The translations under genes and the position numbers were made by a program. A stretch of DNA of 64,000 bases from assembly GCF_026241755.1 (NCBI RefSeq), contig NZ_JAPJDA010000004.1:1-64000 (forward strand). The letters are read 5' to 3'. Below are positions 1 through 64,000 of this stretch, piece after piece. The notes under the pieces were generated by a model that was not told the DNA's origin, searched no databases, and worked only from the letters and a program-made list of their open reading frames with translations. Numbering within the stretch: the stretch's first letter is position 1; the number at the start of each line of letters is the position of its first letter. The DNA comes from Salinimicrobium profundisediminis (GTDB lineage Bacteria; Bacteroidota; Bacteroidia; Flavobacteriales; Flavobacteriaceae).

Positions 1-322
1 CCAGGAACTCCATAAAATCTTCTCCTATTTCTTTGCTGTGAGCTTCGGCTGCTTCCTCTTTGGTCACATAAGTGGTAGACTTTGTGTATTCGGCCAGGGC
101 AATGGTCTTGTTAAGCTGGGTGATCTCCACTTCCTTCGCGGTGTCTTTAAGGTAAATGGTCAAAGCGATCTGCTCCTTGAAATGATCGGCTATTTTTTTG
201 GTGTTGAGTACTAAAAGCCCCAGTAACCCAAGTAAAAACAGGACCAGCGCGATACTGATCACGACCGAAAAATAAGAGGAAATAAGACGTCTTTTTTGAT
301 ATTTTTCAAAAGATGAACTCAT
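1..322 (-). CDS. ftsX: Cell division protein FtsX, N-terminal part (cut by window edge)
   Basis: The first 107 codons are visible; the rest lies before base 1. FtsX is the membrane partner of the ATPase FtsE and couples divisome activity to cell-wall hydrolases. The visible part has a short basic N-terminus (SSSFEKYQKRR), one long hydrophobic segment at about residues 14-42, and then the start of the periplasmic loop, with the family-like phrase EQIALTIYLKD. The ATG at 322 follows an AT-rich stretch and is the only sensible start. It is divergent from leuS, with about 150 bp of shared promoter space. The assignment rests on topology and sequence flavour of the N-terminus only. Confidence 0.85.
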   Translation of the reverse strand, partial: MSSSFEKYQKRRLISSYFSVVISIALVLFLLGLLGLLVLNTKKIADHFKEQIALTIYLKDTAKEVEITQLNKTIALAEYTKSTTYVTKEEAAEAHSKEIGEDFMEFL

Positions 323-413
323 AGGGCGGCTGCGTAAATTTGTGTAAAAATAAGAAAGTAAATCAATCCCTTTCTTTAAAACGCCCAAACTTTTCACTTT
401 CGTACATTAACCG

Positions 414-421
414 TATTTTTG
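414..421 (+). promoter_or_regulatory. Probable -7 box of the leuS promoter
   Basis: TATTTTTG fits the Bacteroidota primary-sigma -7 consensus TAnnTTTG exactly and lies 52 bp before the leuS ATG. No exact TTG is found at the -33 spacing, so the upstream half is weak. Confidence 0.45.
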
Positions 422-473
422 CCCTTCCCTGAAGGTTTCCGGGAATGTAATAACGTGACGCTGAATCTGTAAA

Positions 474-3290
474 ATGAGGTACAACTTCAACCAAATTGAA
501 AAAAAATGGCAGGAGTACTGGGCAAAGAACCAGACTTTCAAGGCTGAGAATAATTCTGAAAAACCTAAATATTACGTGCTCGATATGTTTCCGTATCCTT
601 CGGGAGCAGGGCTGCACGTTGGGCACCCGCTGGGTTATATTGCCAGTGATATCTATGCCCGCTATAAGAGGCATAAGGGATTTAATGTGCTGCACCCACA
701 GGGATACGACAGTTTTGGTTTGCCTGCAGAGCAGTATGCCATACAAACAGGACAACACCCTGCCCTTACTACAGAGGCTAATATAAATCGCTATCGCGAA
801 CAGCTTGACCAGATAGGTTTCTCCTTTGACTGGAGCCGGGAGGTACGCACCAGCGAGCCAGATTATTACAAATGGACACAGTGGATCTTTATCCAGTTAT
901 TTGATTCCTGGTATGATTTTGAATCTGAAAAAGCCCGCCCTATAAGTGAACTGGAAGAGATCTTTGCTGCGGAAGGGAATAGCGGAGTGAATGCGGCTTG
1001 TGATGATGATGTAGAGCAGTTTACTGTAACACAATGGAATAATTTCTCTTCGGAAGAAAAACAAAAGCAATTGCTGAAGTACAGGCTGACGTATCTTGCT
1101 GAAACCGAAGTGAACTGGTGCCCGCAATTGGGAACTGTGCTCGCAAATGACGAGATCGTGAATGGTGTTTCCGAAAGGGGAGGCTACCCGGTAATCAGGA
1201 AAAAAATGACCCAGTGGAGCATGCGTATTTCAGCTTTTGCCGAGCGACTGCTGCAGGGGCTAAACGAGCTAGACTGGACAGAAAGTTTAAAGGAGAGTCA
1301 GCGGAATTGGATTGGGAAGTCGGTAGGGGCTCTTGTGGAATTCAAAGTTCAAGGTTCAGAGTTCAAGGTTCCGGTATTTACCACAAGACCCGATACAATA
1401 TTTGGAGTCACATTCATGACCCTTGCTCCCGAGCACGAACTGGTGGAGAAGATCACTACTCCCGAGCATAAATCCGAAGTTGAAGCTTATGTACAGGCAA
1501 CGGCTAAGCGCAGTGAGCGGGAAAGAATGGCCGATGTAAAGACCATTAGCGGTGTTTTTACAGGGGCCTATGCCGAGCATCCTTTTACAAAGGAGCCGGT
1601 GCCAATCTGGATTGGAGATTATGTGTTGGCCGGTTATGGAACAGGAGCCGTTATGGCGGTGCCATGTGGCGATCAACGAGATTACGAGTTTGCCAAACAT
1701 TTTGATCTGCCAATCAGGAATATTTTTGAGAATGTGGATATTTCTGAAGAAGCTTATTCCGGGAAGGAAGGCACTGTGATCGCAAATTCAGATTTCCTTG
1801 ACGGGCTCGAATACAAAGCAGCCCTTCAAAAAGCCATTTTAGAGCTGGAAAAGATTGGGCAGGGAAAAGGAAAAACTAATTACCGACTCAGAGATGCGGT
1901 GTTTAGCCGACAAAGATACTGGGGTGAGCCATTTCCGGTTTATTATGTGGAAGGGCTTCCGCAAATGATCGAAAAAGAGCATTTGCCGCTGCGTCTTCCC
2001 GAAGTAGAGAAATATCTACCGACGGAAACCGGGGAGCCGCCTTTAGGAAACGCTACAGACTGGGCGTGGGACACAGAAAAGAATGAAGTGGTAGAGAATT
2101 CAAAGATCGATCACAAAACTGTTTTTCCTCTTGAATTGAACACCATGCCCGGCTGGGCAGGTAGTTCCTGGTATTTATTCAGGTATATGGATCCTCAAAA
2201 TGAAGAGCGCTTTGCTTCAGAAGAAGCTCTAGAATACTGGGAAAATGTCGACCTGTACATTGGAGGAAGTGAACACGCCACAGGGCACTTGTTATACTCG
2301 AGGTTCTGGACAAAATTTTTGAAAGACAGAGGCTTTTTGCCGGTAGAAGAACCTTTTAAGAAATTGATCAACCAGGGGATGATCCTTGGAACCAGTGCTT
2401 TTGTTTACAGGTTGGAAGGAGAGAATAAGTTTGTCTCTAAAAAGCTTTCTGAAGCACATAATGTACAGCCAATTCATGCCGATGTTTCGCTGGTCAATGC
2501 TTCAGATGAACTCGATATTGAAGGTTTTAAAAAGTGGCGACCGGAATTCGCAGATGCCGAATTCGTCACTGAAGACGGGAAATATATTGTAGGCCGCGAA
2601 GTCGAAAAAATGTCGAAATCCAAGTACAATGTGGTCAATCCAGATGATATTTGTGAGAATTACGGCGCCGATACTTTGAGGATGTACGAGATGTTCCTTG
2701 GTCCGTTGGAACAGGCAAAACCGTGGAATACCGCGGGCATTACAGGGGTGCACAACTTTTTGAAGAAGCTTTGGAAGCTTTATCACGATGAAGACAATAA
2801 GATTATTGTAAGTGACGGGAAAGCTTCAGCCGATTCTCTAAAGACGCTTCATAAGACGATCAAAAAGGTGACAGAAGATATTGAGAGCTTCAGCTTTAAT
2901 ACTTCGGTGAGTACATTTATGATATGCGTCAATGAACTGTCGGCTCAAAAATGCCATTTTAGAGAGGTAGTGGAGCCGCTGGCTATTCTTATTGCGCCTT
3001 ATGCGCCGCATATTTCCGAAGAACTATGGGAAAAACTGGGGCATGACACATCGGTCACTACGGCAGCTTATCCTGTTTACGAAGAGAAATTCCTGGTAGA
3101 AAGCACAAAAGAATATCCAATTTCTTTCAACGGGAAGATGCGCTTCACCCTTGAACTGCCCCTCGATATGAGTAAAGACGAAATTGAGAAGACGGTGCTG
3201 GCTCACGAAAAAACACAACAACAGCTGGATGGCAGGGTGCCAAAAAAGGTAATTGTAGTGCCCGGTAAAATTGTGAATATAGTAGGTTAG
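474..3290 (+). CDS. leuS: Leucyl-tRNA synthetase
   Basis: This enzyme charges tRNA-Leu with leucine in the cytoplasm and edits mischarged tRNA. At 938 residues it has the usual class Ia length. The HIGH-type signature is HVGH at about residues 47-50, and KMSKS lies at about 712-716. The CP1 editing domain enters at RNWIGKS and carries TTRPDTIFG near residue 303. The start [16 protein letters not shown] is typical of the family. It is a single gene, divergent from ftsX. A heptamer repeat (TTCARRG, four copies) encodes part of a loop just before the editing domain threonine-rich motif. A near copy of the dispersed 17-bp palindrome lies at 2946-2962 in the coding frame. Confidence 0.98.
1341..1371 (+). 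repeat. Tandem heptamer TTCARRG inside leuS
   Basis: Four head-to-tail heptamers (TTCAAAG, TTCAAGG, TTCAGAG, TTCAAGG) and a partial fifth. Because 3 x 7 is 21, the peptide repeats every seven residues (FKVQGSE, then FKV). The loop length seems close to that of E. coli LeuRS, so this may be loop replacement rather than net insertion. Confidence 0.8.
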
Positions 3291-3404
3291 ATTCTTTTTT
3301 AAGCCGCAGCAGCAGCGGGATGCGACAAAAGTTCACATTTTGCTTCCAAAAATAAATTGGCCGGCTTTTTGTTATAAAGCTTCAACAAAATAACCTTTAA
3401 AACT

Positions 3405-4097
3405 ATGATGGGATATTATATCATCGCCGGACTCATCTTTGTAGTGAGTCTTTATGTGAGTAACAAGTTAAAAAGCAAATTTAAGCATTACTCCAAGGTA
3501 CATCTTCAAAACGGCATGAGTGGCCGGGAGATTGCCGAAAAAATGCTTCGCGATAATGGAATAACCGATGTAAGAGTAATTTCTACACCGGGACAATTGA
3601 CAGATCATTACAATCCGTCAAAAAAGACAGTTAACCTTAGTGAAGCGGTTTATACGCAGCGTAACGCAGCGGCGGCTGCAGTAGCGGCACATGAGTGCGG
3701 CCATGCAATACAGCACGCAAAATCTTATAGCTGGCTGCAAATGAGAAGTAAACTTGTACCTGTGGTACAGGTTGCCTCACAGTTCTCGCAGTGGGCCATC
3801 TTTGGTGGATTGATCTTAATGACCATGGTATCTGTCGGGATAGGCCAAACGGTGCTATTGGTGGGGATTATTCTCTATGCAATGGGAACGCTGTTCAGTT
3901 TTATCACGCTGCCGGTAGAATATGATGCAAGTAAGAGAGCGTTAGTGTGGCTGGAAACAGGAAACATGCTGAATTCACAGGAGCACAAAGCTGCTGAAGA
4001 TTCTCTTAAATGGGCCGCACGTACTTATGTAGTAGCAGCAATTGGTTCTTTGGCAACCTTGCTGTACTTTGTGAGCATTTATTTGGGAAGAGATTAA
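3405..4097 (+). CDS. Membrane zinc metallopeptidase (YugP-like, DUF2268-type neutral metallopeptidase)
   Basis: A 230-residue integral membrane protein with the zinc-protease signature HECGH at residues 96-100. The phrase YNPSKKTVNLSEAVYTQRNAAAAAVAAHECGHAIQHA is split by the motif as in the YugP family; its substrates are unknown. An N-terminal hydrophobic helix (residues 2-20) and two or three further helices (about 130-165 and 210-228) surround the catalytic part. It stands alone, downstream of leuS on the same strand with a 114-bp gap, and ends at a strong hairpin terminator shared with the convergent ferritin gene. The family call is firm; the biological role is not known. Confidence 0.9.
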   Translation: MMGYYIIAGLIFVVSLYVSNKLKSKFKHYSKVHLQNGMSGREIAEKMLRDNGITDVRVISTPGQLTDHYNPSKKTVNLSEAVYTQRNAAAAAVAAHECGHAIQHAKSYSWLQMRSKLVPVVQVASQFSQWAIFGGLILMTMVSVGIGQTVLLVGIILYAMGTLFSFITLPVEYDASKRALVWLETGNMLNSQEHKAAEDSLKWAARTYVVAAIGSLATLLYFVSIYLGRD

Positions 4098-4112
4098 TCA
4101 GGAGAAATAATA

Positions 4113-4149
4113 AAACAAAAAAAAGGACGCCGCGGGCGTCCTTTTTTTT
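4113..4149. terminator. Bidirectional intrinsic terminator
   Basis: GGACGCC (4125-4131), loop GCG, GGCGTCC (4135-4141), with an A-run before and eight T after. It can stop both the metallopeptidase transcript and the convergent ferritin transcript. Confidence 0.9.
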
Positions 4150-4172
4150 GTTTTGAGTAATGCTGGTATTAC

Positions 4173-4685
4173 TTAATCGTGCTTAATTCGTTCATCGATA
4201 AACTTAAGTGCAATACCATCTGTGCCCATAAGATCGAACATTTCTAAAATTCTGCGGAACTGGTTTTCTTCTTCCATTTGTTCCTGAACAAACCATTGCA
4301 GGAAGTTCTCTGATCCATAATCCTGAACCTTACGGCATTTGCTGACTATGTTGTGTATAGATTTTGAAATTTCGATTTCCTGATCCAGTGCGGTTTCAAA
4401 GATTTCCTGGAGAGAGCTATATTCGTGATTGATGTTGCTTACTTCAGGAGAATAAGCCGTTCCACCGTTATCATTGATGAATTTGAAGATTTTGAGCATG
4501 TGCTCCCGTTCTTCGGCCGATTGTTTGTAAAAGAATTCGGCACTATTCGTTAGTCCGTTGTGATCACACCAGGAGGCCATGGCAAGATAAATTGCCGCTG
4601 AATGTGCCTCTTTGGAAATCTGCTCATTCAGCAGGTCCATCACATCTACATTAATTCCTATTTTTTGCCTTACTATATCTTTCAT
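4173..4685 (-). CDS. ftnA: Ferritin (non-haem, FtnA-like)
   Basis: A cytoplasmic iron-storage protein that oxidises Fe(II) and stores ferric mineral in a 24-mer shell. It has 170 residues, the normal length. By alignment from memory with E. coli FtnA, the ferroxidase ligands fall at E26 (ISKEAHSAAIYLAMASW) and at E59 and H62 (SAEEREHML); a later EQMEEE helix supplies further carboxylates. No haem-binding methionine typical of bacterioferritin was identified. It is a single gene on the minus strand, with a terminator directly after it. Confidence 0.95.
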   Translation of the reverse strand: MKDIVRQKIGINVDVMDLLNEQISKEAHSAAIYLAMASWCDHNGLTNSAEFFYKQSAEEREHMLKIFKFINDNGGTAYSPEVSNINHEYSSLQEIFETALDQEIEISKSIHNIVSKCRKVQDYGSENFLQWFVQEQMEEENQFRRILEMFDLMGTDGIALKFIDERIKHD

Positions 4686-4772
4686 ATCTATTCTTTTTTT
4701 TAAAAATACGAAAAGAAAAGGGCTTTTTGAGACAGAAGCCGAATTTATACTTGATCTAAATTCAAAGACAGC

Positions 4773-5084
4773 CTAGTGGCTCACCAGGGAATTTAATTCC
4801 AGGATGCCAAAAGTAGATCTTAGAAGCTCTTTTAGATCAATGACCTGTAAGGTGTCAAACACAAACAAATGTTCGCGGTTACACAGGGTAATAACTTCAA
4901 TCCCGTTGTAGTTAAGATCCTTATCGAAGTGAGAAGAAATATCGATGCGCTGTACCTTTTGCCTCATCGCCAGGAGTTGGCAAAAACTAAACTTTACCTG
5001 TTTGTGGCCGAAGTCGATGTAAAAGCAACGACTGCGATCGCATTGGTAAGAGGTAAAGTAATATGATTTGTACAGCAGGTTCAT
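4773..5084 (-). CDS. Conserved hypothetical protein, 103 aa
   Basis: I do not recognise a named domain. The protein has a Cys pair near the N-terminus (SYQCDRSRCFYIDFGHK) and a C-terminal helix (LQVIDLKELLRSTFGILELN). I have the impression that similar short proteins occur across Flavobacteriaceae. The minus-strand frame is preferred over the overlapping plus-strand frame (4869-5066): it is longer, is co-directional with both neighbours, and has an ordinary amino-acid mix. It sits between ferritin and the saccharopine-dehydrogenase-like gene, 95 bp from the latter's 3' end. The Cys pair could bind a metal, but that is speculation. Confidence 0.65.
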   Translation of the reverse strand: MNLLYKSYYFTSYQCDRSRCFYIDFGHKQVKFSFCQLLAMRQKVQRIDISSHFDKDLNYNGIEVITLCNREHLFVFDTLQVIDLKELLRSTFGILELNSLVSH

Positions 5085-5179
5085 TCGGTAGCAAATGTAT
5101 ATCTTATTCAGAATTGTTCCAAATAAACAAAGCTAAAACTCCAAAAACCTGATAAAGATCAATTACAAAGTATTTATCT

Positions 5180-6553
5180 TCAATTTCCTACCTCTCCGAA
5201 AGGGTTATATCCCAGGTATGAATGTTCTTCTTCCCTAAAGGTAATTCCGTTTTCGGCCAGTTCCTTTAGAATTGGGTCATACACTTCTTTAGTGATGGGT
5301 AGTTGCACGCCTGGAGTTGATATTGTTCCGTTGAGGATTTTTAAAGCGGCAATGGCTACAGGTAAACCAACGGTTCGTGCCATGGCAGTTCGGGTTTGAT
5401 CTTGCCCAATATTTACCATGGTGGCATCAATTTGCCTTTGTTCACCATTAATCTCGTACCCAAATTTGTGGTACATAACGATCATGTCTTTATCCTCTGG
5501 TGAAAGAGACCATTTTTCGGTTAATATCTTCTGAAGGATCTCTGCCGGGGTAGCGTTTTTTAAACCAACTTTTTTGTCAGGGTTGAAGATATCGAGTTCC
5601 AGAAGCTTGTCCCACATAATGTCGTCCTGATCGATCTTCAGGTTATGCCTGAATTTTAATTCGACAGAATCTGTTGGTGAGTAGGGGAGAAAAGAATTCA
5701 CAAAATCGCGGTAGCTCATTGCTTCGGAATTCTCCATAGTGTAACTGTCGTCTGTCATGCCCAGTTGTACAAACATATTCCAGGCCCGGCTGAAACCAAC
5801 GCGACGAATGGTTCCGCGGTAAAGCGTAAGGATTTCATCCAGTCCATAGATGCTTTTGTATTTTAAGGAATTGCGGTTGGCATAGACTTCAAATTTTCCG
5901 TAGTCTTTTACCTCGAGAAATTCGGTTCTTCTAAAAAGGCGGTTATAAGGGATGTACTTGAACTTTCCCTCCTGCAGGAACTTTGCCACTCCGCCCTGTC
6001 CTGCCACTACAACATTGCGCGGATTCCAGGTGAACTTGTAGTTCCAAAGGTTCGTATCACTTTCGGGTGCTACGAGTCCGCCGGTAAAAGATTCAAAAAG
6101 CAGCATTTTCCCTCCCTGTTCTCTTATGCGATCTATAACCTGCATAGCACTCATATGGTCAATACCGGGGTCTACGCCAATTTCATTCATAAAGACGAGC
6201 CCCTTGTCTTTAACAGCATCATCCAGCTGCTGCATCTCTTCACTTATGTAAGAAGCCGTAACCATGTTCTTGCCATAAGCAAGGCAATCTTTAGCCACTT
6301 CAATATGAAAACGGGCCGGGAGCATGGAGATCACGATATCGGCATTTTGGACAGCTTTCTCTCTTTCCTCTCTCTTGAAAATGTCGAGTTGGGTGGCTTT
6401 TGCCCTGGGATGGTCTCCGGCTAACTTTTGAGCATTTTCAACTTCGAGGTCTCCTATGATAATTTGAAGATCTTCGGGTTCCGATTTTTTTAGTAAATAT
6501 TCAATGAGGACAGAGGTAGATTTTCCTGCACCTATGATAAGAATCTTGCGCAT
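5180..6553 (-). CDS. Saccharopine dehydrogenase family protein (LYS9-like)
   Basis: A 457-residue NAD(P)-dependent oxidoreductase with an N-terminal Rossmann fold; the glycine-rich loop is GAGKS at residues 8-12. A large catalytic/dimerisation region includes NEIGVDPGIDHMSAMQVID, as in saccharopine reductases of the LYS9 type. In lysine catabolism these enzymes split saccharopine to glutamate and aminoadipate semialdehyde. A glutaryl-CoA-dehydrogenase-like gene lies in the same window (28827-30005), which fits a lysine-degradation route, but the two are not linked in one operon. The start at 6553 gives the canonical MRKILIIGAG. It is divergent from the DUF423 gene. Confidence 0.9.
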   Translation of the reverse strand: MRKILIIGAGKSTSVLIEYLLKKSEPEDLQIIIGDLEVENAQKLAGDHPRAKATQLDIFKREEREKAVQNADIVISMLPARFHIEVAKDCLAYGKNMVTASYISEEMQQLDDAVKDKGLVFMNEIGVDPGIDHMSAMQVIDRIREQGGKMLLFESFTGGLVAPESDTNLWNYKFTWNPRNVVVAGQGGVAKFLQEGKFKYIPYNRLFRRTEFLEVKDYGKFEVYANRNSLKYKSIYGLDEILTLYRGTIRRVGFSRAWNMFVQLGMTDDSYTMENSEAMSYRDFVNSFLPYSPTDSVELKFRHNLKIDQDDIMWDKLLELDIFNPDKKVGLKNATPAEILQKILTEKWSLSPEDKDMIVMYHKFGYEINGEQRQIDATMVNIGQDQTRTAMARTVGLPVAIAALKILNGTISTPGVQLPITKEVYDPILKELAENGITFREEEHSYLGYNPFGEVGN

Positions 6554-6632
6554 AAGGCTAAACTTTGAGTATGTTTGTTAATTGTTTGGATAACGAATGT
6601 AATTAATTGAGAGCGTCTTTTAAAATTATACT

Positions 6633-7022
6633 ATGAACAGGAGATTATTGATCACAGGAGCATTGTTTGGAGTTATAGCTATTATACTTGGGGCTTTTGC
6701 CGCTCATGGGTTAAAATCACTTCTTTCTCTGGAGAGTATTCAGACCTTTGAAGCCGGAGTTAAATATCAGATGTACAGCGCTTTATTTCTTCTTATCCTG
6801 GGAGGGTTACCAATAGCGCCAGAAAAAGTTAAAAGAATTTGCTTCTACTTAACACTTTTTGGGGTTTGCTTTTTTTCAGGTTCTATTTATCTTTTGGCTA
6901 CTAACAGCCTCACTTCTTTTGATTTCAGGACTATTGCCCTCATAACTCCCATTGGTGGTTCTTTGATGATCATTGCATGGATTGTGTTGCTAATCAGCTT
7001 CTTTAAGTTAAAAAAGAAATAA
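6633..7022 (+). CDS. DUF423 membrane protein (YgdD-like)
   Basis: A 129-residue inner-membrane protein with four predicted helices. The N-terminus has the family phrase GVIAIILGAFAAHGLKS, followed by a conserved YQMYSALFLL segment. The function of DUF423 proteins is unknown. It ends about 80 bp before pckA and has its own divergent promoter region with the saccharopine-dehydrogenase-like gene. Confidence 0.93.
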   Translation: MNRRLLITGALFGVIAIILGAFAAHGLKSLLSLESIQTFEAGVKYQMYSALFLLILGGLPIAPEKVKRICFYLTLFGVCFFSGSIYLLATNSLTSFDFRTIALITPIGGSLMIIAWIVLLISFFKLKKK

Positions 7023-7059
7023 AAGAATTTAGCCTCAGCTGATTCTTTACAAGTTTTTC

Positions 7060-7067
7060 TACTTTTG
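7060..7067 (+). promoter_or_regulatory. Probable -7 box of the pckA promoter
   Basis: TACTTTTG matches TAnnTTTG exactly, 33 bp before the pckA ATG. I see no clear TTG at the -33 spacing. Confidence 0.45.
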
Positions 7068-7100
7068 TTGACCTAAACAAACCACTCAACTAAACTTTTT

Positions 7101-8702
7101 ATGTTGGCTAAAAAACGACTTACGAAAACGATTGCGCTAGAACAGTATGGTATTAATGATGCAGAAGTTCACTATCAACTTTCTCCAAAAGACCTACATG
7201 ACATTACTATTGAAAAAGGTCAGGGGGTAGAAGCTTCGTCTGGAGCTTTGGCAGTAAACACTGGGGAATTTACAGGAAGATCGCCCAAAGACAGGTTTAT
7301 TGTTGAAGATGACATTACCAAAGACAGGGTTTGGTGGGGAAATATAAATATTCCCTTTGATCCCGATAAATTTGATGCCCTTTACAATAAGGTAGCCGAT
7401 TATCTTTCTGGAAAAGAAGTCTTTGCGAGAGACTCATACGCCTGTGCTGATGAAGATTACAGGCTGAATATTAGAGTAGTAAATGAATATCCGTGGTCAA
7501 ACCTCTTTGCCTATAACATGTTCTTACGTCCTGAAGAAAGTGAACTGGATGATTTCAAGGAAGACTGGCTGGTATTAAATGCCCCCGGTTTTATGGCCGA
7601 TCCTGAAGTGGATGGAACCCGGCAGCACAATTTTGCCATTTTGAACTTTACAAAAAAGATTGCCCTCATTGGAGGAACAGGGTATACGGGTGAAATTAAA
7701 AAGGGTATTTTTTCGGCCCTCAATTTCATACTGCCAATTGATAAAAACACTTTACCCATGCACTGTTCTGCGAATGTGGGAGAAGAAGGAGATACGGCAA
7801 TTTTCTTCGGCCTTTCGGGAACCGGAAAAACCACGCTTTCTGCCGATCCTGAAAGAAGGCTTATTGGAGATGACGAGCATGGCTGGACCAAAGAGAACCG
7901 GGTCTTTAATTTTGAAGGCGGCTGCTATGCAAAAGTCATCAACCTCACCGAAGAGAATGAACCGGACATATTCAGGGCTATTAAAAAAGGAGCTATTCTC
8001 GAAAATGTCATTTTGGATGAAAATGGAGAGGTAGACTTTGAAAATACCGAAATTACCCAGAACACCAGGGTGAGTTACCCAATTGATCATATTGACAATA
8101 TTCAGGAGCCTTCTATTGGTGAAAATCCAAAAAATATCTTCTTTCTCACAGCCGATGCTTTTGGGGTCTTGCCTCCAATAAGCAAGCTTACGCCGGGGCA
8201 GGCAGCCTATCACTTTATAAGTGGGTACACTGCAAAGGTAGCAGGTACCGAAGCAGGTGTAGATGAGCCTATTCCAAGCTTCTCTGCTTGTTTTGGCGCA
8301 CCTTTTATGCCGTTACACCCCACGCGCTATGCCGAAATGCTGAGTGCAAAGATGAAAGAGAACAATACAAATGTGTGGCTGGTAAACACCGGCTGGACTG
8401 GCGGGCCTTATGGAGTGGGATCCAGGATGAAGTTGCGCTATACCAGGGAGATGATCTCTTCGTCACTTGAAGGAAAGCTTGAGAACGTAGATTATATTGA
8501 GCATCCGGTATTTGGGCTGCAGATGCCGGTGGAATGTGAGAACGTACCTTCTGAAGTACTCAATCCCCGAAATACCTGGAAAGATAAAGAAGCTTATGAC
8601 CGAAAGGCCAATCAACTTGCCGAATCTTTTCAAAAGAATTTTGAGAAATTCCAGGCGCAGGCTAATGAAGAAATACTTTCAGGTGCTCCCAAAGTATCTT
8701 AA
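7101..8702 (+). CDS. pckA: Phosphoenolpyruvate carboxykinase (ATP)
   Basis: This enzyme catalyses oxaloacetate plus ATP to phosphoenolpyruvate, the first committed step of gluconeogenesis. It is 533 residues, the normal length for the ATP-dependent class. The kinase-1a P-loop GLSGTGKTTLS lies at about residue 238-248, preceded by MHCSANVGEEGD and followed by DPERRLIGDDEHGW. The N-terminal FTGRSPKDRF motif contributes oxaloacetate binding, and NTGWTGGPYGVGSR lies in the C-terminal part. It is a single gene with its own promoter-like element and a strong terminator. Confidence 0.98.
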   Translation: MLAKKRLTKTIALEQYGINDAEVHYQLSPKDLHDITIEKGQGVEASSGALAVNTGEFTGRSPKDRFIVEDDITKDRVWWGNINIPFDPDKFDALYNKVADYLSGKEVFARDSYACADEDYRLNIRVVNEYPWSNLFAYNMFLRPEESELDDFKEDWLVLNAPGFMADPEVDGTRQHNFAILNFTKKIALIGGTGYTGEIKKGIFSALNFILPIDKNTLPMHCSANVGEEGDTAIFFGLSGTGKTTLSADPERRLIGDDEHGWTKENRVFNFEGGCYAKVINLTEENEPDIFRAIKKGAILENVILDENGEVDFENTEITQNTRVSYPIDHIDNIQEPSIGENPKNIFFLTADAFGVLPPISKLTPGQAAYHFISGYTAKVAGTEAGVDEPIPSFSACFGAPFMPLHPTRYAEMLSAKMKENNTNVWLVNTGWTGGPYGVGSRMKLRYTREMISSSLEGKLENVDYIEHPVFGLQMPVECENVPSEVLNPRNTWKDKEAYDRKANQLAESFQKNFEKFQAQANEEILSGAPKVS

Positions 8703-8721
8703 GAATTACATAGATAGACAT

Positions 8722-8750
8722 AAAAAAACCGGCAACTGCCGGTTTTTTTT
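8722..8750 (+). terminator. Intrinsic terminator of pckA
   Basis: CCGGC (8729-8733), loop AACT, GCCGG (8738-8742), then eight T; an A-run on the left makes it usable in both directions for the convergent hemD. Confidence 0.88.
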
Positions 8751-8769
8751 ATGTCCAATTTTTCAGGAT

Positions 8770-9528
8770 CTAATGAGCCTTTTTATTTTGTTCCTTGATG
8801 TATTTTTCAAGAGCCATGGTCATGGAAGGTGTTTCAGGCGTTGGCGCCTGAATATTCACAACCAGTCCGTGGTCTTTTGCAGCCTTTACCGTAGTGTTTC
8901 CAAAAACAGCAATTTTGGTGTCATTTTGTTTAAAATCGGGAAAATTCTCAAATAGGGATTTGATTCCGCTGGGGCTAAAGAACACCAGGATATCATAAAA
9001 TACTTCCCTAAGGTGAGAAAGATCACTCACAACGGTTTTGTAGAAAACAGCTTTTTTCCAATCCACCCCAAGCTTATTCAGGGTTTTTGGCACATCTGGC
9101 TTCAGCATATCTGAAGATGGCAGGAGGAATTTTTCGTTTTTGTACTTCTTAATAAGGGGAGAAAGTTCAGCAAAAGTCCTTTTTCCGACGTAAATTTTCC
9201 GCTTGCGGTAAACTACGTACTTCTGCAGGTAATAAGCAACGGCCTCGCTCTGGCAAAAGTATTTTAAAGTATCGGGAACTTTAAATCGCATCTCTTCAGC
9301 AATTCTAAAGAAATGGTCAACAGAATTACGACTGGTAAGGATAATTGCTGTATAATTTGAAAGGTCTACCTTTTGCTGTCTTACATCCTTGGAAGAAACG
9401 CCCTCAACGTGGATAAACGGGATAAAATCTATTTTTACTTTTTGTTTTTCTTCAAGATCAAAATAAGGAGAATTTTCAACCTTCGGCTCTGGTTGAGATA
9501 CCAGAATTGTTTTCACTTTCATATACAT
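8770..9528 (-). CDS. hemD: Uroporphyrinogen-III synthase
   Basis: This enzyme cyclises hydroxymethylbilane to uroporphyrinogen III in haem synthesis. It is 252 residues, the usual size for a stand-alone HemD. The family is poorly conserved; the call rests on the two-domain pattern with YTAIILTSRNSVDHFF, DTLKYFCQSEAVAYYL, DILVFFSPSGIKSLFENFP and KIAVFGNTTVKAAKDHGL. Two starts are possible, ATG at 9528 or ATG at 9522 (MKVKTILVSQPEP); the second is equally likely. It lies 5 bp downstream of a DUF4271 gene on the same strand, an arrangement I recall as common in Bacteroidota. Confidence 0.92.
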   Translation of the reverse strand: MYMKVKTILVSQPEPKVENSPYFDLEEKQKVKIDFIPFIHVEGVSSKDVRQQKVDLSNYTAIILTSRNSVDHFFRIAEEMRFKVPDTLKYFCQSEAVAYYLQKYVVYRKRKIYVGKRTFAELSPLIKKYKNEKFLLPSSDMLKPDVPKTLNKLGVDWKKAVFYKTVVSDLSHLREVFYDILVFFSPSGIKSLFENFPDFKQNDTKIAVFGNTTVKAAKDHGLVVNIQAPTPETPSMTMALEKYIKEQNKKAH

Positions 9529-9533
9529 ATTTT

Positions 9534-10202
9534 TTATTCACCCTGGAACTTGGTAACCAGCTTATATAAAATATAATAGGGTCCAATTTCAAGAGCGCAA
9601 AGATACAAAATAAAATAAAACCAATGGGTCGCAATGTACTGTCGGTTTTTGATAAAAATGCTGAGCAGGGTAATCAAATTCATAAGTAAAATAAGTCCCA
9701 GCAAAATGTAGAGCACCAGCCTTGTTGGTTCCCATGTATATATAAAAAATATAGAAACAGGGAGTAATATCAAGGCCATGAAATTGCGGTAACTAAGTTT
9801 GTAGAACAGGTAGTAGTTCATTTTATCATTGACTGAAACTACATCTGCCAGAATCTTTTCCAGGGAAAACTTGAGCAGCACAAAAGTCGTATATGCAGTA
9901 ATTATCCTTAAGAAGGTTACCATTGGCCTCTCAGGGTAAGCATCGGTAAAAGTGAGGTAGTAAATAAAGATAAACAGGCCTGCCGAGACCACATTCACAA
10001 CAAAAAGAAGTACGTTAAATGGATGAAAAAGATTGGGGTCTTTTCCCTTTAAAAGAAGGTACTTATCTGTAGCGAAAAGCATGCTAAAGTGGGCAAACCT
10101 TTGAGTGAACGCATACCTGGCCACCACCAGCAGTACCAATACCAGTAAGAGTAGGAGGGTGATCCAGTCTTGAGAAACCGCATGTCTTTCTATTACTTCC
10201 AA
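9534..10202 (-). CDS. DUF4271 domain membrane protein
   Basis: A 222-residue multi-helix inner-membrane protein with about six hydrophobic segments, the first at residues 16-33. The family is restricted to Bacteroidota and has no known function. It is transcribed with hemD (5 bp gap), so it may have a role linked to haem or simply share a promoter. The start at 10202 gives MEVIERHAVSQDWIT, just before the first membrane helix. Confidence 0.9.
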   Translation of the reverse strand: MEVIERHAVSQDWITLLLLLVLVLLVVARYAFTQRFAHFSMLFATDKYLLLKGKDPNLFHPFNVLLFVVNVVSAGLFIFIYYLTFTDAYPERPMVTFLRIITAYTTFVLLKFSLEKILADVVSVNDKMNYYLFYKLSYRNFMALILLPVSIFFIYTWEPTRLVLYILLGLILLMNLITLLSIFIKNRQYIATHWFYFILYLCALEIGPYYILYKLVTKFQGE

Positions 10203-10281
10203 GCAGGAGAATTTTCTACAAAGGTAGGATTAATACGATTAAAAGAAGTTTTAAAAAACCATCCTAAACTTTAAAAATAGT

Positions 10282-10289
10282 TACATTTG
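10282..10289 (+). promoter_or_regulatory. Probable -7 box for the glycosyltransferase/dihydroorotase operon
   Basis: TACATTTG fits TAnnTTTG exactly and lies just 14 bp before the ATG at 10304, so the leader would be very short. No clear -33 TTG. Confidence 0.4.
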
Positions 10290-10303
10290 TCCAAAAGAAT
10301 TTT

Positions 10304-11035
10304 ATGCCAGATGGGATTGTTATAATACCCACCTACAACGAAAAAGAAAATATTGAAAAGATCATTAAAAATGTCTTTTCTCTTCAGCGCGATTTTCACG
10401 TTTTGGTGGTGGATGATAATTCTCCCGATCAAACCTCCAGAATAGTCAGGTCTCTGCAATCGGTCTATGAGAATAGGTTATTCCTGATTGAAAGGGAAGG
10501 GAAATCTGGTTTGGGTACGGCGTATATCAAAGGTTTTGAATGGGTTTTGGAACGGGATTATAAGTACATCTTTCAAATGGATGCCGATTTTTCCCACAAT
10601 CCCAACGATTTGATACGCCTCTATAATGCCTGTAAGCGGGGTGGAGCCCAGGTAGCGATTGGCTCCCGGTATAAAACCGGGGTTAATGTGGTAAACTGGC
10701 CCATGAGCAGGGTGCTTTTATCCTGGCTGGCCTCAAAATATGTACGCTTCATAACAGCAATGCCTGTAGAAGATACCACGGCAGGTTTTGTTTGCTATGA
10801 TAGAGAAGTGCTTGAGAGGATTCACCTTGATAAAATTAAATTTGTTGGTTATGCTTTTCAAATTGAAATGAAATTCAAAGCTTACCTGGCAAAGTTCAAC
10901 ATCGTGGAAGTGCCGGTAGTTTTTACCGACAGAACCCGCGGAACATCAAAAATGAGTGGTTCAATTATATGGGAAGCTGTTTTTGGAGTGATAAAAATGA
11001 AAATAAACAGTCTGTTTAATAAGATGACAATATAA
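10304..11035 (+). CDS. Polyprenol-phosphate mannosyltransferase-like GT2 enzyme
   Basis: A 243-residue family-2 glycosyltransferase of the DPM1 class, which passes a sugar (usually mannose) from a nucleotide sugar to polyprenyl phosphate at the inner membrane. The visible motifs are IPTYNEKENI near residue 8, VVDDNSPDQT, QMDADFSHNP near 91 (the DXD metal site) and the C-terminal FTDRTRGTSKMSG. There is no C-terminal membrane domain, as in the soluble DPM1 subtype. The stop codon overlaps the dihydroorotase start by one base (TAATG), so the two genes are translationally coupled. Confidence 0.92.
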   Translation: MPDGIVIIPTYNEKENIEKIIKNVFSLQRDFHVLVVDDNSPDQTSRIVRSLQSVYENRLFLIEREGKSGLGTAYIKGFEWVLERDYKYIFQMDADFSHNPNDLIRLYNACKRGGAQVAIGSRYKTGVNVVNWPMSRVLLSWLASKYVRFITAMPVEDTTAGFVCYDREVLERIHLDKIKFVGYAFQIEMKFKAYLAKFNIVEVPVVFTDRTRGTSKMSGSIIWEAVFGVIKMKINSLFNKMTI

Positions 11036-12375
11036 TGAAGAAGGTATTAATTAAGAATGCAAAAATTGTCAATGAAGGTGCTATCGTTGAAGGAGATGTT
11101 TTTATTGAAGATGGAATTATTAAAGAGATCGCTTCAAGTATAAGTGCCAAATCTCCTAACCTTACTATCGTCGATGCCGAAGGCAATTACCTTATACCTG
11201 GGGTTATTGATGATCAGGTGCATTTCAGGGAGCCGGGGCTTACCCACAAAGAAACAATTGAAACAGGTTCAAAAGCAGCTGTGGCAGGTGGTATTACTTC
11301 TTTCATAGAAATGCCCAATACCCAGCCGCAAACCACCACTATAGAACTTCTTGAAGAAAAATATAAACTGGCAGAGGCTACCTCTTACGCCAATTATGCC
11401 TTTATGTTTGGAGGTACTAATGATAATCTTGAGGAGATCAAGAAAATAGACCCCAAAACAGTGCCGGCCCTCAAACTTTTTCTGGGCTCCTCTACGGGGA
11501 ATATGTTGGTAGACGATGAAAAAGTGCTGGAGAAAATCTTCAAAGAATCTCCTGTGCTCATTGCAGCGCATTGTGAAGATGAAAAAACCATTCAGGAGAA
11601 TCTACAGAAATATACAGCGGAGTATGGAGATGATATTCCGGTAGAGCTGCATCCTAAAATTCGCAGTGAAGAAGCCTGTTATATTTCTTCATCAAAAGCT
11701 GTTGCATTAGCTAAAAAAACCGGGGCGAGATTACACGTTTTCCATCTTTCTACGGCAAAAGAACTCAAGTTGTTCGACAGTAAAAAGCCGCTTAAAGATA
11801 AAATGATCACTGCCGAAGTTTGTGTGCACCACCTTTGGTTCAATGATGAAGATTACGGGAAAAAGGGAACTTTCATAAAATGGAACCCTGCTGTAAAGAC
11901 ACAAAAAGATCAGGAAGCTCTCTTAAAAGGGCTAATTGAAGACAAGATAGATGTTATCGCGACAGACCATGCGCCGCATACCCGTGAGGAAAAGAAAAAC
12001 GTGTACACCAAGGCTCCAAGCGGCGGCCCGTTAGTGCAACACGCTCTCCCTGCAATGCTGCAGATGTATCACCAGGGCAAAATTTCACTGGAGAAAATTG
12101 TAGAGAAAATGTGCCATAACCCCGCTATTCTTTTTGATATTGAAAAAAGAGGGTTTATAAGAGAGGGCTACAAGGCCGATCTTGTACTTGTTGATCTCAA
12201 TGCTCCATGGGCTGTACAGCCTGGAAATACGCTGTATAAATGTGGCTGGTCTCCCTTTGAAGGCACTACTTTCAAATCGCGGGTAACTCACACCTTTGTA
12301 AATGGAAATTTAGTTTACAAGAATTTCAATTTCACTCCTTTTGTACAAGCCGAAAGATTAAAATTTGACAGGTAG
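11035..12375 (+). CDS. pyrC: Dihydroorotase (cyclic amidohydrolase family)
   Basis: This enzyme catalyses the reversible ring closure of carbamoyl aspartate to dihydroorotate in pyrimidine synthesis. It is 446 residues. The metal-site order is visible: DDQVHFREPG (residues 59-68), AHCEDE, HVFHLST and TDHAPHT. The first histidine of the usual HxH zinc pair is a glutamine here (Q61, with H63 kept). I recall this as typical for Bacteroidota rather than as a mutation in this strain. It is the second gene of an operon: it overlaps the glycosyltransferase by one base and is followed at 1 bp by the lipoprotein gene. Confidence 0.92.
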   Translation: MKKVLIKNAKIVNEGAIVEGDVFIEDGIIKEIASSISAKSPNLTIVDAEGNYLIPGVIDDQVHFREPGLTHKETIETGSKAAVAGGITSFIEMPNTQPQTTTIELLEEKYKLAEATSYANYAFMFGGTNDNLEEIKKIDPKTVPALKLFLGSSTGNMLVDDEKVLEKIFKESPVLIAAHCEDEKTIQENLQKYTAEYGDDIPVELHPKIRSEEACYISSSKAVALAKKTGARLHVFHLSTAKELKLFDSKKPLKDKMITAEVCVHHLWFNDEDYGKKGTFIKWNPAVKTQKDQEALLKGLIEDKIDVIATDHAPHTREEKKNVYTKAPSGGPLVQHALPAMLQMYHQGKISLEKIVEKMCHNPAILFDIEKRGFIREGYKADLVLVDLNAPWAVQPGNTLYKCGWSPFEGTTFKSRVTHTFVNGNLVYKNFNFTPFVQAERLKFDR

Positions 12376-12376
12376 C

Positions 12377-12877
12377 ATGAGAAAGGTCTTCACCATTTTA
12401 GGGGTCTTTTTAATGCTGGTTTCCTGCCAGGAAATCAACCGTACTCCAAAACCAGATAATCTAATTGCTGAAGATAAGATGGTTGAGGTGCTCACAGAAC
12501 TTTCCCTGCTTCATGGTGCCAGGAGCTACAACAAAACTCTTATGGAAGAAAAAGGGGTGAATGCATACCCTTATCTTACCAAAAAATACGGCATAGACAG
12601 TACCCAGCTGGCGCAAAGCAATGAGTACTACGCGCAGAACTACAAGCAGTACGAAAAAATATATGAGAGGGTAAAGGAGAGGCTGGAGGCACTGATGGCC
12701 GAGTATGATTCCATTAGGGAAGTGGAGGAAAAAAGAAAAGATTCTCTTAGAGAAAATTCCGGAAATGGTACCCGGGATACTTTGATACGGCGCGAGTTTA
12801 GAAGGGATACTTCAGGATTGCTTGAGCCCGATCCCAGGCTTCCCATGCCTGTTTCAAAAAGCCGGGTTCAACGTTAA
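12377..12877 (+). CDS. DUF4296 lipoprotein
   Basis: A signal peptide ends in a lipobox (LMLVSC, cysteine at about residue 18), so this is a lipoprotein. DUF4296 follows (LIAEDKMVEVLTELSLLHGARSY), and then a charged helical region and a low-complexity Arg/Asp tail. The family is Bacteroidota-specific and of unknown function. An upstream TTG (12365) would overlap dihydroorotase by 11 bp; I prefer the ATG at 12377 because it starts directly at the signal peptide (MRKVFTILG). It is the last gene of the operon and converges with the epimerase-like gene with a 1-bp gap. Confidence 0.88.
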   Translation: MRKVFTILGVFLMLVSCQEINRTPKPDNLIAEDKMVEVLTELSLLHGARSYNKTLMEEKGVNAYPYLTKKYGIDSTQLAQSNEYYAQNYKQYEKIYERVKERLEALMAEYDSIREVEEKRKDSLRENSGNGTRDTLIRREFRRDTSGLLEPDPRLPMPVSKSRVQR

Positions 12878-12878
12878 A

Positions 12879-13898
12879 TTATTTCTGAAGGTCTTTTTTG
12901 TAGTAAGAAGCTGTTTTTTCTATTACTTCTGAAATAGGTTCAAATTCAAAATCTATTTGTTGCTTCAGTTTAGCTGAAGAATAAAACGTGTGTTCAAAAA
13001 GGCTTTTTTGAGACCTCTTTTCCAGTTGCTTTTCCCGGTTTGAAAATAAACCTCTTAGTTCCTGCCACAACCATCCGGTAAGTACCATCCATCTTTTTAG
13101 TGCTTTTGATGGTGCTGGTCTTCCAAGGGAACTAGCCGTCATAGAAAAAACTGTCTTGAACGAAAGGTTTTCAGAAACCACTATGAATTCGTCATTTTTG
13201 ACAGGGGAAACCATCAGTTCCCGGGCAATTCTTACCACATCCCAAACGCCGACAAAGCCGGTGGTTTTTGGAACAAAGTAATCGAGGCCGCTGTGTATCT
13301 TTTCGAAGATTTTACCGCTGCCACTGCTCCAAAATCCGGGGCCAATAATGATCCCGGGCTTCACAATAACCACAGGAACACCTTCCTGGCTTGCACGCCA
13401 CACTTCCATCTCTGCGCCATATTTGGTAATGGCATACATGCTGTGGCTAAGTTCTTTGTTCCAGAAAGAAACTTCAGTGATCTCCTTTTCGCCGGGTTTC
13501 TGGTCTAAAGTGGCAATAGAACTTACATAACAAAGTTTCTCCACTTCATTTGCGATACAAAGGTTTACAACATTAGCTGTGCCTTCAATGTTCACCTTCC
13601 GCAGTAAAGCATCTTTAGAAGTGTCAAAAGAGACCAGTGCCGCACAATGATAAACCTGATGAATATCTTTAAAGGCGTTATTTAAAGAGGGGATGTCTGT
13701 GATATCGGCTTGAACCCATTCAATCGAAGAAAAGAGGGTGTTTGCTTCAGGTTGGGAATTCGTGTAGGAAAAAACTTTTTTTACGGCTTCTAAGCTTGCT
13801 TCTGTACGATAGATCGCACGAACAGATTTTCCTGCTTTAACAAGATCAAGCAGCAAATGTGAACCTACCAAGCCTGTGCCTCCGGTGACTAGAATCAT
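12879..13898 (-). CDS. NAD-dependent epimerase/dehydratase family protein
   Basis: A 339-residue extended short-chain dehydrogenase with the N-terminal GGTGLVGSHLL nucleotide loop (residues 6-16). The catalytic Tyr-Lys pair is YAITKYGAE, and VKPGIIIGPGF follows, as in reductases acting on sugar or flavonoid-type carbonyls. The substrate cannot be named. It is a single minus-strand gene, divergent from tyrS with a 76-bp gap. Confidence 0.9.
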   Translation of the reverse strand: MILVTGGTGLVGSHLLLDLVKAGKSVRAIYRTEASLEAVKKVFSYTNSQPEANTLFSSIEWVQADITDIPSLNNAFKDIHQVYHCAALVSFDTSKDALLRKVNIEGTANVVNLCIANEVEKLCYVSSIATLDQKPGEKEITEVSFWNKELSHSMYAITKYGAEMEVWRASQEGVPVVIVKPGIIIGPGFWSSGSGKIFEKIHSGLDYFVPKTTGFVGVWDVVRIARELMVSPVKNDEFIVVSENLSFKTVFSMTASSLGRPAPSKALKRWMVLTGWLWQELRGLFSNREKQLEKRSQKSLFEHTFYSSAKLKQQIDFEFEPISEVIEKTASYYKKDLQK

Positions 13899-13974
13899 GA
13901 GGTAAATATAGCTAAAACCGCTTAGGAAAAATGAAGCTTTATGGTATCTTTACGGCTGTTTTTACTTCAAAATA

Positions 13975-15276
13975 ATGATCATGAGCAAGAATTTTGTAGA
14001 AGAATTGACCTGGAGAGGGATGATTCACGATGTGATGCCCGGCACCGAAGAGCATCTTTTGGAAGGCCTTAGGTCTGCCTATGTTGGGATTGACCCCACA
14101 GCCGATTCTTTACATATAGGTCACCTGGTGGGTGTTATGATGCTGAAGCACTTCCAGGAAGCAGGACATCGTCCTGTGGCACTGGTAGGAGGAGCTACAG
14201 GAATGATAGGTGACCCTTCAGGAAAATCAAACGAGCGCAATCTTCTTACTGAAGCTACTTTGCTTCAGAATCAAAATGCCCTTAAAAACCAACTGTCTAA
14301 ATTTCTCGACTTTGAAAGTGAAGCAGAGAATGCGGCAGTAATGGTGAATAACTATGACTGGATGAAAGACTTCAGTTTTTTGAGCTTTATAAGAGATGTA
14401 GGAAAACACATTACTGTGAACTACATGATGTCTAAAGACAGCGTGAAAAAGCGGTTGTCTTCAGATTCTTCCGAAGGAATGTCTTTTACCGAATTCACTT
14501 ACCAGCTTGTGCAGGGATATGATTTTCTGCATTTGTACAGGGAGCTGGATTGTACGCTGCAAATGGGTGGTAGTGACCAGTGGGGGAATATCACAACCGG
14601 AACCGAACTCATTAGAAGAATTGGTGAGGGGAAAGGTTATGCCCTTACCTGCCCGTTAATTACCAAGGCCGACGGTACTAAATTCGGAAAAACCGAGTCG
14701 GGGAACATCTGGCTTGATCCGGCACGTACATCTCCTTACAGATTCTATCAATACTGGCTCAACACCAGCGATGAAGATGCCGAAAAATTTATAAAAATAT
14801 TTACCTTCCTTTCAAAAGAAGAGATAGAAGGTCTTATAGCTCAGCATAAAGAGGCGCCTCATTTGAGAGAATTGCAGCGAAAACTGGCAGAAGAAATTAC
14901 TGTAATGGTACACTCGGCAGAGGAGTATGAGAATGCTGTAAAGGCTTCGGAAGTACTTTTTGGAAAGAGTACCGCAGAGGATCTAAAAAAGCTGAATGAA
15001 GCTACTTTTTTAGATGTTTTTGAAGGGGTGCCACAGGCAAAAATTGACCGTGCCGATGTAGAGGCAGGTTTGGATATGATTGCAGCTCTTTCTGCCAAAA
15101 CCGACTTTTTAAACTCTAACGGAGAAGCCAGGAGAGCTTTAAAAGAAAATTCTATTTCGGTAAATAAAGAAAAAGTCACCGAAGATTATACCATCACCAC
15201 AAATGACCTTTTAAATGATAAATACGTCATTATCAATAAAGGAAAAAGGAACACCTATATTTTAAGGGTTGAGTAA
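13975..15276 (+). CDS. tyrS: Tyrosyl-tRNA synthetase
   Basis: A class Ic synthetase of 433 residues. HIGH is seen as HIGH in [10 protein letters not shown] near residue 45, and the KMSKS equivalent is KFGKT near 235. The tyrosine-binding region is [11 protein letters not shown]. The C-terminal S4-like RNA-binding domain begins at about 370 ([16 protein letters not shown]). The start MIMSKNF could be moved to the second ATG at 13981. I see no T-box leader, as expected for this phylum. Confidence 0.97.
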
Positions 15277-15283
15277 ATAAGAT

Positions 15284-15314
15284 AGCCCCCTTGCCTTAGA
15301 GGGCGAAGGGGGCT
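15284..15314 (+). terminator. Hairpin after tyrS, probable terminator
   Basis: AGCCCCCTT (15284-15292) pairs with AAGGGGGCT (15306-15314), with an inner GCC/GGC. There is no T-run on the plus strand, so termination strength is uncertain; it could be a dispersed hairpin instead. Confidence 0.5.
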
Positions 15315-15405
15315 TCTACTAACCAACCAATTATGAAAACATAATCTAACCGTACAGTAAGTCGGTAAAAACTACAATCCTTACAGTACAGGTAATTATT
15401 TTTTG

Positions 15406-16401
15406 TTAAAAAACCATCAGGTTACACCCTCTTATATCACTGTGGTCAAAACGGCCCAGTATTTCAGTCTTTCCCCCGCCTAAATTTTTTCCGAGGTCCT
15501 GCGTGGCAATGAAAGAGCAGGAATTAATATTGGCGAGGTCTATCACGTTGATTCCGCCAGACTTCCCTTCGGGGAGTAAGCTTAAGGCGTCTTCGGGTTC
15601 TCTTATAAGGATCTTCATCCAGGGTGGGCATTCAAAAATGCCATTTTTGAGGGCGTATGCCTGTGACAGTAGCTCGGTCATTCCATATTCGCTATGAATT
15701 TCCTGTACCCCCAATCCTTTTTTTAGCACTTCGTGAAGTTCGGTGCGTATCATTTCCTTGCGGCGGCCTTTCATTCCGCCGGTTTCCATCACAATAGTAT
15801 GCTTCAGGTTTAAACGGTATTGCTCTGCCAGATCCAGTAATGCAAAAGAAACACCTATAAGCAGTGTCTTTTGCCCTTTCTCTTCCAGCTCTTGTAGTTT
15901 TTGAACGAGCGCATCGAGGTCGTGAAGATAAAAACCGCTTGCCGGATTATTACTTTTCTCAATAAGATCCTGCACCATGTAGATCAATGAAGATCCTTTT
16001 CTTTCAAGATATGAGGGAAGAAGTGCGAGCACTGCATAATCTTCTACATTATTGTAGAAATGTGTGAAACCCCTGCGGAAACTTTCCTCATAAACCTTCA
16101 GGTCTGTAACGTAATGTTTGCTGGTTTGAGTACCTGTGGTGCCGCTGCTGCTAAAAATAACTTCAGCAGAAGCTTCCGAAGAAAGTATTTTATGAGATTT
16201 AAAGAGGGAGATTGGCAAAAAAGGGATTTCTTCAACACAGGTTACCTGTGCCGGACTGCGGTGCAACAGCTGGGCAAATTTTTGGTATACAGGGTTGTTT
16301 TTGTATTGATAATCAAATACCTGCAGCGCTTTTTTATTGAACTCCTCGAGAGTGGAAATGGAAAATATGTCCTTCAAATTGTCATAAAAAATTGAGGGCA
16401 C
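15406..16401 (-). CDS. LuxE-like acyl-protein synthetase / acyltransferase
   Basis: A 331-residue member of the LuxE/phenylacetate-CoA-ligase-like adenylate family. The AMP-binding signature is SSSGTTGTQTSKH near residue 87-100, with HSEYGMTELLSQAY further on. LuxE proteins activate a fatty acid as acyl-AMP; the substrate here is unknown, though a role in modifying a surface glycan or protein is plausible. It is a single gene, with no luminescence genes nearby. An exact copy of the 17-bp palindrome (15633-15649) is embedded in the coding frame (KNGIFE). Confidence 0.85.
   Translation of the reverse strand: MPSIFYDNLKDIFSISTLEEFNKKALQVFDYQYKNNPVYQKFAQLLHRSPAQVTCVEEIPFLPISLFKSHKILSSEASAEVIFSSSGTTGTQTSKHYVTDLKVYEESFRRGFTHFYNNVEDYAVLALLPSYLERKGSSLIYMVQDLIEKSNNPASGFYLHDLDALVQKLQELEEKGQKTLLIGVSFALLDLAEQYRLNLKHTIVMETGGMKGRRKEMIRTELHEVLKKGLGVQEIHSEYGMTELLSQAYALKNGIFECPPWMKILIREPEDALSLLPEGKSGGINVIDLANINSCSFIATQDLGKNLGGGKTEILGRFDHSDIRGCNLMVF
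15633..15649. repeat. 17-bp palindrome copy 1 (inside the LuxE-like gene)
   Basis: CAAAAATGCCATTTTTG, an exact 8-bp inverted repeat around one central base; read through as K-N-G-I-F-E. Confidence 0.9.
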
Positions 16402-16431
16402 AAAGGTACTGAATAAAATAAAGGATATGGG

Positions 16432-16776
16432 CTATCTTACCACAAGCTTTCGGGTAGCAGAACTTCGACCTTCCTGGATCCTCATAATATATACCCCTGG
16501 TTCAAGATTGGAGATATTGAGCTCATTCCCTGTTAATTGTGCAGAAAGGATGCTCTTGCCCAAAACATTATAGATCTCTACTCTTTTAGCTTTTCCCGCT
16601 TTAGTGTTAATGTACACTTTTTGACCTGAAGCAGGATTGGGGAAAATAGAAAGCCCTTCAATAGGAACTTCTTTTACAGGAGGTTCCGGGGCTGATACCT
16701 GTGCAAAAGCCGGGCTCGATAAGAGCAAAAGGCCAATGATCATAAGAGGGTACAAGTAGAGTTGTTTCATTTTCAA
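16432..16776 (-). CDS. Small secreted protein made almost only of a T9SS type A sorting domain
   Basis: It is 114 residues. A signal peptide (to about AFAQ, residue 26) is followed by a short Pro/Glu linker and then a complete C-terminal sorting domain: IFPNPASGQKVYI, VEIYNVLGKSI, NLEPGVYIMRI and a final RKLVVR. Type IX secretion uses this domain to pass the outer membrane. There is only about 15 residues of possible cargo, which is odd; normally the domain follows a large enzyme or adhesin. It may be the remnant of a longer gene or a genuine small secreted protein. It is a single gene. Confidence 0.88.
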   Translation of the reverse strand: MKMKQLYLYPLMIIGLLLLSSPAFAQVSAPEPPVKEVPIEGLSIFPNPASGQKVYINTKAGKAKRVEIYNVLGKSILSAQLTGNELNISNLEPGVYIMRIQEGRSSATRKLVVR

Positions 16777-16871
16777 TACGGTATCAATTCAAAATTACAA
16801 TAAAAAATTCAAAAACCGCACCAAATTTTAGTTGCAGAAAAGTTAAAGCTTAATTTCTACACAATAATTTT

Positions 16872-16903
16872 CAAAAAAAGGGGTTGCGACATCGCAACCC
16901 CTT
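16872..16903 (-). terminator. Intrinsic terminator of the receptor/lipoprotein operon
   Basis: On the minus strand GGGGTTGCGA pairs with TCGCAACCCC around a 2-nt loop (16880-16901) and is followed by seven T. It lies 33 bp after the beta-helix lipoprotein stop codon. Confidence 0.9.
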
Positions 16904-16935
16904 AAAAACAAATCTATTAATAAACGGCTAATTCA

Positions 16936-18105
16936 TTAAAATTTTTGAGCCGCAGCCAGGTTGCTCCAGCTTTCAAAGACGCTTAGATCTGCACCTGTTG
17001 CATTCTCATCAAGCTCTAGTAAGTTGCCCGCTACCTCGGTGTCGTTAACGTTGTTCACCACAAGATCTTTACTGTACTCAAAATGAGCATTGGTAAATTG
17101 TAGTTGGTCATTTTCTACTTCCTGTAGCTGGTCATTGAGAAATATGATGGTTTCGTAATTACTCCCCACAATATTTTCGAAAGTTCCGGCGGTTCCCTGT
17201 TTTAAATCGTATGCAGCTTTGCCGCTGCGGTTATGGCCCCAAATACTCACATTTTTAACTGTACCCATTGAACGTGGTTCTGCATTGTTCTCACCTTTTC
17301 TGTTAGCCAGTTCAAAAGCGAAATCTCCCACGCCGTCGTATTGAACAATAGCAACATTATTAAGAGTTCCGCGGTAACCTTCATCCCAGTCTATTGAATC
17401 ATCTTCCATTCCTATAGCTACAAGGTTCCTGGCGTTTACAGTACCTCCATAGAATTCAAACCCGTCATCAGCGCCTTCAAAAGCCTCGAGGTTTTCAAGA
17501 GTGGTGCCGCTGCCTACCGCGAAGAAGGAGAAAGCATTGAATTCAAATTGGCCATCTGAAGATGCCTGCCCTGCATATTCGACTCTTACATACTTCAGGC
17601 TCCCCGAACTATCCTGATCATTGGTGCCTCCATACGGTAACTGCCCTGCTTCAGAGATTGAGGTTCCGCCGGGGGCGTTCATTTTGGCGCGGCCATGTAT
17701 ACCGATACCGCCCCAGTCACCGTCTCCACCTTCCGAATTTTTATTTTCAGAAGTAAAGACTATAGGTTTTGCTGCAGTACCCTCGGCTATTAATTTGCCG
17801 CCCTGTTCTACAAATAACAGGTTTACTCCTGCCGCCTGGTCTGCGGCGCTTATCGTGAAAGTTGTTCCTGGTTCTATGGTTAGTGTGGCTCCATCTTTTA
17901 CTGAAACTGCGCCTTTCAGGTTATAATTACCTTCTTTCACAAGGAGGTCTTCTGTAATATCCCCTTCAAGAACAGTGCCCTCAAGTATTCCTGAGTCGCC
18001 TCCTGTGCCGGGATCGGGGTTTGGAACATCATCATCACTGCTGCATGAAAACAAGCTGAGTGAGAGCGCGATTGTAAATGCGGTTTTTAAGAATTGGTTT
18101 TTCAT
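16936..18105 (-). CDS. Surface lipoprotein with right-handed beta-helix-like repeats
   Basis: The signal peptide ends in the lipobox SLFSC (Cys21), followed directly by SSDDD. Such acidic stretches after the lipid cysteine act as lipoprotein export signals in Bacteroidota, so the protein is probably on the cell surface. A low-complexity PDPGTGGDSG linker leads into a repetitive 330-residue body (VKDGATLTIEPGTTF, AKPIVFTSENKN, WGGIGIHGRAK, GSLKYVRVEYAGQ) of the parallel beta-helix kind seen in many Bacteroidota secreted proteins. It is 30 bp downstream of the TonB-dependent receptor in the same operon and probably forms a complex with it. There is no SusD, so this is not a Sus-type glycan system. 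The ligand is unknown. Confidence 0.85.
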   Translation of the reverse strand: MKNQFLKTAFTIALSLSLFSCSSDDDVPNPDPGTGGDSGILEGTVLEGDITEDLLVKEGNYNLKGAVSVKDGATLTIEPGTTFTISAADQAAGVNLLFVEQGGKLIAEGTAAKPIVFTSENKNSEGGDGDWGGIGIHGRAKMNAPGGTSISEAGQLPYGGTNDQDSSGSLKYVRVEYAGQASSDGQFEFNAFSFFAVGSGTTLENLEAFEGADDGFEFYGGTVNARNLVAIGMEDDSIDWDEGYRGTLNNVAIVQYDGVGDFAFELANRKGENNAEPRSMGTVKNVSIWGHNRSGKAAYDLKQGTAGTFENIVGSNYETIIFLNDQLQEVENDQLQFTNAHFEYSKDLVVNNVNDTEVAGNLLELDENATGADLSVFESWSNLAAAQKF

Positions 18106-18135
18106 TTTTTCTAATTTTTAGTTGAATATTTATGT

Positions 18136-20901
18136 TTAAAATTTAAAGGTGATGGAGGCTCCATAGGTGGTGCCGGTATCAAATGATTCTATAGTGTTGC
18201 TAAACTTATCAGGGAACCTTATTTCGCGGGTGGGATCCTGGAAGAACATGGTCTTTTCGTTGAGAAGATTTCTCGCGGTTAATTTGAGTCCCCAGCTTTT
18301 GTTGAATTGGGTGGTCCACACCAGGTCAAGTTGATCAACAGGCTTTTCGTAGATTTCATCGGCTCCTTCTACACCTACGGCATATATTCTTTTTCCAAAA
18401 GTGTTGTAAATGAGGTTTAGGGAAGACTCTGTATTGCCGCGCTTAAAAATTTGGTAAAGTAGATCGGCATTGATCCCCCAGTTTGATGCTCCCTGCAACT
18501 TTCGGTCTTTATTGGTTACTGCCGCGAAACGGGGGTTGTTTTCTTCGGCAGTTGCACGAGAATCCATCAGAATTCCGTTAAAGCCTACAGATAACCTGTC
18601 AAAAATGGCATTTTTGAAGAGGCTTCCGGCATTGAACCTGGCTTCGGCTTCTATTCCGTAGAGAACAGCTTCCTCAAAATTATCGAAATAAGTTCTGTAG
18701 CCTACAGAGGTGGCGCGGGCCAAACGCTCTATGGGGTCCTGGAGATATTTAGCAAAGGCGGTTACCGCCAGTAATTCGCTGTTAGTTGGAAAGAACTCAT
18801 ATTTCAGGTCTAAATTGTAGTTGCGAGAATTTAAAAGATCGGGGTTCCCTATTACCTGGTTGCCATCCCCATCCTGGTAAATTGTAGGCAAGATCTCTCT
18901 CATCCTGGGGCGGGTAGTGGTGATAGATGTCGCCAGCCTCAGGTTAGAGGTTTCGGTAAGTTGGTACCTGATGTTGAGGGCAGGGCTAATATCGAAGGGT
19001 TCATAGGTGATCTTACTGAACTTAGTATCGAGAGCTTTTTTATAAGTGATTTCTCTAGGTGCATATTCAGCGCGTACGCCCACATCAAGTAGTATATTGT
19101 CCCATTCCTTTAAAAAGATGAAATACCCGGCGTGTATGTATTGCTCCACCTGAATGTCGGGTGGTGTAGGGGCAAAATTGCCTGCATATTCCAGAAATCC
19201 TTCAGATAAACCTTGTTGGAAGAAAGCTTCAGGATCATTGGTATTCAGGTTTGGCAAGTTAGCCGAACTGACCTGTGCTGTGATTGTGCGGGTGAAGAAA
19301 TCGTAATTTATTCCGTCGAAATTATGCCCTATCTTAATTTTTGTGGAGAAGGTGTTGTCTTCTTTTTTCTGAATTCCCAACTCGTACTCAAGGCGGGAAC
19401 TAAAGCTAACGTTCTCCAGCTCCTGATAGAACCTGAAGGGATTAATGCCATTTGTGGTAATGTATTCTGCATCTTCCCCTGTGCCGGCAGCGCGCAGCAC
19501 CCTGCGATCGGGCACATTATTGTTGCCTATTCCTGTAGAGCCACCAAAATGCAGTTGATGTTTTTTGTTGTTCCATTCCAGGTCACCCAACAGCTGAAAG
19601 GTGAGCATGTCATTTTCTGTATACCGAATGTCACGGATAAAGAAATCTCTGTTGTTAAGCTGGGTAAATCCGTCATTCCTCCCATATGCTTCCCTTATAA
19701 AATTGGATGTATTCTGAAGGTAAATGGTATTGAAGTTCAGCTTCAGCATATCAAACCTGTCGTAATCAAGTGCCAGTAAAGCTGATTTTCGTGTGGAGAA
19801 ATCATAGTTTGTGGTAGAGAAATCCTGCCCTGGGGTGCCTTCAGAATTTAATGTGCGTTCTACCCCGTTTTTCTTCTCGTAAGAATTGCGATAGTTCATA
19901 CCAAAATATATACCCAGAGATTGTTTGTCTCCGTTTACCAGGCGTTGCCCGTGAGTTATTCCAAGAGTAGTAGCCAGTGGGGCAGTAATTTTTTCAGGAG
20001 TCCAGGAAGTGGAAAATGGGCTGGTAGATTGTGCGGGTGCGGCAGGCAGTTCCCGGCTGTTTCCGGTATATCCCAGATATTCCAAATCACTGCTGTTATC
20101 GATCTTGTAATCTTCAAAAGTGGAATTTGTGTTGTAATTAACCCCAACTGTTACCGTGGTAGCGGGCTTTGAAGGTGCGGTGATAGTGTTGACATTAAAA
20201 GTTGCGCCCGCAAAATCCTGATACAGCGAAGGACTAAAGGTTTTATAAACATCTACGTAGCTCACAATATTGGTGGCGATGTAACTAAGCGGAATAATTT
20301 TAAAATCGGGGTCTGAAGATGCTACGGGAAGTCCATTCATCGTTAGAAAATTATAACGGTCATCCAATCCCCTTACAAAAATACCCCTGTCTCCCACCAT
20401 GCTAATGCCAGAGACCTTGGAGAGGCCCTGCTCTACGTTATTGATCCCTTTTCTTGACAGTTCTTCAGCGCCAATAGCCTGTTTTATTGTAATGGCATTT
20501 TTCTGCTCTAATAGCAGTGCCACTTCAGAATCGGCCCTTGATACCGTAGAAATAACAACTTCATCCAGGGAAGAAGCAGTGGTTCCAAGTTGAGTGTTTA
20601 TTTCTGTTACTTTACCCGGTTCTACCCGCACATTGGGGATTTCGAGCTGTTCGTATCCTACAAAGCTAAAGGCAACAGTGTAGCTTCCGGGTTCAAGATT
20701 TTCTATTTCAAAAAGTCCGTTTACGTTAGTAGTTCCACCTGTACCTGTGCCTTTCACGAGTACATTTGCAAAGGGGAGGGGTTCGCCCTGCATTTCCTTG
20801 TCAGTTAATTTCCCGGCAATGCTACCGGTGTGTTGTGTCTCCTGTGCCAACAGGTTTGAAAAGGAAAGGAGTACTGCGGCACCAATCAAAAGAAGTCTCA
20901 T
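18136..20901 (-). CDS. TonB-dependent outer-membrane receptor
   Basis: A 921-residue receptor for energised import across the outer membrane. In order: a signal peptide (MRLLLIGAAVLLSFSNLLAQ); a carboxypeptidase-regulatory-like beta domain at about residues 28-105; the TonB-box-like SSLDEVVIST; the plug at about 125-235 (GISMVGDRGIFVRGLDDRY); and a beta-barrel ending in the expected aromatic (SITFKF). A TTG at 20925 would add eight residues before the signal peptide, so the ATG at 20901 is preferred. It is followed by the lipoprotein gene and is divergent from a PhoB/PhoR-type pair across repeats resembling a Pho box. Phosphate or a phosphorus compound is therefore a plausible but unproven substrate. 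One exact 17-bp palindrome lies in the coding frame (18600-18616). Confidence 0.93.
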   Translation of the reverse strand: MRLLLIGAAVLLSFSNLLAQETQHTGSIAGKLTDKEMQGEPLPFANVLVKGTGTGGTTNVNGLFEIENLEPGSYTVAFSFVGYEQLEIPNVRVEPGKVTEINTQLGTTASSLDEVVISTVSRADSEVALLLEQKNAITIKQAIGAEELSRKGINNVEQGLSKVSGISMVGDRGIFVRGLDDRYNFLTMNGLPVASSDPDFKIIPLSYIATNIVSYVDVYKTFSPSLYQDFAGATFNVNTITAPSKPATTVTVGVNYNTNSTFEDYKIDNSSDLEYLGYTGNSRELPAAPAQSTSPFSTSWTPEKITAPLATTLGITHGQRLVNGDKQSLGIYFGMNYRNSYEKKNGVERTLNSEGTPGQDFSTTNYDFSTRKSALLALDYDRFDMLKLNFNTIYLQNTSNFIREAYGRNDGFTQLNNRDFFIRDIRYTENDMLTFQLLGDLEWNNKKHQLHFGGSTGIGNNNVPDRRVLRAAGTGEDAEYITTNGINPFRFYQELENVSFSSRLEYELGIQKKEDNTFSTKIKIGHNFDGINYDFFTRTITAQVSSANLPNLNTNDPEAFFQQGLSEGFLEYAGNFAPTPPDIQVEQYIHAGYFIFLKEWDNILLDVGVRAEYAPREITYKKALDTKFSKITYEPFDISPALNIRYQLTETSNLRLATSITTTRPRMREILPTIYQDGDGNQVIGNPDLLNSRNYNLDLKYEFFPTNSELLAVTAFAKYLQDPIERLARATSVGYRTYFDNFEEAVLYGIEAEARFNAGSLFKNAIFDRLSVGFNGILMDSRATAEENNPRFAAVTNKDRKLQGASNWGINADLLYQIFKRGNTESSLNLIYNTFGKRIYAVGVEGADEIYEKPVDQLDLVWTTQFNKSWGLKLTARNLLNEKTMFFQDPTREIRFPDKFSNTIESFDTGTTYGASITFKF
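18600..18616. repeat. 17-bp palindrome copy 2 (inside the TonB-dependent receptor gene)
   Basis: CAAAAATGGCATTTTTG; read through on the minus strand as F-K-N-A-I-F-D. Confidence 0.9.
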
Positions 20902-20959
20902 TTTTGTCAATTTTCTATGCCGCAAAGAAAACTGTGCAATGTAACTATGGCGTTAGCTG

Positions 20960-21025
20960 AAAATTACCAATAGATCAACTAAAGGTTATGACTAATTAAA
21001 TTTAAGGTTAACAGAAGGTTATCAA
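20960..21025. promoter_or_regulatory. Phased 11-bp direct repeats, putative Pho-box-like operator
   Basis: On the plus strand AAGGTTA begins at 20982, 21004 and 21015, exactly 22 and 11 bp apart. A 5/7 match lies in the same phase at 20960, and weaker ones at 20971 and 20993. Read towards the receptor the units are TTGATAACCTT, CTGTTAACCTT and GTCATAACCTT. OmpR/PhoB-family regulators bind such 11-bp direct repeats, and the known cyanobacterial Pho box is built from CTTAACCT units with the same spacing. The site lies between the receptor operon and the response-regulator gene and could serve both. A possible -7 box, TATCTTTA (21055-21062), lies 30 bp downstream on the regulator side. Confidence 0.65.
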
Positions 21026-21089
21026 TGAATGGGAGTGGGAGGCGGCATAATTATTATCTTTACTTTTACAGGGTAAATTAACCACACCC

Positions 21090-21779
21090 ATGAAAACAAA
21101 TGACATTTGCATCCTTTTGGTCGATGATGAGCCCGATATCATTGAGATTATAAGGTATAATTTAGCTGCTGAAGGTTACCGGGTAGTAACTGCAGAAAAT
21201 GGTAAACAGGCTTTAAAAGTTGCCAAAGAAAACCATCCTCATCTTATTATTTTAGATGTAATGATGCCTGAAATGGATGGTATAGAAACCTGCATTCAAA
21301 TGCGAAAAGAACCGGAGCTTACCAACAGCATGATTACTTTTCTTACCGCCAGGGGAGAAGATTACTCTCAAATGGCCGGATTTGACGCTGGTGCCGATGA
21401 TTATATCACTAAACCCATAAAACCGAAAGTGCTTATAAGTAAAGTGAAGGCCTTGCTGCGCCGGTTTAACGGAGGGGAAGCCGGAGGGAAAGCAGAAATT
21501 ATTACTGCCGGTAACCTCGAGATTAACAGGGAAGAATACAAAGTTGTAAAAGGCGGGGAAGAGGTGATGTTGCCCCGGAAGGAATTTGAGCTATTATTCT
21601 TATTGGCATCACAACCCGGACGGGTTTTTCAGAGAGATGAGATCCTTGAACGGGTTTGGGGCAATGAGGTGGTTGTAGGCGGTCGTACTATTGATGTGCA
21701 TATTAGAAAACTCAGGGAAAAACTTGGAGGTGAGAGCATCCAGACCATTAAAGGTGTGGGGTATAAGTTTGTAGAGTAA
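21090..21779 (+). CDS. Response regulator, OmpR/PhoB family
   Basis: A 229-residue DNA-binding regulator. The receiver domain is at residues 1-125, with the phospho-acceptor Asp56 in LIILDVMMPEMDG, acidic residues VDDEPD at 11-16, and the K of ITKPIKP. The C-terminal winged helix (about 135-229) has EFELLFLLASQPGRVFQRDEILERVWG and DVHIRKLREKLG. Its length and order match PhoB/PhoP-type proteins. It overlaps the kinase gene by one base. Phosphorylated, it would bind 11-bp direct repeats, and such repeats are present in its own upstream region. Confidence 0.93.
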   Translation: MKTNDICILLVDDEPDIIEIIRYNLAAEGYRVVTAENGKQALKVAKENHPHLIILDVMMPEMDGIETCIQMRKEPELTNSMITFLTARGEDYSQMAGFDAGADDYITKPIKPKVLISKVKALLRRFNGGEAGGKAEIITAGNLEINREEYKVVKGGEEVMLPRKEFELLFLLASQPGRVFQRDEILERVWGNEVVVGGRTIDVHIRKLREKLGGESIQTIKGVGYKFVE

Positions 21780-22825
21780 TGGCTAAAGGTTTTAGGCGCT
21801 CATATAGGTTTGCAATAAAGACATCAATTTATGTGTCACTCTTCCTTACTGGGATTTCGGCTGTTTTTCTCATTATTCACGATGCATATTCAGAGTGGGC
21901 ACTTCTGCTCTATGGTTTTTCGTGTTTTATTTTTTCATTTCTCATCATTCAGTACCGGGTTGAGGCCTTTATTTATAAAAAGATAAAGAAGATATACGAG
22001 AATGTGAGTATGCTTAGTGCTACCCCACTTAACCCTGAGCAGGTGACTACAGATATGACCAGCCTATCGCAGGAAGTGCAGAAATTTGCTGAAGGGAAAA
22101 AACTCGAAATCGAAGCTTTAAAAGTGCGTGATTCCTACCGGAAAGAATTTATGGGCAATATCTCTCACGAACTCAAAACCCCTTTATTCACAGTTCAGGG
22201 ATATATTGAGACCTTGCTTGATGGAGCTATGAAAGATAAAAATGTGCGAAAGCAGTATCTTTCAAGAGCAGCCAAAGGGGTGGAGCGACTGGTTTACATT
22301 GTTCAGGATCTGGATATGATCACTAAACTGGAAACCGGAGAGCTCAGTCTTAAACCTGAAGTATTTAACATTGTTGAGGTAGTTCAGAATGTCTTTGACC
22401 TCCTGGAGATGAAAGCCGCAAAGAAGAATATCACCCTCACATTTGAAACTCCTTATGCTCCTGTGTGGGTTAAAGCCGATAAAGAAAGAATTCAGCAGGT
22501 GATGACCAACCTCATCGTGAATTCTATCAAATACGGTAAGAACGACGGGACTACAGAAGTATCTATTGAAGATCACTCCAAGAAGAAGATCATAATAAGA
22601 GTAAGCGACAATGGAGAGGGGATCCAAAAAGAGCATATTCCGAGGTTATTTGAGCGTTTTTACCGGGTAGACAAAAGTGGATCGCGTAAAGAAGGAGGCT
22701 CGGGGCTTGGCCTGGCCATTGTAAAGCACCTGCTCGAAGCGCACAAAGAGAGAATTTTTGTAGAAAGCACCTACGGCATGGGAAGTGAATTTTCATTCAC
22801 CCTTAAAAAGGCCAAAAAGCTTTGA
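21779..22825 (+). CDS. Sensor histidine kinase, PhoR-like
   Basis: 348 residues. Two N-terminal membrane helices (about 14-36 and 40-60) are joined by a very short loop, so there is no sizeable periplasmic sensor; this is like PhoR, which senses through other proteins. A linker leads to the H-box NISHELKTPLFTVQGYIE (His near 125), and then N-box NLIVNSIKYG, DNGEGI and GSGLGLAIVKH. The ATG overlaps the regulator stop by one base (TAATG). The last 33 bp overlap the 3' end of the convergent glycosyltransferase gene. Naming it phoR is inference from architecture and the neighbouring operator. Confidence 0.92.
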   Translation: MAKGFRRSYRFAIKTSIYVSLFLTGISAVFLIIHDAYSEWALLLYGFSCFIFSFLIIQYRVEAFIYKKIKKIYENVSMLSATPLNPEQVTTDMTSLSQEVQKFAEGKKLEIEALKVRDSYRKEFMGNISHELKTPLFTVQGYIETLLDGAMKDKNVRKQYLSRAAKGVERLVYIVQDLDMITKLETGELSLKPEVFNIVEVVQNVFDLLEMKAAKKNITLTFETPYAPVWVKADKERIQQVMTNLIVNSIKYGKNDGTTEVSIEDHSKKKIIIRVSDNGEGIQKEHIPRLFERFYRVDKSGSRKEGGSGLGLAIVKHLLEAHKERIFVESTYGMGSEFSFTLKKAKKL

Positions 22826-23851
22826 GAAATCACAAACAAAGCCAGGATCCTTTAACCCCGAATAATCTTTTACTGTAACCAGCATTTCCAGATTAAATTC
22901 TTCCTGTTTACAGGTTGGGGCAAAGCCCAGTTTTTGCATCCTTCCGGCTAAATATTCCTGTTCAAACTGGCCGGGTGTAGGTATGAAAAAAGCCTTTTTT
23001 TCGAGCCGGGCAAGATCCATAAGGGTGGTATATCCCGATCTTGCTATTACCACTTCGCTACTGTTAAGTGCCTGTTCCAGTTCCCTGCCAAAGAGATAGT
23101 TTCTTACAGTGAGATTTGGTGTATTGAAATCAGCAGTGCTTTCATCTACAACCCCTCTTATAAAGAGGATACTTCCGGAAGATTTGCTGAACTCCTTTAG
23201 AAGAATTTCTTCGAGAATGCTTCTCTGGGGTTCGGGGCCTGACAATAATACCATGTAATCATACTTCCGAGGTAATTTTTCTTTTTTAAACCTGCTCATC
23301 ACCCCTAAATAATTTACTTCTGAAAATGCCCTTTTTGGATGCCCAAGAATTCCGCTTAGGTTTGGCCTGCCGGGAGTATCGGGAATCCAGCATTGATCAT
23401 ATTGTTTTATATACTTCTGGTGAAGCCAACTGCTGAAGAAAGTGGTTGCCCCCGAGAGTACATTCAATTGATGGGTGATAAAAACGCCTGACACATGCGG
23501 GTGCCGCACCCCAAACCGGCTGTCCGAAATTATTCCGTGGAGTTTTAATTTTTGCACCAGGATCTTAGTGGCCTGTTTTTCCTTTTTGATGTTTTTCACG
23601 ATATGTGGGCTGTCTAAAAGCAGCTTCCATTTTAAAAGGCTTCCCTTTCTGGTGTAGGTGATATTGTAAGAAGGTAATTCAAATGCCTGCAAATGCGGAA
23701 ACTCTTTTTTAAGAAGGTTAAGTGCTGCTCCATCTGAAGCTATGATGGGAGTAAATCCCTGTTCTTCAAGTTTTTCAATGATTGGGATGCAACGTGTGGC
23801 ATGACCTAACCCCCAGTTAATTGGCGCAACCAAAATTCGTCTACTTCGCAT
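22793..23851 (-). CDS. MurG-like glycosyltransferase
   Basis: A 352-residue GT-B protein related to UDP-N-acetylglucosamine transferases. The N-terminal GLGHATRCIPIIEKL resembles the donor-site loop of MurG-type enzymes. The C-terminal half has VIARSGYTTLMDLARL and FIPTPGQFEQEYLAGRM, in the positions of the nucleotide-sugar site. The acceptor is unknown; it is not true MurG, which is encoded in the dcw cluster. It overlaps the kinase gene tail to tail by 33 bp. Confidence 0.85.
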   Translation of the reverse strand: MRSRRILVAPINWGLGHATRCIPIIEKLEEQGFTPIIASDGAALNLLKKEFPHLQAFELPSYNITYTRKGSLLKWKLLLDSPHIVKNIKKEKQATKILVQKLKLHGIISDSRFGVRHPHVSGVFITHQLNVLSGATTFFSSWLHQKYIKQYDQCWIPDTPGRPNLSGILGHPKRAFSEVNYLGVMSRFKKEKLPRKYDYMVLLSGPEPQRSILEEILLKEFSKSSGSILFIRGVVDESTADFNTPNLTVRNYLFGRELEQALNSSEVVIARSGYTTLMDLARLEKKAFFIPTPGQFEQEYLAGRMQKLGFAPTCKQEEFNLEMLVTVKDYSGLKDPGFVCDFSKLFGLFKGE

Positions 23852-23918
23852 AAATCAGATATAATTGAAAGGCCTGTGGGGGATTTTCTTTAATTTTACC
23901 AAAATATTAAATTTTCAG

Positions 23919-24593
23919 GTGGGAAGTAAGAATAAATTAAAGCGGTTTAGAGAAAACGAATCCTTTTCTAATGTGGTACAGCCCACACGGGAAGAGGTGG
24001 TAGATGGAGAATTTATCCTGAAAGGGAAGTGGAGCAGCGACTTCTTTAAAAACGATAAGCCTATAGTGCTTGAACTGGGCTGCGGAAAAGGGGAATATAG
24101 CGTGGCTCTTGCTGAAGCCTATCCGGAGAAGAACTTTATTGGGATTGATATTAAAGGAGCCCGTTTTTGGCGGGGTGCGAAAACAGCCCTGGAAGAAGGA
24201 CTTCAAAATGTGGCCTTTTTGAGAAGCCAGATAGAGCTGGTTGATTTGCTGTTTGCGGAAAATGAAGTAGATGAAATCTGGATTACTTTCCCCGATCCAC
24301 AAATAAAATACAAGCGTACCAAGCATAGAATGACCAATTCCGAATTTCTTCAGAGATATAAGAAGATCCTGAAACCACAAGGCCTGGTCAACCTTAAAAC
24401 AGATAGTGAATTTATGCACGGCTATACACTTGGTCTACTCCATGGCGAAGGTCATGAGGTGGTACAGGCCAACCACAACGTGTATAAAAACGAGTATTCT
24501 CCAAAAGAAGTTACCGGGATACAGACTTTTTATGAAAAACAGTATCTTGAGCAGGGAAAACCCATAACTTACGTACAGTTTAGGATAAAATAA
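23919..24593 (+). CDS. trmB: tRNA (guanine(46)-N7)-methyltransferase
   Basis: A SAM-dependent methyltransferase that makes m7G46 in the tRNA variable loop. The SAM loop is LELGCGKGEYSVALAE, followed by NFIGIDIKGARFW and the catalytic-site region ITFPDPQIKYKRTKHRM. An open frame extends back to an ATG at 23865, but those 18 residues are hydrophobic and unlike the family. The GTG at 23919 gives the usual (M)GSKNKLKRFRENESF start, so it is chosen. It is followed by a LysE-family gene 6 bp on. Confidence 0.93.
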   Translation: MGSKNKLKRFRENESFSNVVQPTREEVVDGEFILKGKWSSDFFKNDKPIVLELGCGKGEYSVALAEAYPEKNFIGIDIKGARFWRGAKTALEEGLQNVAFLRSQIELVDLLFAENEVDEIWITFPDPQIKYKRTKHRMTNSEFLQRYKKILKPQGLVNLKTDSEFMHGYTLGLLHGEGHEVVQANHNVYKNEYSPKEVTGIQTFYEKQYLEQGKPITYVQFRIK

Positions 24594-24599
24594 CCAGCA

Positions 24600-25223
24600 T
24601 TGGAGGAAACTAAAATTTTCCTTATTACCTATTTTGCAGCGCTGCTGGGGGTAGTTCCCCCGGGACTTGTGAATATGAGTGTTGCCAAAACCTGTGTCAA
24701 AAGAGGTAAAAAGAACGGCATCTACATGGCTATTGGTGCATCTGTGATCGTTATGCTACAGGCGTTGATCGCGGTCATGCTGGCGCGCTATATCTTTGAC
24801 AATGCCTATATTAACAATGTGCTCTTGCGGGCCGGGCTCGTGATCTTTTTGATCATGATGTTCTATTTTCTCGTAATGGCACAACGAAAAAAGAAAGAGG
24901 TAGAGGTTCATCCAACCTCCGGGCTAAGAAGTGTGCTAAAGGGAATGATGATAGGCGTACTAAATATTTTTCCCATTCCATTTTTTGTGGCACTTGCTGC
25001 TGCACTTAATGTAAATGGCGCTGTAGAATATCACCCGCTTAACAATACCGCATTTGTACTGGGAGCTTCTCTGGGTACGTTTACAACCCTTTACTTTTAT
25101 GCGTTGTTTTTCACCAAGATAGAAGCTGAGGGGACTTTTTTTGTAAAATATTCCAACTACTTCATGGCAGCTCTTATGCTGGTCTTGCTGATCATTACCT
25201 TCATTAGGATCTATTTGCAGTAA
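24600..25223 (+). CDS. LysE family exporter
   Basis: A 207-residue inner-membrane protein with about six helices. The N-terminal phrase LLGVVPPGLVNMSVAKTCVKRGKKNG matches the LysE/RhtB amino-acid-efflux family. The start is TTG; the first ATG downstream would remove the first membrane helix, so TTG is accepted. The stop overlaps the next ATG by one base (TAATG), giving a tight trmB-lysE-atl operon. The substrate is unknown. Confidence 0.88.
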   Translation: MEETKIFLITYFAALLGVVPPGLVNMSVAKTCVKRGKKNGIYMAIGASVIVMLQALIAVMLARYIFDNAYINNVLLRAGLVIFLIMMFYFLVMAQRKKKEVEVHPTSGLRSVLKGMMIGVLNIFPIPFFVALAAALNVNGAVEYHPLNNTAFVLGASLGTFTTLYFYALFFTKIEAEGTFFVKYSNYFMAALMLVLLIITFIRIYLQ

Positions 25224-25552
25224 TGACAGAAACTTCCTTTTTTGAACGGGTGTATGAGGTGGTAAAACTTATTCCTGAAGGGCGGGTAACCAGCTATGGC
25301 GCTATCGCCGCTTTTTTAGGAGCAAAAGGCAGTGCGAGAATGGTGGGCTGGGCTATGAATAATGCTTCTAAAATGGAAGATATTCCGGCACATCGGGTGG
25401 TGAACAGAAATGGCCTGCTTACAGGGAAACATCATTTTCCCGGAACCCGGGTAATGCAGCAAATGCTCGAGGCTGAAGGAGTGCAGGTTATAAACGATAA
25501 AATCGTAAGATTTCAGGATTATTTCTGGGATCCTTCGGTAGAACTTCAGTAA
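25223..25552 (+). CDS. Alkyltransferase-like protein (MGMT family without the active cysteine)
   Basis: 109 residues related to the C-terminal domain of O6-methylguanine-DNA methyltransferase. The helix-turn-helix region (GRVTSYGAIAAFLG) and ARMVGWAMNN are conserved, but the active-site PCHRV is PAHRV here, so it cannot accept an alkyl group. Alkyltransferase-like proteins bind O6-alkylguanine and flag it for nucleotide excision repair. It is translationally coupled to the LysE gene. No frameshift is visible and the rest of the domain is intact. Confidence 0.92.
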   Translation: MTETSFFERVYEVVKLIPEGRVTSYGAIAAFLGAKGSARMVGWAMNNASKMEDIPAHRVVNRNGLLTGKHHFPGTRVMQQMLEAEGVQVINDKIVRFQDYFWDPSVELQ

Positions 25553-25685
25553 AAATTTGAGCTATTTTTGTATTGATTTTATTGATCCTTAAAAATGGGT
25601 AATAACTTCGTTATCTTAGCTTTTCAGCTTATATTTGCATTTAGAATGAATCTACATAAGGTTCAGAAATTACAAGAAATACAGC

Positions 25686-26813
25686 ATGAAACTTAATCGT
25701 AAGGATATATTAAATGCTCTTGAAACTATTTCTGTTTCAGGGGAAGGTAAAAATATGGTAGAGAGTGGTGCGGTTCAGAACATTATGACCTTTGGAGATG
25801 AGGTGGTGGTAGACCTGCTGCTTACTACTCCGGCGCTTCATATCAAAAAACGCGCAGAGGTTGATGTAATGAAAGCCATTCATGAACACGTTCATCAAAA
25901 AGCCAAGGTGAAGGTGAATATTAAGGTTCAGGCGCCCGAGAAGACAGAGATTAAAGGGAAGTCTATTCCCGGTATCAAAAATATTGTTGCGGTAGCTTCA
26001 GGGAAAGGTGGAGTAGGGAAGTCTACTGTCACTGCAAACCTTGCGGTGAGCCTGGCAAAAATGGGCTTTAAAGTAGGTCTTTTAGATGCCGATATTTATG
26101 GGCCGTCTATGCCTATGATGTTTGATGTGCAGACAGAAAAACCCCTTTCTGTGAATGTAGATGGGAAGTCAAAAATGAAACCTATTGAAAACCACGGGGT
26201 GAAAATGCTGTCTATTGGGTTCTTTACACAGCCAAATCAGGCGGTAATATGGAGAGGCCCTATGGCAGCGAAGGCGTTGAACCAGATGATCTTTGATGCA
26301 GCCTGGGGCGAACTCGACTTCCTGTTGGTAGACCTGCCTCCGGGCACAGGGGATATTCATCTTTCTATTATGCAATCACTTCCTTTAACCGGTGCCGTTG
26401 TTGTGAGTACGCCTCAAAACGTAGCACTTGCCGATGCAAGGAAAGGAGTGGCGATGTTTCAGCAGGAGACTATTAATGTTCCGGTTTTGGGGATCATTGA
26501 GAATATGGCCTATTTTACTCCTGAAGAATTACCCGATAATAAATATTACATTTTTGGAAAGGAAGGTGCCAAACTTTTAGCCGAAGATTTGCAAGTGCCA
26601 TTTTTGGGGCAGTTGCCTTTAGTGCAAAGCATCAGGGAAGCAGGAGATATTGGGCATCCGGCAGCATTGCAGGAGAATACACCTTTATCTAAAGCTCTAG
26701 AGCTCCTTACACAAAACGTAGTGCAGGAAACGGTGAACCGCAATAGCAGTTTACCTCCTACCGAAGCAATAAAAATCACCACTATGGCGGGCTGTAGTGC
26801 AGTTAAAAAATAG
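25686..26813 (+). CDS. apbC: Mrp/ApbC family iron-sulfur cluster carrier ATPase
   Basis: 375 residues. An N-terminal DUF59-type domain (about 1-90) is followed by the P-loop ATPase with the deviant Walker A GKGGVGKST (about 106-114). LLDADIYGPSMPMMF and DFLLVDLPPGTGDIHLS follow. These proteins deliver Fe-S clusters to apo-proteins. It is followed 2 bp on by nifU, which fits a joint role in cluster assembly. The C-terminus has CSAVKK rather than a full CXXC. Confidence 0.95.
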   Translation: MKLNRKDILNALETISVSGEGKNMVESGAVQNIMTFGDEVVVDLLLTTPALHIKKRAEVDVMKAIHEHVHQKAKVKVNIKVQAPEKTEIKGKSIPGIKNIVAVASGKGGVGKSTVTANLAVSLAKMGFKVGLLDADIYGPSMPMMFDVQTEKPLSVNVDGKSKMKPIENHGVKMLSIGFFTQPNQAVIWRGPMAAKALNQMIFDAAWGELDFLLVDLPPGTGDIHLSIMQSLPLTGAVVVSTPQNVALADARKGVAMFQQETINVPVLGIIENMAYFTPEELPDNKYYIFGKEGAKLLAEDLQVPFLGQLPLVQSIREAGDIGHPAALQENTPLSKALELLTQNVVQETVNRNSSLPPTEAIKITTMAGCSAVKK

Positions 26814-26815
26814 TC

Positions 26816-27061
26816 ATGACAAGCGAAGAAGTTAGATTGAACGTAGAGAGAGCCCTTGAAGAAATAAGGCCTTTCCTTAGAAATGACGGCGGAGATATCT
26901 CCCTTATCAGTATAGAAGATGACGACCGGCTGGTAAAGGTTCAGTTGCAGGGAGCCTGCGTGGGCTGTAGCGTAAACACGATGACTTTGAAATCGGGTGT
27001 TGAAATGACCATTAAGCGGTATGTACCTCAAATTGAAAAGGTGCTGAATATTGAAAAATAA
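26816..27061 (+). CDS. NifU C-terminal-type scaffold protein
   Basis: 81 residues, essentially only the NifU_C domain, which holds a transient Fe-S cluster on the CXXC at Cys48 and Cys51 (GACVGCSVNTMTLKSGVE). It lies 2 bp after the Mrp-type carrier and 29 bp before the flavoprotein reductase, so scaffold, carrier and electron source lie in one operon. Confidence 0.95.
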   Translation: MTSEEVRLNVERALEEIRPFLRNDGGDISLISIEDDDRLVKVQLQGACVGCSVNTMTLKSGVEMTIKRYVPQIEKVLNIEK

Positions 27062-27090
27062 CATTTCCCCAATTCACAAAATAAGAAGTA

Positions 27091-28152
27091 ATGATTAAAA
27101 CTGATATGTTGATCATCGGTGCGGGGCCTACTGGTCTTTTCGCCGTATTTGAAGCAGGATTATTAAAATTAAAATGTCACCTCATAGACGCCCTGCCGCA
27201 ACCGGGGGGGCAATGTTCAGAGATCTACCCTAAAAAGCCTATTTATGATATTCCGGCTTTTCCCGAAGTACTGGCGGGAGATCTTGTAGATAACCTTATG
27301 GAGCAGATTCGTCCGTTTGAACCAGGTTTTTCCCTGGGGGAAAGGGCAGAAACAATAGAGAAGCTGGATGACGGTTCTTTTATCGTCACCACCAGTGAAG
27401 GTACGCAGCATCAGGCCCCGGTAGTAGTTATTGCCGGTGGTCTGGGGAGTTTTGAGCCCCGCAAACCTCCTATTCCCAATATTGCAAAGTATGAGAACAA
27501 CGGGGTTGCGTATATGATCAAAGAACCCGAAGATTACCGCGACAAGCGTGTGGTAATTGCAGGAGGGGGAGACTCAGCTTTAGACTGGGCTATTTATCTT
27601 TCTGAAGTTGCTTCGGAAGTTTCTCTGGTTCACAGAAGAAATGAATTCCGCGGAGCATTAGATTCTGTAGAGAAAGTTTCTGAACTCTCAAAAATAGGAA
27701 AAATCAACCTCATTACTGAAGCTGAAGTAGTTGGCTTGAAAGGGGAAGAAGCATTAGATTCAGTGGTAATCCGCCACAAAGGAGATGCTTCCGAAGAAGA
27801 GATCAAAGAAACTGATTATTTCATTCCGTTATTCGGACTTTCCCCAAAATTAGGACCAATTGCCAATTGGGGGCTCGAAATTGAAAAGAATGCAATCAAG
27901 GTTGATAACAGCTACGATTATCAAACCAATATTCCGGGAATTTATGCTATTGGAGATGTAAATACCTATCCGGGTAAGCTAAAGCTCATTTTGTGTGGTT
28001 TCCATGAAGCGGCCATTATGTGCCAGAGTGCTTATCAAAAAATATTTCCCGATAAGAAATACGTGATGAAGTACACCACAGTGAGTGGGGTGAATGGATT
28101 TGACGGCAGTAAGAAAGAGGCCAAACGGGAAGTTGTAAAGAGTATTAATTAA
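27091..28152 (+). CDS. Ferredoxin--NADP reductase (thioredoxin-reductase-like type)
   Basis: A 353-residue flavoprotein. The FAD loop is GAGPTG at residues 8-13, the NADPH-binding loop is VVIAGGGDSALDWA, and the C-terminal FAD motif is GIYAIGDVNTYPGKLKL. It lacks the CXXC of thioredoxin reductase, which identifies it as the ferredoxin/flavodoxin reductase type. The ferredoxin encoded 66 bp downstream is its likely partner. A 15-bp-arm hairpin lies between the two genes. Confidence 0.94.
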   Translation: MIKTDMLIIGAGPTGLFAVFEAGLLKLKCHLIDALPQPGGQCSEIYPKKPIYDIPAFPEVLAGDLVDNLMEQIRPFEPGFSLGERAETIEKLDDGSFIVTTSEGTQHQAPVVVIAGGLGSFEPRKPPIPNIAKYENNGVAYMIKEPEDYRDKRVVIAGGGDSALDWAIYLSEVASEVSLVHRRNEFRGALDSVEKVSELSKIGKINLITEAEVVGLKGEEALDSVVIRHKGDASEEEIKETDYFIPLFGLSPKLGPIANWGLEIEKNAIKVDNSYDYQTNIPGIYAIGDVNTYPGKLKLILCGFHEAAIMCQSAYQKIFPDKKYVMKYTTVSGVNGFDGSKKEAKREVVKSIN

Positions 28153-28172
28153 TTTTACCGAAATTTAAAACC

Positions 28173-28206
28173 AAACCTCACAGGTTTTGGAAACCTGTGA
28201 GGTTTT
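28173..28206. repeat. Dispersed hairpin, family AAACCTCACAGGTTT, copy 1
   Basis: Left arm 28173-28187, loop TGG, right arm 28191-28205; a perfect 15-bp stem. It lies between the reductase and ferredoxin genes and could weaken read-through, but the T-run is only four bases. Confidence 0.85.
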
Positions 28207-28217
28207 ATAATTGACAA

Positions 28218-28556
28218 ATGTCAGATATTAAAATTACAATCATTGATCGCGAAGGAGAAGCGCACCTTGTTGATGCGCCTATAGATATGAACATGAACCT
28301 CATGGAGGTGATTCGTTCATACGAGCTCGCACCCGAAGGTACTGTAGGTATTTGTGGGGGAATGGCCATGTGTGCTTCCTGCCAGTGCTATATGCTGAAC
28401 AAAGATCACCTGCTTCCCGAAAAGTCTTATGAAGAAGAGGAGATGCTGGACCAGGCTTTTTTTGTGCAGGAAAACAGCCGCTTAAGCTGTCAAATTCCCA
28501 TGGAGAAAGAGCTCGATGGGCTGGAAGTAAAGATCGCGCCTTTTAACGCCGACTAG
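28218..28556 (+). CDS. 2Fe-2S ferredoxin, adrenodoxin type
   Basis: 112 residues. The cluster ligands are the Cys46, Cys52 and Cys55 pattern in GICGGMAMCASCQCYML, with the fourth Cys in RLSCQIP. This matches adrenodoxin/ISC-type ferredoxins. It follows the ferredoxin reductase and is its probable redox partner, feeding electrons to Fe-S assembly or to a cytochrome P450-like acceptor. An extra Cys57 lies next to the cluster. Confidence 0.93.
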   Translation: MSDIKITIIDREGEAHLVDAPIDMNMNLMEVIRSYELAPEGTVGICGGMAMCASCQCYMLNKDHLLPEKSYEEEEMLDQAFFVQENSRLSCQIPMEKELDGLEVKIAPFNAD

Positions 28557-28613
28557 TTTGAAAAAAGGGTTCGGTTTTTGCCCTTTTTGAGCAGTAATAC
28601 AATCGCAGGTATC

Positions 28614-28778
28614 ATGATTTTAAATGTCATTGTTTTCTATTCACAAAAATCCAAAGATTATCTAAAGCTGGATGGGGTGATTGCAAAAAAGCCTGTGGAG
28701 TTGAAGAGCGAATGCTGTGAAAAATACAAAAAGGGCAGGCGTTGTAAACGCTGCCCCTGTTTTGATTTAGATATTTAA
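28614..28778 (+). CDS. Small cysteine-rich protein, 54 aa
   Basis: I see a short hydrophobic/basic start and a C-terminal cysteine cluster (Cys34, Cys35, Cys44, Cys47, Cys49) in SECCEKYKKGRRCKRCPCFD. I believe similar small proteins ending this way are conserved in Flavobacteriaceae, but no function is known; zinc or Fe-S binding is possible. The open frame extends back to a TTG at 28578; the ATG at 28614 is preferred. It follows ferredoxin on the same strand with a 57-bp gap and ends 10 bp before a strong terminator. Confidence 0.65.
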   Translation: MILNVIVFYSQKSKDYLKLDGVIAKKPVELKSECCEKYKKGRRCKRCPCFDLDI

Positions 28779-28787
28779 ATTTGGAGT

Positions 28788-28827
28788 AGACCTCACAGGT
28801 TTTTAAAACCTGTGAGGTCTTTTTTTT
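28788..28827 (+). terminator. Hairpin copy 2 of the ACCTCACAGGT family, acting as terminator
   Basis: Left arm 28788-28803, single-base loop, right arm 28805-28820: a perfect 16-bp stem followed by nine T. It is the same sequence family as the hairpins at 28173 and 30061. Confidence 0.88.
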
Positions 28828-30005
28828 TACTGAAAAGCAGGAATTCCTGTAATATCTGCCCCTGTTATTAAGAGGTGAATGTCGTGCGTGCCTTCGTAGG
28901 TTATCACACTTTCCAGGTTCATGGAGTGTCGCATAATGCTGTATTCCCCGGTAATTCCCATTCCTCCTAAAACCTGCCTGGCTTCCCTGGCGATATTGAT
29001 CGCCATTTCCACGTTATTCCTTTTTGCCATAGAGATCTGTGCTGAGGTGGCGGTACCTTCGTTTCTCATAACTCCAAGTCTCCATGCAAGTAGTTGGGCT
29101 TTTGTGATCTCTGTGATCATTTCGGCCAGTTTCTTCTGTTGTAGCTGGAAACTCGCAATAGGCTTCCCAAACTGTTCACGTTCCTTTGCGTAACGCAAAG
29201 CTGTATCATAACAATCCATCGCAGCCCCAATTGCGCCCCAGGCAATTCCGTAGCGGGCAGAGTCAAGGCAGCCAAGAGGAGCACCCAGTCCGCTTTTTTC
29301 GGGCATCAGGTTTTCTTTAGGCACTTTTACATTGTTAAAGACAAGTTCCCCTGTGGCACTGGCGCGAAGCGACCACTTATTATGAGTTTCGGGCGTTGTG
29401 AAACCTTCCATTCCGCGTTCTACAATGAGTCCGTAGATGCGGCCTTCCTCATTTTTTGCCCATACAACAGCGATATCAGCAAAAGGAGCGTTAGAGATCC
29501 ACATTTTCGCACCATTAAGCAGGTAGTGATCTCCATTGTCTTTAAAGGTGGTGGTCATGCCGCTGGGGTTAGAACCGTGGTCGGGTTCGGTAAGCCCAAA
29601 ACATCCCATCATTTCTCCCGAAGCTAGCTTTGGAAGATATTTCTTTTTTTGTTCTTCGGTCCCGTATTTAAAGATAGGATACATCACCAAAGAAGACTGT
29701 ACAGAAGCTGTCGATCTTACGCCACTATCGCCTCTTTCTATCTCCTGCATGATTAATCCGTAGGAGATCTGGTCGAGACCTGCGCCGCCGTATTCTTCAG
29801 GAATATAAGGGCCAAAGGCTCCAATTTCGGCAAGGCCGTTAATTATTTGCTTCGGAAATTCGGCTTTTTGGGCAGCTTCTTCTATAATGGGAGAAACCTC
29901 GCGCTTTACCCATTCCCGGGCAGCGTCACGTACCATTTTATGTTCATCACTAAGAAGGTCGTCAAGATTATAGTAATCGGGCGCCTGGAATTGGTCTGCT
30001 TTCAT
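28827..30005 (-). CDS. Acyl-CoA dehydrogenase, glutaryl-CoA dehydrogenase-like
   Basis: A 392-residue FAD enzyme. Features typical of the glutaryl-CoA type are the arginine region GVRSTASVQSSLVMYPI, which in the characterised enzyme binds the substrate carboxylate. The catalytic-base region YEGTHDIHLLITGADITG near the C-terminus and CFGLTEPDHGSNP are also present. The reaction would be glutaryl-CoA to crotonyl-CoA plus CO2, in lysine/tryptophan breakdown. It is a single gene. Its stop codon adjoins the T-run of the preceding terminator. Confidence 0.92.
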   Translation of the reverse strand: MKADQFQAPDYYNLDDLLSDEHKMVRDAAREWVKREVSPIIEEAAQKAEFPKQIINGLAEIGAFGPYIPEEYGGAGLDQISYGLIMQEIERGDSGVRSTASVQSSLVMYPIFKYGTEEQKKKYLPKLASGEMMGCFGLTEPDHGSNPSGMTTTFKDNGDHYLLNGAKMWISNAPFADIAVVWAKNEEGRIYGLIVERGMEGFTTPETHNKWSLRASATGELVFNNVKVPKENLMPEKSGLGAPLGCLDSARYGIAWGAIGAAMDCYDTALRYAKEREQFGKPIASFQLQQKKLAEMITEITKAQLLAWRLGVMRNEGTATSAQISMAKRNNVEMAINIAREARQVLGGMGITGEYSIMRHSMNLESVITYEGTHDIHLLITGADITGIPAFQ

Positions 30006-30060
30006 TGTTGGTAGTTTAAGTTTTTGTCTGGAATAGTAAATTTACATAGAAAGACCATAA

Positions 30061-30093
30061 AGACCTAACAGGTTTCAAAAACCTGTTAGGTCT
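30061..30093. repeat. Dispersed hairpin of the ACCTCACAGGT family, copy 3
   Basis: Left arm 30061-30075, loop CAA, right arm 30079-30093; perfect 15-bp stem. The central CTCAC/GTGAG pair of copies 1 and 2 is CTAAC/GTTAG here, a compensated change. It lies just upstream of the acyl-CoA dehydrogenase start. Confidence 0.85.
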
Positions 30094-30123
30094 GAAGCTT
30101 TAGATTCATGGAAAAAGATTGAT

Positions 30124-30310
30124 TTCTATTTCCTTGACCCTGAAAGGGGCATGTCCTCATAGCTATTAATCACGAGACCGTTCGACCCCTACGGGGTTGC
30201 ATATTTCCTGTTTTTATTTGTTCTATAAAGATTTGATTCCTTCGGGATTCTTACCTGGGTTACCCACAGATTCAAGTAAACTACATCTTCAAATAAAAAT
30301 CTTTTACCAG
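30124..30310. repeat. Long direct repeat, copy A (REP-like triple hairpin plus trmN6 3' end)
   Basis: This fills most of the 330-bp gap before the toxin gene. It contains three small hairpins with 3-nt loops: GACCCT-GAA-AGGGGC (30136-30150), CGACCCC-TAC-GGGGTTG (30183-30199) and GATTCC-TTC-GGGATTC (30235-30250, imperfect). It ends in 31 bp (30280-30310) identical to 31152-31182. Read leftwards beyond the repeat it encodes TPEFTELVKDFYLKM and a stop, a ghost of the trmN6 C-terminus. Confidence 0.88.
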
Positions 30311-30337
30311 TTCGGTGAATTCCGGAGTTCTTGTTGG

Positions 30338-30646
30338 CTAAATATTCAGGAGCTTTTTTAATGTTTCAGGATCCATTCTATTATTGAAAAAAGTGATTAG
30401 CACAACACTATTTTTAATCTCATTTATTTTATAAAAGAGAGTCACGTTTGGATGAATGAGGATTTTGCGAATGTGGGATTGGGGAAATATAACAGGGTGA
30501 AGAATCTTACCCGAAGTTATTTGAAAAAGATTTTCTTTTGTTAGGCTGTTAAAGTTTTGGATCTCCTTTGCTGTCCAGTATTTTTCAAGGCCCTCTAGTA
30601 TTTCCAGATAGGTTATTCTGGCCATACGGGTCCAGAAAATCTCCAT
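30338..30646 (-). CDS. RelE/ParE-family toxin
   Basis: A 102-residue protein with the RelE/ParE fold pattern: an N-terminal helix pair (ARITYLEILEGLEKYW), a central IRKILIHPNVTLFYKI strand pair, and the family ending VVLITFFNNRMDPETL. Such toxins cut ribosome-bound mRNA or poison gyrase. It starts 1 bp after the antitoxin stop, so the two are one operon. The pair is bracketed by long direct repeats. Its stop codon directly abuts the trmN6-like C-terminal remnant. Confidence 0.85.
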   Translation of the reverse strand: MEIFWTRMARITYLEILEGLEKYWTAKEIQNFNSLTKENLFQITSGKILHPVIFPQSHIRKILIHPNVTLFYKINEIKNSVVLITFFNNRMDPETLKKLLNI

Positions 30647-30647
30647 A

Positions 30648-30884
30648 TTAAATGTTATATTTTTCCTTAATCTCCCTCATAATATCTTCATGAGAATAGA
30701 TTTTTCCTTCTTCAATATCTTTTAAACCCGCCTCAATAAAAAGTCGTTCAGTATCTGAAATTTCATAAGAATCACCGGGATCTGATGTCTCATTTCTTAT
30801 TTCCTGAAGTCGCCTGACGATATCTTCATCCTCAAGAGAAAGAAGCCATTCAATAAGTTTATATTTTTCAGCAGGTAAATCCAT
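30648..30884 (-). CDS. Antitoxin of the RelE/ParE module
   Basis: 78 residues, acidic, with two predicted helices and the C-terminal HEDIMREIKEKYNI seen in Bacteroidota antitoxins next to RelE/ParE toxins. It should neutralise the downstream toxin and repress the pair. No DNA-binding domain could be named with certainty. Confidence 0.82.
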   Translation of the reverse strand: MDLPAEKYKLIEWLLSLEDEDIVRRLQEIRNETSDPGDSYEISDTERLFIEAGLKDIEEGKIYSHEDIMREIKEKYNI

Positions 30885-30997
30885 CGATCTTGTTTAGAGA
30901 AATATAGTGATAAGATAAAGAAATTTGGTTAATTCTCGTTATGTATTATTTTACGTCTTTTGCCAGGATTAATTTTTTAAGATCAGTAATATCTATA

Positions 30998-31182
30998 TCT
31001 ATTTTCATGACCCTGAAAGGATCATACCTTTATAGCTATAGTTCACGCGACCGTTCGACCCCTACGGGGTCGCATATGTCATGTTTTATTTTTTCTATAA
31101 AGATTTGATTCCTTCGGAATCGAAACCGGGGTTATCCAAGGATTTAAAGTAACTACATCTTCAAATAAAAATCTTTTACCAG
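30998..31182. repeat. Long direct repeat, copy B (REP-like triple hairpin plus trmN6 3' end)
   Basis: The second copy, on the other side of the toxin-antitoxin pair. Hairpins: GACCCT-GAA-AGGATC (31009-31023), CGACCCC-TAC-GGGGTCG (31056-31072, perfect) and GATTCC-TTC-GGAATC (31107-31121, perfect). Its last 31 bp (31152-31182) lie within the trmN6 coding end. Outside that core the two copies are roughly three-quarters identical by eye. Confidence 0.88.
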
Positions 31183-31884
31183 ATCTATATATTCGGGAGT
31201 GTATTGGTGCCGGGCGGTTTCGATAATAAGCTCATCAACTTCTGGCTTACCTTCCAAAAATGACATTTCCAGCAGACTTCTTTTTACGGGAGAATCGGGA
31301 GTTCCTTTTACATGGGTTATGCGCTGCGGAAAAAGTCCGTGGTCAGCTGCCAGGTAGCGGAATTTTTCTTCTTCAGCATAAGGGATAATGACGCTGAATT
31401 TTCCCCTTTTTGAGAGGAGTAAAGACACACCTTCCAGAAGTTCTTCGAAAGGGAGTGCTTCTGCAAACCTTGCCTGGTCACGCTTTGCATCTCCTGAAGA
31501 ATAATCGGCCGAATAAAATGGCGGATTTGAAATTATGAGCTCATACTTTTCCTCTTCTTCCATACCTTCTTCCTGCATCTCTTCTACAAACTCATCAAAG
31601 GCGGCGTGATAGCAAAAGAGTCGGTCGCCCCAGTCGCTGTTCTCAAAATTGTCAACTGCCTGCTCGTAGGCATCTTCATCTATTTCGAGGGCATCAATGA
31701 GTTCAGCATTACTGCGCTGTGCTAACATTAAAGCTATGACTCCGGTGCCGGTGCCAATATCCAGAATAGAAAACGGATTATGCTCTAAAGAAGCCCAGGC
31801 TCCCAGCAGCACCCCATCGGTACCGATTTTCATCGCGCACTTATCCTGCTGAATTGTAAATTGTTTAAAACGGAAGCTTTTCAT
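31153..31884 (-). CDS. trmN6: tRNA1(Val) A37 N6-methyltransferase family protein
   Basis: A 243-residue SAM methyltransferase. The SAM loop is LDIGTGTGVIALMLAQ, and the N6-adenine signature NPPFYS lies near residue 125. The N-terminal FKQFTIQQDKCAMKIGTDGVLLGAW is typical of the YfiC/TrmN6 family. Its last codons (LVKDFYLKM) lie in direct repeat copy B. It probably once formed an operon with rpsP and rimM; a four-helix-bundle gene flanked by inverted repeats now separates it from rimM. Confidence 0.9.
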   Translation of the reverse strand: MKSFRFKQFTIQQDKCAMKIGTDGVLLGAWASLEHNPFSILDIGTGTGVIALMLAQRSNAELIDALEIDEDAYEQAVDNFENSDWGDRLFCYHAAFDEFVEEMQEEGMEEEEKYELIISNPPFYSADYSSGDAKRDQARFAEALPFEELLEGVSLLLSKRGKFSVIIPYAEEEKFRYLAADHGLFPQRITHVKGTPDSPVKRSLLEMSFLEGKPEVDELIIETARHQYTPEYIDLVKDFYLKM

Positions 31885-31912
31885 TGCTGATTATTAATTG
31901 GTGAGGCAAGAT

Positions 31913-31930
31913 AAGCACCAAATTCCAATT
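31913..31930 (+). repeat. Left inverted repeat of the four-helix-bundle insertion
   Basis: AAGCACCAAATTCCAATT. Its first 14 bases are the exact reverse complement of 32551-32564. Related partial copies (GCACCAAACATTAAATTCC, CACCAAATTC, GCACCGAATTCC) follow between 31940 and 32032. Confidence 0.75.
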
Positions 31931-32049
31931 GGTAAATGAAGCACCAAACATTAAATTCCAAAGAGAGGTATGTGGCAAATTTTAAACACCAAATTCTAAA
32001 AAAAAAGGTCGCGTCAAAGCACCGAATTCCAACGGTGAAATAAATTTAA

Positions 32050-32391
32050 TTATGATTTCTTAATAATGGCAGATAATATTTTTCGCAGTTCCTCTGCTTC
32101 CCTGAAAATTTCCTCTATCTCTGAATCTATGGACGGGTTTGAGGCTTTTAAAAGTTTTAATCAATAAGCAGATTCTTTAGCTTCTTTTCTAGCAATTTTA
32201 AGTCGAAAAGAAAAATCTTTGTCCCCCAGTTTCTCATTAGCCTCAATGTAATTCGCACCTACAGATCCCGACGATCTTATAAGTTGCTTTCCGTCTTCAA
32301 TATTTGAAATTGTTTTTGGAAGCTTTGAAACCAATAATCTGCATTGTCTTGCAAATTCGAAAGTTCTTTCTTCCAGGTTATAAGGTTTCAT
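32050..32391 (-). pseudogene. Four-helix-bundle protein (23S intervening-sequence/S23 type), broken by an in-frame TGA
   Basis: The start MKPYNLEERTFEFARQC and RSSGSVGANYIEANEKL are characteristic of the family, normally about 115-125 residues. Here the frame stops after KIARKEAKESAY at a TGA (32161-32163). The same frame then reads LKLLKASNPSIDSEIEE and on to a proper TAA at 32050. The family has a Trp at the broken position (YWLRLL), so one TGG-to-TGA change explains it. The full frame would be 113 residues plus one stop. An upstream ATG at 32406 would add five residues. The gene lies between inverted AAGCACCAAATTCC repeats. Confidence 0.85.
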
Positions 32392-32540
32392 ATTTAAAGT
32401 TAGCAAAAAATGTCTTTTTTAGAACCTTATTTTTTGCTCCAGATTGAATTTAAATTTTATTTTCTTTTGGATTTGATGCCTGGTATTCGAAATTTAAAAA
32501 TTTTCAAAAGTTGAAATTTGGTGCTTCAAATTTCCCAGAA

Positions 32541-32564
32541 ATTGGAATTTGGAATTTGGTGCTT
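32541..32564 (-). repeat. Right inverted repeat of the four-helix-bundle insertion
   Basis: GGAATTTGGTGCTT (32551-32564) is the exact reverse complement of 31913-31926; it is preceded by a second ATTGGAATTT and, at 32515-32526, another AATTTGGTGCTT. It ends 10 bp from the rimM stop codon. Confidence 0.75.
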
Positions 32565-32573
32565 GGGTATTGA

Positions 32574-33098
32574 TTATAGATATAAATCAATAAGCCCCTC
32601 GGGCGTCTTAACATAGATGGTTTTGTTTTTCTTATCCACCTTAACCAGGAATTGGTCGTTCATGGGGATGAGGATCTGTTTGCCGTCTTTTTCTATTTCA
32701 AAAAGGGCCTGGGTGGTGGTGTCATTGACTCCGGTGAGGGTGCCAACTGTGCCGTAAATCTCATCTTCTACGGTAAAACCGATTATTTCATGAAAATAGA
32801 ATTGATCATCATCTAATTCGGGCAGAAGGTTTAGTGGCAGATAGAGGTCGCATTTCATAAGATCTTCTGCGTCCTCTTCAGAATCTACTTCTTCAAATTT
32901 TACACGTAAGAGGTTGCTTTTTTGCAGCGAACTTCTTTCAATAAAAAATGGAACCAGATTGTTGTCATATTCGACAAAAACTGATTCCATTTCTAAATAA
33001 CTTTCGGGTTCATCGGTATCGAGTTTGATCAATACCTCTCCCTTAAAACTGAATTTACTAACGATCCTGCCAAGATAGAAACACTCTTCTTTTGTCAT
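32574..33098 (-). CDS. rimM: Ribosome maturation factor RimM
   Basis: A 174-residue 30S assembly factor that binds ribosomal protein S19. The N-terminal domain has CFYLGRIVSKFSFKGEVLIKLDTDEPE, and the C-terminal PRC-barrel has IIGFTVEDEIYGTVGTLTGVND and ILIPM. It lies 18 bp downstream of rpsP in the same operon, the usual order. Confidence 0.95.
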   Translation of the reverse strand: MTKEECFYLGRIVSKFSFKGEVLIKLDTDEPESYLEMESVFVEYDNNLVPFFIERSSLQKSNLLRVKFEEVDSEEDAEDLMKCDLYLPLNLLPELDDDQFYFHEIIGFTVEDEIYGTVGTLTGVNDTTTQALFEIEKDGKQILIPMNDQFLVKVDKKNKTIYVKTPEGLIDLYL

Positions 33099-33116
33099 AA
33101 CTCGTTAGAGAAAAAA

Positions 33117-33686
33117 TTAAGAACCTGCCTGGTCCTGTTTTTCTTCAGCATTCGCTTCAGCAGCAGTAGCATCGTCTACTTCATTTGCAGCAGCAGCTTC
33201 CTGGTCTTCGGTGTTCTCCTCAACTTCAGGTTGTGCAGCGGCAGCAGCTTCGGCTTCGCGCTTGGCGTTAACTTCTTTTTCAGCCTCAAGAGCTTTAGCT
33301 TTAGCAGCTTCCTGCTCTTTGCTCAGGTTCTCTTTTTTAGCTTCAACTTTTCCTTCTTTTTCCGATACCCATGCGTTGAATTTCTCCTCTGCTTGTTCTT
33401 CGGTCAAAGCACCTTTTCTTACACCACCGGCAAGGTGATTCTTAAGAAGGATTCCTTTGTAAGAAAGGATAGCCCTTGCAGTATCTGTTGGCTGTGCACC
33501 ATTCTGTAACCATTTTACAGAACTGTCAACATCAATGTCAATAGTTGCAGGGTTGGTAGTTGGATTGTAGATTCCCAATTTTTCAAGGAATTTACCATCT
33601 CTTTTTGCGCGTGAATCCGCAGCAACGATCCAGAAAAAAGGTTTACCTTTTTTACCGTGTCTTTGTAATCTAATCTTTACAGGCAT
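33117..33686 (-). CDS. rpsP: 30S ribosomal protein S16
   Basis: 189 residues. The first 80 are a normal S16 ([40 protein letters not shown]). The rest is an Ala/Glu-rich low-complexity extension (about 100-189) common in Bacteroidota S16 and absent in E. coli (82 residues). A small hairpin, GGGGT/ACCCC (33703-33717), lies in the leader. It is the first gene of the rpsP-rimM operon and is divergent from the DUF2383 gene. Confidence 0.96.
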
Positions 33687-33915
33687 AAAAATTAATTTGT
33701 GGGGTTCCCGACCCCGGTTATTAATGAGGGGGCAAAGATACTATTATTTTTTCTTGTATATTAAGTGGTTAGTAAAAAATATATTTCCTGCTTCAAAGCG
33801 GCCACCTTTATTTATTTTCTACAAAGTTAAGGAGTGCTAAACCCTGTTAAACATTGGGTTACGTCAATAATTGTATCTTATATTAGGAGAGAAAGAAAAG
33901 TTGCTAACCCAAAAA

Positions 33916-34377
33916 ATGAAGAAGAAAATGAACACGACAAAAGACCTGGCGTCAAAACTCAATGAGCTGCTGGAAAAGAACTATGATTCTGAAAAAGGAT
34001 TTCAAAAAGCAGCAGAAGATGTAAAGAGCCAAAGGCTGAAAGATTTTTTTGAAGCCAAAGCAAAAGAGCGATATGATTTTGGACATGAGTTAAAAACCGA
34101 AATCAAGAACCTGGGAGAGTCTCCTGATAAAGGAACCAGTGTTAGCGGTAAAGCCCACCACGCCTGGATGGATTTAAAAGCAGCCTTTTCTTCAGACAAT
34201 GAAGAGGCGATACTTGAAGAAACCGTGCGGGGAGAAAAAGTGGCTGTAGAAGATTACAATAAGATCATTAAAGAAGACGGTTTTGCACCTTCTACGGCAA
34301 ACCTGCTTATTAAACAGCGCAATGCTATAGAGCGCACTTTCAAACAGGTGAAAGACCTGGAGGAAACTTTTGATTAG
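33916..34377 (+). CDS. PA2169/DUF2383 four-helix-bundle protein
   Basis: A soluble, all-helical, acidic stress-type protein; the sequence TTKDLASKLNELLEKNYDSEKGFQKAAEDVKS and the later RQR-type helix EEAILEETVRGEKVAVEDYNKII match the family. Its function is unknown, though it is often stress-induced. The open frame begins at a TTG (33871); the ATG at 33916 or the one at 33928 (MNTTKDL) is more natural. It ends before a strong terminator. Confidence 0.87.
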   Translation: MKKKMNTTKDLASKLNELLEKNYDSEKGFQKAAEDVKSQRLKDFFEAKAKERYDFGHELKTEIKNLGESPDKGTSVSGKAHHAWMDLKAAFSSDNEEAILEETVRGEKVAVEDYNKIIKEDGFAPSTANLLIKQRNAIERTFKQVKDLEETFD

Positions 34378-34399
34378 TAAATTTTAGAATGTGAATATA

Positions 34400-34426
34400 A
34401 AGCCCGGGCCAGTCCCGGGCTTTTTT
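34400..34426 (+). terminator. Intrinsic terminator after the DUF2383 gene
   Basis: AAGCCCGGG (34400-34408), loop CCAGT, CCCGGGCTT (34414-34422), then T. A copy of the 17-bp palindrome follows 7 bp later. Confidence 0.9.
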
Positions 34427-34432
34427 ACGTGT

Positions 34433-34449
34433 CAAAAATGCCATTTTTG
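34433..34449. repeat. 17-bp palindrome copy 3
   Basis: CAAAAATGCCATTTTTG, extended to GTG(C)C/GGCAC-like flanks; not itself followed by a T-run beyond the stem. Confidence 0.9.
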
Positions 34450-34590
34450 GCACACCTCTTTCGTTAATAAATCCTGAAAACTTATCCTGAGAATACGTTC
34501 ATTTATATTTACTTTTACCAATTCGAAATTTGCTTCAAACGCTTTGGTTGGTGCTAATAATCAGCCTAAAAGCCTCTAAAATATTATTTT

Positions 34591-37500
34591 ATGTACCTTA
34601 TTTTTGATACTGAAACCACGGGTCTTCCCAAGCGTTGGGACGCTCCTCTTACCGATAGTGATAACTGGCCGCGCTGTATACAAATCGCGTGGCAGTTGCA
34701 CGATGATATGGGGCGGGTAGTTGAGCATCAGGATTATTTGGTGCAGCCCGAAGGATTTAATATTCCCTATGATGCCGAAAAGGTACACGGGATCTCTACC
34801 GAGTTAGCTTTAGAACAGGGAGTGAGCCTACAGGAGGTGTTGGAGAAGTTCAACATAGCCCTTTCCCGCTCAAAATTTGTAGTGGGGCAAAATGTAGGTT
34901 TTGATGTGAATATTATGGGAGCCGAATTTCATCGGCTTCAAATGGAAAATACCTTGCAGCACCTGCCTGTGCTGGATACCTGTACCGAAGTAACTGCACA
35001 GTTGTGTTGTATTCCCGGTGGTAGGGGAGGGAAGTTTAAGCTTCCTACGTTGACCGAGCTGCACGAATTCCTTTTTCATGAGCCTTTTGCTGAAGCCCAC
35101 AACGCAACTGCCGATGTGGAAGCTACAACCCGCTGTTTCCTGGAACTCATAAGGAAAAGGATCTTTACTTCGGAAGAACTGGATGTAAAACCCGATTATT
35201 TCGAGAATTTTTCAGAAGAAAATCCGCAGCCAATTGAGCTAATCGGTTTAAAGCACATCAACCTGAAGAAGGCTTCCGAAGAGATTAGGAAAAGGCTTCG
35301 GAAGAAAGAAGGAACTGAAATTTCTTCCGCAGAAATAGAGGAAAACCTTGAAAAGCTTGATGAAGTTGCGTTTTCTCACCTTCATAACCACAGCCAGTTC
35401 TCCATTTTACAGTCTACCATTAGCATTAAAGATCTTGTGAACGCCGCGGCAAAGCAAAATATGCCGGCCGTAGCACTTACAGATCACGCTAACATGATGG
35501 GGGCTTTTCACTTTGTAAAAGAAGTTGGTATTTATAACAAGGGCGTAAAGGCTAAAAATGCAGCCGCCGCCGAAAATAATGAGCCTGCCACAGCCCGCGA
35601 ACTTAAAGCGATTGTGGGTTGTGAATTCTTTGTGTGTGAAAATCGCAAAGACAAGAGCAGAAAAGATAATGGTTACCAGGTAGTGTTGCTGGCAAAAAAT
35701 AAGAAGGGTTACCACAACCTCGCGAAGATGTCTTCTATGGCTTATACCGAAGGTTTTTACTACGTGCCGCGGATTGACAGGGAGGTGATACAGCAGTATA
35801 AGGAGGATATTATTGTTCTTACCGGAAACCTCTACGGGGAAGTTCCCGGAAAGATCCTGAATGTTGGTGAAAATCAGGCAGAAGAAGCGCTGCTTTGGTG
35901 GAAGGAACAATTTGGAGATGACCTGTATGTAGAATTAATGCGCCATAACCAGGAAGATGAGAACAGGGTGAATCCTGTTTTAGTTGAGCTGGCTAAGAAA
36001 CATGAGGTGAAGCTGGTGGCAACCAATAACACTTATTACTGTGAACAGGAGGATGCCAATGCGCATGATATTTTGTTGTGTGTGAAGGATGGTGAAAAAC
36101 AGGCTACGCCAATTGGCCGTGGCCGCGGTTACCGCTACGGGCTTCCCAATAACGAATACTACTTTAAGAGCGGTGATGAAATGAAGTCGCTGTTTAAAGA
36201 CCTGCCGGAAGCAATTTCTAATGTTCAGGAAGTTGTAGATAAGATTGAACCTTATGAGTTGGCACGGGATGTTTTATTGCCTGCGTTTACTATTCCCGAA
36301 GAATTTGTGGTGGCTGAAGATGCCGTTGATGGAGGGAAGAGAGGTGAGAACGCTTACTTAAAGCACATCACCTTTGTTGGGGCAGAGAAGCGCTATGGCG
36401 AAATTACGCCTTCAATTAAAGACCGGCTGGATTTTGAGCTTTCGGTAATCGAGAATACAGGATACCCGGGGTACTTCCTTATTGTGGAAGACTTTATTCG
36501 GGAAGCACGCAATATGGATGTTTCGGTGGGGCCGGGACGGGGATCGGCGGCAGGTAGTGCGGTGGCCTATTGCCTGGGTATTACCAATATCGATCCTATC
36601 AAGTACGATCTGCTTTTTGAGAGATTCTTAAATCCCGATCGTGTGAGTATGCCCGATATTGATATTGATTTTGATGATGAGGGTCGAAGCAGGGTTATGG
36701 ATTATGTGATCAAGAAATATGGCGCCAACCAGGTGGCGCAGATCATTACTTATGGTACCATGGCTGCGAAATCTTCTATTCGGGATACCGCGCGGGTACT
36801 AGACCTTCCTTTAAATGAAGCCGACAGGATTGCCAAGCTGATTCCCAACACCAAGCTCGCCAAGATCTTCGGAATGGACGAAAAGACCATTAGAAGTAGC
36901 TTTAGGAGTGAAGAGGTAGATAAGGTAAATGAGCTTCTTAATATTGCTGAAGGAGATGACCTTGAGGCTCAAACAGTGAACCAGGCGAGGATTCTGGAAG
37001 GATCTGTTAGAAATACCGGGATCCATGCCTGCGGGGTGATCATTACACCAAGTGATATTACCAACTTTGTGCCGGTTGCGGTTGCTAAAGATTCAGATCT
37101 TTATGTTACTCAATTTGACAACTCGGTTGTGGAAAGCGCCGGCCTTCTTAAAATGGATTTTTTGGGTCTCAAGACCCTTACCCTTATTAAGGATACCGTG
37201 AAGATCGTGAAGGGCAGACATGACATTGATCTTGACCCTGATAGTTTTCCGCTGGATGATGAGAAGACTTATGAGTTATTCCAACGAGGGGAAACGGTAG
37301 GGATTTTTCAGTATGAATCTCCCGGGATGCAAAAGCACATGAAAGACCTTAAGCCAACGGTCTTTGATGACCTTATTGCGATGAACGCTCTTTACCGGCC
37401 GGGACCAATGGAATATATTCCCAGCTTTATCGCCCGGAAGCACGGGGATGAGGAAATCGTTTATGATTTGCCGGCGATGGAGGAATACCTTAAAGAAACC

Positions 37501-38973
37501 TACGGAATTACGGTATACCAGGAGCAGGTGATGTTGCTGTCGCAAAAGCTCGCCAGCTTTACCAAAGGTGAAGCCGATGTTTTGCGGAAGGCGATGGGTA
37601 AAAAGATATTTTCGCTGCTGGAAGAATTGAAGCCAAAATTCCTTGATGGGGGAGAAAAGAACGGGCATCCGCGGGAAGTGCTTGAGAAAGTCTGGAAAGA
37701 CTGGGAGGCTTTTGCGTCTTATGCCTTCAATAAATCCCACTCTACCTGTTATGCCTGGATTGCCTATCAAACCGCTTATCTAAAAGCTCATTATCCTGCG
37801 GAATACATGGCGGCGGTACTTTCCAATAATATGAATGACATTAAGCAGGTGACGTTCTTCATGGAAGAATGTAAGCGAATGAAGTTGAAGGTGCTTGGGC
37901 CTGATGTTAATGAGTCCTACTACAAGTTCTCGGTTAACAGGGAAAACGCTGTCCGCTTTGGAATGGGAGCGATTAAAGGAGTAGGTGCAGGAGCTGTGGC
38001 TACCATAGTTGAAAACAGGAAAGATAAAGGTCCTTACAAATCCATTTTTGACATGGCCAAGAGGATAGACTTAAGGGCAGCCAATAAAAAAGCTTTTGAA
38101 AATCTCGCATTGGCTGGCGGTTTTGACAGCTTTGGCGATACGCACAGGGCACAGTACTTCCATGATGAAGGCGACGGCATTACGTTTTTGGAAAAGGTAG
38201 TGAAGTATGCAGCCAAATATCAGGAGAATGAAAATTCGGCCCAGGTGAGCCTTTTTGGTGACACTAGTGAAGTGCAAATCCCAGAGCCGGTGGTGCCTCC
38301 CTGTGAAGAATGGGGGACTATGGGAAAACTGAAGCGGGAGCGAGAAGTAGTGGGGATCTATATATCCGGGCATCCGCTAGATGATTTTAAAACCGAATTA
38401 AAATACTTCTGTAACGCCGTTTTAGCCGATTTCCAAAATCTGGAAGAAGCCGTAAATAAAGAACTCACTTTTGGAGGGGTAATTAGTGATGTACAGCATA
38501 GAGTGAATAAACAGGGGCAGGGTTGGGCCAGTTTTATCGTAGAAGATTATTCAGATTCGTACGAGTTTAGAATGTTCAAGGAAGAGTACCTCAAGTACCG
38601 CCATTTCCTGGTGCCCAACTCTTTTATTCACGCGAAGATCTTTATTAGAGAGGGTTATCCTAACAGGGAAACAGGTAGAAAAGGAGAGCCAAGGTTGCAG
38701 TTCAACAACATTCAGTTGCTGCACGATGTAATGGAGAATTACGCTAAGAAACTCACTATTCAGCTGAATATAGATGAACTTCAGGAGGATAAGATCGATG
38801 CTCTTTTTGATATTTTCAGAAATCACAGCGGAGAGAACCGGCTTAATTTTGTGGTGTATGAAATGAAGGAAAGAATAAAGTTGCACATGCCCAGCCGAAA
38901 ACAGAAAGTTAGGATTTCCCAGGAACTACTAAACGCGCTGGAAGAACAACAGGTATTGTATAAACTGAATTAA
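34591..38973 (+). CDS. dnaE: DNA polymerase III subunit alpha with N-terminal exonuclease domain
   Basis: The replicative polymerase, 1460 residues, about 300 longer than E. coli DnaE. Residues 1-205 are a DEDDh exonuclease of the DnaQ type (IFDTETTGLP near 4-13, VVGQNVGFDVNIM, HNATADVEATTRCF). The PHP domain begins near 263 (FSHLHNHSQFSILQS, LTDHANMMGAF). The polymerase palm has GPGRGSAAGSAVAYCLGI and the catalytic PDIDIDFDDEGR near 688. The helix-hairpin-helix and OB regions follow. A proofreading activity fused to the polymerase is the Bacteroidota arrangement I recall. It is a single gene, divergent from the DUF2383 unit only by terminator and spacer. Confidence 0.97.
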   Translation: MYLIFDTETTGLPKRWDAPLTDSDNWPRCIQIAWQLHDDMGRVVEHQDYLVQPEGFNIPYDAEKVHGISTELALEQGVSLQEVLEKFNIALSRSKFVVGQNVGFDVNIMGAEFHRLQMENTLQHLPVLDTCTEVTAQLCCIPGGRGGKFKLPTLTELHEFLFHEPFAEAHNATADVEATTRCFLELIRKRIFTSEELDVKPDYFENFSEENPQPIELIGLKHINLKKASEEIRKRLRKKEGTEISSAEIEENLEKLDEVAFSHLHNHSQFSILQSTISIKDLVNAAAKQNMPAVALTDHANMMGAFHFVKEVGIYNKGVKAKNAAAAENNEPATARELKAIVGCEFFVCENRKDKSRKDNGYQVVLLAKNKKGYHNLAKMSSMAYTEGFYYVPRIDREVIQQYKEDIIVLTGNLYGEVPGKILNVGENQAEEALLWWKEQFGDDLYVELMRHNQEDENRVNPVLVELAKKHEVKLVATNNTYYCEQEDANAHDILLCVKDGEKQATPIGRGRGYRYGLPNNEYYFKSGDEMKSLFKDLPEAISNVQEVVDKIEPYELARDVLLPAFTIPEEFVVAEDAVDGGKRGENAYLKHITFVGAEKRYGEITPSIKDRLDFELSVIENTGYPGYFLIVEDFIREARNMDVSVGPGRGSAAGSAVAYCLGITNIDPIKYDLLFERFLNPDRVSMPDIDIDFDDEGRSRVMDYVIKKYGANQVAQIITYGTMAAKSSIRDTARVLDLPLNEADRIAKLIPNTKLAKIFGMDEKTIRSSFRSEEVDKVNELLNIAEGDDLEAQTVNQARILEGSVRNTGIHACGVIITPSDITNFVPVAVAKDSDLYVTQFDNSVVESAGLLKMDFLGLKTLTLIKDTVKIVKGRHDIDLDPDSFPLDDEKTYELFQRGETVGIFQYESPGMQKHMKDLKPTVFDDLIAMNALYRPGPMEYIPSFIARKHGDEEIVYDLPAMEEYLKETYGITVYQEQVMLLSQKLASFTKGEADVLRKAMGKKIFSLLEELKPKFLDGGEKNGHPREVLEKVWKDWEAFASYAFNKSHSTCYAWIAYQTAYLKAHYPAEYMAAVLSNNMNDIKQVTFFMEECKRMKLKVLGPDVNESYYKFSVNRENAVRFGMGAIKGVGAGAVATIVENRKDKGPYKSIFDMAKRIDLRAANKKAFENLALAGGFDSFGDTHRAQYFHDEGDGITFLEKVVKYAAKYQENENSAQVSLFGDTSEVQIPEPVVPPCEEWGTMGKLKREREVVGIYISGHPLDDFKTELKYFCNAVLADFQNLEEAVNKELTFGGVISDVQHRVNKQGQGWASFIVEDYSDSYEFRMFKEEYLKYRHFLVPNSFIHAKIFIREGYPNRETGRKGEPRLQFNNIQLLHDVMENYAKKLTIQLNIDELQEDKIDALFDIFRNHSGENRLNFVVYEMKERIKLHMPSRKQKVRISQELLNALEEQQVLYKLN

Positions 38974-38977
38974 AAAA

Positions 38978-39016
38978 ACACTCTCCAAAAATGGCATTTT
39001 TGGAGAGTGTTTTTTT
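38978..39016 (+). terminator. Terminator of dnaE built on the 17-bp palindrome
   Basis: A perfect 16-bp stem (38978-38993 with 38995-39010) around a single G, followed by six T. Its inner 17 bp are the palindrome CAAAAATGGCATTTTTG; the outer arms add ACACTCTC/GAGAGTGT. Confidence 0.92.
38986..39002. repeat. 17-bp palindrome copy 4 (core of the dnaE terminator)
   Basis: CAAAAATGGCATTTTTG at the top of the dnaE terminator stem. Confidence 0.9.
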
Positions 39017-39073
39017 ATTATTTCATTCCCGACAAATTTTCTTCATCGGGTAAAACTTCAGTCGTGCTTCAGG

Positions 39074-39217
39074 CTATTTCTGTAGTTCCAGATATACCAG
39101 GTAAAGTGCAAAAACAGCTGTAACAAGAATGAAAGTGAGTATAGTACCGATGATAATTTTCTGAACAAATGAAAAACCTTCAGTTTGTTCTTTCCAGAGG
39201 TGAGAGAGTGCAGACAT
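39074..39217 (-). CDS. Small single-helix membrane protein, 47 aa
   Basis: A short frame in the 500-bp gap between dnaE and trxA. It begins MSALSHLWKEQTEGFSF, has one clean hydrophobic helix (about residues 20-42, IIIGTILTFILVTAVFALYL) and ends YLELQK. Composition and topology look like a genuine small membrane protein, but no family is recognised and the gene is short. It would be transcribed leftwards, against dnaE. The rest of the gap (39217-39464) shows no other frame or clear structure. Confidence 0.5.
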   Translation of the reverse strand: MSALSHLWKEQTEGFSFVQKIIIGTILTFILVTAVFALYLVYLELQK

Positions 39218-39464
39218 GGCAATGTTTTTTAGGGTAAAGTTATACGAATAAGTACTGATTTTTAATTACTTATACATTAAAGATAACGAAATCTTAAATG
39301 CTAATTATTGATATTTCAGATAAAACGTTTAAGATCTAAATTACCAGATGAAGGGTTGAACTGGTGAAAATAATGAAAGGGTTTTCTTACATTTTTGAGG
39401 AGTGAAAAGGCCTTTTATAGGAGGTGACAATGAGCAGATAGGTAAATCTGATTTTCTTAAGGTA

Positions 39465-39493
39465 TTGAGTCCTTATAATTTTACCTATTTTTG
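39465..39493 (+). promoter_or_regulatory. Promoter of trxA
   Basis: TTG (39465-39467), 18-bp spacer, TATTTTTG (39486-39493): both halves of the Bacteroidota consensus (TTG / TAnnTTTG) at the right spacing, 33 bp before the trxA ATG. Confidence 0.75.
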
Positions 39494-39526
39494 TCTGTAG
39501 TAGAACAATGAACTAAAACGAGAAAT

Positions 39527-39844
39527 ATGGCTTTAGAAATAACTGACGCTACTTTTGAAGAGAAAGTACTAAAAAGCGACAAACCTGTAATGGTAGATTT
39601 TTGGGCAGCATGGTGCGGCCCTTGTAGAATGGTAGGTCCTATCATTGATGATATTAGTAAGGAATATGAAGGGAAAGCAGTAGTTGGGAAGCTTGACGTA
39701 GATGCAAACCAGGAATTTGCTGCAAAATACGGTGTGAGAAACATTCCTACTGTATTGATCTTTAAAGATGGTGAAGTAGTGGGAAGACAGGTAGGAGTTG
39801 CTCCTAAGAATACTTATGCCGAAGCGCTGGATCAACTACTGTAG
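39527..39844 (+). CDS. trxA: Thioredoxin
   Basis: A 105-residue cytoplasmic dithiol reductant. The active site is WCGPC in DFWAAWCGPCRMVGP, with the cis-proline loop RNIPTVLIF. The length is that of classic TrxA, with no signal peptide. It is a single gene with a good promoter and a terminator 27 bp after the stop. Confidence 0.97.
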   Translation: MALEITDATFEEKVLKSDKPVMVDFWAAWCGPCRMVGPIIDDISKEYEGKAVVGKLDVDANQEFAAKYGVRNIPTVLIFKDGEVVGRQVGVAPKNTYAEALDQLL

Positions 39845-39870
39845 TTGATCACAAGTTTAGATATAAAGAG

Positions 39871-39896
39871 ATCCGGGTTTTTCCCGGATTTTTTTA
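39871..39896 (+). terminator. Intrinsic terminator of trxA
   Basis: ATCCGGG (39871-39877), loop TTTTT, CCCGGAT (39883-39889), then T-run. Confidence 0.9.
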
Positions 39897-39935
39897 TGCC
39901 TTATAATTTGTACCTTGGATAGAAATTTTCAGAAA

Positions 39936-40865
39936 ATGCAGTTAGAGCAGGAGATTCACCATTCCGGAAAATTTGTTAACCTGGAGTTACTGGCCAGGCA
40001 GGTTGTGGAAGGATTTATTTCCGGACTCCATAAAAGCCCTTTTCACGGGTATTCTTCAGAATTTGCAGAACATAAGGTTTATAATCCCGGCGAGAGTACC
40101 AGGCATATAGACTGGAAGCTTTTTGCAAAGACCGATAAGCTCTTTACCAGGCGATATGAGGAAGAAACCAATCTACGGTGTCATTTGATACTGGATAACT
40201 CTGCTTCCATGCATTTTCCAGAGAAAAGGGATCAAAGCCTTTCTAACCTCAATAAAATAGGTTTTTCTGTTTTAGCATCGGCATGTCTAATGCAAATACT
40301 CAAAAAGCAGCGGGATTCTGTAGGCCTTAGTATATACAGCGATGCATACGAATACTACGCACCCGAAAAAGGAGGCGACAGGCACCGCCGTATGCTGCTA
40401 CATGTGCTTGAAGAGACCCTAAGCCGCCCCGTGGGCAATAAGACTACAGGTACGTACACCTATTTGCATCAAATAGCTGAAAAAATGAAGCGACGGTCGC
40501 TCATCTTTTTCTTTTCTGATATGTTCCAGGAAGAAGTGGAGGAGGAGAAGCTCTTTGAAGCGCTAAGACATTTAAAATACAACAAGCATGAACTGGTTTT
40601 GTTTCATGTTTTGGACAGGGAAAAGGAATTCAATTTTAATTTTGGAGAAGAGCCTCATCGCTTCACAGATGTTGAATCGGGCGAGAAAATAGATCTTTAT
40701 GCTGATAATGTGAGAGATAGCTATTTGCAGGAGGTGAACACCTATTTTAGCAGGCTTAAGCTGAAGTGTGCGCAGTACGGAATTAAGTACGTACAGGCCG
40801 ATACCAATGAAAATTTTGAAAAAATTTTACTTACGTATTTAGTTGAACGTCAGAAGTTTGTTTAG
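39936..40865 (+). CDS. DUF58 protein with a von Willebrand A-like fold
   Basis: About 309 residues. The DUF58 signature is GYSSEFAEHKVYNPGESTRHIDWKLFAKTDKLFTRRYEEE, here cited in parts, and a MIDAS-like LILDNSASM follows. These proteins are usually encoded with MoxR ATPases and VWA membrane proteins in an Isd-Mox chaperone system; here it stands alone. An upstream TTG (39915) extends the frame; the ATG at 39936 is preferred. It is followed by tRNA-Asp. Confidence 0.9.
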   Translation: MQLEQEIHHSGKFVNLELLARQVVEGFISGLHKSPFHGYSSEFAEHKVYNPGESTRHIDWKLFAKTDKLFTRRYEEETNLRCHLILDNSASMHFPEKRDQSLSNLNKIGFSVLASACLMQILKKQRDSVGLSIYSDAYEYYAPEKGGDRHRRMLLHVLEETLSRPVGNKTTGTYTYLHQIAEKMKRRSLIFFFSDMFQEEVEEEKLFEALRHLKYNKHELVLFHVLDREKEFNFNFGEEPHRFTDVESGEKIDLYADNVRDSYLQEVNTYFSRLKLKCAQYGIKYVQADTNENFEKILLTYLVERQKFV

Positions 40866-40903
40866 GGGAGTAAAAAATACTTTCAAAATATTTTAAAAAA
40901 CGT

Positions 40904-40933
40904 TTGTGAAACTGAAAATGTGCTGTATATTTG
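40904..40933 (+). promoter_or_regulatory. Promoter of tRNA-Asp
   Basis: TTG (40904-40906), exactly 19 bp, TATATTTG (40926-40933), 18 bp before the tRNA. It is the best match to the Bacteroidota promoter consensus in the window. Confidence 0.85.
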
Positions 40934-40951
40934 CACTCGCAATAAAGCAAC

Positions 40952-41025
40952 GGTCTGGTAGTTCAGTTGGTTAGAATACCTGCCTGTCACGCAGGGGGTC
41001 GCGAGTTCGAGTCTCGTCCAGACCG
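40952..41025 (+). tRNA. tRNA-Asp (anticodon GTC)
   Basis: 74 nt. The acceptor stem GGTCTGG pairs with CCAGACC, and the discriminator base is G. The D-arm is GTTC AGTTGGTTA GAAT, the anticodon arm is CCTGC CTGTCAC GCAGG with anticodon GTC at 40986-40988, and the T-arm is GCGAG TTCGAGT CTCGT. CCA is not encoded. There is no integrase gene nearby, so this tRNA is not visibly used as an attachment site here. Confidence 0.97.
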
Positions 41026-41037
41026 CAAATTGCAAAG

Positions 41038-41067
41038 AAGCTCCTCAATTTGGGGAGCTTTTTTTGG
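41038..41067 (+). terminator. Terminator of tRNA-Asp
   Basis: AAGCTCC (41038-41044) pairs with GGAGCTT, followed by a T-run, 13 bp after the tRNA. Confidence 0.85.
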
Positions 41068-41093
41068 CAATAAAGAGTAGTTGTGTTGTTTGT

Positions 41094-41175
41094 GGTAAGT
41101 CTTTGACTTACCTGGGTTTAGAAGTAAACCAATGAGAAGCTTTTCCCTTCAAGGGAAGGGCTTTTTTGTTTTATG
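41094..41175 (+). repeat. Row of three short hairpins after tRNA-Asp
   Basis: In the 325-bp gap before the PAS/GAF kinase: GGTAAGTC-TTT-GACTTACC (41094-41112, perfect); GGTTTA-GAAG-TAAACC (41115-41130); then a CCCTTCAAGGGAAGGG-type structure followed by T (about 41138-41175), which could be a second terminator. I see no coding frame in the gap. Confidence 0.6.
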
Positions 41176-41351
41176 GCACTTTCCCAATTTTGTAGTGAAT
41201 ACCCAATTCATGTTAAAGGAATTATAAGGTTGGTATTTTAGCTTTTAATATTGTTCCTAAGACTTATCTTTAATTTCTATTACAGAATTTTCTTAAAAAG
41301 AGAGTTTTAATTCAAAACGCCTTTTTTGGCGCCCTATAAACACGACAAAAG

Positions 41352-43379
41352 ATGCAAAGCAATGATGAGCCCGCAATAGGTGGTTCGGGAGGAATGGGTG
41401 TGGAGTTCAGGCACCTGCTTGACGGTTCTCCTGTTGCTAATTACATATGTGATGCAGAAGGAAGGCTTACCTATTTCAATAAAGCTGCCATAGAACTGTG
41501 GGGTAGAACGCCTATATTGGGCAAAGAGTACTGGTGTGGTTCATGGAAAATACTCTATGAAGATGGTACTCCTATGCCCCTGGAAGATACCCCAATTTCA
41601 AGGGTGCTAAAAAAAGGAGTTGAAGAGGAAAAAAGTGAAATAAGGATTGAATGTCCTAACGGAGCTTATAAATATTTACTCGTTTTTCCCAAGCCTTTAT
41701 TTGACAGGAATGGTAAGCTGGAAGGGGTGCACTGTACCCTTGTAGATATTACAGAGCAAAAGCGGGATCATATAAAAAAGGAAACGCTTTCGGCCATAGT
41801 GCAATCTTCAGATGATGCTATTATAAGTAAAAACCTGCAGGGCGTTATAGCGAGTTGGAATAGGGGGGCGCAGGAGATCTTTGGATATTCAGAAGATGAA
41901 ACTGTAGGCCGCTCTATTACAATGTTAATTCCTGAAGAACGTCTTAATGAAGAGGATGTCATTCTCGATAAGATCAAGAGAGGGATAAAGATCGACCACT
42001 TTGAAACTATCCGGAAACACAAATCCGGGAGGGATATTCCTGTATCCATAACCGTTTCCCCGGTAAAAGATTCGGGAGGAAATATAGTTGGAGCCTCAAA
42101 AGTTGCCCGTGATATTACTGCCCGCATTGAATCACAGGCGGCCATGAAAAAATATATCCGGAATCTGGAGACCCTAAATACAGTCGGGAAAAGTATTTCT
42201 GAAAATCTTAATGTTGAAGGAATTCTTCAGCGGGTAACCGATGCCACCACCAGTCTTACCGGGGCTGCATTTGGTGCCTTTTTCTATAATAACAGTGACG
42301 ATAAGGGAAGCACATTCCAATTATTTACCCTTTCGGGTGCGCCAAGAGAGATCTTTGACCATATGGCTATGCCACGTCATACAGATTTGTTCCTGCCCAC
42401 CTTTAGAGACCGGAAAGTGGTGCGGATAGATGATGTAACCAAACACGGCGATTTTGGCAAGAATGCGCCTTATAAAGGGATGCCAAAAGGGCATTTTTCG
42501 GTAGTAAGTTATTTGGCCATTCCGGTGATCTCTAAAAACGGTGCTGTTATTGGCGGATTGTTATATGGACATCCGGAGGCCGGAAAATTCACCGCCGAGC
42601 ATGAATTGCTTGTGATCAATATCGCTGCCCAGGCAGCCGTCTCTCTTGATAACTCAAAGCTCTTTGAACAGGTGAAATCATTAAGTGAGAAAAAAGATGA
42701 ATTTATAGCCCTGGCGAGTCATGAGCTAAAGACTCCGCTTACTACCATTAAAGGGTATTTACAGGTGCTATCAAAAAAGAAAGCCGATAAGGTTTCTCAG
42801 TTATTTCTCGATAAATCCCTGTGCCAGGTTGATAAACTAAATACGCTTGTAGAAGACCTTTTAAATATGTCAAGAATAGAATCTGGGCAGCTCAATTTTA
42901 ATCTCGAGGTATTTGATATTAGGGAAATGCTGAAGGAAATTGTGGAGACCTTCTCTTATTCTTCGCAGTCTCACCGGGTCACCGGAACATTGTGGAATGA
43001 TTCAGTCATTATTGAAGGGGACAAACAAAGAATAGAACAGGCAATCCTTAACCTGATGACCAATGCCATTAAATACTCCCCGAAAGCTGACGAGATCTTT
43101 GTAGATCTCGAGGTAGTTGGAGAAAATATGGTGGTGAAGGTGAGAGATATGGGCATAGGCTTAACCGAGGAGCAGCGAAGGCAGTTGTTTACCAGGTTTT
43201 ATCGGGCCGAAGACACTCAAGGTATAAGTGGGCTGGGGCTTGGCTTGTACCTTACCAAACAGATCATAGACAGGCATGGAGGTAGTATTGAAGTGGCTAG
43301 TGAATATGGGATGGGATCTGAATTCTCTCTAATTCTGCCACTGGCAGTTCAAAAGTTGAAAAAAGTAAAAGCTATATAA
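41352..43379 (+). CDS. Soluble PAS-PAS-GAF sensor histidine kinase
   Basis: 675 residues with no membrane helix. In order: PAS at about 20-135 (GSPVANYICDAEGRLTYFNKAA); PAS at about 145-270 (SDDAIISKNLQGVIASWNRGAQEIFGYS); GAF at about 285-440; HisKA with ALASHELKTPLTTIKGY near 450; and HATPase with NLMTNAIKYSP, DMGIGL and GLGLGLYLTKQI. It probably senses a cytoplasmic or redox cue. The single-domain regulator encoded 34 bp downstream is the likely partner. Confidence 0.93.
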   Translation: MQSNDEPAIGGSGGMGVEFRHLLDGSPVANYICDAEGRLTYFNKAAIELWGRTPILGKEYWCGSWKILYEDGTPMPLEDTPISRVLKKGVEEEKSEIRIECPNGAYKYLLVFPKPLFDRNGKLEGVHCTLVDITEQKRDHIKKETLSAIVQSSDDAIISKNLQGVIASWNRGAQEIFGYSEDETVGRSITMLIPEERLNEEDVILDKIKRGIKIDHFETIRKHKSGRDIPVSITVSPVKDSGGNIVGASKVARDITARIESQAAMKKYIRNLETLNTVGKSISENLNVEGILQRVTDATTSLTGAAFGAFFYNNSDDKGSTFQLFTLSGAPREIFDHMAMPRHTDLFLPTFRDRKVVRIDDVTKHGDFGKNAPYKGMPKGHFSVVSYLAIPVISKNGAVIGGLLYGHPEAGKFTAEHELLVINIAAQAAVSLDNSKLFEQVKSLSEKKDEFIALASHELKTPLTTIKGYLQVLSKKKADKVSQLFLDKSLCQVDKLNTLVEDLLNMSRIESGQLNFNLEVFDIREMLKEIVETFSYSSQSHRVTGTLWNDSVIIEGDKQRIEQAILNLMTNAIKYSPKADEIFVDLEVVGENMVVKVRDMGIGLTEEQRRQLFTRFYRAEDTQGISGLGLGLYLTKQIIDRHGGSIEVASEYGMGSEFSLILPLAVQKLKKVKAI

Positions 43380-43412
43380 GGAGTTTTAATTATTCCTGAT
43401 TAAAAAAATGTT

Positions 43413-43763
43413 GTGATGAAAGAGATATTTATTGTAGAAGATGACGACGGAATTAGGGAATTATTAGAATTTCTTCTGGAAAGTCAGCAGTATGTAGTGA
43501 AGACATTTCCTACTGCCCGGGCTTTTCATAAAACCGTTCCCGAAAAAGTACCCGATCTATTCCTCCTTGATATTATGTTGCCCGATGGCAACGGTGTAGA
43601 TCTTTGCCGGGAGTTGAAAAAAGGTGATGAGACTAAAAGAATTCCTGTAGTTCTCATGTCTGCCCATGCAGATATTAGCAGGACCGAAGGTGCAGATGAT
43701 TTTATTGCCAAACCTTTTGATGTGGATGAACTACTCCAAAGGATCGAGAAACAATTTGCATAG
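43413..43763 (+). CDS. Single-domain response regulator
   Basis: 116 residues, only a receiver domain: acidic pair VEDDDG at the N-terminus, phospho-acceptor Asp53 in LFLLDIMLPDGNG, a conserved Ser/Ala switch (VLMSAHAD) and Lys in FIAKPFDVDELLQ. It has no output domain, so it must act by protein contact or as a phosphate relay. It pairs with the upstream kinase. Confidence 0.92.
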   Translation: MMKEIFIVEDDDGIRELLEFLLESQQYVVKTFPTARAFHKTVPEKVPDLFLLDIMLPDGNGVDLCRELKKGDETKRIPVVLMSAHADISRTEGADDFIAKPFDVDELLQRIEKQFA

Positions 43764-43945
43764 CAGTAAATTCAGTGGCTTGTGGTCCTTTTTCTTGGTC
43801 TTAAAAGGGGATGGGGATAAGTAGGCAATTTGCTCCACTTGTTTATTAAGCGATTCCTGCTGTTTTTTCTGAAACATTAAGGATTGTAAATATTCCAATT
43901 ATATCTGGTAGAAGAAATGAAGTTTTCTAAAATGTCTTATAAATA

Positions 43946-43975
43946 AAAAGGCTGCCTTATTCAGGCAGCCTTTTT
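43946..43975. terminator. Bidirectional terminator between the regulator and infB
   Basis: GGCTGCC (43950-43956) and GGCAGCC (43964-43970) with A-run on the left and T-run on the right; it serves the convergent regulator and infB units. The rest of the 238-bp gap shows nothing else. Confidence 0.92.
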
Positions 43976-44001
43976 ATGTTTCTATACTGATATTCTATTT
44001 G

Positions 44002-46842
44002 TTATTTCAACTTTTTCTTCACAGCTACTTCCTGGAAGGATTCTACTACATCACCTTCGTGAATGTCGTTGTAATTCTTGATCTGTAAACCACAGTCGTA
44101 ACCTTTAGAAACTTCCTTCACGTCATCTTTAAAACGCTTAAGAGAGGCAAGTTCTCCGGTGTAAACAACTACTCCGTCACGTATAAGTCTAATTCGGGAG
44201 TTTCTGTAGATTTTTCCGTCTGTTACCATACAACCGGCAATGGTTCCAATCTTAGATACTTTGAATATTTCTCTTATCTCTGCATTACCTGTAATCTCTT
44301 CTTTCATCACAGGAGAAAGCATCCCTTCCATAGCATCCTTCAGGTCGTTGATAGCGTCATAGATGATCGAATATGTTCTGATATCTATTTCTTCTTTTTC
44401 AGCGACTGTGCGGGCATTTCCGGCAGGCCTCACGTTAAATCCGATGATGATCGCATCTGATGCAGAAGCAAGCAATACATCACTTTCGGTAATAGCACCT
44501 ACTCCTTTATGGATGATGTTCACCTGAATCTCTTCAGTAGAAAGTTTCTGGAATGAATCGGTAAGTGCTTCTACCGAACCATCCACGTCACCTTTAAGGA
44601 TGATGTTAAGTTCTTTAAAGTCACCAAGGGCAATTCGACGTCCAATCTCATCAAGTGTAATGTGACGCTGAGTTCTTACAGACTGTTCACGTTGCAGCTG
44701 AGTACGCTTGGCAGCAATATCTTTAGCTTCGCGCTCATCGGCCATTACCTTAAACTTGTCTCCTGCCTGTGGGGCACCGTCAAGACCAAGAATAGATACG
44801 GGTGTAGAAGGACCTGCTTCTTTCACGTCTTTTCCACGCTCATCCTGCATTGCCTTAACTTTACCACTGTGTCTTCCGGCAAGTACATAATCTCCAATTT
44901 TAAGCGTACCAGATTGTACGAGAATTGTTGATACGTATCCTCTACCTTTATCGAGGTAGGCTTCTACTACTGTACCGTTAGCAAGCTTATCTGGGTTGGC
45001 TTCCAATTCAAGGATTTCGGCTTCAAGGAGTACTTTTTCCAGTAACTCTTTCACTCCAAGTCCTGTTTTGGCAGATATGTCATGTGACTGTATCTTACCA
45101 CCCCAATCTTCAACCAACAGGTTCATACCCGCTAGTTTTTCTTTTATCTTTTCTGGATTTGCTGTTGGTAAATCCACCTTGTTAATTGCAAATACTATAG
45201 GAACTCCTGCAGCCTGGGCGTGTGAGATCGCTTCTTTTGTTTGAGGCATCACATCATCATCGGCCGCTACAACAATAATAGCAAGGTCGGTTACCTGTGC
45301 ACCCCTGGCACGCATAGCTGTAAAGGCTTCGTGACCCGGAGTATCCAAAAATGTGATTTTTTGACCATTCTCCAGTTTTACTCCGTAGGCACCAATATGC
45401 TGTGTGATTCCTCCACTTTCCCCGGCAATTACATTCTCTTTACGAATGTAATCCAGCAGGGAAGTCTTACCGTGGTCAACGTGTCCCATTACGGTCACAA
45501 TTGGAGCTCGTGGAATAAGATCTTCAGGATTTTCAGGAACCTCTTCTTTAGGCTCATCAATATCGGCTGTAACAAATTCTACTTCATGATCAAATTCCTC
45601 GGCTACTATAGAAAGGGTTTCGGCATCGAGACGCTGGTTCATGGTCACCATCATTCCCAGTGACATACACGCTGAGATAATTTGAGTTACCGGTACATCC
45701 ATCATCGTGGCGACTTCGCTTACGGTAACAAACTCGGTAACCTTTAATACCTTGTTCTCTTCTTCTAGCTGGGCATCTTCAGTCCTTTGACGGTGAGTAT
45801 CCCTTTTATTTCTACGGTATTTGGCACCACGACCTTTTCCAGATTTACCCTGAAGTTTCTCAAGAGTTTCCCGTACTTGTTTTTGTACTTCTTCCTCGCT
45901 AGGCTCTTCTTTGGTTACCGGGCGGGTACGTTTACCAGCACCTGGTTTTGATTTCGCTCCGGCTCCACCTTGTCCAGGTGCACCTTTTACGTCTTTGCTA
46001 ATACGACGGCGACGCTTTTTGCGTTTATCCTTGTCGTCTTCAGCTTTTTTATCTTTTTCTTCTTTCTTTTTTACAGGCTTCTTAAACTGAGAAAGGTCAA
46101 TTTTCTCACCTGTAAAATTAGGGCCACTAAGCTTTTGATATTTTGTGGCAAGAGTTGAAGATTCTTCTGTTTTTTCTTCTGAAGCTTCTGGTTTTGTCTC
46201 CTTTTTAGGAGCCTCATCCTCTTTTTGCTTTCCGGCCTCTTCCTGCTGTTTTGGAGCTGCTGCTTCTTTCTCTGCAGGTTTTGAAGGTTCGGGTTGAGCT
46301 TCAGGTTTTGGAGTTTCTGCTTTAGGAGCTTCGACTTCAGGGGTTTTTTCTTTAGGAGCTTCGGCTTTTGGAGCTTCAGGCTTTGGAGCTTCCGGTTCCT
46401 TGGCTTCGGGAGCTTTGGCCTGTGGCTGTTCAGGCGCTTTTGGCTCTTCTGCCTTAGGTTCGGTTTTTTCCGAAGCAGTTGTCTTTGGTTTATCGAGATC
46501 GATCTTGCCTACCTGTTTTGGGCCTTCCAGGGTTGACTTGGCTCGTATAACCTCCTGCTTCTCTTCCTGTCTGCGCTTTTCTTCCTGTTCCTTCTCTCTT
46601 TCAAGACGAAGGCTTTCTTTTTCCTTGCGCTTTTCTTCTCCAACTTCTTTCGCCTCTACCTTCTTACTCTTATCGGTCTGGAACTCATCAGAAAGCACCT
46701 GATAAATCTCTCCCGAAATCTTTGTAGTGGGACGCGCCTCTATTTCGTGGCCCTGGGAATTCAGAAATTCCACGGCACGATCCAACGAAATATTGAACTC
46801 GCGTAACACCTTATTTAATCGCATTGTCTTCGCTTCAGCCAT
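44002..46842 (-). CDS. infB: Translation initiation factor IF-2
   Basis: 946 residues. This GTPase places initiator tRNA on the 30S subunit. The N-terminus has the IF2_N motif ([19 protein letters not shown]), and a long Lys/Glu/Pro/Ala-rich region spans about 60-330. A second IF2_N-type segment lies near 365 ([17 protein letters not shown]). The G domain has [15 protein letters not shown] near 452, [15 protein letters not shown] and NKVD. The C-terminal domains end in EVAVKKKLK. It is the third gene of the rimP-nusA-infB operon. Confidence 0.97.
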
Positions 46843-46873
46843 AAATTGCCCTCTAAATTATCCTCTTTTATTC

Positions 46874-48118
46874 TTAACTTTTATTCTCTTCTTCAAATTC
46901 TTCTCTTAGAACCTTCATCACCTCACGAATAGTCTCTTCTTCAAGGTCGGTTCTTTTGACAAGATCATCTACATCCTGTTCTAATATACTTTTTGCTGTA
47001 TCAAGTCCAATTTTAGCAAATTCTTCGATGACCCATGAGTCAATCTCATCTGCAAATTCTCTTAATTCAACATCTTCTTCAACACCTTCTCTAAATACGT
47101 CTATTTCATAACCTGTCAATTGTCCTGCCAATCTTATGTTATGCCCGCCACGTCCAATCGCTTTTGAAACTTCTTCGGGTTTTAACATTACTTCGGCCCG
47201 CTTGTTCTCTTCGTCTATCTTAAGAGAAGTGATTTTCGCCGGACTCAAAGCACGGGTGATTAACAATTGATTATTTGTAGTGAAATTGATCACGTCAATA
47301 TTTTCATTGCCCAATTCGCGAACAATACTGTGTATTCTTGACCCTTTCATCCCCACACAGGCTCCAACAGGATCAATACGGTCATCATAGGAGTCTACAG
47401 CTACTTTTGCTTTTTCTCCAGGAATTCTAACCACCTTCTTAACATTGATCAGGCCATCGAATACTTCAGGGATTTCCTGCTCAAAAAGTTTCTCCAAAAA
47501 TAGGGGAGAAGTTCTTGACATAATAATGGCAGGCTTATTTCCTTTTAATTCCACGCTTTCAATAATTCCTCTCACATTTTCCCCTTTTCTGAAGAAATCT
47601 GAAGGTATCTGGCGATCTTTAGGAAGTATGATCTCGTTACCTTCATCGTCCAGTAAAATTATCGCGCGGTGGCGAATGTGGTGAACTTCAGCAGTATAGA
47701 TCTCTCCTTCAAGCTCTTTAAAGTGCTTGTAAATATTGGTGTTATCGTGTTCGTGAACCTTTGAAATTAGATTTTGACGCAAAGACAGAATGGAACGGCG
47801 CCCAAGGTCTATCAACTTCACTTCTTCAGAAACATCTTCCCCAACTTCAAAATCGGGTTCAATTTTACGGGCTTCAGTAAGGGAAATTTCCTGGTTAGGG
47901 TCTTCTACTTCTCCATCGGCCACAACAACCCGGTTTCTCCAAATCTCAAGATCCCCTTTATCGGGGTTTACAATAATATCAAAGTTATCGTCTTCTCCGT
48001 ACTTCTTTTTAAGCGCACTACGCAATACCTCTTCAAGTATTGCCATTAATGTTGGCTTATCTATAGACTTATCATCCTTAAATTCTGAAAACGAATCTAT
48101 CAACGCGATATTTTCCAT
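46874..48118 (-). CDS. nusA: Transcription termination/antitermination factor NusA
   Basis: 414 residues: an N-terminal RNA-polymerase-binding domain, an S1 domain (about 130-200, GEIYTAEVHHIRHRAIILL), and two KH domains (about 230-345; VGACVGMKGSRIHSIVRELG and AIGRGGHNIRLAGQLTGYEIDV). It ends with a short acidic tail and lacks the two C-terminal acidic repeats of E. coli NusA (495 residues), as usual outside gamma-proteobacteria. It lies 12 bp after rimP. Confidence 0.96.
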   Translation of the reverse strand: MENIALIDSFSEFKDDKSIDKPTLMAILEEVLRSALKKKYGEDDNFDIIVNPDKGDLEIWRNRVVVADGEVEDPNQEISLTEARKIEPDFEVGEDVSEEVKLIDLGRRSILSLRQNLISKVHEHDNTNIYKHFKELEGEIYTAEVHHIRHRAIILLDDEGNEIILPKDRQIPSDFFRKGENVRGIIESVELKGNKPAIIMSRTSPLFLEKLFEQEIPEVFDGLINVKKVVRIPGEKAKVAVDSYDDRIDPVGACVGMKGSRIHSIVRELGNENIDVINFTTNNQLLITRALSPAKITSLKIDEENKRAEVMLKPEEVSKAIGRGGHNIRLAGQLTGYEIDVFREGVEEDVELREFADEIDSWVIEEFAKIGLDTAKSILEQDVDDLVKRTDLEEETIREVMKVLREEFEEENKS

Positions 48119-48130
48119 ATCCTATGTCTG

Positions 48131-48595
48131 TTAAAATGTTATTACCACCTTTGCCTCTTTTACATCCTCTAAAGGCAAGACGGCTTCTTTATTTACGGTC
48201 ACTTTTCCTTTACCAACAGGTTTAGGCTCTCTGGCCTTCCACCTGAGGGTAATCTTTTCATCCTCAAAAGAGGTCAATGTGCCCTCGATCTTATCTCCTT
48301 CAGTTGTGGTTACCGCAAGAATTCTTCCAATATTTTTCTGGTACTGCCGTGGCATTTCCAGGGGGCTGGAAGCGCCAGCCGACGATACGTCCAGTGAAAA
48401 ATCCTGTTCTTCGCGATCAAGGTTATGTTCAATCTTACGGCTTACCGCAATACAATCATTTACAGACACTCCTTTATCACCATCAATTATGACTGTAATA
48501 TGGTTTGAGTCGTTAACGTTGAGCTCAATTAAAAATAATGAATTATTTTCTTCGAAAGCTTCTTGCAGTAATTTTTCTACTTTCTCTCGTAACAT
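48131..48595 (-). CDS. rimP: Ribosome maturation factor RimP
   Basis: A 154-residue 30S assembly factor. It has VNDSNHITVIIDGDKGVSVNDCIAVSRKIEHNLD and DFSLDVSSAGASSPLEMPRQYQKNIGR, the family signatures, cited here in parts. It is the first gene of the rimP-nusA-infB operon. Its start lies about 17-20 bp downstream of a terminator-like hairpin in the leader. Confidence 0.95.
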   Translation of the reverse strand: MLREKVEKLLQEAFEENNSLFLIELNVNDSNHITVIIDGDKGVSVNDCIAVSRKIEHNLDREEQDFSLDVSSAGASSPLEMPRQYQKNIGRILAVTTTEGDKIEGTLTSFEDEKITLRWKAREPKPVGKGKVTVNKEAVLPLEDVKEAKVVITF

Positions 48596-48611
48596 TCGCG
48601 GGTTTGGCTAT

Positions 48612-48637
48612 AAAAAGAGGGGACTTTTTGTCCCCTC
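48612..48637 (-). terminator. Terminator-like hairpin in the leader of rimP-nusA-infB (possible attenuator)
   Basis: On the minus strand GAGGGGAC, a five-base loop, GTCCCCTC, then five T, placed between a -7-like box (TATATTTG, 48671-48664) and the rimP start (48595). There is no upstream minus-strand gene to terminate, so it sits inside the operon's own leader. Confidence 0.7.
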
Positions 48638-48762
48638 GTTGTTCTTTTTTCCCTTCAACGGTGCAAATATAGTAATATTTTTGTAGAACGAAAACAAGAA
48701 TTAGAATGAAAAAATATTTGTAGTTTTATAACTAAATCAACCTTACCTATTTACAATTTGCT

Positions 48763-49599
48763 ATGAAAAATATCCTAGTGCCTACCGACTTTTCGGAACA
48801 GGCTGAAAATGCCTTAAAAGTTGCCGCTCAACTCGCTCAAAAATTCAATGCCAAAATTTATCTTTTGCATTTAATCGAGTTGCCTGTAGATATGGTAAAC
48901 CCAGTAGGAGAGACCCGTTCCAACGATTTGCCCGAAGCTATATATTTTATGAAACTGGCCAAAAAGAGGTTTGATGAACTTCTTTCCCGCCCTTATCTTA
49001 AAAATATAAAAGTGCATGATATAGTGGAAGTAAATAAAGCATTTGACGGCATTTTGGAAGCCAGCGAGAAGCACAATTGCGACTTTGTTGTCATGGGTTC
49101 ACAGGGTGCATCTGGTTTAAAAGAAATGTTTATTGGTTCAAATACCGAGAAAGTGGTGCGAACTTCTAAGGTTCCTGTACTGGTAGTCAAGAATGATCAT
49201 GCTGCATTTGAGGTCAATGATTTTGTTTTTGCAACCAACCTCGAAACTACTGGGAGGGAAGTGCTTAAAAAAGTGATTGAGCTGGCAGATCTATTTAAAG
49301 CTCGCCTTCATTTTGTGTATGTAAACACTGCAAACGAATTTGTGACTTCCAATGAATGTGATACAAAACTGAAGCAATATATGGAAGGTGTAGATTTCGA
49401 TAATTACGAATTCCATGTCTTTAATGATGATTCTGTAGAACAGGGAATCTTAAATTTTGCTAAAAAAATTAATGCTAACCTTATGGGAATTGCTACTCAT
49501 GGGCGCAAAGGCCTGTCGCATTTTTTTAATGGAAGCATCAGTGAAGATCTCGTAAATCATGCAAACAGCCCGGTGATCACATTTAGGCTCGAAAAATAG
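48763..49599 (+). CDS. Universal stress protein, two Usp domains
   Basis: 278 residues made of two tandem UspA domains. The first has the ATP-loop pattern MGSQGASGLKEMFIGSNTEKV, and the second has GIATHGRKGLSHFFNGSISEDLV, so both nucleotide sites look intact. The N-terminus ILVPTDFSEQAENALK is typical. It is divergent from rimP and opens the stress/NO island. Confidence 0.93.
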   Translation: MKNILVPTDFSEQAENALKVAAQLAQKFNAKIYLLHLIELPVDMVNPVGETRSNDLPEAIYFMKLAKKRFDELLSRPYLKNIKVHDIVEVNKAFDGILEASEKHNCDFVVMGSQGASGLKEMFIGSNTEKVVRTSKVPVLVVKNDHAAFEVNDFVFATNLETTGREVLKKVIELADLFKARLHFVYVNTANEFVTSNECDTKLKQYMEGVDFDNYEFHVFNDDSVEQGILNFAKKINANLMGIATHGRKGLSHFFNGSISEDLVNHANSPVITFRLEK

Positions 49600-49919
49600 C
49601 ATTTCAAAATGCCTTTTTTGAGAGGTGGGTTTCTATGTCTTTGCTTTTGATCTTCAGGATTTCTGCGGAAGATTTTTTCTTCTGAATCACTTTTTTGGCA
49701 GCTTTTTAGCTAATGCTGAAGTGTATAAATTAACAGGAAAACCTGAAGTCGAAACAGCAGTACGGGTTATGGCTTCAGTAGGGTTTAATTTTATTGCTTA
49801 AGCCAACTCACTCGTTTGAGTTAAGCAATTGAAAGCCATACGTTAAATTTGCGTCAAACCTTGAAAACAGGCCTAAAAAAATTTGCTACAAACGTATCTT
49901 TACCCCATATTCTTTTTAT
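49600..49919. other. 320-bp gap: palindrome variant, weak short frame, stem-loop
   Basis: It holds a decayed copy of the 17-bp palindrome (CAAAATGCCTTTTTTG, about 49605-49620). A 58-codon frame with a GTG start (49625-49801, ending ETAVRVMASVGFNFIA) matches nothing I know. A stem-loop has outer arms ATTGCTT/AAGCAAT and inner AACTCA/TGAGTT (49792-49829). A -7-like TAAATTTG lies at 49844-49851, upstream of the next gene. Confidence 0.4.
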
Positions 49920-50132
49920 ATGATATTAAAGGCAAGTTTACAATTAGCTTTTTTGGCTATAGAGATTATTCTCACTTTTTACAGCAGTGTGCTGGAGGAT
50001 AATCTTATGGTGAAATTCCTGCTTTTTGTAATCACCGCCGTGCTTATAGCTATGGGTGTTACCAAACTTGCAAGCCGCCTTTTGCCGGCAGATAAAGACT
50101 ATGTCTCTCCCGAAGAGGAGCACGCAGCATAG
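49920..50132 (+). CDS. Small two-helix membrane protein, 70 aa
   Basis: Two hydrophobic helices (about residues 5-24 and 28-50) are followed by an acidic tail (ADKDYVSPEEEHAA). No family is recognised. It is followed by a strong terminator, so it is a monocistronic unit. Its position between a universal stress protein and a PAS kinase suggests a stress link, which is inference only. Confidence 0.7.
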   Translation: MILKASLQLAFLAIEIILTFYSSVLEDNLMVKFLLFVITAVLIAMGVTKLASRLLPADKDYVSPEEEHAA

Positions 50133-50190
50133 TTGTGGTTTTACAGGTGCCCGATTGAATGTATGATGTTGTTGATAGTAGAACTGCAAC

Positions 50191-50230
50191 AAAGGATCCG
50201 GTGAGGAATATTTTTCTCCCCGGATCCTTT
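50191..50230 (+). terminator. Intrinsic terminator
   Basis: AAAGGATCCGG (50191-50201) pairs with CCGGATCCTTT (50220-50230), an 11-bp stem; the T-run after it is short. Confidence 0.8.
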
Positions 50231-50244
50231 ATTAATAGACCCTT

Positions 50245-50261
50245 CAAAAATGGCATTTTTG
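50245..50261. repeat. 17-bp palindrome copy 5
   Basis: CAAAAATGGCATTTTTG, 15 bp after the terminator stem and 75 bp before the next gene. Confidence 0.9.
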
Positions 50262-50335
50262 GTTTCTGTTTGCCTTTAAGGCCTGAGTTATTCTAAATTG
50301 TTTAAATTTGACCTTCATCTAAAAAAAATCTGGTA

Positions 50336-51607
50336 TTGAGCACTGCCGCAGATAATCACCTGGAAACATTTGAAACAGACCAGACCGTATTTAATGTACT
50401 TTTTGAAGCTGCTTCAGAAGGTATTATAGTTGTTAACACCCATCAGGTAATAGTGAGCAGTAACCTGGCTGCAGACAATATGTTTGGGTACAATAAAGGA
50501 GAACTAAAAGGGAAACCTTTAAACCTCCTGATACCGCCAAAATACCGTTCTGCTCATCCCACTCATTTTAAAGGTTTTTTAAAAGACAGTGAAAAAAGGC
50601 AAATGGGCCATGGGCGAGATTTGTATGGTGTTAAAAAGAACGGCGATGAATTCCCTGTAGAAGCCGGCCTTAATCCGTTTCAAATTGGAGAGGAGAGGTA
50701 CGTGATGTCTCTTATAATAGATATCTCTGTTAGGAAGGAGGCGCAAAGGCAAATTACGGAACTCAATAATGAGTTGGAAGGGAAAATCAAAGTAAGGACA
50801 AAAGAATTGGAAGAGAGTATTCAAAAGCTCCAAAATGCCAATAAAAGTCTTGAACTGGAAATTAAACGCCGTAAAGAGGCTGAGAACCGCATTAAAACTG
50901 CCCTTCAAAAGGAAAAGGAACTCAGTGATCTAAAAACTAAATTTCTTTCCCTGGTGTCTCATGAATTTAAGACGCCCCTTAGCGGGATCTTAACTTCGGT
51001 GGTTCTTGCCGGAAAGTATAAGCTCGAAGAACAACAGGAAAAACGCGAGAAGCATCTCAATACCATAAAAAGCAAGGTGCACTACCTCGACAATATTCTA
51101 AATGACTTTTTGTCTATTGAAAGGTTAGAGAGTGGTAAGGTGAACTATAAATTTACCAGTTTTAGCCTTAGTAAGGTGGTGAATGAGGTTGTTTACAATG
51201 CCAACGTCACCTTAAAGAGCGGTCAAAATATTGAATATACACGAGACATTGATAATATAGTGTTGCACCAGGATGAAAAAATACTGGAGCTCGTGTTGTC
51301 AAATTTATTGAGCAACGCCATAAAATATTCTCCCGAGGATACTCTTATTAAGTTTGAAATAGAAGTTGAAGCAAAGAAGATAAGGTTTTTAGTGACCGAT
51401 GAGGGAATGGGGATTCCTGCTAAAGATCAAAAACATATCTTTGAAAGATATTTTAGGGCCGAAAATGCCCTATTAAATCAGGGTACGGGAATTGGTCTTA
51501 ACATTGCCAAAGTACATCTTGAGAATTTGGGAGGAACCATTTCTTTTAGTAGTGAAGAAAACCGCGGAACACAATTTATTGTAGAATTACCTATAGTGAA
51601 AGAATGA
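50336..51607 (+). CDS. Soluble PAS-domain histidine kinase
   Basis: 423 residues with no membrane helix. PAS at about 15-135 (FEAASEGIIVVNTHQVIVSSN and FPVEAGLNPF), a coiled coil at about 140-205, the H-box SLVSHEFKTPLSGILTSV near 207, then NLLSNAIKYSP and GTGIGLNIAKVHL. The start is TTG; the next ATG would cut the PAS fold, so TTG is accepted. The stop overlaps the regulator ATG by 4 bp, so the two form one operon. A cytoplasmic signal such as redox state or NO is plausible given the neighbours. Confidence 0.92.
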   Translation: MSTAADNHLETFETDQTVFNVLFEAASEGIIVVNTHQVIVSSNLAADNMFGYNKGELKGKPLNLLIPPKYRSAHPTHFKGFLKDSEKRQMGHGRDLYGVKKNGDEFPVEAGLNPFQIGEERYVMSLIIDISVRKEAQRQITELNNELEGKIKVRTKELEESIQKLQNANKSLELEIKRRKEAENRIKTALQKEKELSDLKTKFLSLVSHEFKTPLSGILTSVVLAGKYKLEEQQEKREKHLNTIKSKVHYLDNILNDFLSIERLESGKVNYKFTSFSLSKVVNEVVYNANVTLKSGQNIEYTRDIDNIVLHQDEKILELVLSNLLSNAIKYSPEDTLIKFEIEVEAKKIRFLVTDEGMGIPAKDQKHIFERYFRAENALLNQGTGIGLNIAKVHLENLGGTISFSSEENRGTQFIVELPIVKE

Positions 51608-52656
51608 AAAAAGTATTGTTTATAGAAGATGATACCGTAGTACGGGAAAATACAGCTGAACTTTTGGAGCTGGCAGAATATGATGTGATCACAGCAGCAA
51701 ACGGGCGCTCTGGTCTTGAAGTGGCAAGGCAGGAACTGCCCGATATCATTGTTTGTGACATTATGATGCCCGAAATGGATGGGTATGGTGTTCTTGAGGC
51801 TCTTTCTCAGGATCCGCAAACCCGGCATATTCCGTTTATCTTTCTTTCAGCAAAAACCGAGCATAAGGATATTCGCCGCGGAATGGATCTTGGGGCAGAT
51901 GACTACCTCACGAAGCCTTTTGAAGAAGAAGAGCTTATGAGTGCTATAGAAAGCCGGTTGGCAAAAGTGGCAATTTTGAGCAAGCTTCAGGAGAACGGCC
52001 AGCCTGATGCTTCAGAAGAAACCCAGCAAAAAATTAATTCTCTCCAGGAGCTTAGGGAAGAAGTTAAAAAGTACGAGCAGCAAACTTTCAAGGCGGGTGC
52101 AACCATCTATGAAGAAGGGAAGCTGGGTAACCACTTTTTCTTTGTTGATAAAGGCGTGGTAAAAAGCCACCGTATGGACGAGTACGGGAAGGAGCTTATT
52201 ACCTCTATATATAAAGAAGGAGATTTTTTTGGAAATACTTCCTTTAAAAAGAGTGATGCCTATAGTGAATATGCCACCGCTATGGAAGAAACCCGGGTCT
52301 ATGCGGTTTCAAAAGAGGAGTTGAAGCAAATACTCATGAAAAACAGCAATATTACGCTGGAACTTATCGATGTAATGGGTGATAATATTGCAGGTATTAA
52401 AGAGCAACTGCTTGAAATGGCTTATGGATCTGTAAGAAAAAAAGCAGCACGAACCATCCTCTTGTTCTCCCAAAAAATAAGAAGGCATCCAACCCAGAGC
52501 ATCAGGATCTCCAGGAGTGATCTTGCCAGTGTGGCAGGTATGGCTTCAGAAACCCTTATCCGTACACTTTCTGATTTTAAAAAAGAAGGATTGCTCGAGA
52601 TTGAAGGCCGTAATATAAAGTTGCTCAACGTAGAGGCCCTCAAGAAAATCAGTTGA
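51604..52656 (+). CDS. Response regulator fused to a Crp/Fnr-type transcription factor
   Basis: 350 residues. Receiver domain at 1-120, with Asp52 in IIVCDIMMPEMDGYG and Lys in YLTKPFEEEE; a helical linker at about 135-165; a cyclic-nucleotide-binding-like beta barrel at about 166-275 (GATIYEEGKLGNHFFFVDKGVVKSH); then a Crp-type winged helix at about 285-345 (SRSDLASVAGMASETLIRTLSDFKKEGLLEIEG). Thus phosphorylation input is joined to a Crp/Fnr output. It overlaps its kinase by 4 bp. A perfect inverted repeat upstream of ric is a candidate target. I see no Cys cluster for an Fe-S sensor. Confidence 0.93.
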   Translation: MKKVLFIEDDTVVRENTAELLELAEYDVITAANGRSGLEVARQELPDIIVCDIMMPEMDGYGVLEALSQDPQTRHIPFIFLSAKTEHKDIRRGMDLGADDYLTKPFEEEELMSAIESRLAKVAILSKLQENGQPDASEETQQKINSLQELREEVKKYEQQTFKAGATIYEEGKLGNHFFFVDKGVVKSHRMDEYGKELITSIYKEGDFFGNTSFKKSDAYSEYATAMEETRVYAVSKEELKQILMKNSNITLELIDVMGDNIAGIKEQLLEMAYGSVRKKAARTILLFSQKIRRHPTQSIRISRSDLASVAGMASETLIRTLSDFKKEGLLEIEGRNIKLLNVEALKKIS

Positions 52657-52687
52657 TTCTGCTTATTTTTTAGAATACTTCAATAAC

Positions 52688-52699
52688 TGATGTTTATCA
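52688..52699. promoter_or_regulatory. FNR/DNR-like half-palindrome upstream of the second universal stress gene
   Basis: TGAT, GTTT, ATCA: the central eight bases of the FNR/DNR consensus TTGAT-N4-ATCAA, with both outer bases changed. It lies 53 bp before the usp start. Confidence 0.35.
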
Positions 52700-52751
52700 T
52701 TTTTTCAGCCTGTCTTCCTGCATATTTTTGCCGGGTAAATAGATGTGACTG

Positions 52752-53564
52752 ATGATGAATATCCTTTTGCCTACCGATTTTTCTGAAAATAGCAGGAATG
52801 CTGCAGCATATGCGCTGCAGTTCTTTAAGGATACTCCCTGCAATTTTCATTTGCTGAACGTATTCCCGGTTCCGGTAGATAAAATGACGACTGGCTATAT
52901 GTCTATGTCTTCTGAAGTCAAAGACAATTTTGACAAGCTCATCAATTGGTTGGAAAGTATTCGTACAAACCCCGAGCACACCTACAATGTATGTTTTAAA
53001 GCCGATTATCTTATCAATGCCGTAAGAGCCAAAGTGCAGGAGAAGCAGATAGATCTCATTCTTATGGGAACTAAAGGAAAAACAAACAAGGAAGGTGTGG
53101 TAATCGGAAAAAATACTTCCGATGTGATGATGAAGGTGAAATGTCCCGTGCTGGCCATTTCTGAATATGCTTCCTTTAAGGAGCACAAGAAAATCCTTTT
53201 TCCTACAGATTATAAAATACACTACGGCAGTAAGGTGTTGCGTACCCTTTTAAATCTTGCTTCACTTTCAAAAGCCAATGTGAAAATCCTTGAGATCTTT
53301 AGTAGTGAAACAGAACCCTCGGTAGAGCAAATAGAGAACAGGGAATTTCTTCAGGATTCGTTTTCTCCAAGGATTCCCGTGTTGCAAACCTATTACACCT
53401 CGAGAGATCAAAACCCTAAAAAAATCCTTATTGCCAATCGCGATGTAGACATGATCGTGTTAGCGGCAAAAAATCTCAACCTCTGCCAAAAGTTTCTGCG
53501 CAATGAGGAAAATGAGAATATTCCTTTTATAAACCAGTTGCCATTACTGGTTTTACATGGTTAA
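52752..53564 (+). CDS. Universal stress protein, second copy with a degenerate C-terminal domain
   Basis: 270 residues. The first Usp domain keeps the nucleotide loop (LMGTKGKTNKEGVVIGKNTSDV). The second half lacks a recognisable loop and ends FINQLPLLVLHG. It starts 95 bp after the REC-Crp regulator and is followed by a terminator, so it is probably part of or next to that unit. Confidence 0.88.
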   Translation: MMNILLPTDFSENSRNAAAYALQFFKDTPCNFHLLNVFPVPVDKMTTGYMSMSSEVKDNFDKLINWLESIRTNPEHTYNVCFKADYLINAVRAKVQEKQIDLILMGTKGKTNKEGVVIGKNTSDVMMKVKCPVLAISEYASFKEHKKILFPTDYKIHYGSKVLRTLLNLASLSKANVKILEIFSSETEPSVEQIENREFLQDSFSPRIPVLQTYYTSRDQNPKKILIANRDVDMIVLAAKNLNLCQKFLRNEENENIPFINQLPLLVLHG

Positions 53565-53603
53565 TAGTTTGTTTTAGATTAGTATTATTTAGTTTGTTTT
53601 TTG

Positions 53604-53640
53604 ATTGGCATCTTCAACTATAGGAGGTGCCAATTTTTTT
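53604..53640 (+). terminator. Intrinsic terminator after the second universal stress gene
   Basis: ATTGGCA (53604-53610) pairs with TGCCAAT (53628-53634), followed by seven T. Confidence 0.82.
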
Positions 53641-53652
53641 TAACACAAATTA

Positions 53653-53672
53653 ATAGGACAAAATTGTCCTAT
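53653..53672. promoter_or_regulatory. Perfect inverted repeat, candidate operator of ric
   Basis: ATAGGACAAAATTGTCCTAT: 9-bp arms around AA. A -7-like CATCTTTG (53709-53716) lies downstream. If transcription starts near 53723, the centre of the palindrome is at about -60, the classic class I position for Crp-type activators. Confidence 0.7.
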
Positions 53673-53758
53673 ATGACTCACCTCATAAACAAGCCTCTTT
53701 GCTTGCGCCATCTTTGTAACTCAAATTTAAACTCCTGTTAATCTAAAATAATACGATC

Positions 53759-54487
53759 ATGGAAAATTTACAGAGTAAAACAGTTGCAGAAATGGTGACC
53801 GAGAACATTAAAACTGCACACATTTTTAAAAAGCACGGAATAGATTTTTGCTGTGGTGGCGGAATAAGCCTCGATAAAGCCTGTGAAAAATATAATGTTG
53901 ATTACAACCTGCTAACCCAGGAACTTCTCAATGTAGATCAATCAAATTCAAGAGCCACAAACTATAACAGATGGGAGCTTGATTTTCTTACAGATCATAT
54001 TATAAACGTTCACCACGCTTATGTAGAAGAGAATATTCCACTATTGCTTCAGTATTCTGCAAGAGTGGCGCAGGTTCATGGATCACATTATACCGAACTT
54101 TTGGAAATAAAAGAACTGGTAAAAGAAGTTGCAGGAGAGCTTAGTGCTCATTTGAAAAAGGAAGAATTGATCCTTTTCCCGTTCATTAAGCAAATGGTAA
54201 GAGCTAAAAAAGAGAATACCCAACTACCTGTTGCTCATTTTGGAAGTGTAGATAATCCTATTAAAATGATGGAGACCGAACATGAAGATGCCGGGGAACT
54301 GCTTAGAAGGATTGCCAAATTGAGCAATAATTACACACCTCCACAAGGTGCCTGTAATACTTATAAGGCTTATTATGCCAAACTTGAAGAATTTGAACAA
54401 GACCTTCACCAGCACGTGCATCTTGAAAATAACATCCTTTTTCCAAAATCTCTTTTACTTGAAAAAGAGTTGCGTTCTAATCAATAG
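53759..54487 (+). CDS. ric: Iron-sulfur cluster repair di-iron protein Ric (YtfE/ScdA type)
   Basis: 242 residues. The N-terminal ScdA-type domain (DUF542) has FKKHGIDFCCGGGISLDKAC. A hemerythrin-like four-helix domain follows (about 75-235), with His/Glu di-iron ligands (DHIINVHHAYVEENIP, HGSHYTELLE, HLKKEELILFPF, METEHEDAGELLRRI, HVHLENNILFPK). These proteins restore Fe-S clusters damaged by nitric oxide. It lies between a candidate operator and norZ. Confidence 0.95.
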   Translation: MENLQSKTVAEMVTENIKTAHIFKKHGIDFCCGGGISLDKACEKYNVDYNLLTQELLNVDQSNSRATNYNRWELDFLTDHIINVHHAYVEENIPLLLQYSARVAQVHGSHYTELLEIKELVKEVAGELSAHLKKEELILFPFIKQMVRAKKENTQLPVAHFGSVDNPIKMMETEHEDAGELLRRIAKLSNNYTPPQGACNTYKAYYAKLEEFEQDLHQHVHLENNILFPKSLLLEKELRSNQ

Positions 54488-54515
54488 TGAAATAATAAGA
54501 TAAATCCCTAATTCC

Positions 54516-54559
54516 GCCGAAAAGAAAACCTGCTTATTCGTGTTTCCTTTTCGGCTTTT
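54516..54559 (+). terminator. Hairpin between ric and norZ
   Basis: GCCGAAAAG (54516-54524) pairs with CTTTTCGGC (54547-54555), followed by four T. It may be a partial terminator that sets the ric/norZ ratio. Confidence 0.65.
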
Positions 54560-54571
54560 AATGACTTAAAT

Positions 54572-56851
54572 ATGAGTAAAGAAAAAAAATTATGGATCGC
54601 TTTCTTGCTGGTCATAACGGTGTCCTTTGCTGTTCTGGGTTACTACGGCTTTGAAATTTATCAAAAAGCACCACCAATGCCCGAGAAGATAGTTACTACC
54701 GAGGGTGAAATTATCTTTGAAGGTCAGGATATCAAAGATGGGCAAAATGTGTGGCAAAGTATGGGTGGCCAGGAAGTTGGCTCCATTTGGGGTCATGGGG
54801 CTTATCAGGCTCCCGACTGGACTGCAGACTGGCTTCACCGCGAAGCGCTGTTTATTCTGAATGAGTGGTCTCAGGATGATTACAACCTGCCCTATGATGA
54901 ACTTGAAAGTGAAAAGCAGGCGCTTTTGGAAAGAAGGTTGCAGCTGGAGTTAAGAGAGAATACTTATAACGAAGCTGAAAATGTTATCACAATTTCTTCT
55001 ATGCGGGCAAGGGCGGTAGTACATCTCAGCGATTACTATAAGGGGCTTTTTATGAACAATCCTGAGCTTGATGAACTGAGGAATTTTTATGCTATCCCTG
55101 AAAATTCTATTAAGGATGAGGACAGGATGCATCAAATGGCAGGATTTTTCTTCTGGGCCACCTGGGCAACAGTTACCGAAAGACCCGGAAGTGAAGTTTC
55201 TTATACCCATAACTGGCCTCCAGATGACCTTGTTGGCAATAAAGCTACGGGTGATCTATTAATATGGACAGGGTTCAGTATTATCCTTCTTCTTGTAGGA
55301 ATAGGAATAATGGTGTTCTATCACGCCAGGATGAAAGAGGAAGAAGAGCTGGAAAGACCGGTAAGAGATCCGCTAATGGATCAAACCCTTACTCCTTCTA
55401 TGCTCGCCGTGAAAAAGTATATGTGGATAGTTTGTGTGCTTATCCTCATACAAGTGACCTTTGGTGTGGTGACTGCGCATTATGGTGTGGAGGGCGACGG
55501 TTTTTATGGTCTCAACCTCGCCGATATTCTTCCTTACTCCATTTCCAGGACCTGGCACGTGCAGCTTGGTATTTTATGGATTGCCACTGCATGGTTAGGA
55601 ACAGGGCTCTACATTGCGCCTGCCGTTTCGGGAAAAGATCCGAGGTTTCAAAAATTTGGAGTGAACTTCCTCTTTGTTTGCCTGCTGGTTATTGTATTTG
55701 GTTCTATGGCCGGGCAATGGATGGGAATTATGCAAAAACTTGGATTAGCCGAGAACTTCTGGTTCGGGCACCAGGGTTATGAATATGTTGATTTAGGTAG
55801 GTTCTGGCAAATATTTCTCTTTGTGGGATTGTTCGTGTGGCTGGCACTTATGGTAAGACCGCTCATTCCTGTGATTAGACAAAGAACTTCAGAAAGGAAC
55901 CTGCTTATTATGTTCCTGGTTTCTTCTGCTGCAATTGCCTTATTCTATGGCGCTGGTCTTATGTGGGGGCGTCAAACCAATCTTGCAATCGCCGAATACT
56001 GGCGTTGGTGGGTGGTTCACCTTTGGGTAGAAGGCTTCTTTGAGGTGTTTGCTACCGTGGTATCTGCTTTCCTTTTCGTGAGGTTAGGTTTGTTGAGAAC
56101 AAAAACCGCTACGCTAAGTGTGCTTTTGGCTACCATTATCTTCCTTTCAGGAGGTATTTTAGGAACTTTTCACCACCTGTACTTTAGTGGTACTCCAACT
56201 GCGGTTATGGCTTTGGGGGCTACCTTTAGTGCCCTTGAAGTTGTACCTCTTGTTTTGATTGGGTACGAAGTTTATGAGAATTACAAACTTTCCAGGGCAA
56301 CCGCATGGCTTAAAGATTATAAGTGGCCTATCTATTGCCTTATAGCTGTAGCCTTCTGGAACTTCCTGGGAGCAGGGATCTTCGGTTTTATCATAAATCC
56401 TCCAATTGCGCTTTATTACATGCAGGGCCTTAACACCACAGCCGTTCACGCACACACTGCACTTTTCGGGGTGTATGGGTTCCTTGGAATCGGTCTCATG
56501 TTATTTGTGTTAAGAAGCCTTTTTAGAGTGCAGGTTTGGAATGACAAGCTGCTGAGTTTCTCTTTCTGGTCTATTAATATCGGGCTTATTCTTATGGTGC
56601 TGTTAAGTATACTTCCTATAGGTTTACTTCAAACGGTTGCCAGTGTGAATGAAGGAATGTGGTACGCTCGTTCAGCCGATTTTATGCAACAACCGGGAAT
56701 GGATACCCTGCGCTGGTTGAGGGCTATTGGGGATACTATATTTGCTGTCGGTCTCTTTGCTTTCGTCTGGTTCGTCTTTAGTCTGGACAGCCGTAAAAAG
56801 CTACCGGCCAATAAGAAGAAAGTACTTAAAAAAGAATATCAGGAAGCTTAA
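54572..56851 (+). CDS. norZ: Quinol-dependent nitric-oxide reductase (qNOR)
   Basis: 759 residues, inner membrane; it reduces 2 NO to N2O with quinol. Helix 1 (about 8-28) precedes a large periplasmic, cytochrome-like extension (to about 240, with GQNVWQSMGGQEVGSIWGHGAYQAPDWTADWLHRE, cited in parts) that lacks a haem c site, as in qNORs. The core has TWHVQLGILW, WWVVHLWVEGFFEVFATVV (FeB ligand and Glu), GTFHHLYF (two FeB ligands) and VHAHTALFGVYG (haem ligands). With ric it forms a nitric-oxide defence module; no nitrite reductase is visible. Confidence 0.96.
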   Translation: MSKEKKLWIAFLLVITVSFAVLGYYGFEIYQKAPPMPEKIVTTEGEIIFEGQDIKDGQNVWQSMGGQEVGSIWGHGAYQAPDWTADWLHREALFILNEWSQDDYNLPYDELESEKQALLERRLQLELRENTYNEAENVITISSMRARAVVHLSDYYKGLFMNNPELDELRNFYAIPENSIKDEDRMHQMAGFFFWATWATVTERPGSEVSYTHNWPPDDLVGNKATGDLLIWTGFSIILLLVGIGIMVFYHARMKEEEELERPVRDPLMDQTLTPSMLAVKKYMWIVCVLILIQVTFGVVTAHYGVEGDGFYGLNLADILPYSISRTWHVQLGILWIATAWLGTGLYIAPAVSGKDPRFQKFGVNFLFVCLLVIVFGSMAGQWMGIMQKLGLAENFWFGHQGYEYVDLGRFWQIFLFVGLFVWLALMVRPLIPVIRQRTSERNLLIMFLVSSAAIALFYGAGLMWGRQTNLAIAEYWRWWVVHLWVEGFFEVFATVVSAFLFVRLGLLRTKTATLSVLLATIIFLSGGILGTFHHLYFSGTPTAVMALGATFSALEVVPLVLIGYEVYENYKLSRATAWLKDYKWPIYCLIAVAFWNFLGAGIFGFIINPPIALYYMQGLNTTAVHAHTALFGVYGFLGIGLMLFVLRSLFRVQVWNDKLLSFSFWSINIGLILMVLLSILPIGLLQTVASVNEGMWYARSADFMQQPGMDTLRWLRAIGDTIFAVGLFAFVWFVFSLDSRKKLPANKKKVLKKEYQEA

Positions 56852-56858
56852 AATAAAG

Positions 56859-56930
56859 GAGGAGGCAAAGAGCTGGCATCGCTCCCATGAAGGGGGTGTC
56901 AAAAATGCAGTTTTTTGCCTCCTCTCTTTT
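56859..56930 (+). terminator. Long-looped hairpin between norZ and the His-rich membrane gene
   Basis: GAGGAGGCAAA (56859-56869) pairs with TTTGCCTCCTC (56914-56924) across a 44-nt loop that holds a decayed 17-bp palindrome (CAAAAATGCAGTTTTTTG). It may be a weak terminator or a processing site. Confidence 0.55.
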
Positions 56931-56945
56931 TCCTACTTTTAAAAA

Positions 56946-58166
56946 ATGATCAGTTTAAAGAAGCACGCCAATATCGCCCTGGGATATTTTTTTCTCGTGG
57001 GGCTGCTGGGAACATTCCTGCGATTCTTTTTTGTAATCCCTATTCCTGCAAATTTCAGGTACGTGGTGCACTCGCATTCTCATATCGCCCTTTTGGGCTG
57101 GGTCTTTATTGCCCTCACCACAATGATCTATAAAATGTATTTTGCTGAAGCTGGCTTCGGAAAAATCTATAAAAGAATATTCTGGTTTACGCAGATTACT
57201 TTAATAGGAATGATGCTCACCTTTCCGTTTACCGGGTACGCTCTTTTTTCAATCACTTTTTCTACACTTTTTCTCTTTGCCTCTTATTTTATGGCCTGGT
57301 TTATCCTGAAGAAGACTCCTTCACATTATAAATCCACTTATTCTTTCAGGCTTATTAAAGCTGCACTTTGGTATATGGTTTTCTCCAGCATTGGCCCATG
57401 GGCGCTGGGCGGAATTATGGCCACTATGGGTAGTGCGAGCATTTGGTATAAAATGGCGATCTATTACTACCTGCATTTTCAATACAATGCCTGGTTCATC
57501 CTCGCTTTGCTGGGGATTTTCTTTTATTTTATGGAGCAACAAGACCTGAGGCCTCAAAAAGGGCATTTTAGAAGCTTCTTCTGGCAGATTAATGTAGCGG
57601 TGATCTTGAGTTTTTTCCTCTCTGTGCTTTGGGTAGAACCACACTGGATCTTTTATGTGCTGGGTGGTGCCGGAGCGATATTTCAGATTATGGCGTTCGT
57701 TAATTTCTGGAAGATCATTTCGCCCTTTTGGAAACAACTTCATTTTTCCGCATTTTTAAAACTTTTACTAAAGATAGCAGGCGCTGCACTGGCCTTTAAG
57801 CTTGTTTTACAACTGTTTTCAGCTTTGCCGTGGTTCGCAAATCTCGCCTTCAGTTTCCCCGATTTTGTCATAGGTTACCTGCATTGGGTGTTCCTGGGAG
57901 TAGTGACGGTTTGTCTCTTTGCATTCCTCGCTCATCACCGGTTGCTAAGCCTTCCGAAGTGGGTATTCTGGCTGTACATTGCGGCTTTTCTCACTACTGA
58001 AGCGCTTATCTTCTACAAAGGCTTTATTACCTGGCAGGAAATGGCACTTTTTGAGAACTATTTTCGCTGGCTTGCCTATTGCAGCCTGTTTTTGCCATTA
58101 ACGGCAGGTATTCTTCTTATTAATAACATCTTAACTAAACGCCAAACTTCTGCTAAAAATCCCTGA
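56946..58166 (+). CDS. Polytopic membrane protein with haem-copper-oxidase-like histidine motif
   Basis: 406 residues with about eleven or twelve hydrophobic helices. The motif RYVVHSHSHIALLGWVF near residue 40 resembles the haem/metal histidine stretch of qNOR (VHAHTALFGVYG) and CcoN. Other His in helices are YLHFQYNAWF, GYLHWVFLG and AHHRLL. It is much shorter than a full subunit I. Encoded 95 bp after norZ on the same strand, so a role in NO handling or in norZ assembly is likely, but I cannot name the family. A weak haem-copper-oxidase relationship is inference. Confidence 0.75.
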   Translation: MISLKKHANIALGYFFLVGLLGTFLRFFFVIPIPANFRYVVHSHSHIALLGWVFIALTTMIYKMYFAEAGFGKIYKRIFWFTQITLIGMMLTFPFTGYALFSITFSTLFLFASYFMAWFILKKTPSHYKSTYSFRLIKAALWYMVFSSIGPWALGGIMATMGSASIWYKMAIYYYLHFQYNAWFILALLGIFFYFMEQQDLRPQKGHFRSFFWQINVAVILSFFLSVLWVEPHWIFYVLGGAGAIFQIMAFVNFWKIISPFWKQLHFSAFLKLLLKIAGAALAFKLVLQLFSALPWFANLAFSFPDFVIGYLHWVFLGVVTVCLFAFLAHHRLLSLPKWVFWLYIAAFLTTEALIFYKGFITWQEMALFENYFRWLAYCSLFLPLTAGILLINNILTKRQTSAKNP

Positions 58167-58217
58167 TTTAGTAATCTCTTAACTGCATGTCCTTTAGCTC
58201 TTCACTAAATTGAAGAT

Positions 58218-58439
58218 ATGAAGTTGTCAGCACATTTTTACGTAGTTATAGCTACTATCTTTTTGATCTTAGTGGCCGCACTTGTATTTTACAATGCTCC
58301 CTATAACATTGTATTTTATACCGTTTTGGTGGGGCAGGCCTGGTGGCTTTTAACTGTTTATAAGGTGCTTGTAGATGATTATTCTACAAAAAAGACTTTT
58401 AATGACTGGTATGAAGACCATCCTAAGATTGAAGAATAA
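58218..58439 (+). CDS. Small membrane protein, 73 aa
   Basis: Two helices (about 5-25 and 30-50) and a short soluble tail (DDYSTKKTFNDWYEDHPKIEE). No family is recognised. It lies 52 bp after the His-rich membrane gene on the same strand and is probably the last gene of the NO island. Confidence 0.7.
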   Translation: MKLSAHFYVVIATIFLILVAALVFYNAPYNIVFYTVLVGQAWWLLTVYKVLVDDYSTKKTFNDWYEDHPKIEE

Positions 58440-58557
58440 GAGGATTTTTTAATACCCGACAAAAAAACTTCCTTTTGATTCAATAAATGCTTATTAAATT
58501 TCCGGCAGTTATAGAAATGCCCGCTCCGGTCTTGCATTATTCCAGGTAAAGACGCTC

Positions 58558-58574
58558 CAAAAATGCCATTTTTG
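58558..58574. repeat. 17-bp palindrome copy 6
   Basis: CAAAAATGCCATTTTTG, intergenic, between the small membrane gene and the SPOR gene; flanked by TC/GCACC. The rest of the 264-bp gap shows no frame. Confidence 0.9.
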
Positions 58575-58703
58575 GCACCTTATTTTTGAATAATTCGATT
58601 TTTACGATGGAAAATTAAGTGTGTAAAGTAGCTTCGGATGGTGAATAGCTACTCTCAATGGCTTCTGAAATTCTTCCGAAGAAATTTTTTTTACTGAAGT
58701 TTA

Positions 58704-59090
58704 TTATCTCTTTTCCGGTCTAAACCTGAAGGCTGCCGGGAAAGATTTTTTTATTTGCAGCAAAGCCCTGTCGGCTTCCAGGCTATTCCTGAAGTTTCCT
58801 ATCCATACTTTGTAGTTTGGCGTCTCAAATACTATGGTAGATGACCACTCGGGGAAGAGGGAGCGATATTCTTTGATCACTTTGCTGGCCTGGTTATTAT
58901 CTCCCGAAAATAGTTGTATTCTGTAGCGTTCTCCAATAATCCCATCCTGAACCATTTCGGTTTTTTTCTCTAAAAGTGCGGGTATGGTTTCATCCTGGTT
59001 AATGCGTACCTGTCCTTCCTGAGCCGTTGTGGCTGCTACTGCTCCGATAATTAGTGCGGTAGTGAGTATTATTTTATTTTTTCTGAACAT
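58704..59090 (-). CDS. SPOR domain protein
   Basis: 128 residues. A signal peptide (MFRKNKIILTTALIIGAVAATTAQ) and a SPOR domain at about 55-125 (YRIQLFSGDNNQASKVIKEYRSLFP, NYKVWIGNFRNSLEADRALLQIKKSFP, cited in parts). SPOR domains bind denuded peptidoglycan at division sites. It is divergent from the alternative complex III operon; I recall this neighbourhood as common in Flavobacteriaceae. Confidence 0.9.
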   Translation of the reverse strand: MFRKNKIILTTALIIGAVAATTAQEGQVRINQDETIPALLEKKTEMVQDGIIGERYRIQLFSGDNNQASKVIKEYRSLFPEWSSTIVFETPNYKVWIGNFRNSLEADRALLQIKKSFPAAFRFRPEKR

Positions 59091-59206
59091 TTCTTACTAC
59101 TTTTCTGAAATACAAAAGTATAACTTTACTGTTCAATTCTGCTGTTAACACTTATTTAGAATAGTTATAAATTATTTGGCTATCCTTTCAAATCGAACTT
59201 AAGTAT

Positions 59207-59214
59207 TACTTTTG
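59207..59214 (+). promoter_or_regulatory. Probable -7 box of the alternative complex III operon
   Basis: TACTTTTG fits TAnnTTTG exactly and lies 92 bp before actA; no clear TTG at the -33 spacing. Confidence 0.45.
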
Positions 59215-59306
59215 TCGGTAAATTTTTAGTGACTAAAACATGACAATAATCACGTTTTAATTATACTAAAAATCATACCAAATAAGACGTTAATTCAACT
59301 TATAAT

Positions 59307-60686
59307 ATGAAAAAGGTGAAATACCGCCATTCAGCAGCTCGAATAGTATTCTTTAGTGTATCCCTGTTTTTCTCTTTTAATGCACTTCTTTTAGCTCAGG
59401 AAGCACCTCAGGATTCGCCGCTCTCTACAGATGAAGCCGATAGGCAGGAAACTGTTCAGGGGCCTCAGGAATCTAATGTGGAGGCGCCAACCTCGGGTGG
59501 GGATGAAGCTGCCGGGAAAGAGCTTTTTAACACGCTTTGTGCTGCCTGTCACAAACTTGATGGTAACTCTATTGGTCCGGCACTTAGAGGTGTGGGGGAT
59601 AGAAGGGATACCGAGTGGCTGCACAGCTGGATTAAAAACTCTCAGGCTTTGATTGCATCTGGAGATGAGCATGCAGTTGAGATCTTTAATGAGTTCAACC
59701 AGGTGGCGATGCCTCCTTTTCCACAATTAAGTGATAGTGATATTGATAATATCCTGGCTTATGTAAATGCGCCAAAGGCAGTGCCGCAGGAACAACAGGC
59801 GGGGACAGCTGCTTCTGGTGATGCCGCACAAGGAGGTGGAGGGGTTTCTACAGATATTCTTCTTGGAATCCTTGCTTTCGTTCTCTTAATGTTGCTGGTG
59901 ATCCTTTACCTCGTGAATAAGACGTTGAGGAGGTTTGCTGTTGCCAGTGGGGTTGAATTGCCCGTAAAGGAAAAAAGAGCAAAACCAATCTGGAAATCTT
60001 TTGTTGAAAACCAGTTCCTGGTTATAGTGACTGCTGTTATACTTGTTCTTGTTGGGTCTTACTTCGCGTATGGCTGGATGATGCAGGTTGGTGTTGACAA
60101 AGGTTATCAGCCAATTCAGCCAATTCACTTTTCACACAGAATTCATGCCGGTGATAACCAGATTGAGTGTAAGTTCTGTCACAGTTCGGCCAGGGTGTCT
60201 AAAACTTCAGGAATACCTTCATTGAATGTTTGTATGAACTGTCATAAATCTATTAGCGAAGTGGCTGAGGCTACCGCTACTGAAGAGTACTCTAAAGAAT
60301 TCTATGATGGTGAAATTGCCAAGCTATACGATGCCGTAGGCTGGGATGTTTCACAGCAAGCTTATACGGGAGAAACCGAGCCGGTAAAATGGATCAGGAT
60401 TCACAACCTTCCCGATTTTGCATACTTTAATCACTCACAGCACGTGGAAGTTGGTGGGATAGCCTGTCAAACCTGTCACGGTCCTGTTGAGGAAATGGAG
60501 ATTATGTACCAAAACGCACCTCTTACTATGGGATGGTGTGTGAATTGTCACCGTGAGACAAACGTACGTACTGCGGGGAATGAATATTATGAGAAAGTTC
60601 ATGAAGAGCTTTCTAAAAAATATGGGGTAGAGGAATTAACTGTTGCCCAAATGGGTGGAATTGAATGTGCCAAGTGCCATTATTAA
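59307..60686 (+). CDS. actA: Alternative complex III subunit ActA with N-terminal monohaem cytochrome domain
   Basis: 459 residues. A signal peptide is followed by a mono-haem cytochrome c domain with CAACHK near residue 78 and the methionine region VAMPPFPQLSD. A membrane helix lies at about 178-200, then a second at about 230-250 (FLVIVTAVILVLVGSYF). The remainder is a multihaem part with five CXXCH sites (CKFCH, CMNCH, CQTCH, CVNCH, CAKCH). In total six haem c. In the characterised complex the five-haem subunit is ActA and a separate ActE holds one haem; here they appear fused. The complex passes electrons from quinol to cytochromes. Confidence 0.93.
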   Translation: MKKVKYRHSAARIVFFSVSLFFSFNALLLAQEAPQDSPLSTDEADRQETVQGPQESNVEAPTSGGDEAAGKELFNTLCAACHKLDGNSIGPALRGVGDRRDTEWLHSWIKNSQALIASGDEHAVEIFNEFNQVAMPPFPQLSDSDIDNILAYVNAPKAVPQEQQAGTAASGDAAQGGGGVSTDILLGILAFVLLMLLVILYLVNKTLRRFAVASGVELPVKEKRAKPIWKSFVENQFLVIVTAVILVLVGSYFAYGWMMQVGVDKGYQPIQPIHFSHRIHAGDNQIECKFCHSSARVSKTSGIPSLNVCMNCHKSISEVAEATATEEYSKEFYDGEIAKLYDAVGWDVSQQAYTGETEPVKWIRIHNLPDFAYFNHSQHVEVGGIACQTCHGPVEEMEIMYQNAPLTMGWCVNCHRETNVRTAGNEYYEKVHEELSKKYGVEELTVAQMGGIECAKCHY

Positions 60687-60709
60687 TTTAAAAAGTAGAA
60701 AGTAAGCAT

Positions 60710-63700
60710 ATGTCATCAAACAAGAAATACTGGAAAAGTGTTGAAGAGCTGAAGGAATCCAGCTCAATTGTTGAGACGCACAGCCAAAAAGAGTTTGTAG
60801 AAGAAATACCTACAGATGAATTTTTGGGTAACAAAGAGACTCTCGAAAGTTCAACTACTTCCAGGAGAGACTTTTTGAAGTACGTTGGTTTTAGTACTGC
60901 AGCGGCTTCTCTTGCTGCCTGTGAAGGGCCGGTAATGAAGTCTATTCCTTATGTAGTGCAGCCAGAAAGGATTGTGCCGGGGGTAGCAAATTACTATGCT
61001 ACTACTATGGCTGATGGATTTGATTTTTCAAGTGTTCTTGTAAAGACACGTGAAGGTCGTCCTATAAAAATTGAGCAGAATACTATGGGGACAACGGGTG
61101 CCAATGCCAGGGTGCATGCATCTGTTCTTTCTTTATATGATAATAAAAGGCTTCAAAGGCCATTGGCCAATGGAGAAGTTGTTTCCTGGGAGCAATTTGA
61201 CCGGGAAGTAAAAGAGAAGCTGAACAACGTAAATGGGGAGATTGTTTTATTGACCCAAACTTTCGCCAGCCCTTCTACTTCTAAGCTCATCAGTGAGTTT
61301 TCGCAGAAGTATGGGAATGTACGTCACGTTGTTTATGATACGGTTTCTGAAGATGCTGCACTTGAAGCTTTCCAGGCACGTTATGGTCGTAGAGCTCTTC
61401 CGAGCTATGATTTCGCTAAAGCTGAAGTCATTGTTTCTATTGGGGCTGACTTCCTGGGTGACTGGGCAGGTGGTGGCTATGATGCTGCTTATGCAAAAGG
61501 ACGTATTCCGAAGAATGGAAAAATGTCCAGACACGTTCAGTTTGAATCAAACTTCACGCTTAGTGGTGCCAATGCCGACAGGAGGGTAACCTTAACGCTT
61601 TCTCAGCAAAAGGCTGCACTCGCTGCTCTTCACGGGTATGTGACAGGTGGTGCTTCTACCAGTAATTTGCCTGCGCATATTGATGATGCACTTGTTAAAG
61701 CTGCAAGACAGCTGCGTAAAGCAGGAAGCGGTGCCGTAGTGGTTACAGGAATTCCTGATGTAGATGCACAGGCACTTGCGCTTTCAATAAACGAAGCTCT
61801 TGGTAGTGGAGTGATGAATACCGCAAGCCCGAGAATGCTGCGCCAGGGTAATGCTGCTGCTGTTAAGCAATTAGTAGCCGATATGCAGGCCGGACAGGTG
61901 GGAGCTATTCTTATTGCCGGAGTTAATCCTGCTTACAGCTTACCGTTTGCAGATGAATTTGCTAAAGGAATGGCTAATGTTGACCTTAAGGTTAGCTTCT
62001 CAATGAAAAATGATGAGACGGCGCTCCTTTCAGATTATGTTGCTGCCACACCTCACTATCTTGAAAGTTGGGGGGATGTAGAATTTACAACTCAAAAATT
62101 TGGGTTGATGCAGCCAACTATCAGACCTCTTTTTGACACAAGTCAGTTCCAGGATGTGCTCCTAAGATGGACTGATAATAATATTTCATACGCAGATTAT
62201 TTAAAACAGACCTGGGAAGGGGCTATGGGCGCCGGTTCCTGGATTGATGCGCTTCACGACGGAGTTTTTGAAGGGACTTCTCCTTTTACTACTGAAGTGG
62301 GAGCCGATCAAACTGCAACTTCCGTTTCTTTTGACGAGAATGCAGCTGTTAGAAATCTTTCTGCCGCGCAGGGTGAAGGTCTTGAACTTGAACTTTACAC
62401 ATCTGTGGCTTTAGGATCTGGAAACCAGGCTAACAACCCATGGTTGCAGGAATTGCCAGATCCAATTACAAGAGCTTCCTGGGATAACTATCTTAAAATT
62501 TCGAAAGCCGATGCCGAAGAGCTTGGTCTTGAAAATGAACATGTATCTAATGGGGCGCTTAATGGAAGTTATGTAAACCTTAAGGTTGGAGATGCTGTGC
62601 TTGAGAGAGTGCCTGTTTTCATTCAGCCGGGTCAGGCTAAGGGAGTTGTTTCTTTAGCGTTGGGTTATGGTAAAAAAGAAGGTGTTCAGAAGGAAATGCA
62701 GGTTGGGGTGAATGCTTATCCTCTTTACCAGGATTTTAACGCTCACCAAAAAGTTGTTATAGAAAAAGCTGCAGGAGTGCATGAATTTGCGTGTTTGCAG
62801 TTGCATACTACTCTTATGGGTAGGAATGATATTATAAAGGAAACTACGCTCGAGATCTTTAATACTAAAGATTCTCACGTGTGGAATAATATGCCCGAAG
62901 TTTCTCTTAACCACGTAGAGACACCTGTTACATCACCAGATGTTGACCTTTGGGATGGTTTTGACCGCTCTGTAGGTCACCACTTTAAAATGTCTATAGA
63001 TCTTAATGCCTGTACAGGTTGTGGGGCATGTGTGATTGCATGTCACGCCGAGAATAACGTTCCTGTAGTTGGTAAAGAAGAGGTGAGAAAGTATCGTGAT
63101 ATGCACTGGTTGCGTATTGACCGTTACTATTCTTCTGAAGAGACTTTTGAGCAGGATATTGAGAAGAAGGAGAATATGAGCGGTTTGGGGGATTCCCTTT
63201 CTCAGTTTGGAGAAATGGAAATTGCTTCAGATAATCCACAGGTGGTTTTCCAGCCAATGTTATGTCAGCATTGTAACCATGCTCCCTGTGAAACTGTTTG
63301 TCCTGTTGCTGCTACTATGCACGGGCGCCAGGGGCAAAACCAGATGATCTATAATAGATGTGTGGGTACACGTTACTGTGCAAACAACTGTCCTTATAAA
63401 GTGAGAAGGTTCAACTGGTTCCTTTACAACAAGAATGACGAGTTTGATTACAACATGAACAACGACCTTGGTCGTATGGTGTTGAACCCAGACGTTACAG
63501 TACGTTCCAGAGGTGTTATGGAGAAATGTTCTTTCTGTATTCAGCGTACTCAAAAGACTATTCTTGATGCCAAGCGTGAAGGTAGGGCAATAGAGGATGG
63601 AGAATTCCAGACAGCCTGTTCTTCAGCTTGTGATAAAGGAGCTATTGTTTTTGGAGATGTGAATGACGAATCCAGCAAGATAGCAGCATTGAGTGAAGAT

Positions 63701-63787
63701 GACCGTATGTATCACGCGCTGGAATATGTAGGGACCAAACCTAATGTAATGTACCAGACAAAGGTTCGCAATACATCTGAAGCATAA
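60710..63787 (+). CDS. actB: Alternative complex III subunit ActB (molybdopterin-oxidoreductase-like, iron-sulfur)
   Basis: 1025 residues. A twin-arginine-type signal occurs not at the very start but after about 50 residues (SRRDFLKYVGFSTAAASLAACEG), with a lipobox-like cysteine. A molybdopterin-oxidoreductase-like domain without cofactor (about 100-700) is followed by a C-terminal four-cluster ferredoxin domain: CTGCGACVIACHAENNVP, CQHCNHAPCETVCPVAAT, CVGTRYCANNCPYKV and CSFCIQRTQ. It lies 23 bp after actA and 33 bp before actC, in one operon. Confidence 0.95.
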   Translation: MSSNKKYWKSVEELKESSSIVETHSQKEFVEEIPTDEFLGNKETLESSTTSRRDFLKYVGFSTAAASLAACEGPVMKSIPYVVQPERIVPGVANYYATTMADGFDFSSVLVKTREGRPIKIEQNTMGTTGANARVHASVLSLYDNKRLQRPLANGEVVSWEQFDREVKEKLNNVNGEIVLLTQTFASPSTSKLISEFSQKYGNVRHVVYDTVSEDAALEAFQARYGRRALPSYDFAKAEVIVSIGADFLGDWAGGGYDAAYAKGRIPKNGKMSRHVQFESNFTLSGANADRRVTLTLSQQKAALAALHGYVTGGASTSNLPAHIDDALVKAARQLRKAGSGAVVVTGIPDVDAQALALSINEALGSGVMNTASPRMLRQGNAAAVKQLVADMQAGQVGAILIAGVNPAYSLPFADEFAKGMANVDLKVSFSMKNDETALLSDYVAATPHYLESWGDVEFTTQKFGLMQPTIRPLFDTSQFQDVLLRWTDNNISYADYLKQTWEGAMGAGSWIDALHDGVFEGTSPFTTEVGADQTATSVSFDENAAVRNLSAAQGEGLELELYTSVALGSGNQANNPWLQELPDPITRASWDNYLKISKADAEELGLENEHVSNGALNGSYVNLKVGDAVLERVPVFIQPGQAKGVVSLALGYGKKEGVQKEMQVGVNAYPLYQDFNAHQKVVIEKAAGVHEFACLQLHTTLMGRNDIIKETTLEIFNTKDSHVWNNMPEVSLNHVETPVTSPDVDLWDGFDRSVGHHFKMSIDLNACTGCGACVIACHAENNVPVVGKEEVRKYRDMHWLRIDRYYSSEETFEQDIEKKENMSGLGDSLSQFGEMEIASDNPQVVFQPMLCQHCNHAPCETVCPVAATMHGRQGQNQMIYNRCVGTRYCANNCPYKVRRFNWFLYNKNDEFDYNMNNDLGRMVLNPDVTVRSRGVMEKCSFCIQRTQKTILDAKREGRAIEDGEFQTACSSACDKGAIVFGDVNDESSKIAALSEDDRMYHALEYVGTKPNVMYQTKVRNTSEA

Positions 63788-63820
63788 ATAAACAGTTAAA
63801 GAATTAATTATAAAAAGCAT

Positions 63821-64000
63821 ATGTCTCATTACGAAGCACCTATTCGAAAGCCTTTAGTACTTGGCGATAAGACCTATCATGATGTAACGGTCGATGTTGC
63901 TGCGCCTGTTGAAGGACGAGCTAACAAATCATGGTGGATAGTTTTCTCTATTGCACTTGTCGCTTTTCTATGGGGATTAGGTTGTATTATCTATACCGTT
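63821..64000 (+). CDS. actC: Alternative complex III subunit ActC (NrfD-like), N-terminal part
   Basis: The first 60 codons before the window ends. The sequence MSHYEAPIRKPLVLGDKTY leads to the first membrane helix (about 40-60, WWIVFSIALVAFLWGLG). ActC is the quinol-binding NrfD-type membrane subunit. Assigned by operon position and N-terminal pattern. Confidence 0.9.
   Translation, partial: MSHYEAPIRKPLVLGDKTYHDVTVDVAAPVEGRANKSWWIVFSIALVAFLWGLGCIIYTV

Follow-up and report, generated by a model that had tools for sequence, protein, structure and literature searches.

The sites of Noc, SlmA, and MatP are dispersed palindromes, each bound by a dimer, that number in the tens to hundreds per chromosome and are also found inside genes. 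HIP1, the 8-bp highly iterated palindrome of cyanobacteria, is linked to orphan methyltransferases. To our knowledge, Pasteurellaceae and Neisseriaceae are the only families with established sequence-specific uptake of DNA, no known uptake core is a palindrome, and Bacteroidota have no known self-DNA uptake signal. The uptake sequences described occur about once per kb, are reported to be spaced more regularly than random, and share a strong consensus, which is presented as a puzzling attribute common to these sequences and unlike the sites of regulators (PMC1626085). In Haemophilus, the extended motif includes AT-tracts (PMC1852404, PMC7811141), and some uptake-sequence copies of Neisseria and Pasteurellaceae form terminators (PMC1852404). 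Flavobacteriaceae are described as transforming with a partly unknown machine (PMC8459023). Riemerella columbina, which its authors place in the same family, prefers its own DNA in transformation, with no established signal behind this preference (PMC7965970).

We analyzed a 17-bp palindrome, represented by CAAAAATGCCATTTTTG, that recurs in a 64-kb stretch of the Salinimicrobium profundisediminis genome (the window). A preliminary description of this DNA reported six exact copies, beginning at positions 15633, 18600, 34433, 38986, 50245, and 58558, and a chance expectation far below one. All six are present, and none are expected from 100 dinucleotide shuffles of the window. The whole genome carries 131 exact 17-mers with S (C or G) at the center, compared to none for the reversed control, and the 15-mer, scored with a free center, occurs 296 times. 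The proposal that the central base is C or G holds for the six copies in the window but not in general, since S is found in just 193 of the 296 15-mer copies and therefore roughly a third have A or T.

A 464-kb sample (the window plus 400 kb of the same genome), scored with a free center, contains 37, 18, 27, and 63 sites with zero, one, two, and three mismatches, respectively. Third- or fifth-order Markov sequence of equal size contains 0, 0, 0.7 to 1.7, and 12 to 13 such sites, and thus the 37 perfect copies do not match a Markov model of the genome. Perfect copies outnumber singly mismatched copies both in this sample (37 versus 18) and in a mixed genus sample (134 versus 94 distinct sites). 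The motif is dispersed within and between genes in gross excess over composition, with 14 of the 37 exact sites being intragenic, and its density per kb ranges from 0.07 (15-mer) to 0.12 (sites with at most one mismatch). No published description of the motif was found among the literature matches listed.

The motif belongs to Salinimicrobium (Flavobacteriaceae). Its 13-bp core is represented by 460 copies here and by no more than 11 in each of 197 genomes from other genera. Among 12 genomes of the genus, the 15-mer with any center is present 296, 246, 113, 108, 108, 104, 93, 60, 49, 14, 4, and 0 times, where 296 is the count for this genome, 246 that for G108, 108 that for G107, 14 that for S. 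catena, and 4 that for G100. The genome without copies, G106, is a 74% complete assembly with no convincing comEC. The closed chromosome of G108 carries 104 17-mers whose next base is A, G, or T. S. catena and G100 cluster together in an unrooted tree, and 10 of the 14 S. catena copies lie within attC-like repeats. The element also occurs inside attC-like repeats of cassette arrays. Salinimicrobium is a genus of salt-loving bacteria, and the motif is often intragenic on its chromosomes.

Two of the copies in the window lie in coding sequence. The first (15633 to 15649) is within a LuxE-family gene (15406 to 16401, minus strand) whose protein is assigned to PF04443, and the second (18600 to 18616) is within the gene for a TonB-plug/beta-barrel outer-membrane protein (18136 to 20925, minus strand). 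They spell KNGIFE and KNAIFD codons (FKNAIFD with the preceding residue), as previously proposed, but they are not in different frames as had been stated, both being in f2. The LuxE-family copy is exact in this genome and seven other Salinimicrobium genomes, and its place in S. catena and G100 is occupied by equal-length non-motif DNA, with GDG[IV]F replacing KNGIF in the protein. The second copy is identical in G108, the sole genome with a DNA-level ortholog among the stretches compared.

The copy at 34433 to 34449 is located 141 bp upstream of the dnaE start, in the intergenic gap, and six of seven aligned motif-bearing relatives have the palindrome there with at most one mismatch, with centers and flanks differing; the site in G103 is decayed, with three mismatches. 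The place of the intergenic copy at 50245 to 50261 is exact (center aside) in G108 and G101, and carries one mismatch in G107 and three in G103. The copy at 58558 to 58574 is likewise intergenic and is without a long stem. Of the decayed forms previously proposed, the one in leuS (474 to 3290, plus strand) at 2946 to 2962 has a single mismatch and is kept in relatives: G105, G107, and G108 have the same one-mismatch form, and G101, G102, G103, and G109 have two-mismatch forms. The forms beginning at 49604 and at 56900 each carry three mismatches; they cannot be judged singly because about one-fifth of three-mismatch sites (12 to 13 of 63) are expected by chance. Two-mismatch forms are found within genes at 51962 to 51978, a weak form whose place in G108 has a one-mismatch form, and at 57555 to 57571.

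Aligned orthologous genes that lack the motif have the same length at the motif place, and hence no insertion occurred there. The LuxE-like protein has KN with the motif versus GD in S. catena and G100, and a second protein has motif-making residue differences of E versus K and Y versus F. For in-gene sites with a motif-free ortholog, these alignments indicate that the motif arises by base substitution and not by insertion, because the orthologs are equal in length and their codons differ in a motif-making way. Selection maintains the DNA word itself, both within and between genes, because, among the 22 sites for which G108 has an ortholog, 15 are exact (six others have one mismatch and one has two), whereas flanks are about 15% diverged and just 14 to 18% of flanking windows are identical. 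In the reverse direction, from G108 to this genome, 15 of 16 sites are exact and one has a single mismatch.

The element extends past the 17-mer: GC is found at ±12/13, and T-tracts lie at ±16 to 20 and near ±30. These T-tracts are similar in coding and intergenic copies. The core consists of a strict inner A/T run with degenerate outer bases. Overall, the element looks like the binding site of a dimer.

The motif could instead act at the RNA level, either as a transcription terminator or as a hairpin bound by an RNA-binding protein, but we consider this very improbable. The copy at 38986 to 39002 begins 12 bp past the stop of dnaE (34591 to 38973) and, as previously proposed, forms the core of the dnaE terminator. 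It sits at the top of an entire inverted repeat (38971 to 39017, plus strand) that extends the 17-mer by 15 pairs to the left and right, and the resulting strong hairpin (RNA fold z of −8.25) is flanked by A and T runs on both sides. At least five further paired bases are present at 18 of 134 exact sites. However, the other 116 have no such stem, and thus copies are not confined to terminators. The remaining five copies in the window fold approximately like shuffles (z from −1.39 to +0.49). The dnaE copy has both the stem and the T-run; the motif is not a terminator in general. There is also little compensation in the core: 15 of 104 two-mismatch sites are symmetric (six of those being paired), versus 6.9 expected if positions are equal and about 10 estimated with unequal rates. 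It is scarcely credible, in turn, that the motif is a small self-spreading palindrome, REP-like and moved by a RAYT transposase, as the preliminary description had suggested. A RAYT-like gene whose Y1_Tnp match is barely above the cut-off does lie beside a copy, at a distance of 40 bp, both in this genome (G000) and in G108, and here it also adjoins a 155-bp tandem array with motif copies. The likeness to the REP/REPIN and RAYT systems consists of a lineage-specific palindromic repeat with one RAYT-like gene beside copies. The differences are that there is no insertion signature, that copies are conserved inside genes, and that no longer unit is conserved past the weak flanks. Moreover, 10 of 12 Y1_Tnp loci examined have no copy within one mismatch, and Y1_Tnp counts do not track the abundance of the motif (no match in G107 with its 108 copies, four in S. 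catena with its 14), which is a weak test because the RAYT-like genes that adjoin copies in G000 and G108 escaped the search. We reject self-spreading because insertions are lacking: no aligned in-gene site is an insertion, two close species share the places of copies, and at the sites tested the same-length motif-free orthologs with changed codons refute it.

The motif behaves like a tag that is recognised by a protein, and this protein may enable cells to tell self-DNA apart and take it up. Our tentative reading, which we regard as quite possible but short of an even expectation, is that the palindrome is a DNA-uptake (self-recognition) signal, as in Haemophilus and Neisseria; this would be new for Bacteroidota. 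The motif would then be the core of a Salinimicrobium DNA recognition signal, which a symmetric, probably dimeric, protein would bind as double-stranded DNA while also reading the flanks (GC at ±12/13, T-tracts at ±16 to 20 and near ±30). We infer that this binder may be the DNA-binding part of the natural-transformation machine, that signal-bearing DNA would be taken up preferentially, and that sites would accumulate and persist because uptake and recombination favor them.

As with the USS and DUS, the motif is short and dispersed in and between genes, perfect copies outnumber singly mismatched ones, sites originate by substitution and are long-lived at orthologous places, and terminators are built from some of the copies; the USS also shares the AT-rich tracts that adjoin the core. 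In contrast, the core here is a 17-bp palindrome with symmetric flanks, copies are about tenfold fewer (0.07 to 0.12 versus about 1 per kb), spacing is random and not more regular, and the host phylum is Bacteroidota. This evolutionary signature and the decayed comEC of G100 make the uptake-type signal named in the preliminary description the best supported reading, as a candidate and not a proven function. The comEC gene is intact in all nine genomes of the genus with at least 49 copies, and it is broken at the orthologous place in G100 (four copies). S. catena has an intact comEC but just 14 copies, and the association between comEC and the motif is one event in a motif-scarce lineage because S. 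catena groups with G100 in the unrooted tree. Simple patterns, a weak test, revealed no other competence genes in the DNA stretches examined.

In the chief rival of the uptake reading, which we view as possible but would not presume, the motif is bound by a chromosome-organising or division-control protein that is specific to the genus and comparable to Noc, SlmA, or MatP. Here, a cytoplasmic dimer would bind about 100 to 300 places and spread on or bridge DNA. The symmetric palindrome, strict in its inner A/T run and degenerate at its outer bases, the presence of copies both in and between genes, and a copy number within the usual range for such sites are all consistent with this role. In addition, when the origin of G108 is placed by GC skew, the chromosome half centered on it contains 64 of the 104 sites (P of about 0.02), and shifting this presumed origin by 50 kb gives 63. 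These features, including the mild origin-side excess, fit the nucleoid-site proposal made previously. However, the 104 sites show no domain limit, no empty or exclusive domain, and no macrodomain pattern, both strands are mixed along the G108 chromosome with no polarity, and the spacing (CV of 1.13) is inside the random range of 0.82 to 1.21. A ParB_N search of 12 genomes found one ParB in 11, including the motif-poor G007 and G100, and none in the 74% complete G106. No extra paralog was identified, which speaks against a Noc/KorB-type ParB paralog, and this ParB_N search gave no relative of the known proteins. Perfect copies outnumber single mismatches, an evolutionary signature closer to that of uptake sequences, and there is no obvious reason for such an element inside attC-like repeats. 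Some other intracellular DNA-binding role, either as the site of a broad regulator or as a HIP1-like palindrome linked to repair, recombination, or methylation, is unlikely. Intergenic sites are closer to the end of the upstream gene (mean relative position of 0.30 to 0.32 in co-directional gaps), and G108, unlike G000, has its fewest sites per kb in divergent gaps. HIP1 resembles the motif in its lineage specificity and very high excess; at 8 bp it is shorter than this 17-bp core with extended flanks, as well as denser and orphan-methyltransferase-linked. It provides a precedent as an abundant palindrome described as being of unsettled function (PMC4390886). Having 14 of 37 exact sites inside genes does not resemble a regulon, methylase sites are usually much shorter than this core, and no candidate gene was found.

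Whether the binder serves uptake or chromosome organisation, it could be isolated with the motif itself as bait. A clear, conserved candidate signal in the genus, together with relatives nearly without it, offers a direct assay system. A chromosome-organising protein would be one linked to this genus, which would make it worth identifying. For the uptake reading, we also consider a more specific version, which is doubtful: that a self-DNA uptake palindrome is recognised by a Flavobacteriaceae-type machine, alters residues of conserved peptides, and is built into attC-like sites. If so, the mobile cassettes of the genus would carry their own uptake tag via these sites.

Scans of 200 kb from S. 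catena and 200 kb from G100 found no other palindrome (arms of 6 to 7, gaps of 0 to 5, at least four copies); with arms of 5, S. catena has weak palindrome excesses that include the core of the motif itself. Among four other genera (100 kb each), only G153 has a strong palindrome excess, and it was rejected as a dialect palindrome since its eight copies are all confined to some 6 kb at a single locus, where they form a local repeat. As candidates for autoregulation of a DNA-binding gene, visual inspection of the genes close downstream of sites singled out two ORFs, one ArsR-like and the other MarR-like. In viral contigs, 13 stretches have one motif match each.

The preliminary description of this DNA reported six exact copies of a dispersed 17-bp palindrome in the window and judged far less than one to be expected by chance. 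All six were located (15633, 18600, 34433, 38986, 50245, and 58558), and no shuffle of the window yielded a copy. The genome-wide count that it proposed gave 131 exact 17-mers with a central C or G in the 4.04-Mb assembly (101 contigs), and 0 for the reversed control. A 464-kb sample, consisting of the window and 20 stretches of 20 kb and slightly high in motif density because some stretches were picked for holding copies, contains 37, 18, 27, and 63 sites with 0, 1, 2, and 3 mismatches (centre free). Markov models of orders 3 and 5 predict 0, 0, 0.7 to 1.7, and 12 to 13 such sites, and do not account for the exact copies. Whole-genome counts are unaffected by the choice of stretches.

The 15-mer core with any central base occurs 296 times in this genome, 246 times in another Salinimicrobium genome (G108), and 113, 108, 108, 104, 93, 60, and 49 times in seven others, the 93 coming from an assembly (G104) that is 74 to 75% complete. 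Motif-poor members of the genus are S. catena (14), G100 (4), and G106 (0, in an assembly that is also 74 to 75% complete). Among 98 genomes of other genera, 2 hold one exact 17-mer each. The 13-mer core is found 460 times in this genome, 34 times in S. catena, and at most 11 times in each of 197 genomes from other genera, where reversed controls reach 10. An unrooted LeuS and DnaE tree of ten species places S. catena and G100 together, apart from eight motif-rich species.

Comparison of orthologous genes indicates how the sites arose. Seven relatives share the exact copy at 15633 with this genome, whereas S. catena and G100 have different codons over an equal length; the protein reads KNGIF in all eight motif species and GDG[IV]F in the other two. 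A small self-spreading palindrome, one of the options originally raised, is contradicted at the sites tested by these motif-free orthologs of equal length, which argue against insertion. In a second gene, FKNDIF in this genome and G108 corresponds to FEN[ND]IY in three of four other orthologs, including that of motif-poor G100, and to KDNNIF in the fourth, from S. catena. We infer the direction of amino acid change between motif and non-motif orthologs. Among the 37 exact sites, 22 have an ortholog in the G108 DNA compared (the other 15 have none there). With the partner site permitted to shift by up to 15 bases, 15 of these 22 are exact, 6 have one mismatch, 1 has two, and none is worse. Windows identical at 16 of 16 positions make up 14% of the flanks within genes and 18% of those between genes, at a flank identity of 0.85. 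Starting from G108 instead, 16 of 65 sites have an ortholog (49 have none in the DNA compared); 15 are exact and 1 has one mismatch. The in-gene sites compared are not insertions, and the word is under selection. Some predate the split from S. catena, since two or more chromosomal sites persist at orthologous positions in that species.

Single mismatches fall mostly at the outer C/G and the adjacent base (69 of 94), and just 1 of 94 affects the third and fourth A of the run. Both flanks favour A/G at +9, G/C at +12 and +13, and T both at +16 to +20 and around +30, alike in genes and between genes. Only 15 of 104 two-mismatch sites are symmetric and 6 are compensated; with so few paired core changes, the word is read as DNA. 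As had been described, one copy forms the core of the dnaE terminator, and it alone among the window copies is predicted to fold strongly as RNA. Copies are not confined to terminators, because only 18 of 134 distinct exact sites continue into a long stem. Intergenic density is highest in convergent gaps (1.5 to 1.6 per kb), and in co-directional gaps the sites lie close to the stop of the upstream gene. Within genes, 44 of 67 sites with at most one mismatch occupy one frame, reading K-N-x-I-F. Two motif-like sites lie 131 bp apart (1920 and 2051 in stretch L142), a spacing identical in three species (the others in L036 and L048); in G108 both are within one gene.

Chromosomal placement was assessed in G108, a single 3.51-Mb contig whose GC skew across 20 stretches suggests an origin near 1.75 Mb and a terminus near 3.4 Mb to 0. 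Among 100 of its 104 sites (the remaining four all lie beyond 3.32 Mb), spacing is random (CV 1.13; random range, 0.82 to 1.21), both orientations are intermixed, and uniformity is weakly rejected (KS p 0.04). The macrodomain bias that had been suggested for examination appears only as a mild excess in the chromosome half centred on the presumed origin (64 of 104 sites; p about 0.02).

We tentatively read the motif as a DNA-uptake signal, an interpretation we consider plausible but somewhat short of probable. It has a strong consensus and arose by substitution, it alters amino acids, its sites are stable, T-tracts flank it, and some terminators make use of it; taken together, these traits agree with published accounts of uptake sequences (PMC1626085, PMC1852404, PMC7811141). 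Transformation is known in Flavobacteriaceae with a partly unknown machine (PMC8459023), and Riemerella columbina favours its own DNA, the only candidate signals put forward being A/T-rich k-mers (PMC7965970). However, low density, a palindromic core, random spacing, and the case of S. catena count against uptake, and a chromosome-organising protein accounts equally well for the symmetry and number of sites. For these reasons our confidence in uptake is limited, and a site for such a protein is the chief rival, somewhat less likely than uptake.

Candidate partner genes bear on these readings. No extra ParB was found; 11 of 12 genus genomes carry one. Each of the nine motif-rich genomes has comEC as a long open frame (648 to 690 aa), and so does S. 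catena, which combines an intact comEC with few motifs. The orthologous place in G100 (L273:8654-9564, contig C11) retains no more than dispersed remnants, interrupted by stops and large gaps; its nearest neighbours are those found in the other species examined. This decay fits an uptake signal that decays once uptake is lost, but because S. catena and G100 group together, the link counts as one event. The 74 to 75% complete G106 assembly gave only a sub-threshold comEC match, a small ORF with no resemblance by eye. Y1_Tnp counts do not track motif number, a weak test because the search overlooked RAYT-like genes beside copies in this genome and G108. On contig C16 of this genome, 155-bp tandem repeats (L023:16286-16870) adjoin a RAYT-like gene (16854-17438), and every repeat includes a motif-like copy as well as another palindrome, GATGGCATGCCATC; the RAYT-like gene of G108 has a single motif copy and no such array.

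In S. catena, attC-like repeats hold 10 of the 14 copies. Two small contigs, both arrays of short ORFs that mostly share an orientation, account for 8 of these, and the other 2 lie near the ends of two further contigs. The repeats measure 125 to 127 bp in six examples; among the aligned copies listed, they have inverted ends of attC type with the element and its flanks between them, and recur in S. xinjiangense and S. sediminilitoris. Were the element to act as an uptake tag, every cassette would bear one; this is the boldest reading, drawn from position alone. Integron-like arrays were seen in L174 and L175 (S. catena C15 and C8), L050, and L055, where short ORFs, most of them oriented alike, are in many cases followed by an attC-like repeat of about 126 bp with the palindrome, which in S. 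catena frequently has a single mismatch. Another type of repeat has a one-mismatch copy beside one arm, and each array has an IS110-family transposase gene close to one end of its contig.

Other repeats were also observed. The word TTCTTCGGAA, which resembles a short stem with a UUCG loop, is over-represented on both strands, with 16, 22, and 31 copies in 100 kb of this genome, 100 kb of G108, and 200 kb of S. catena. A genome of another genus (G153) has local repeats in one 20-kb stretch (L214), comprising 15 copies of TAACGAGTATCCC at steps of 69 bp or larger and 8 copies of AACAAA-N8-TTTGTT.
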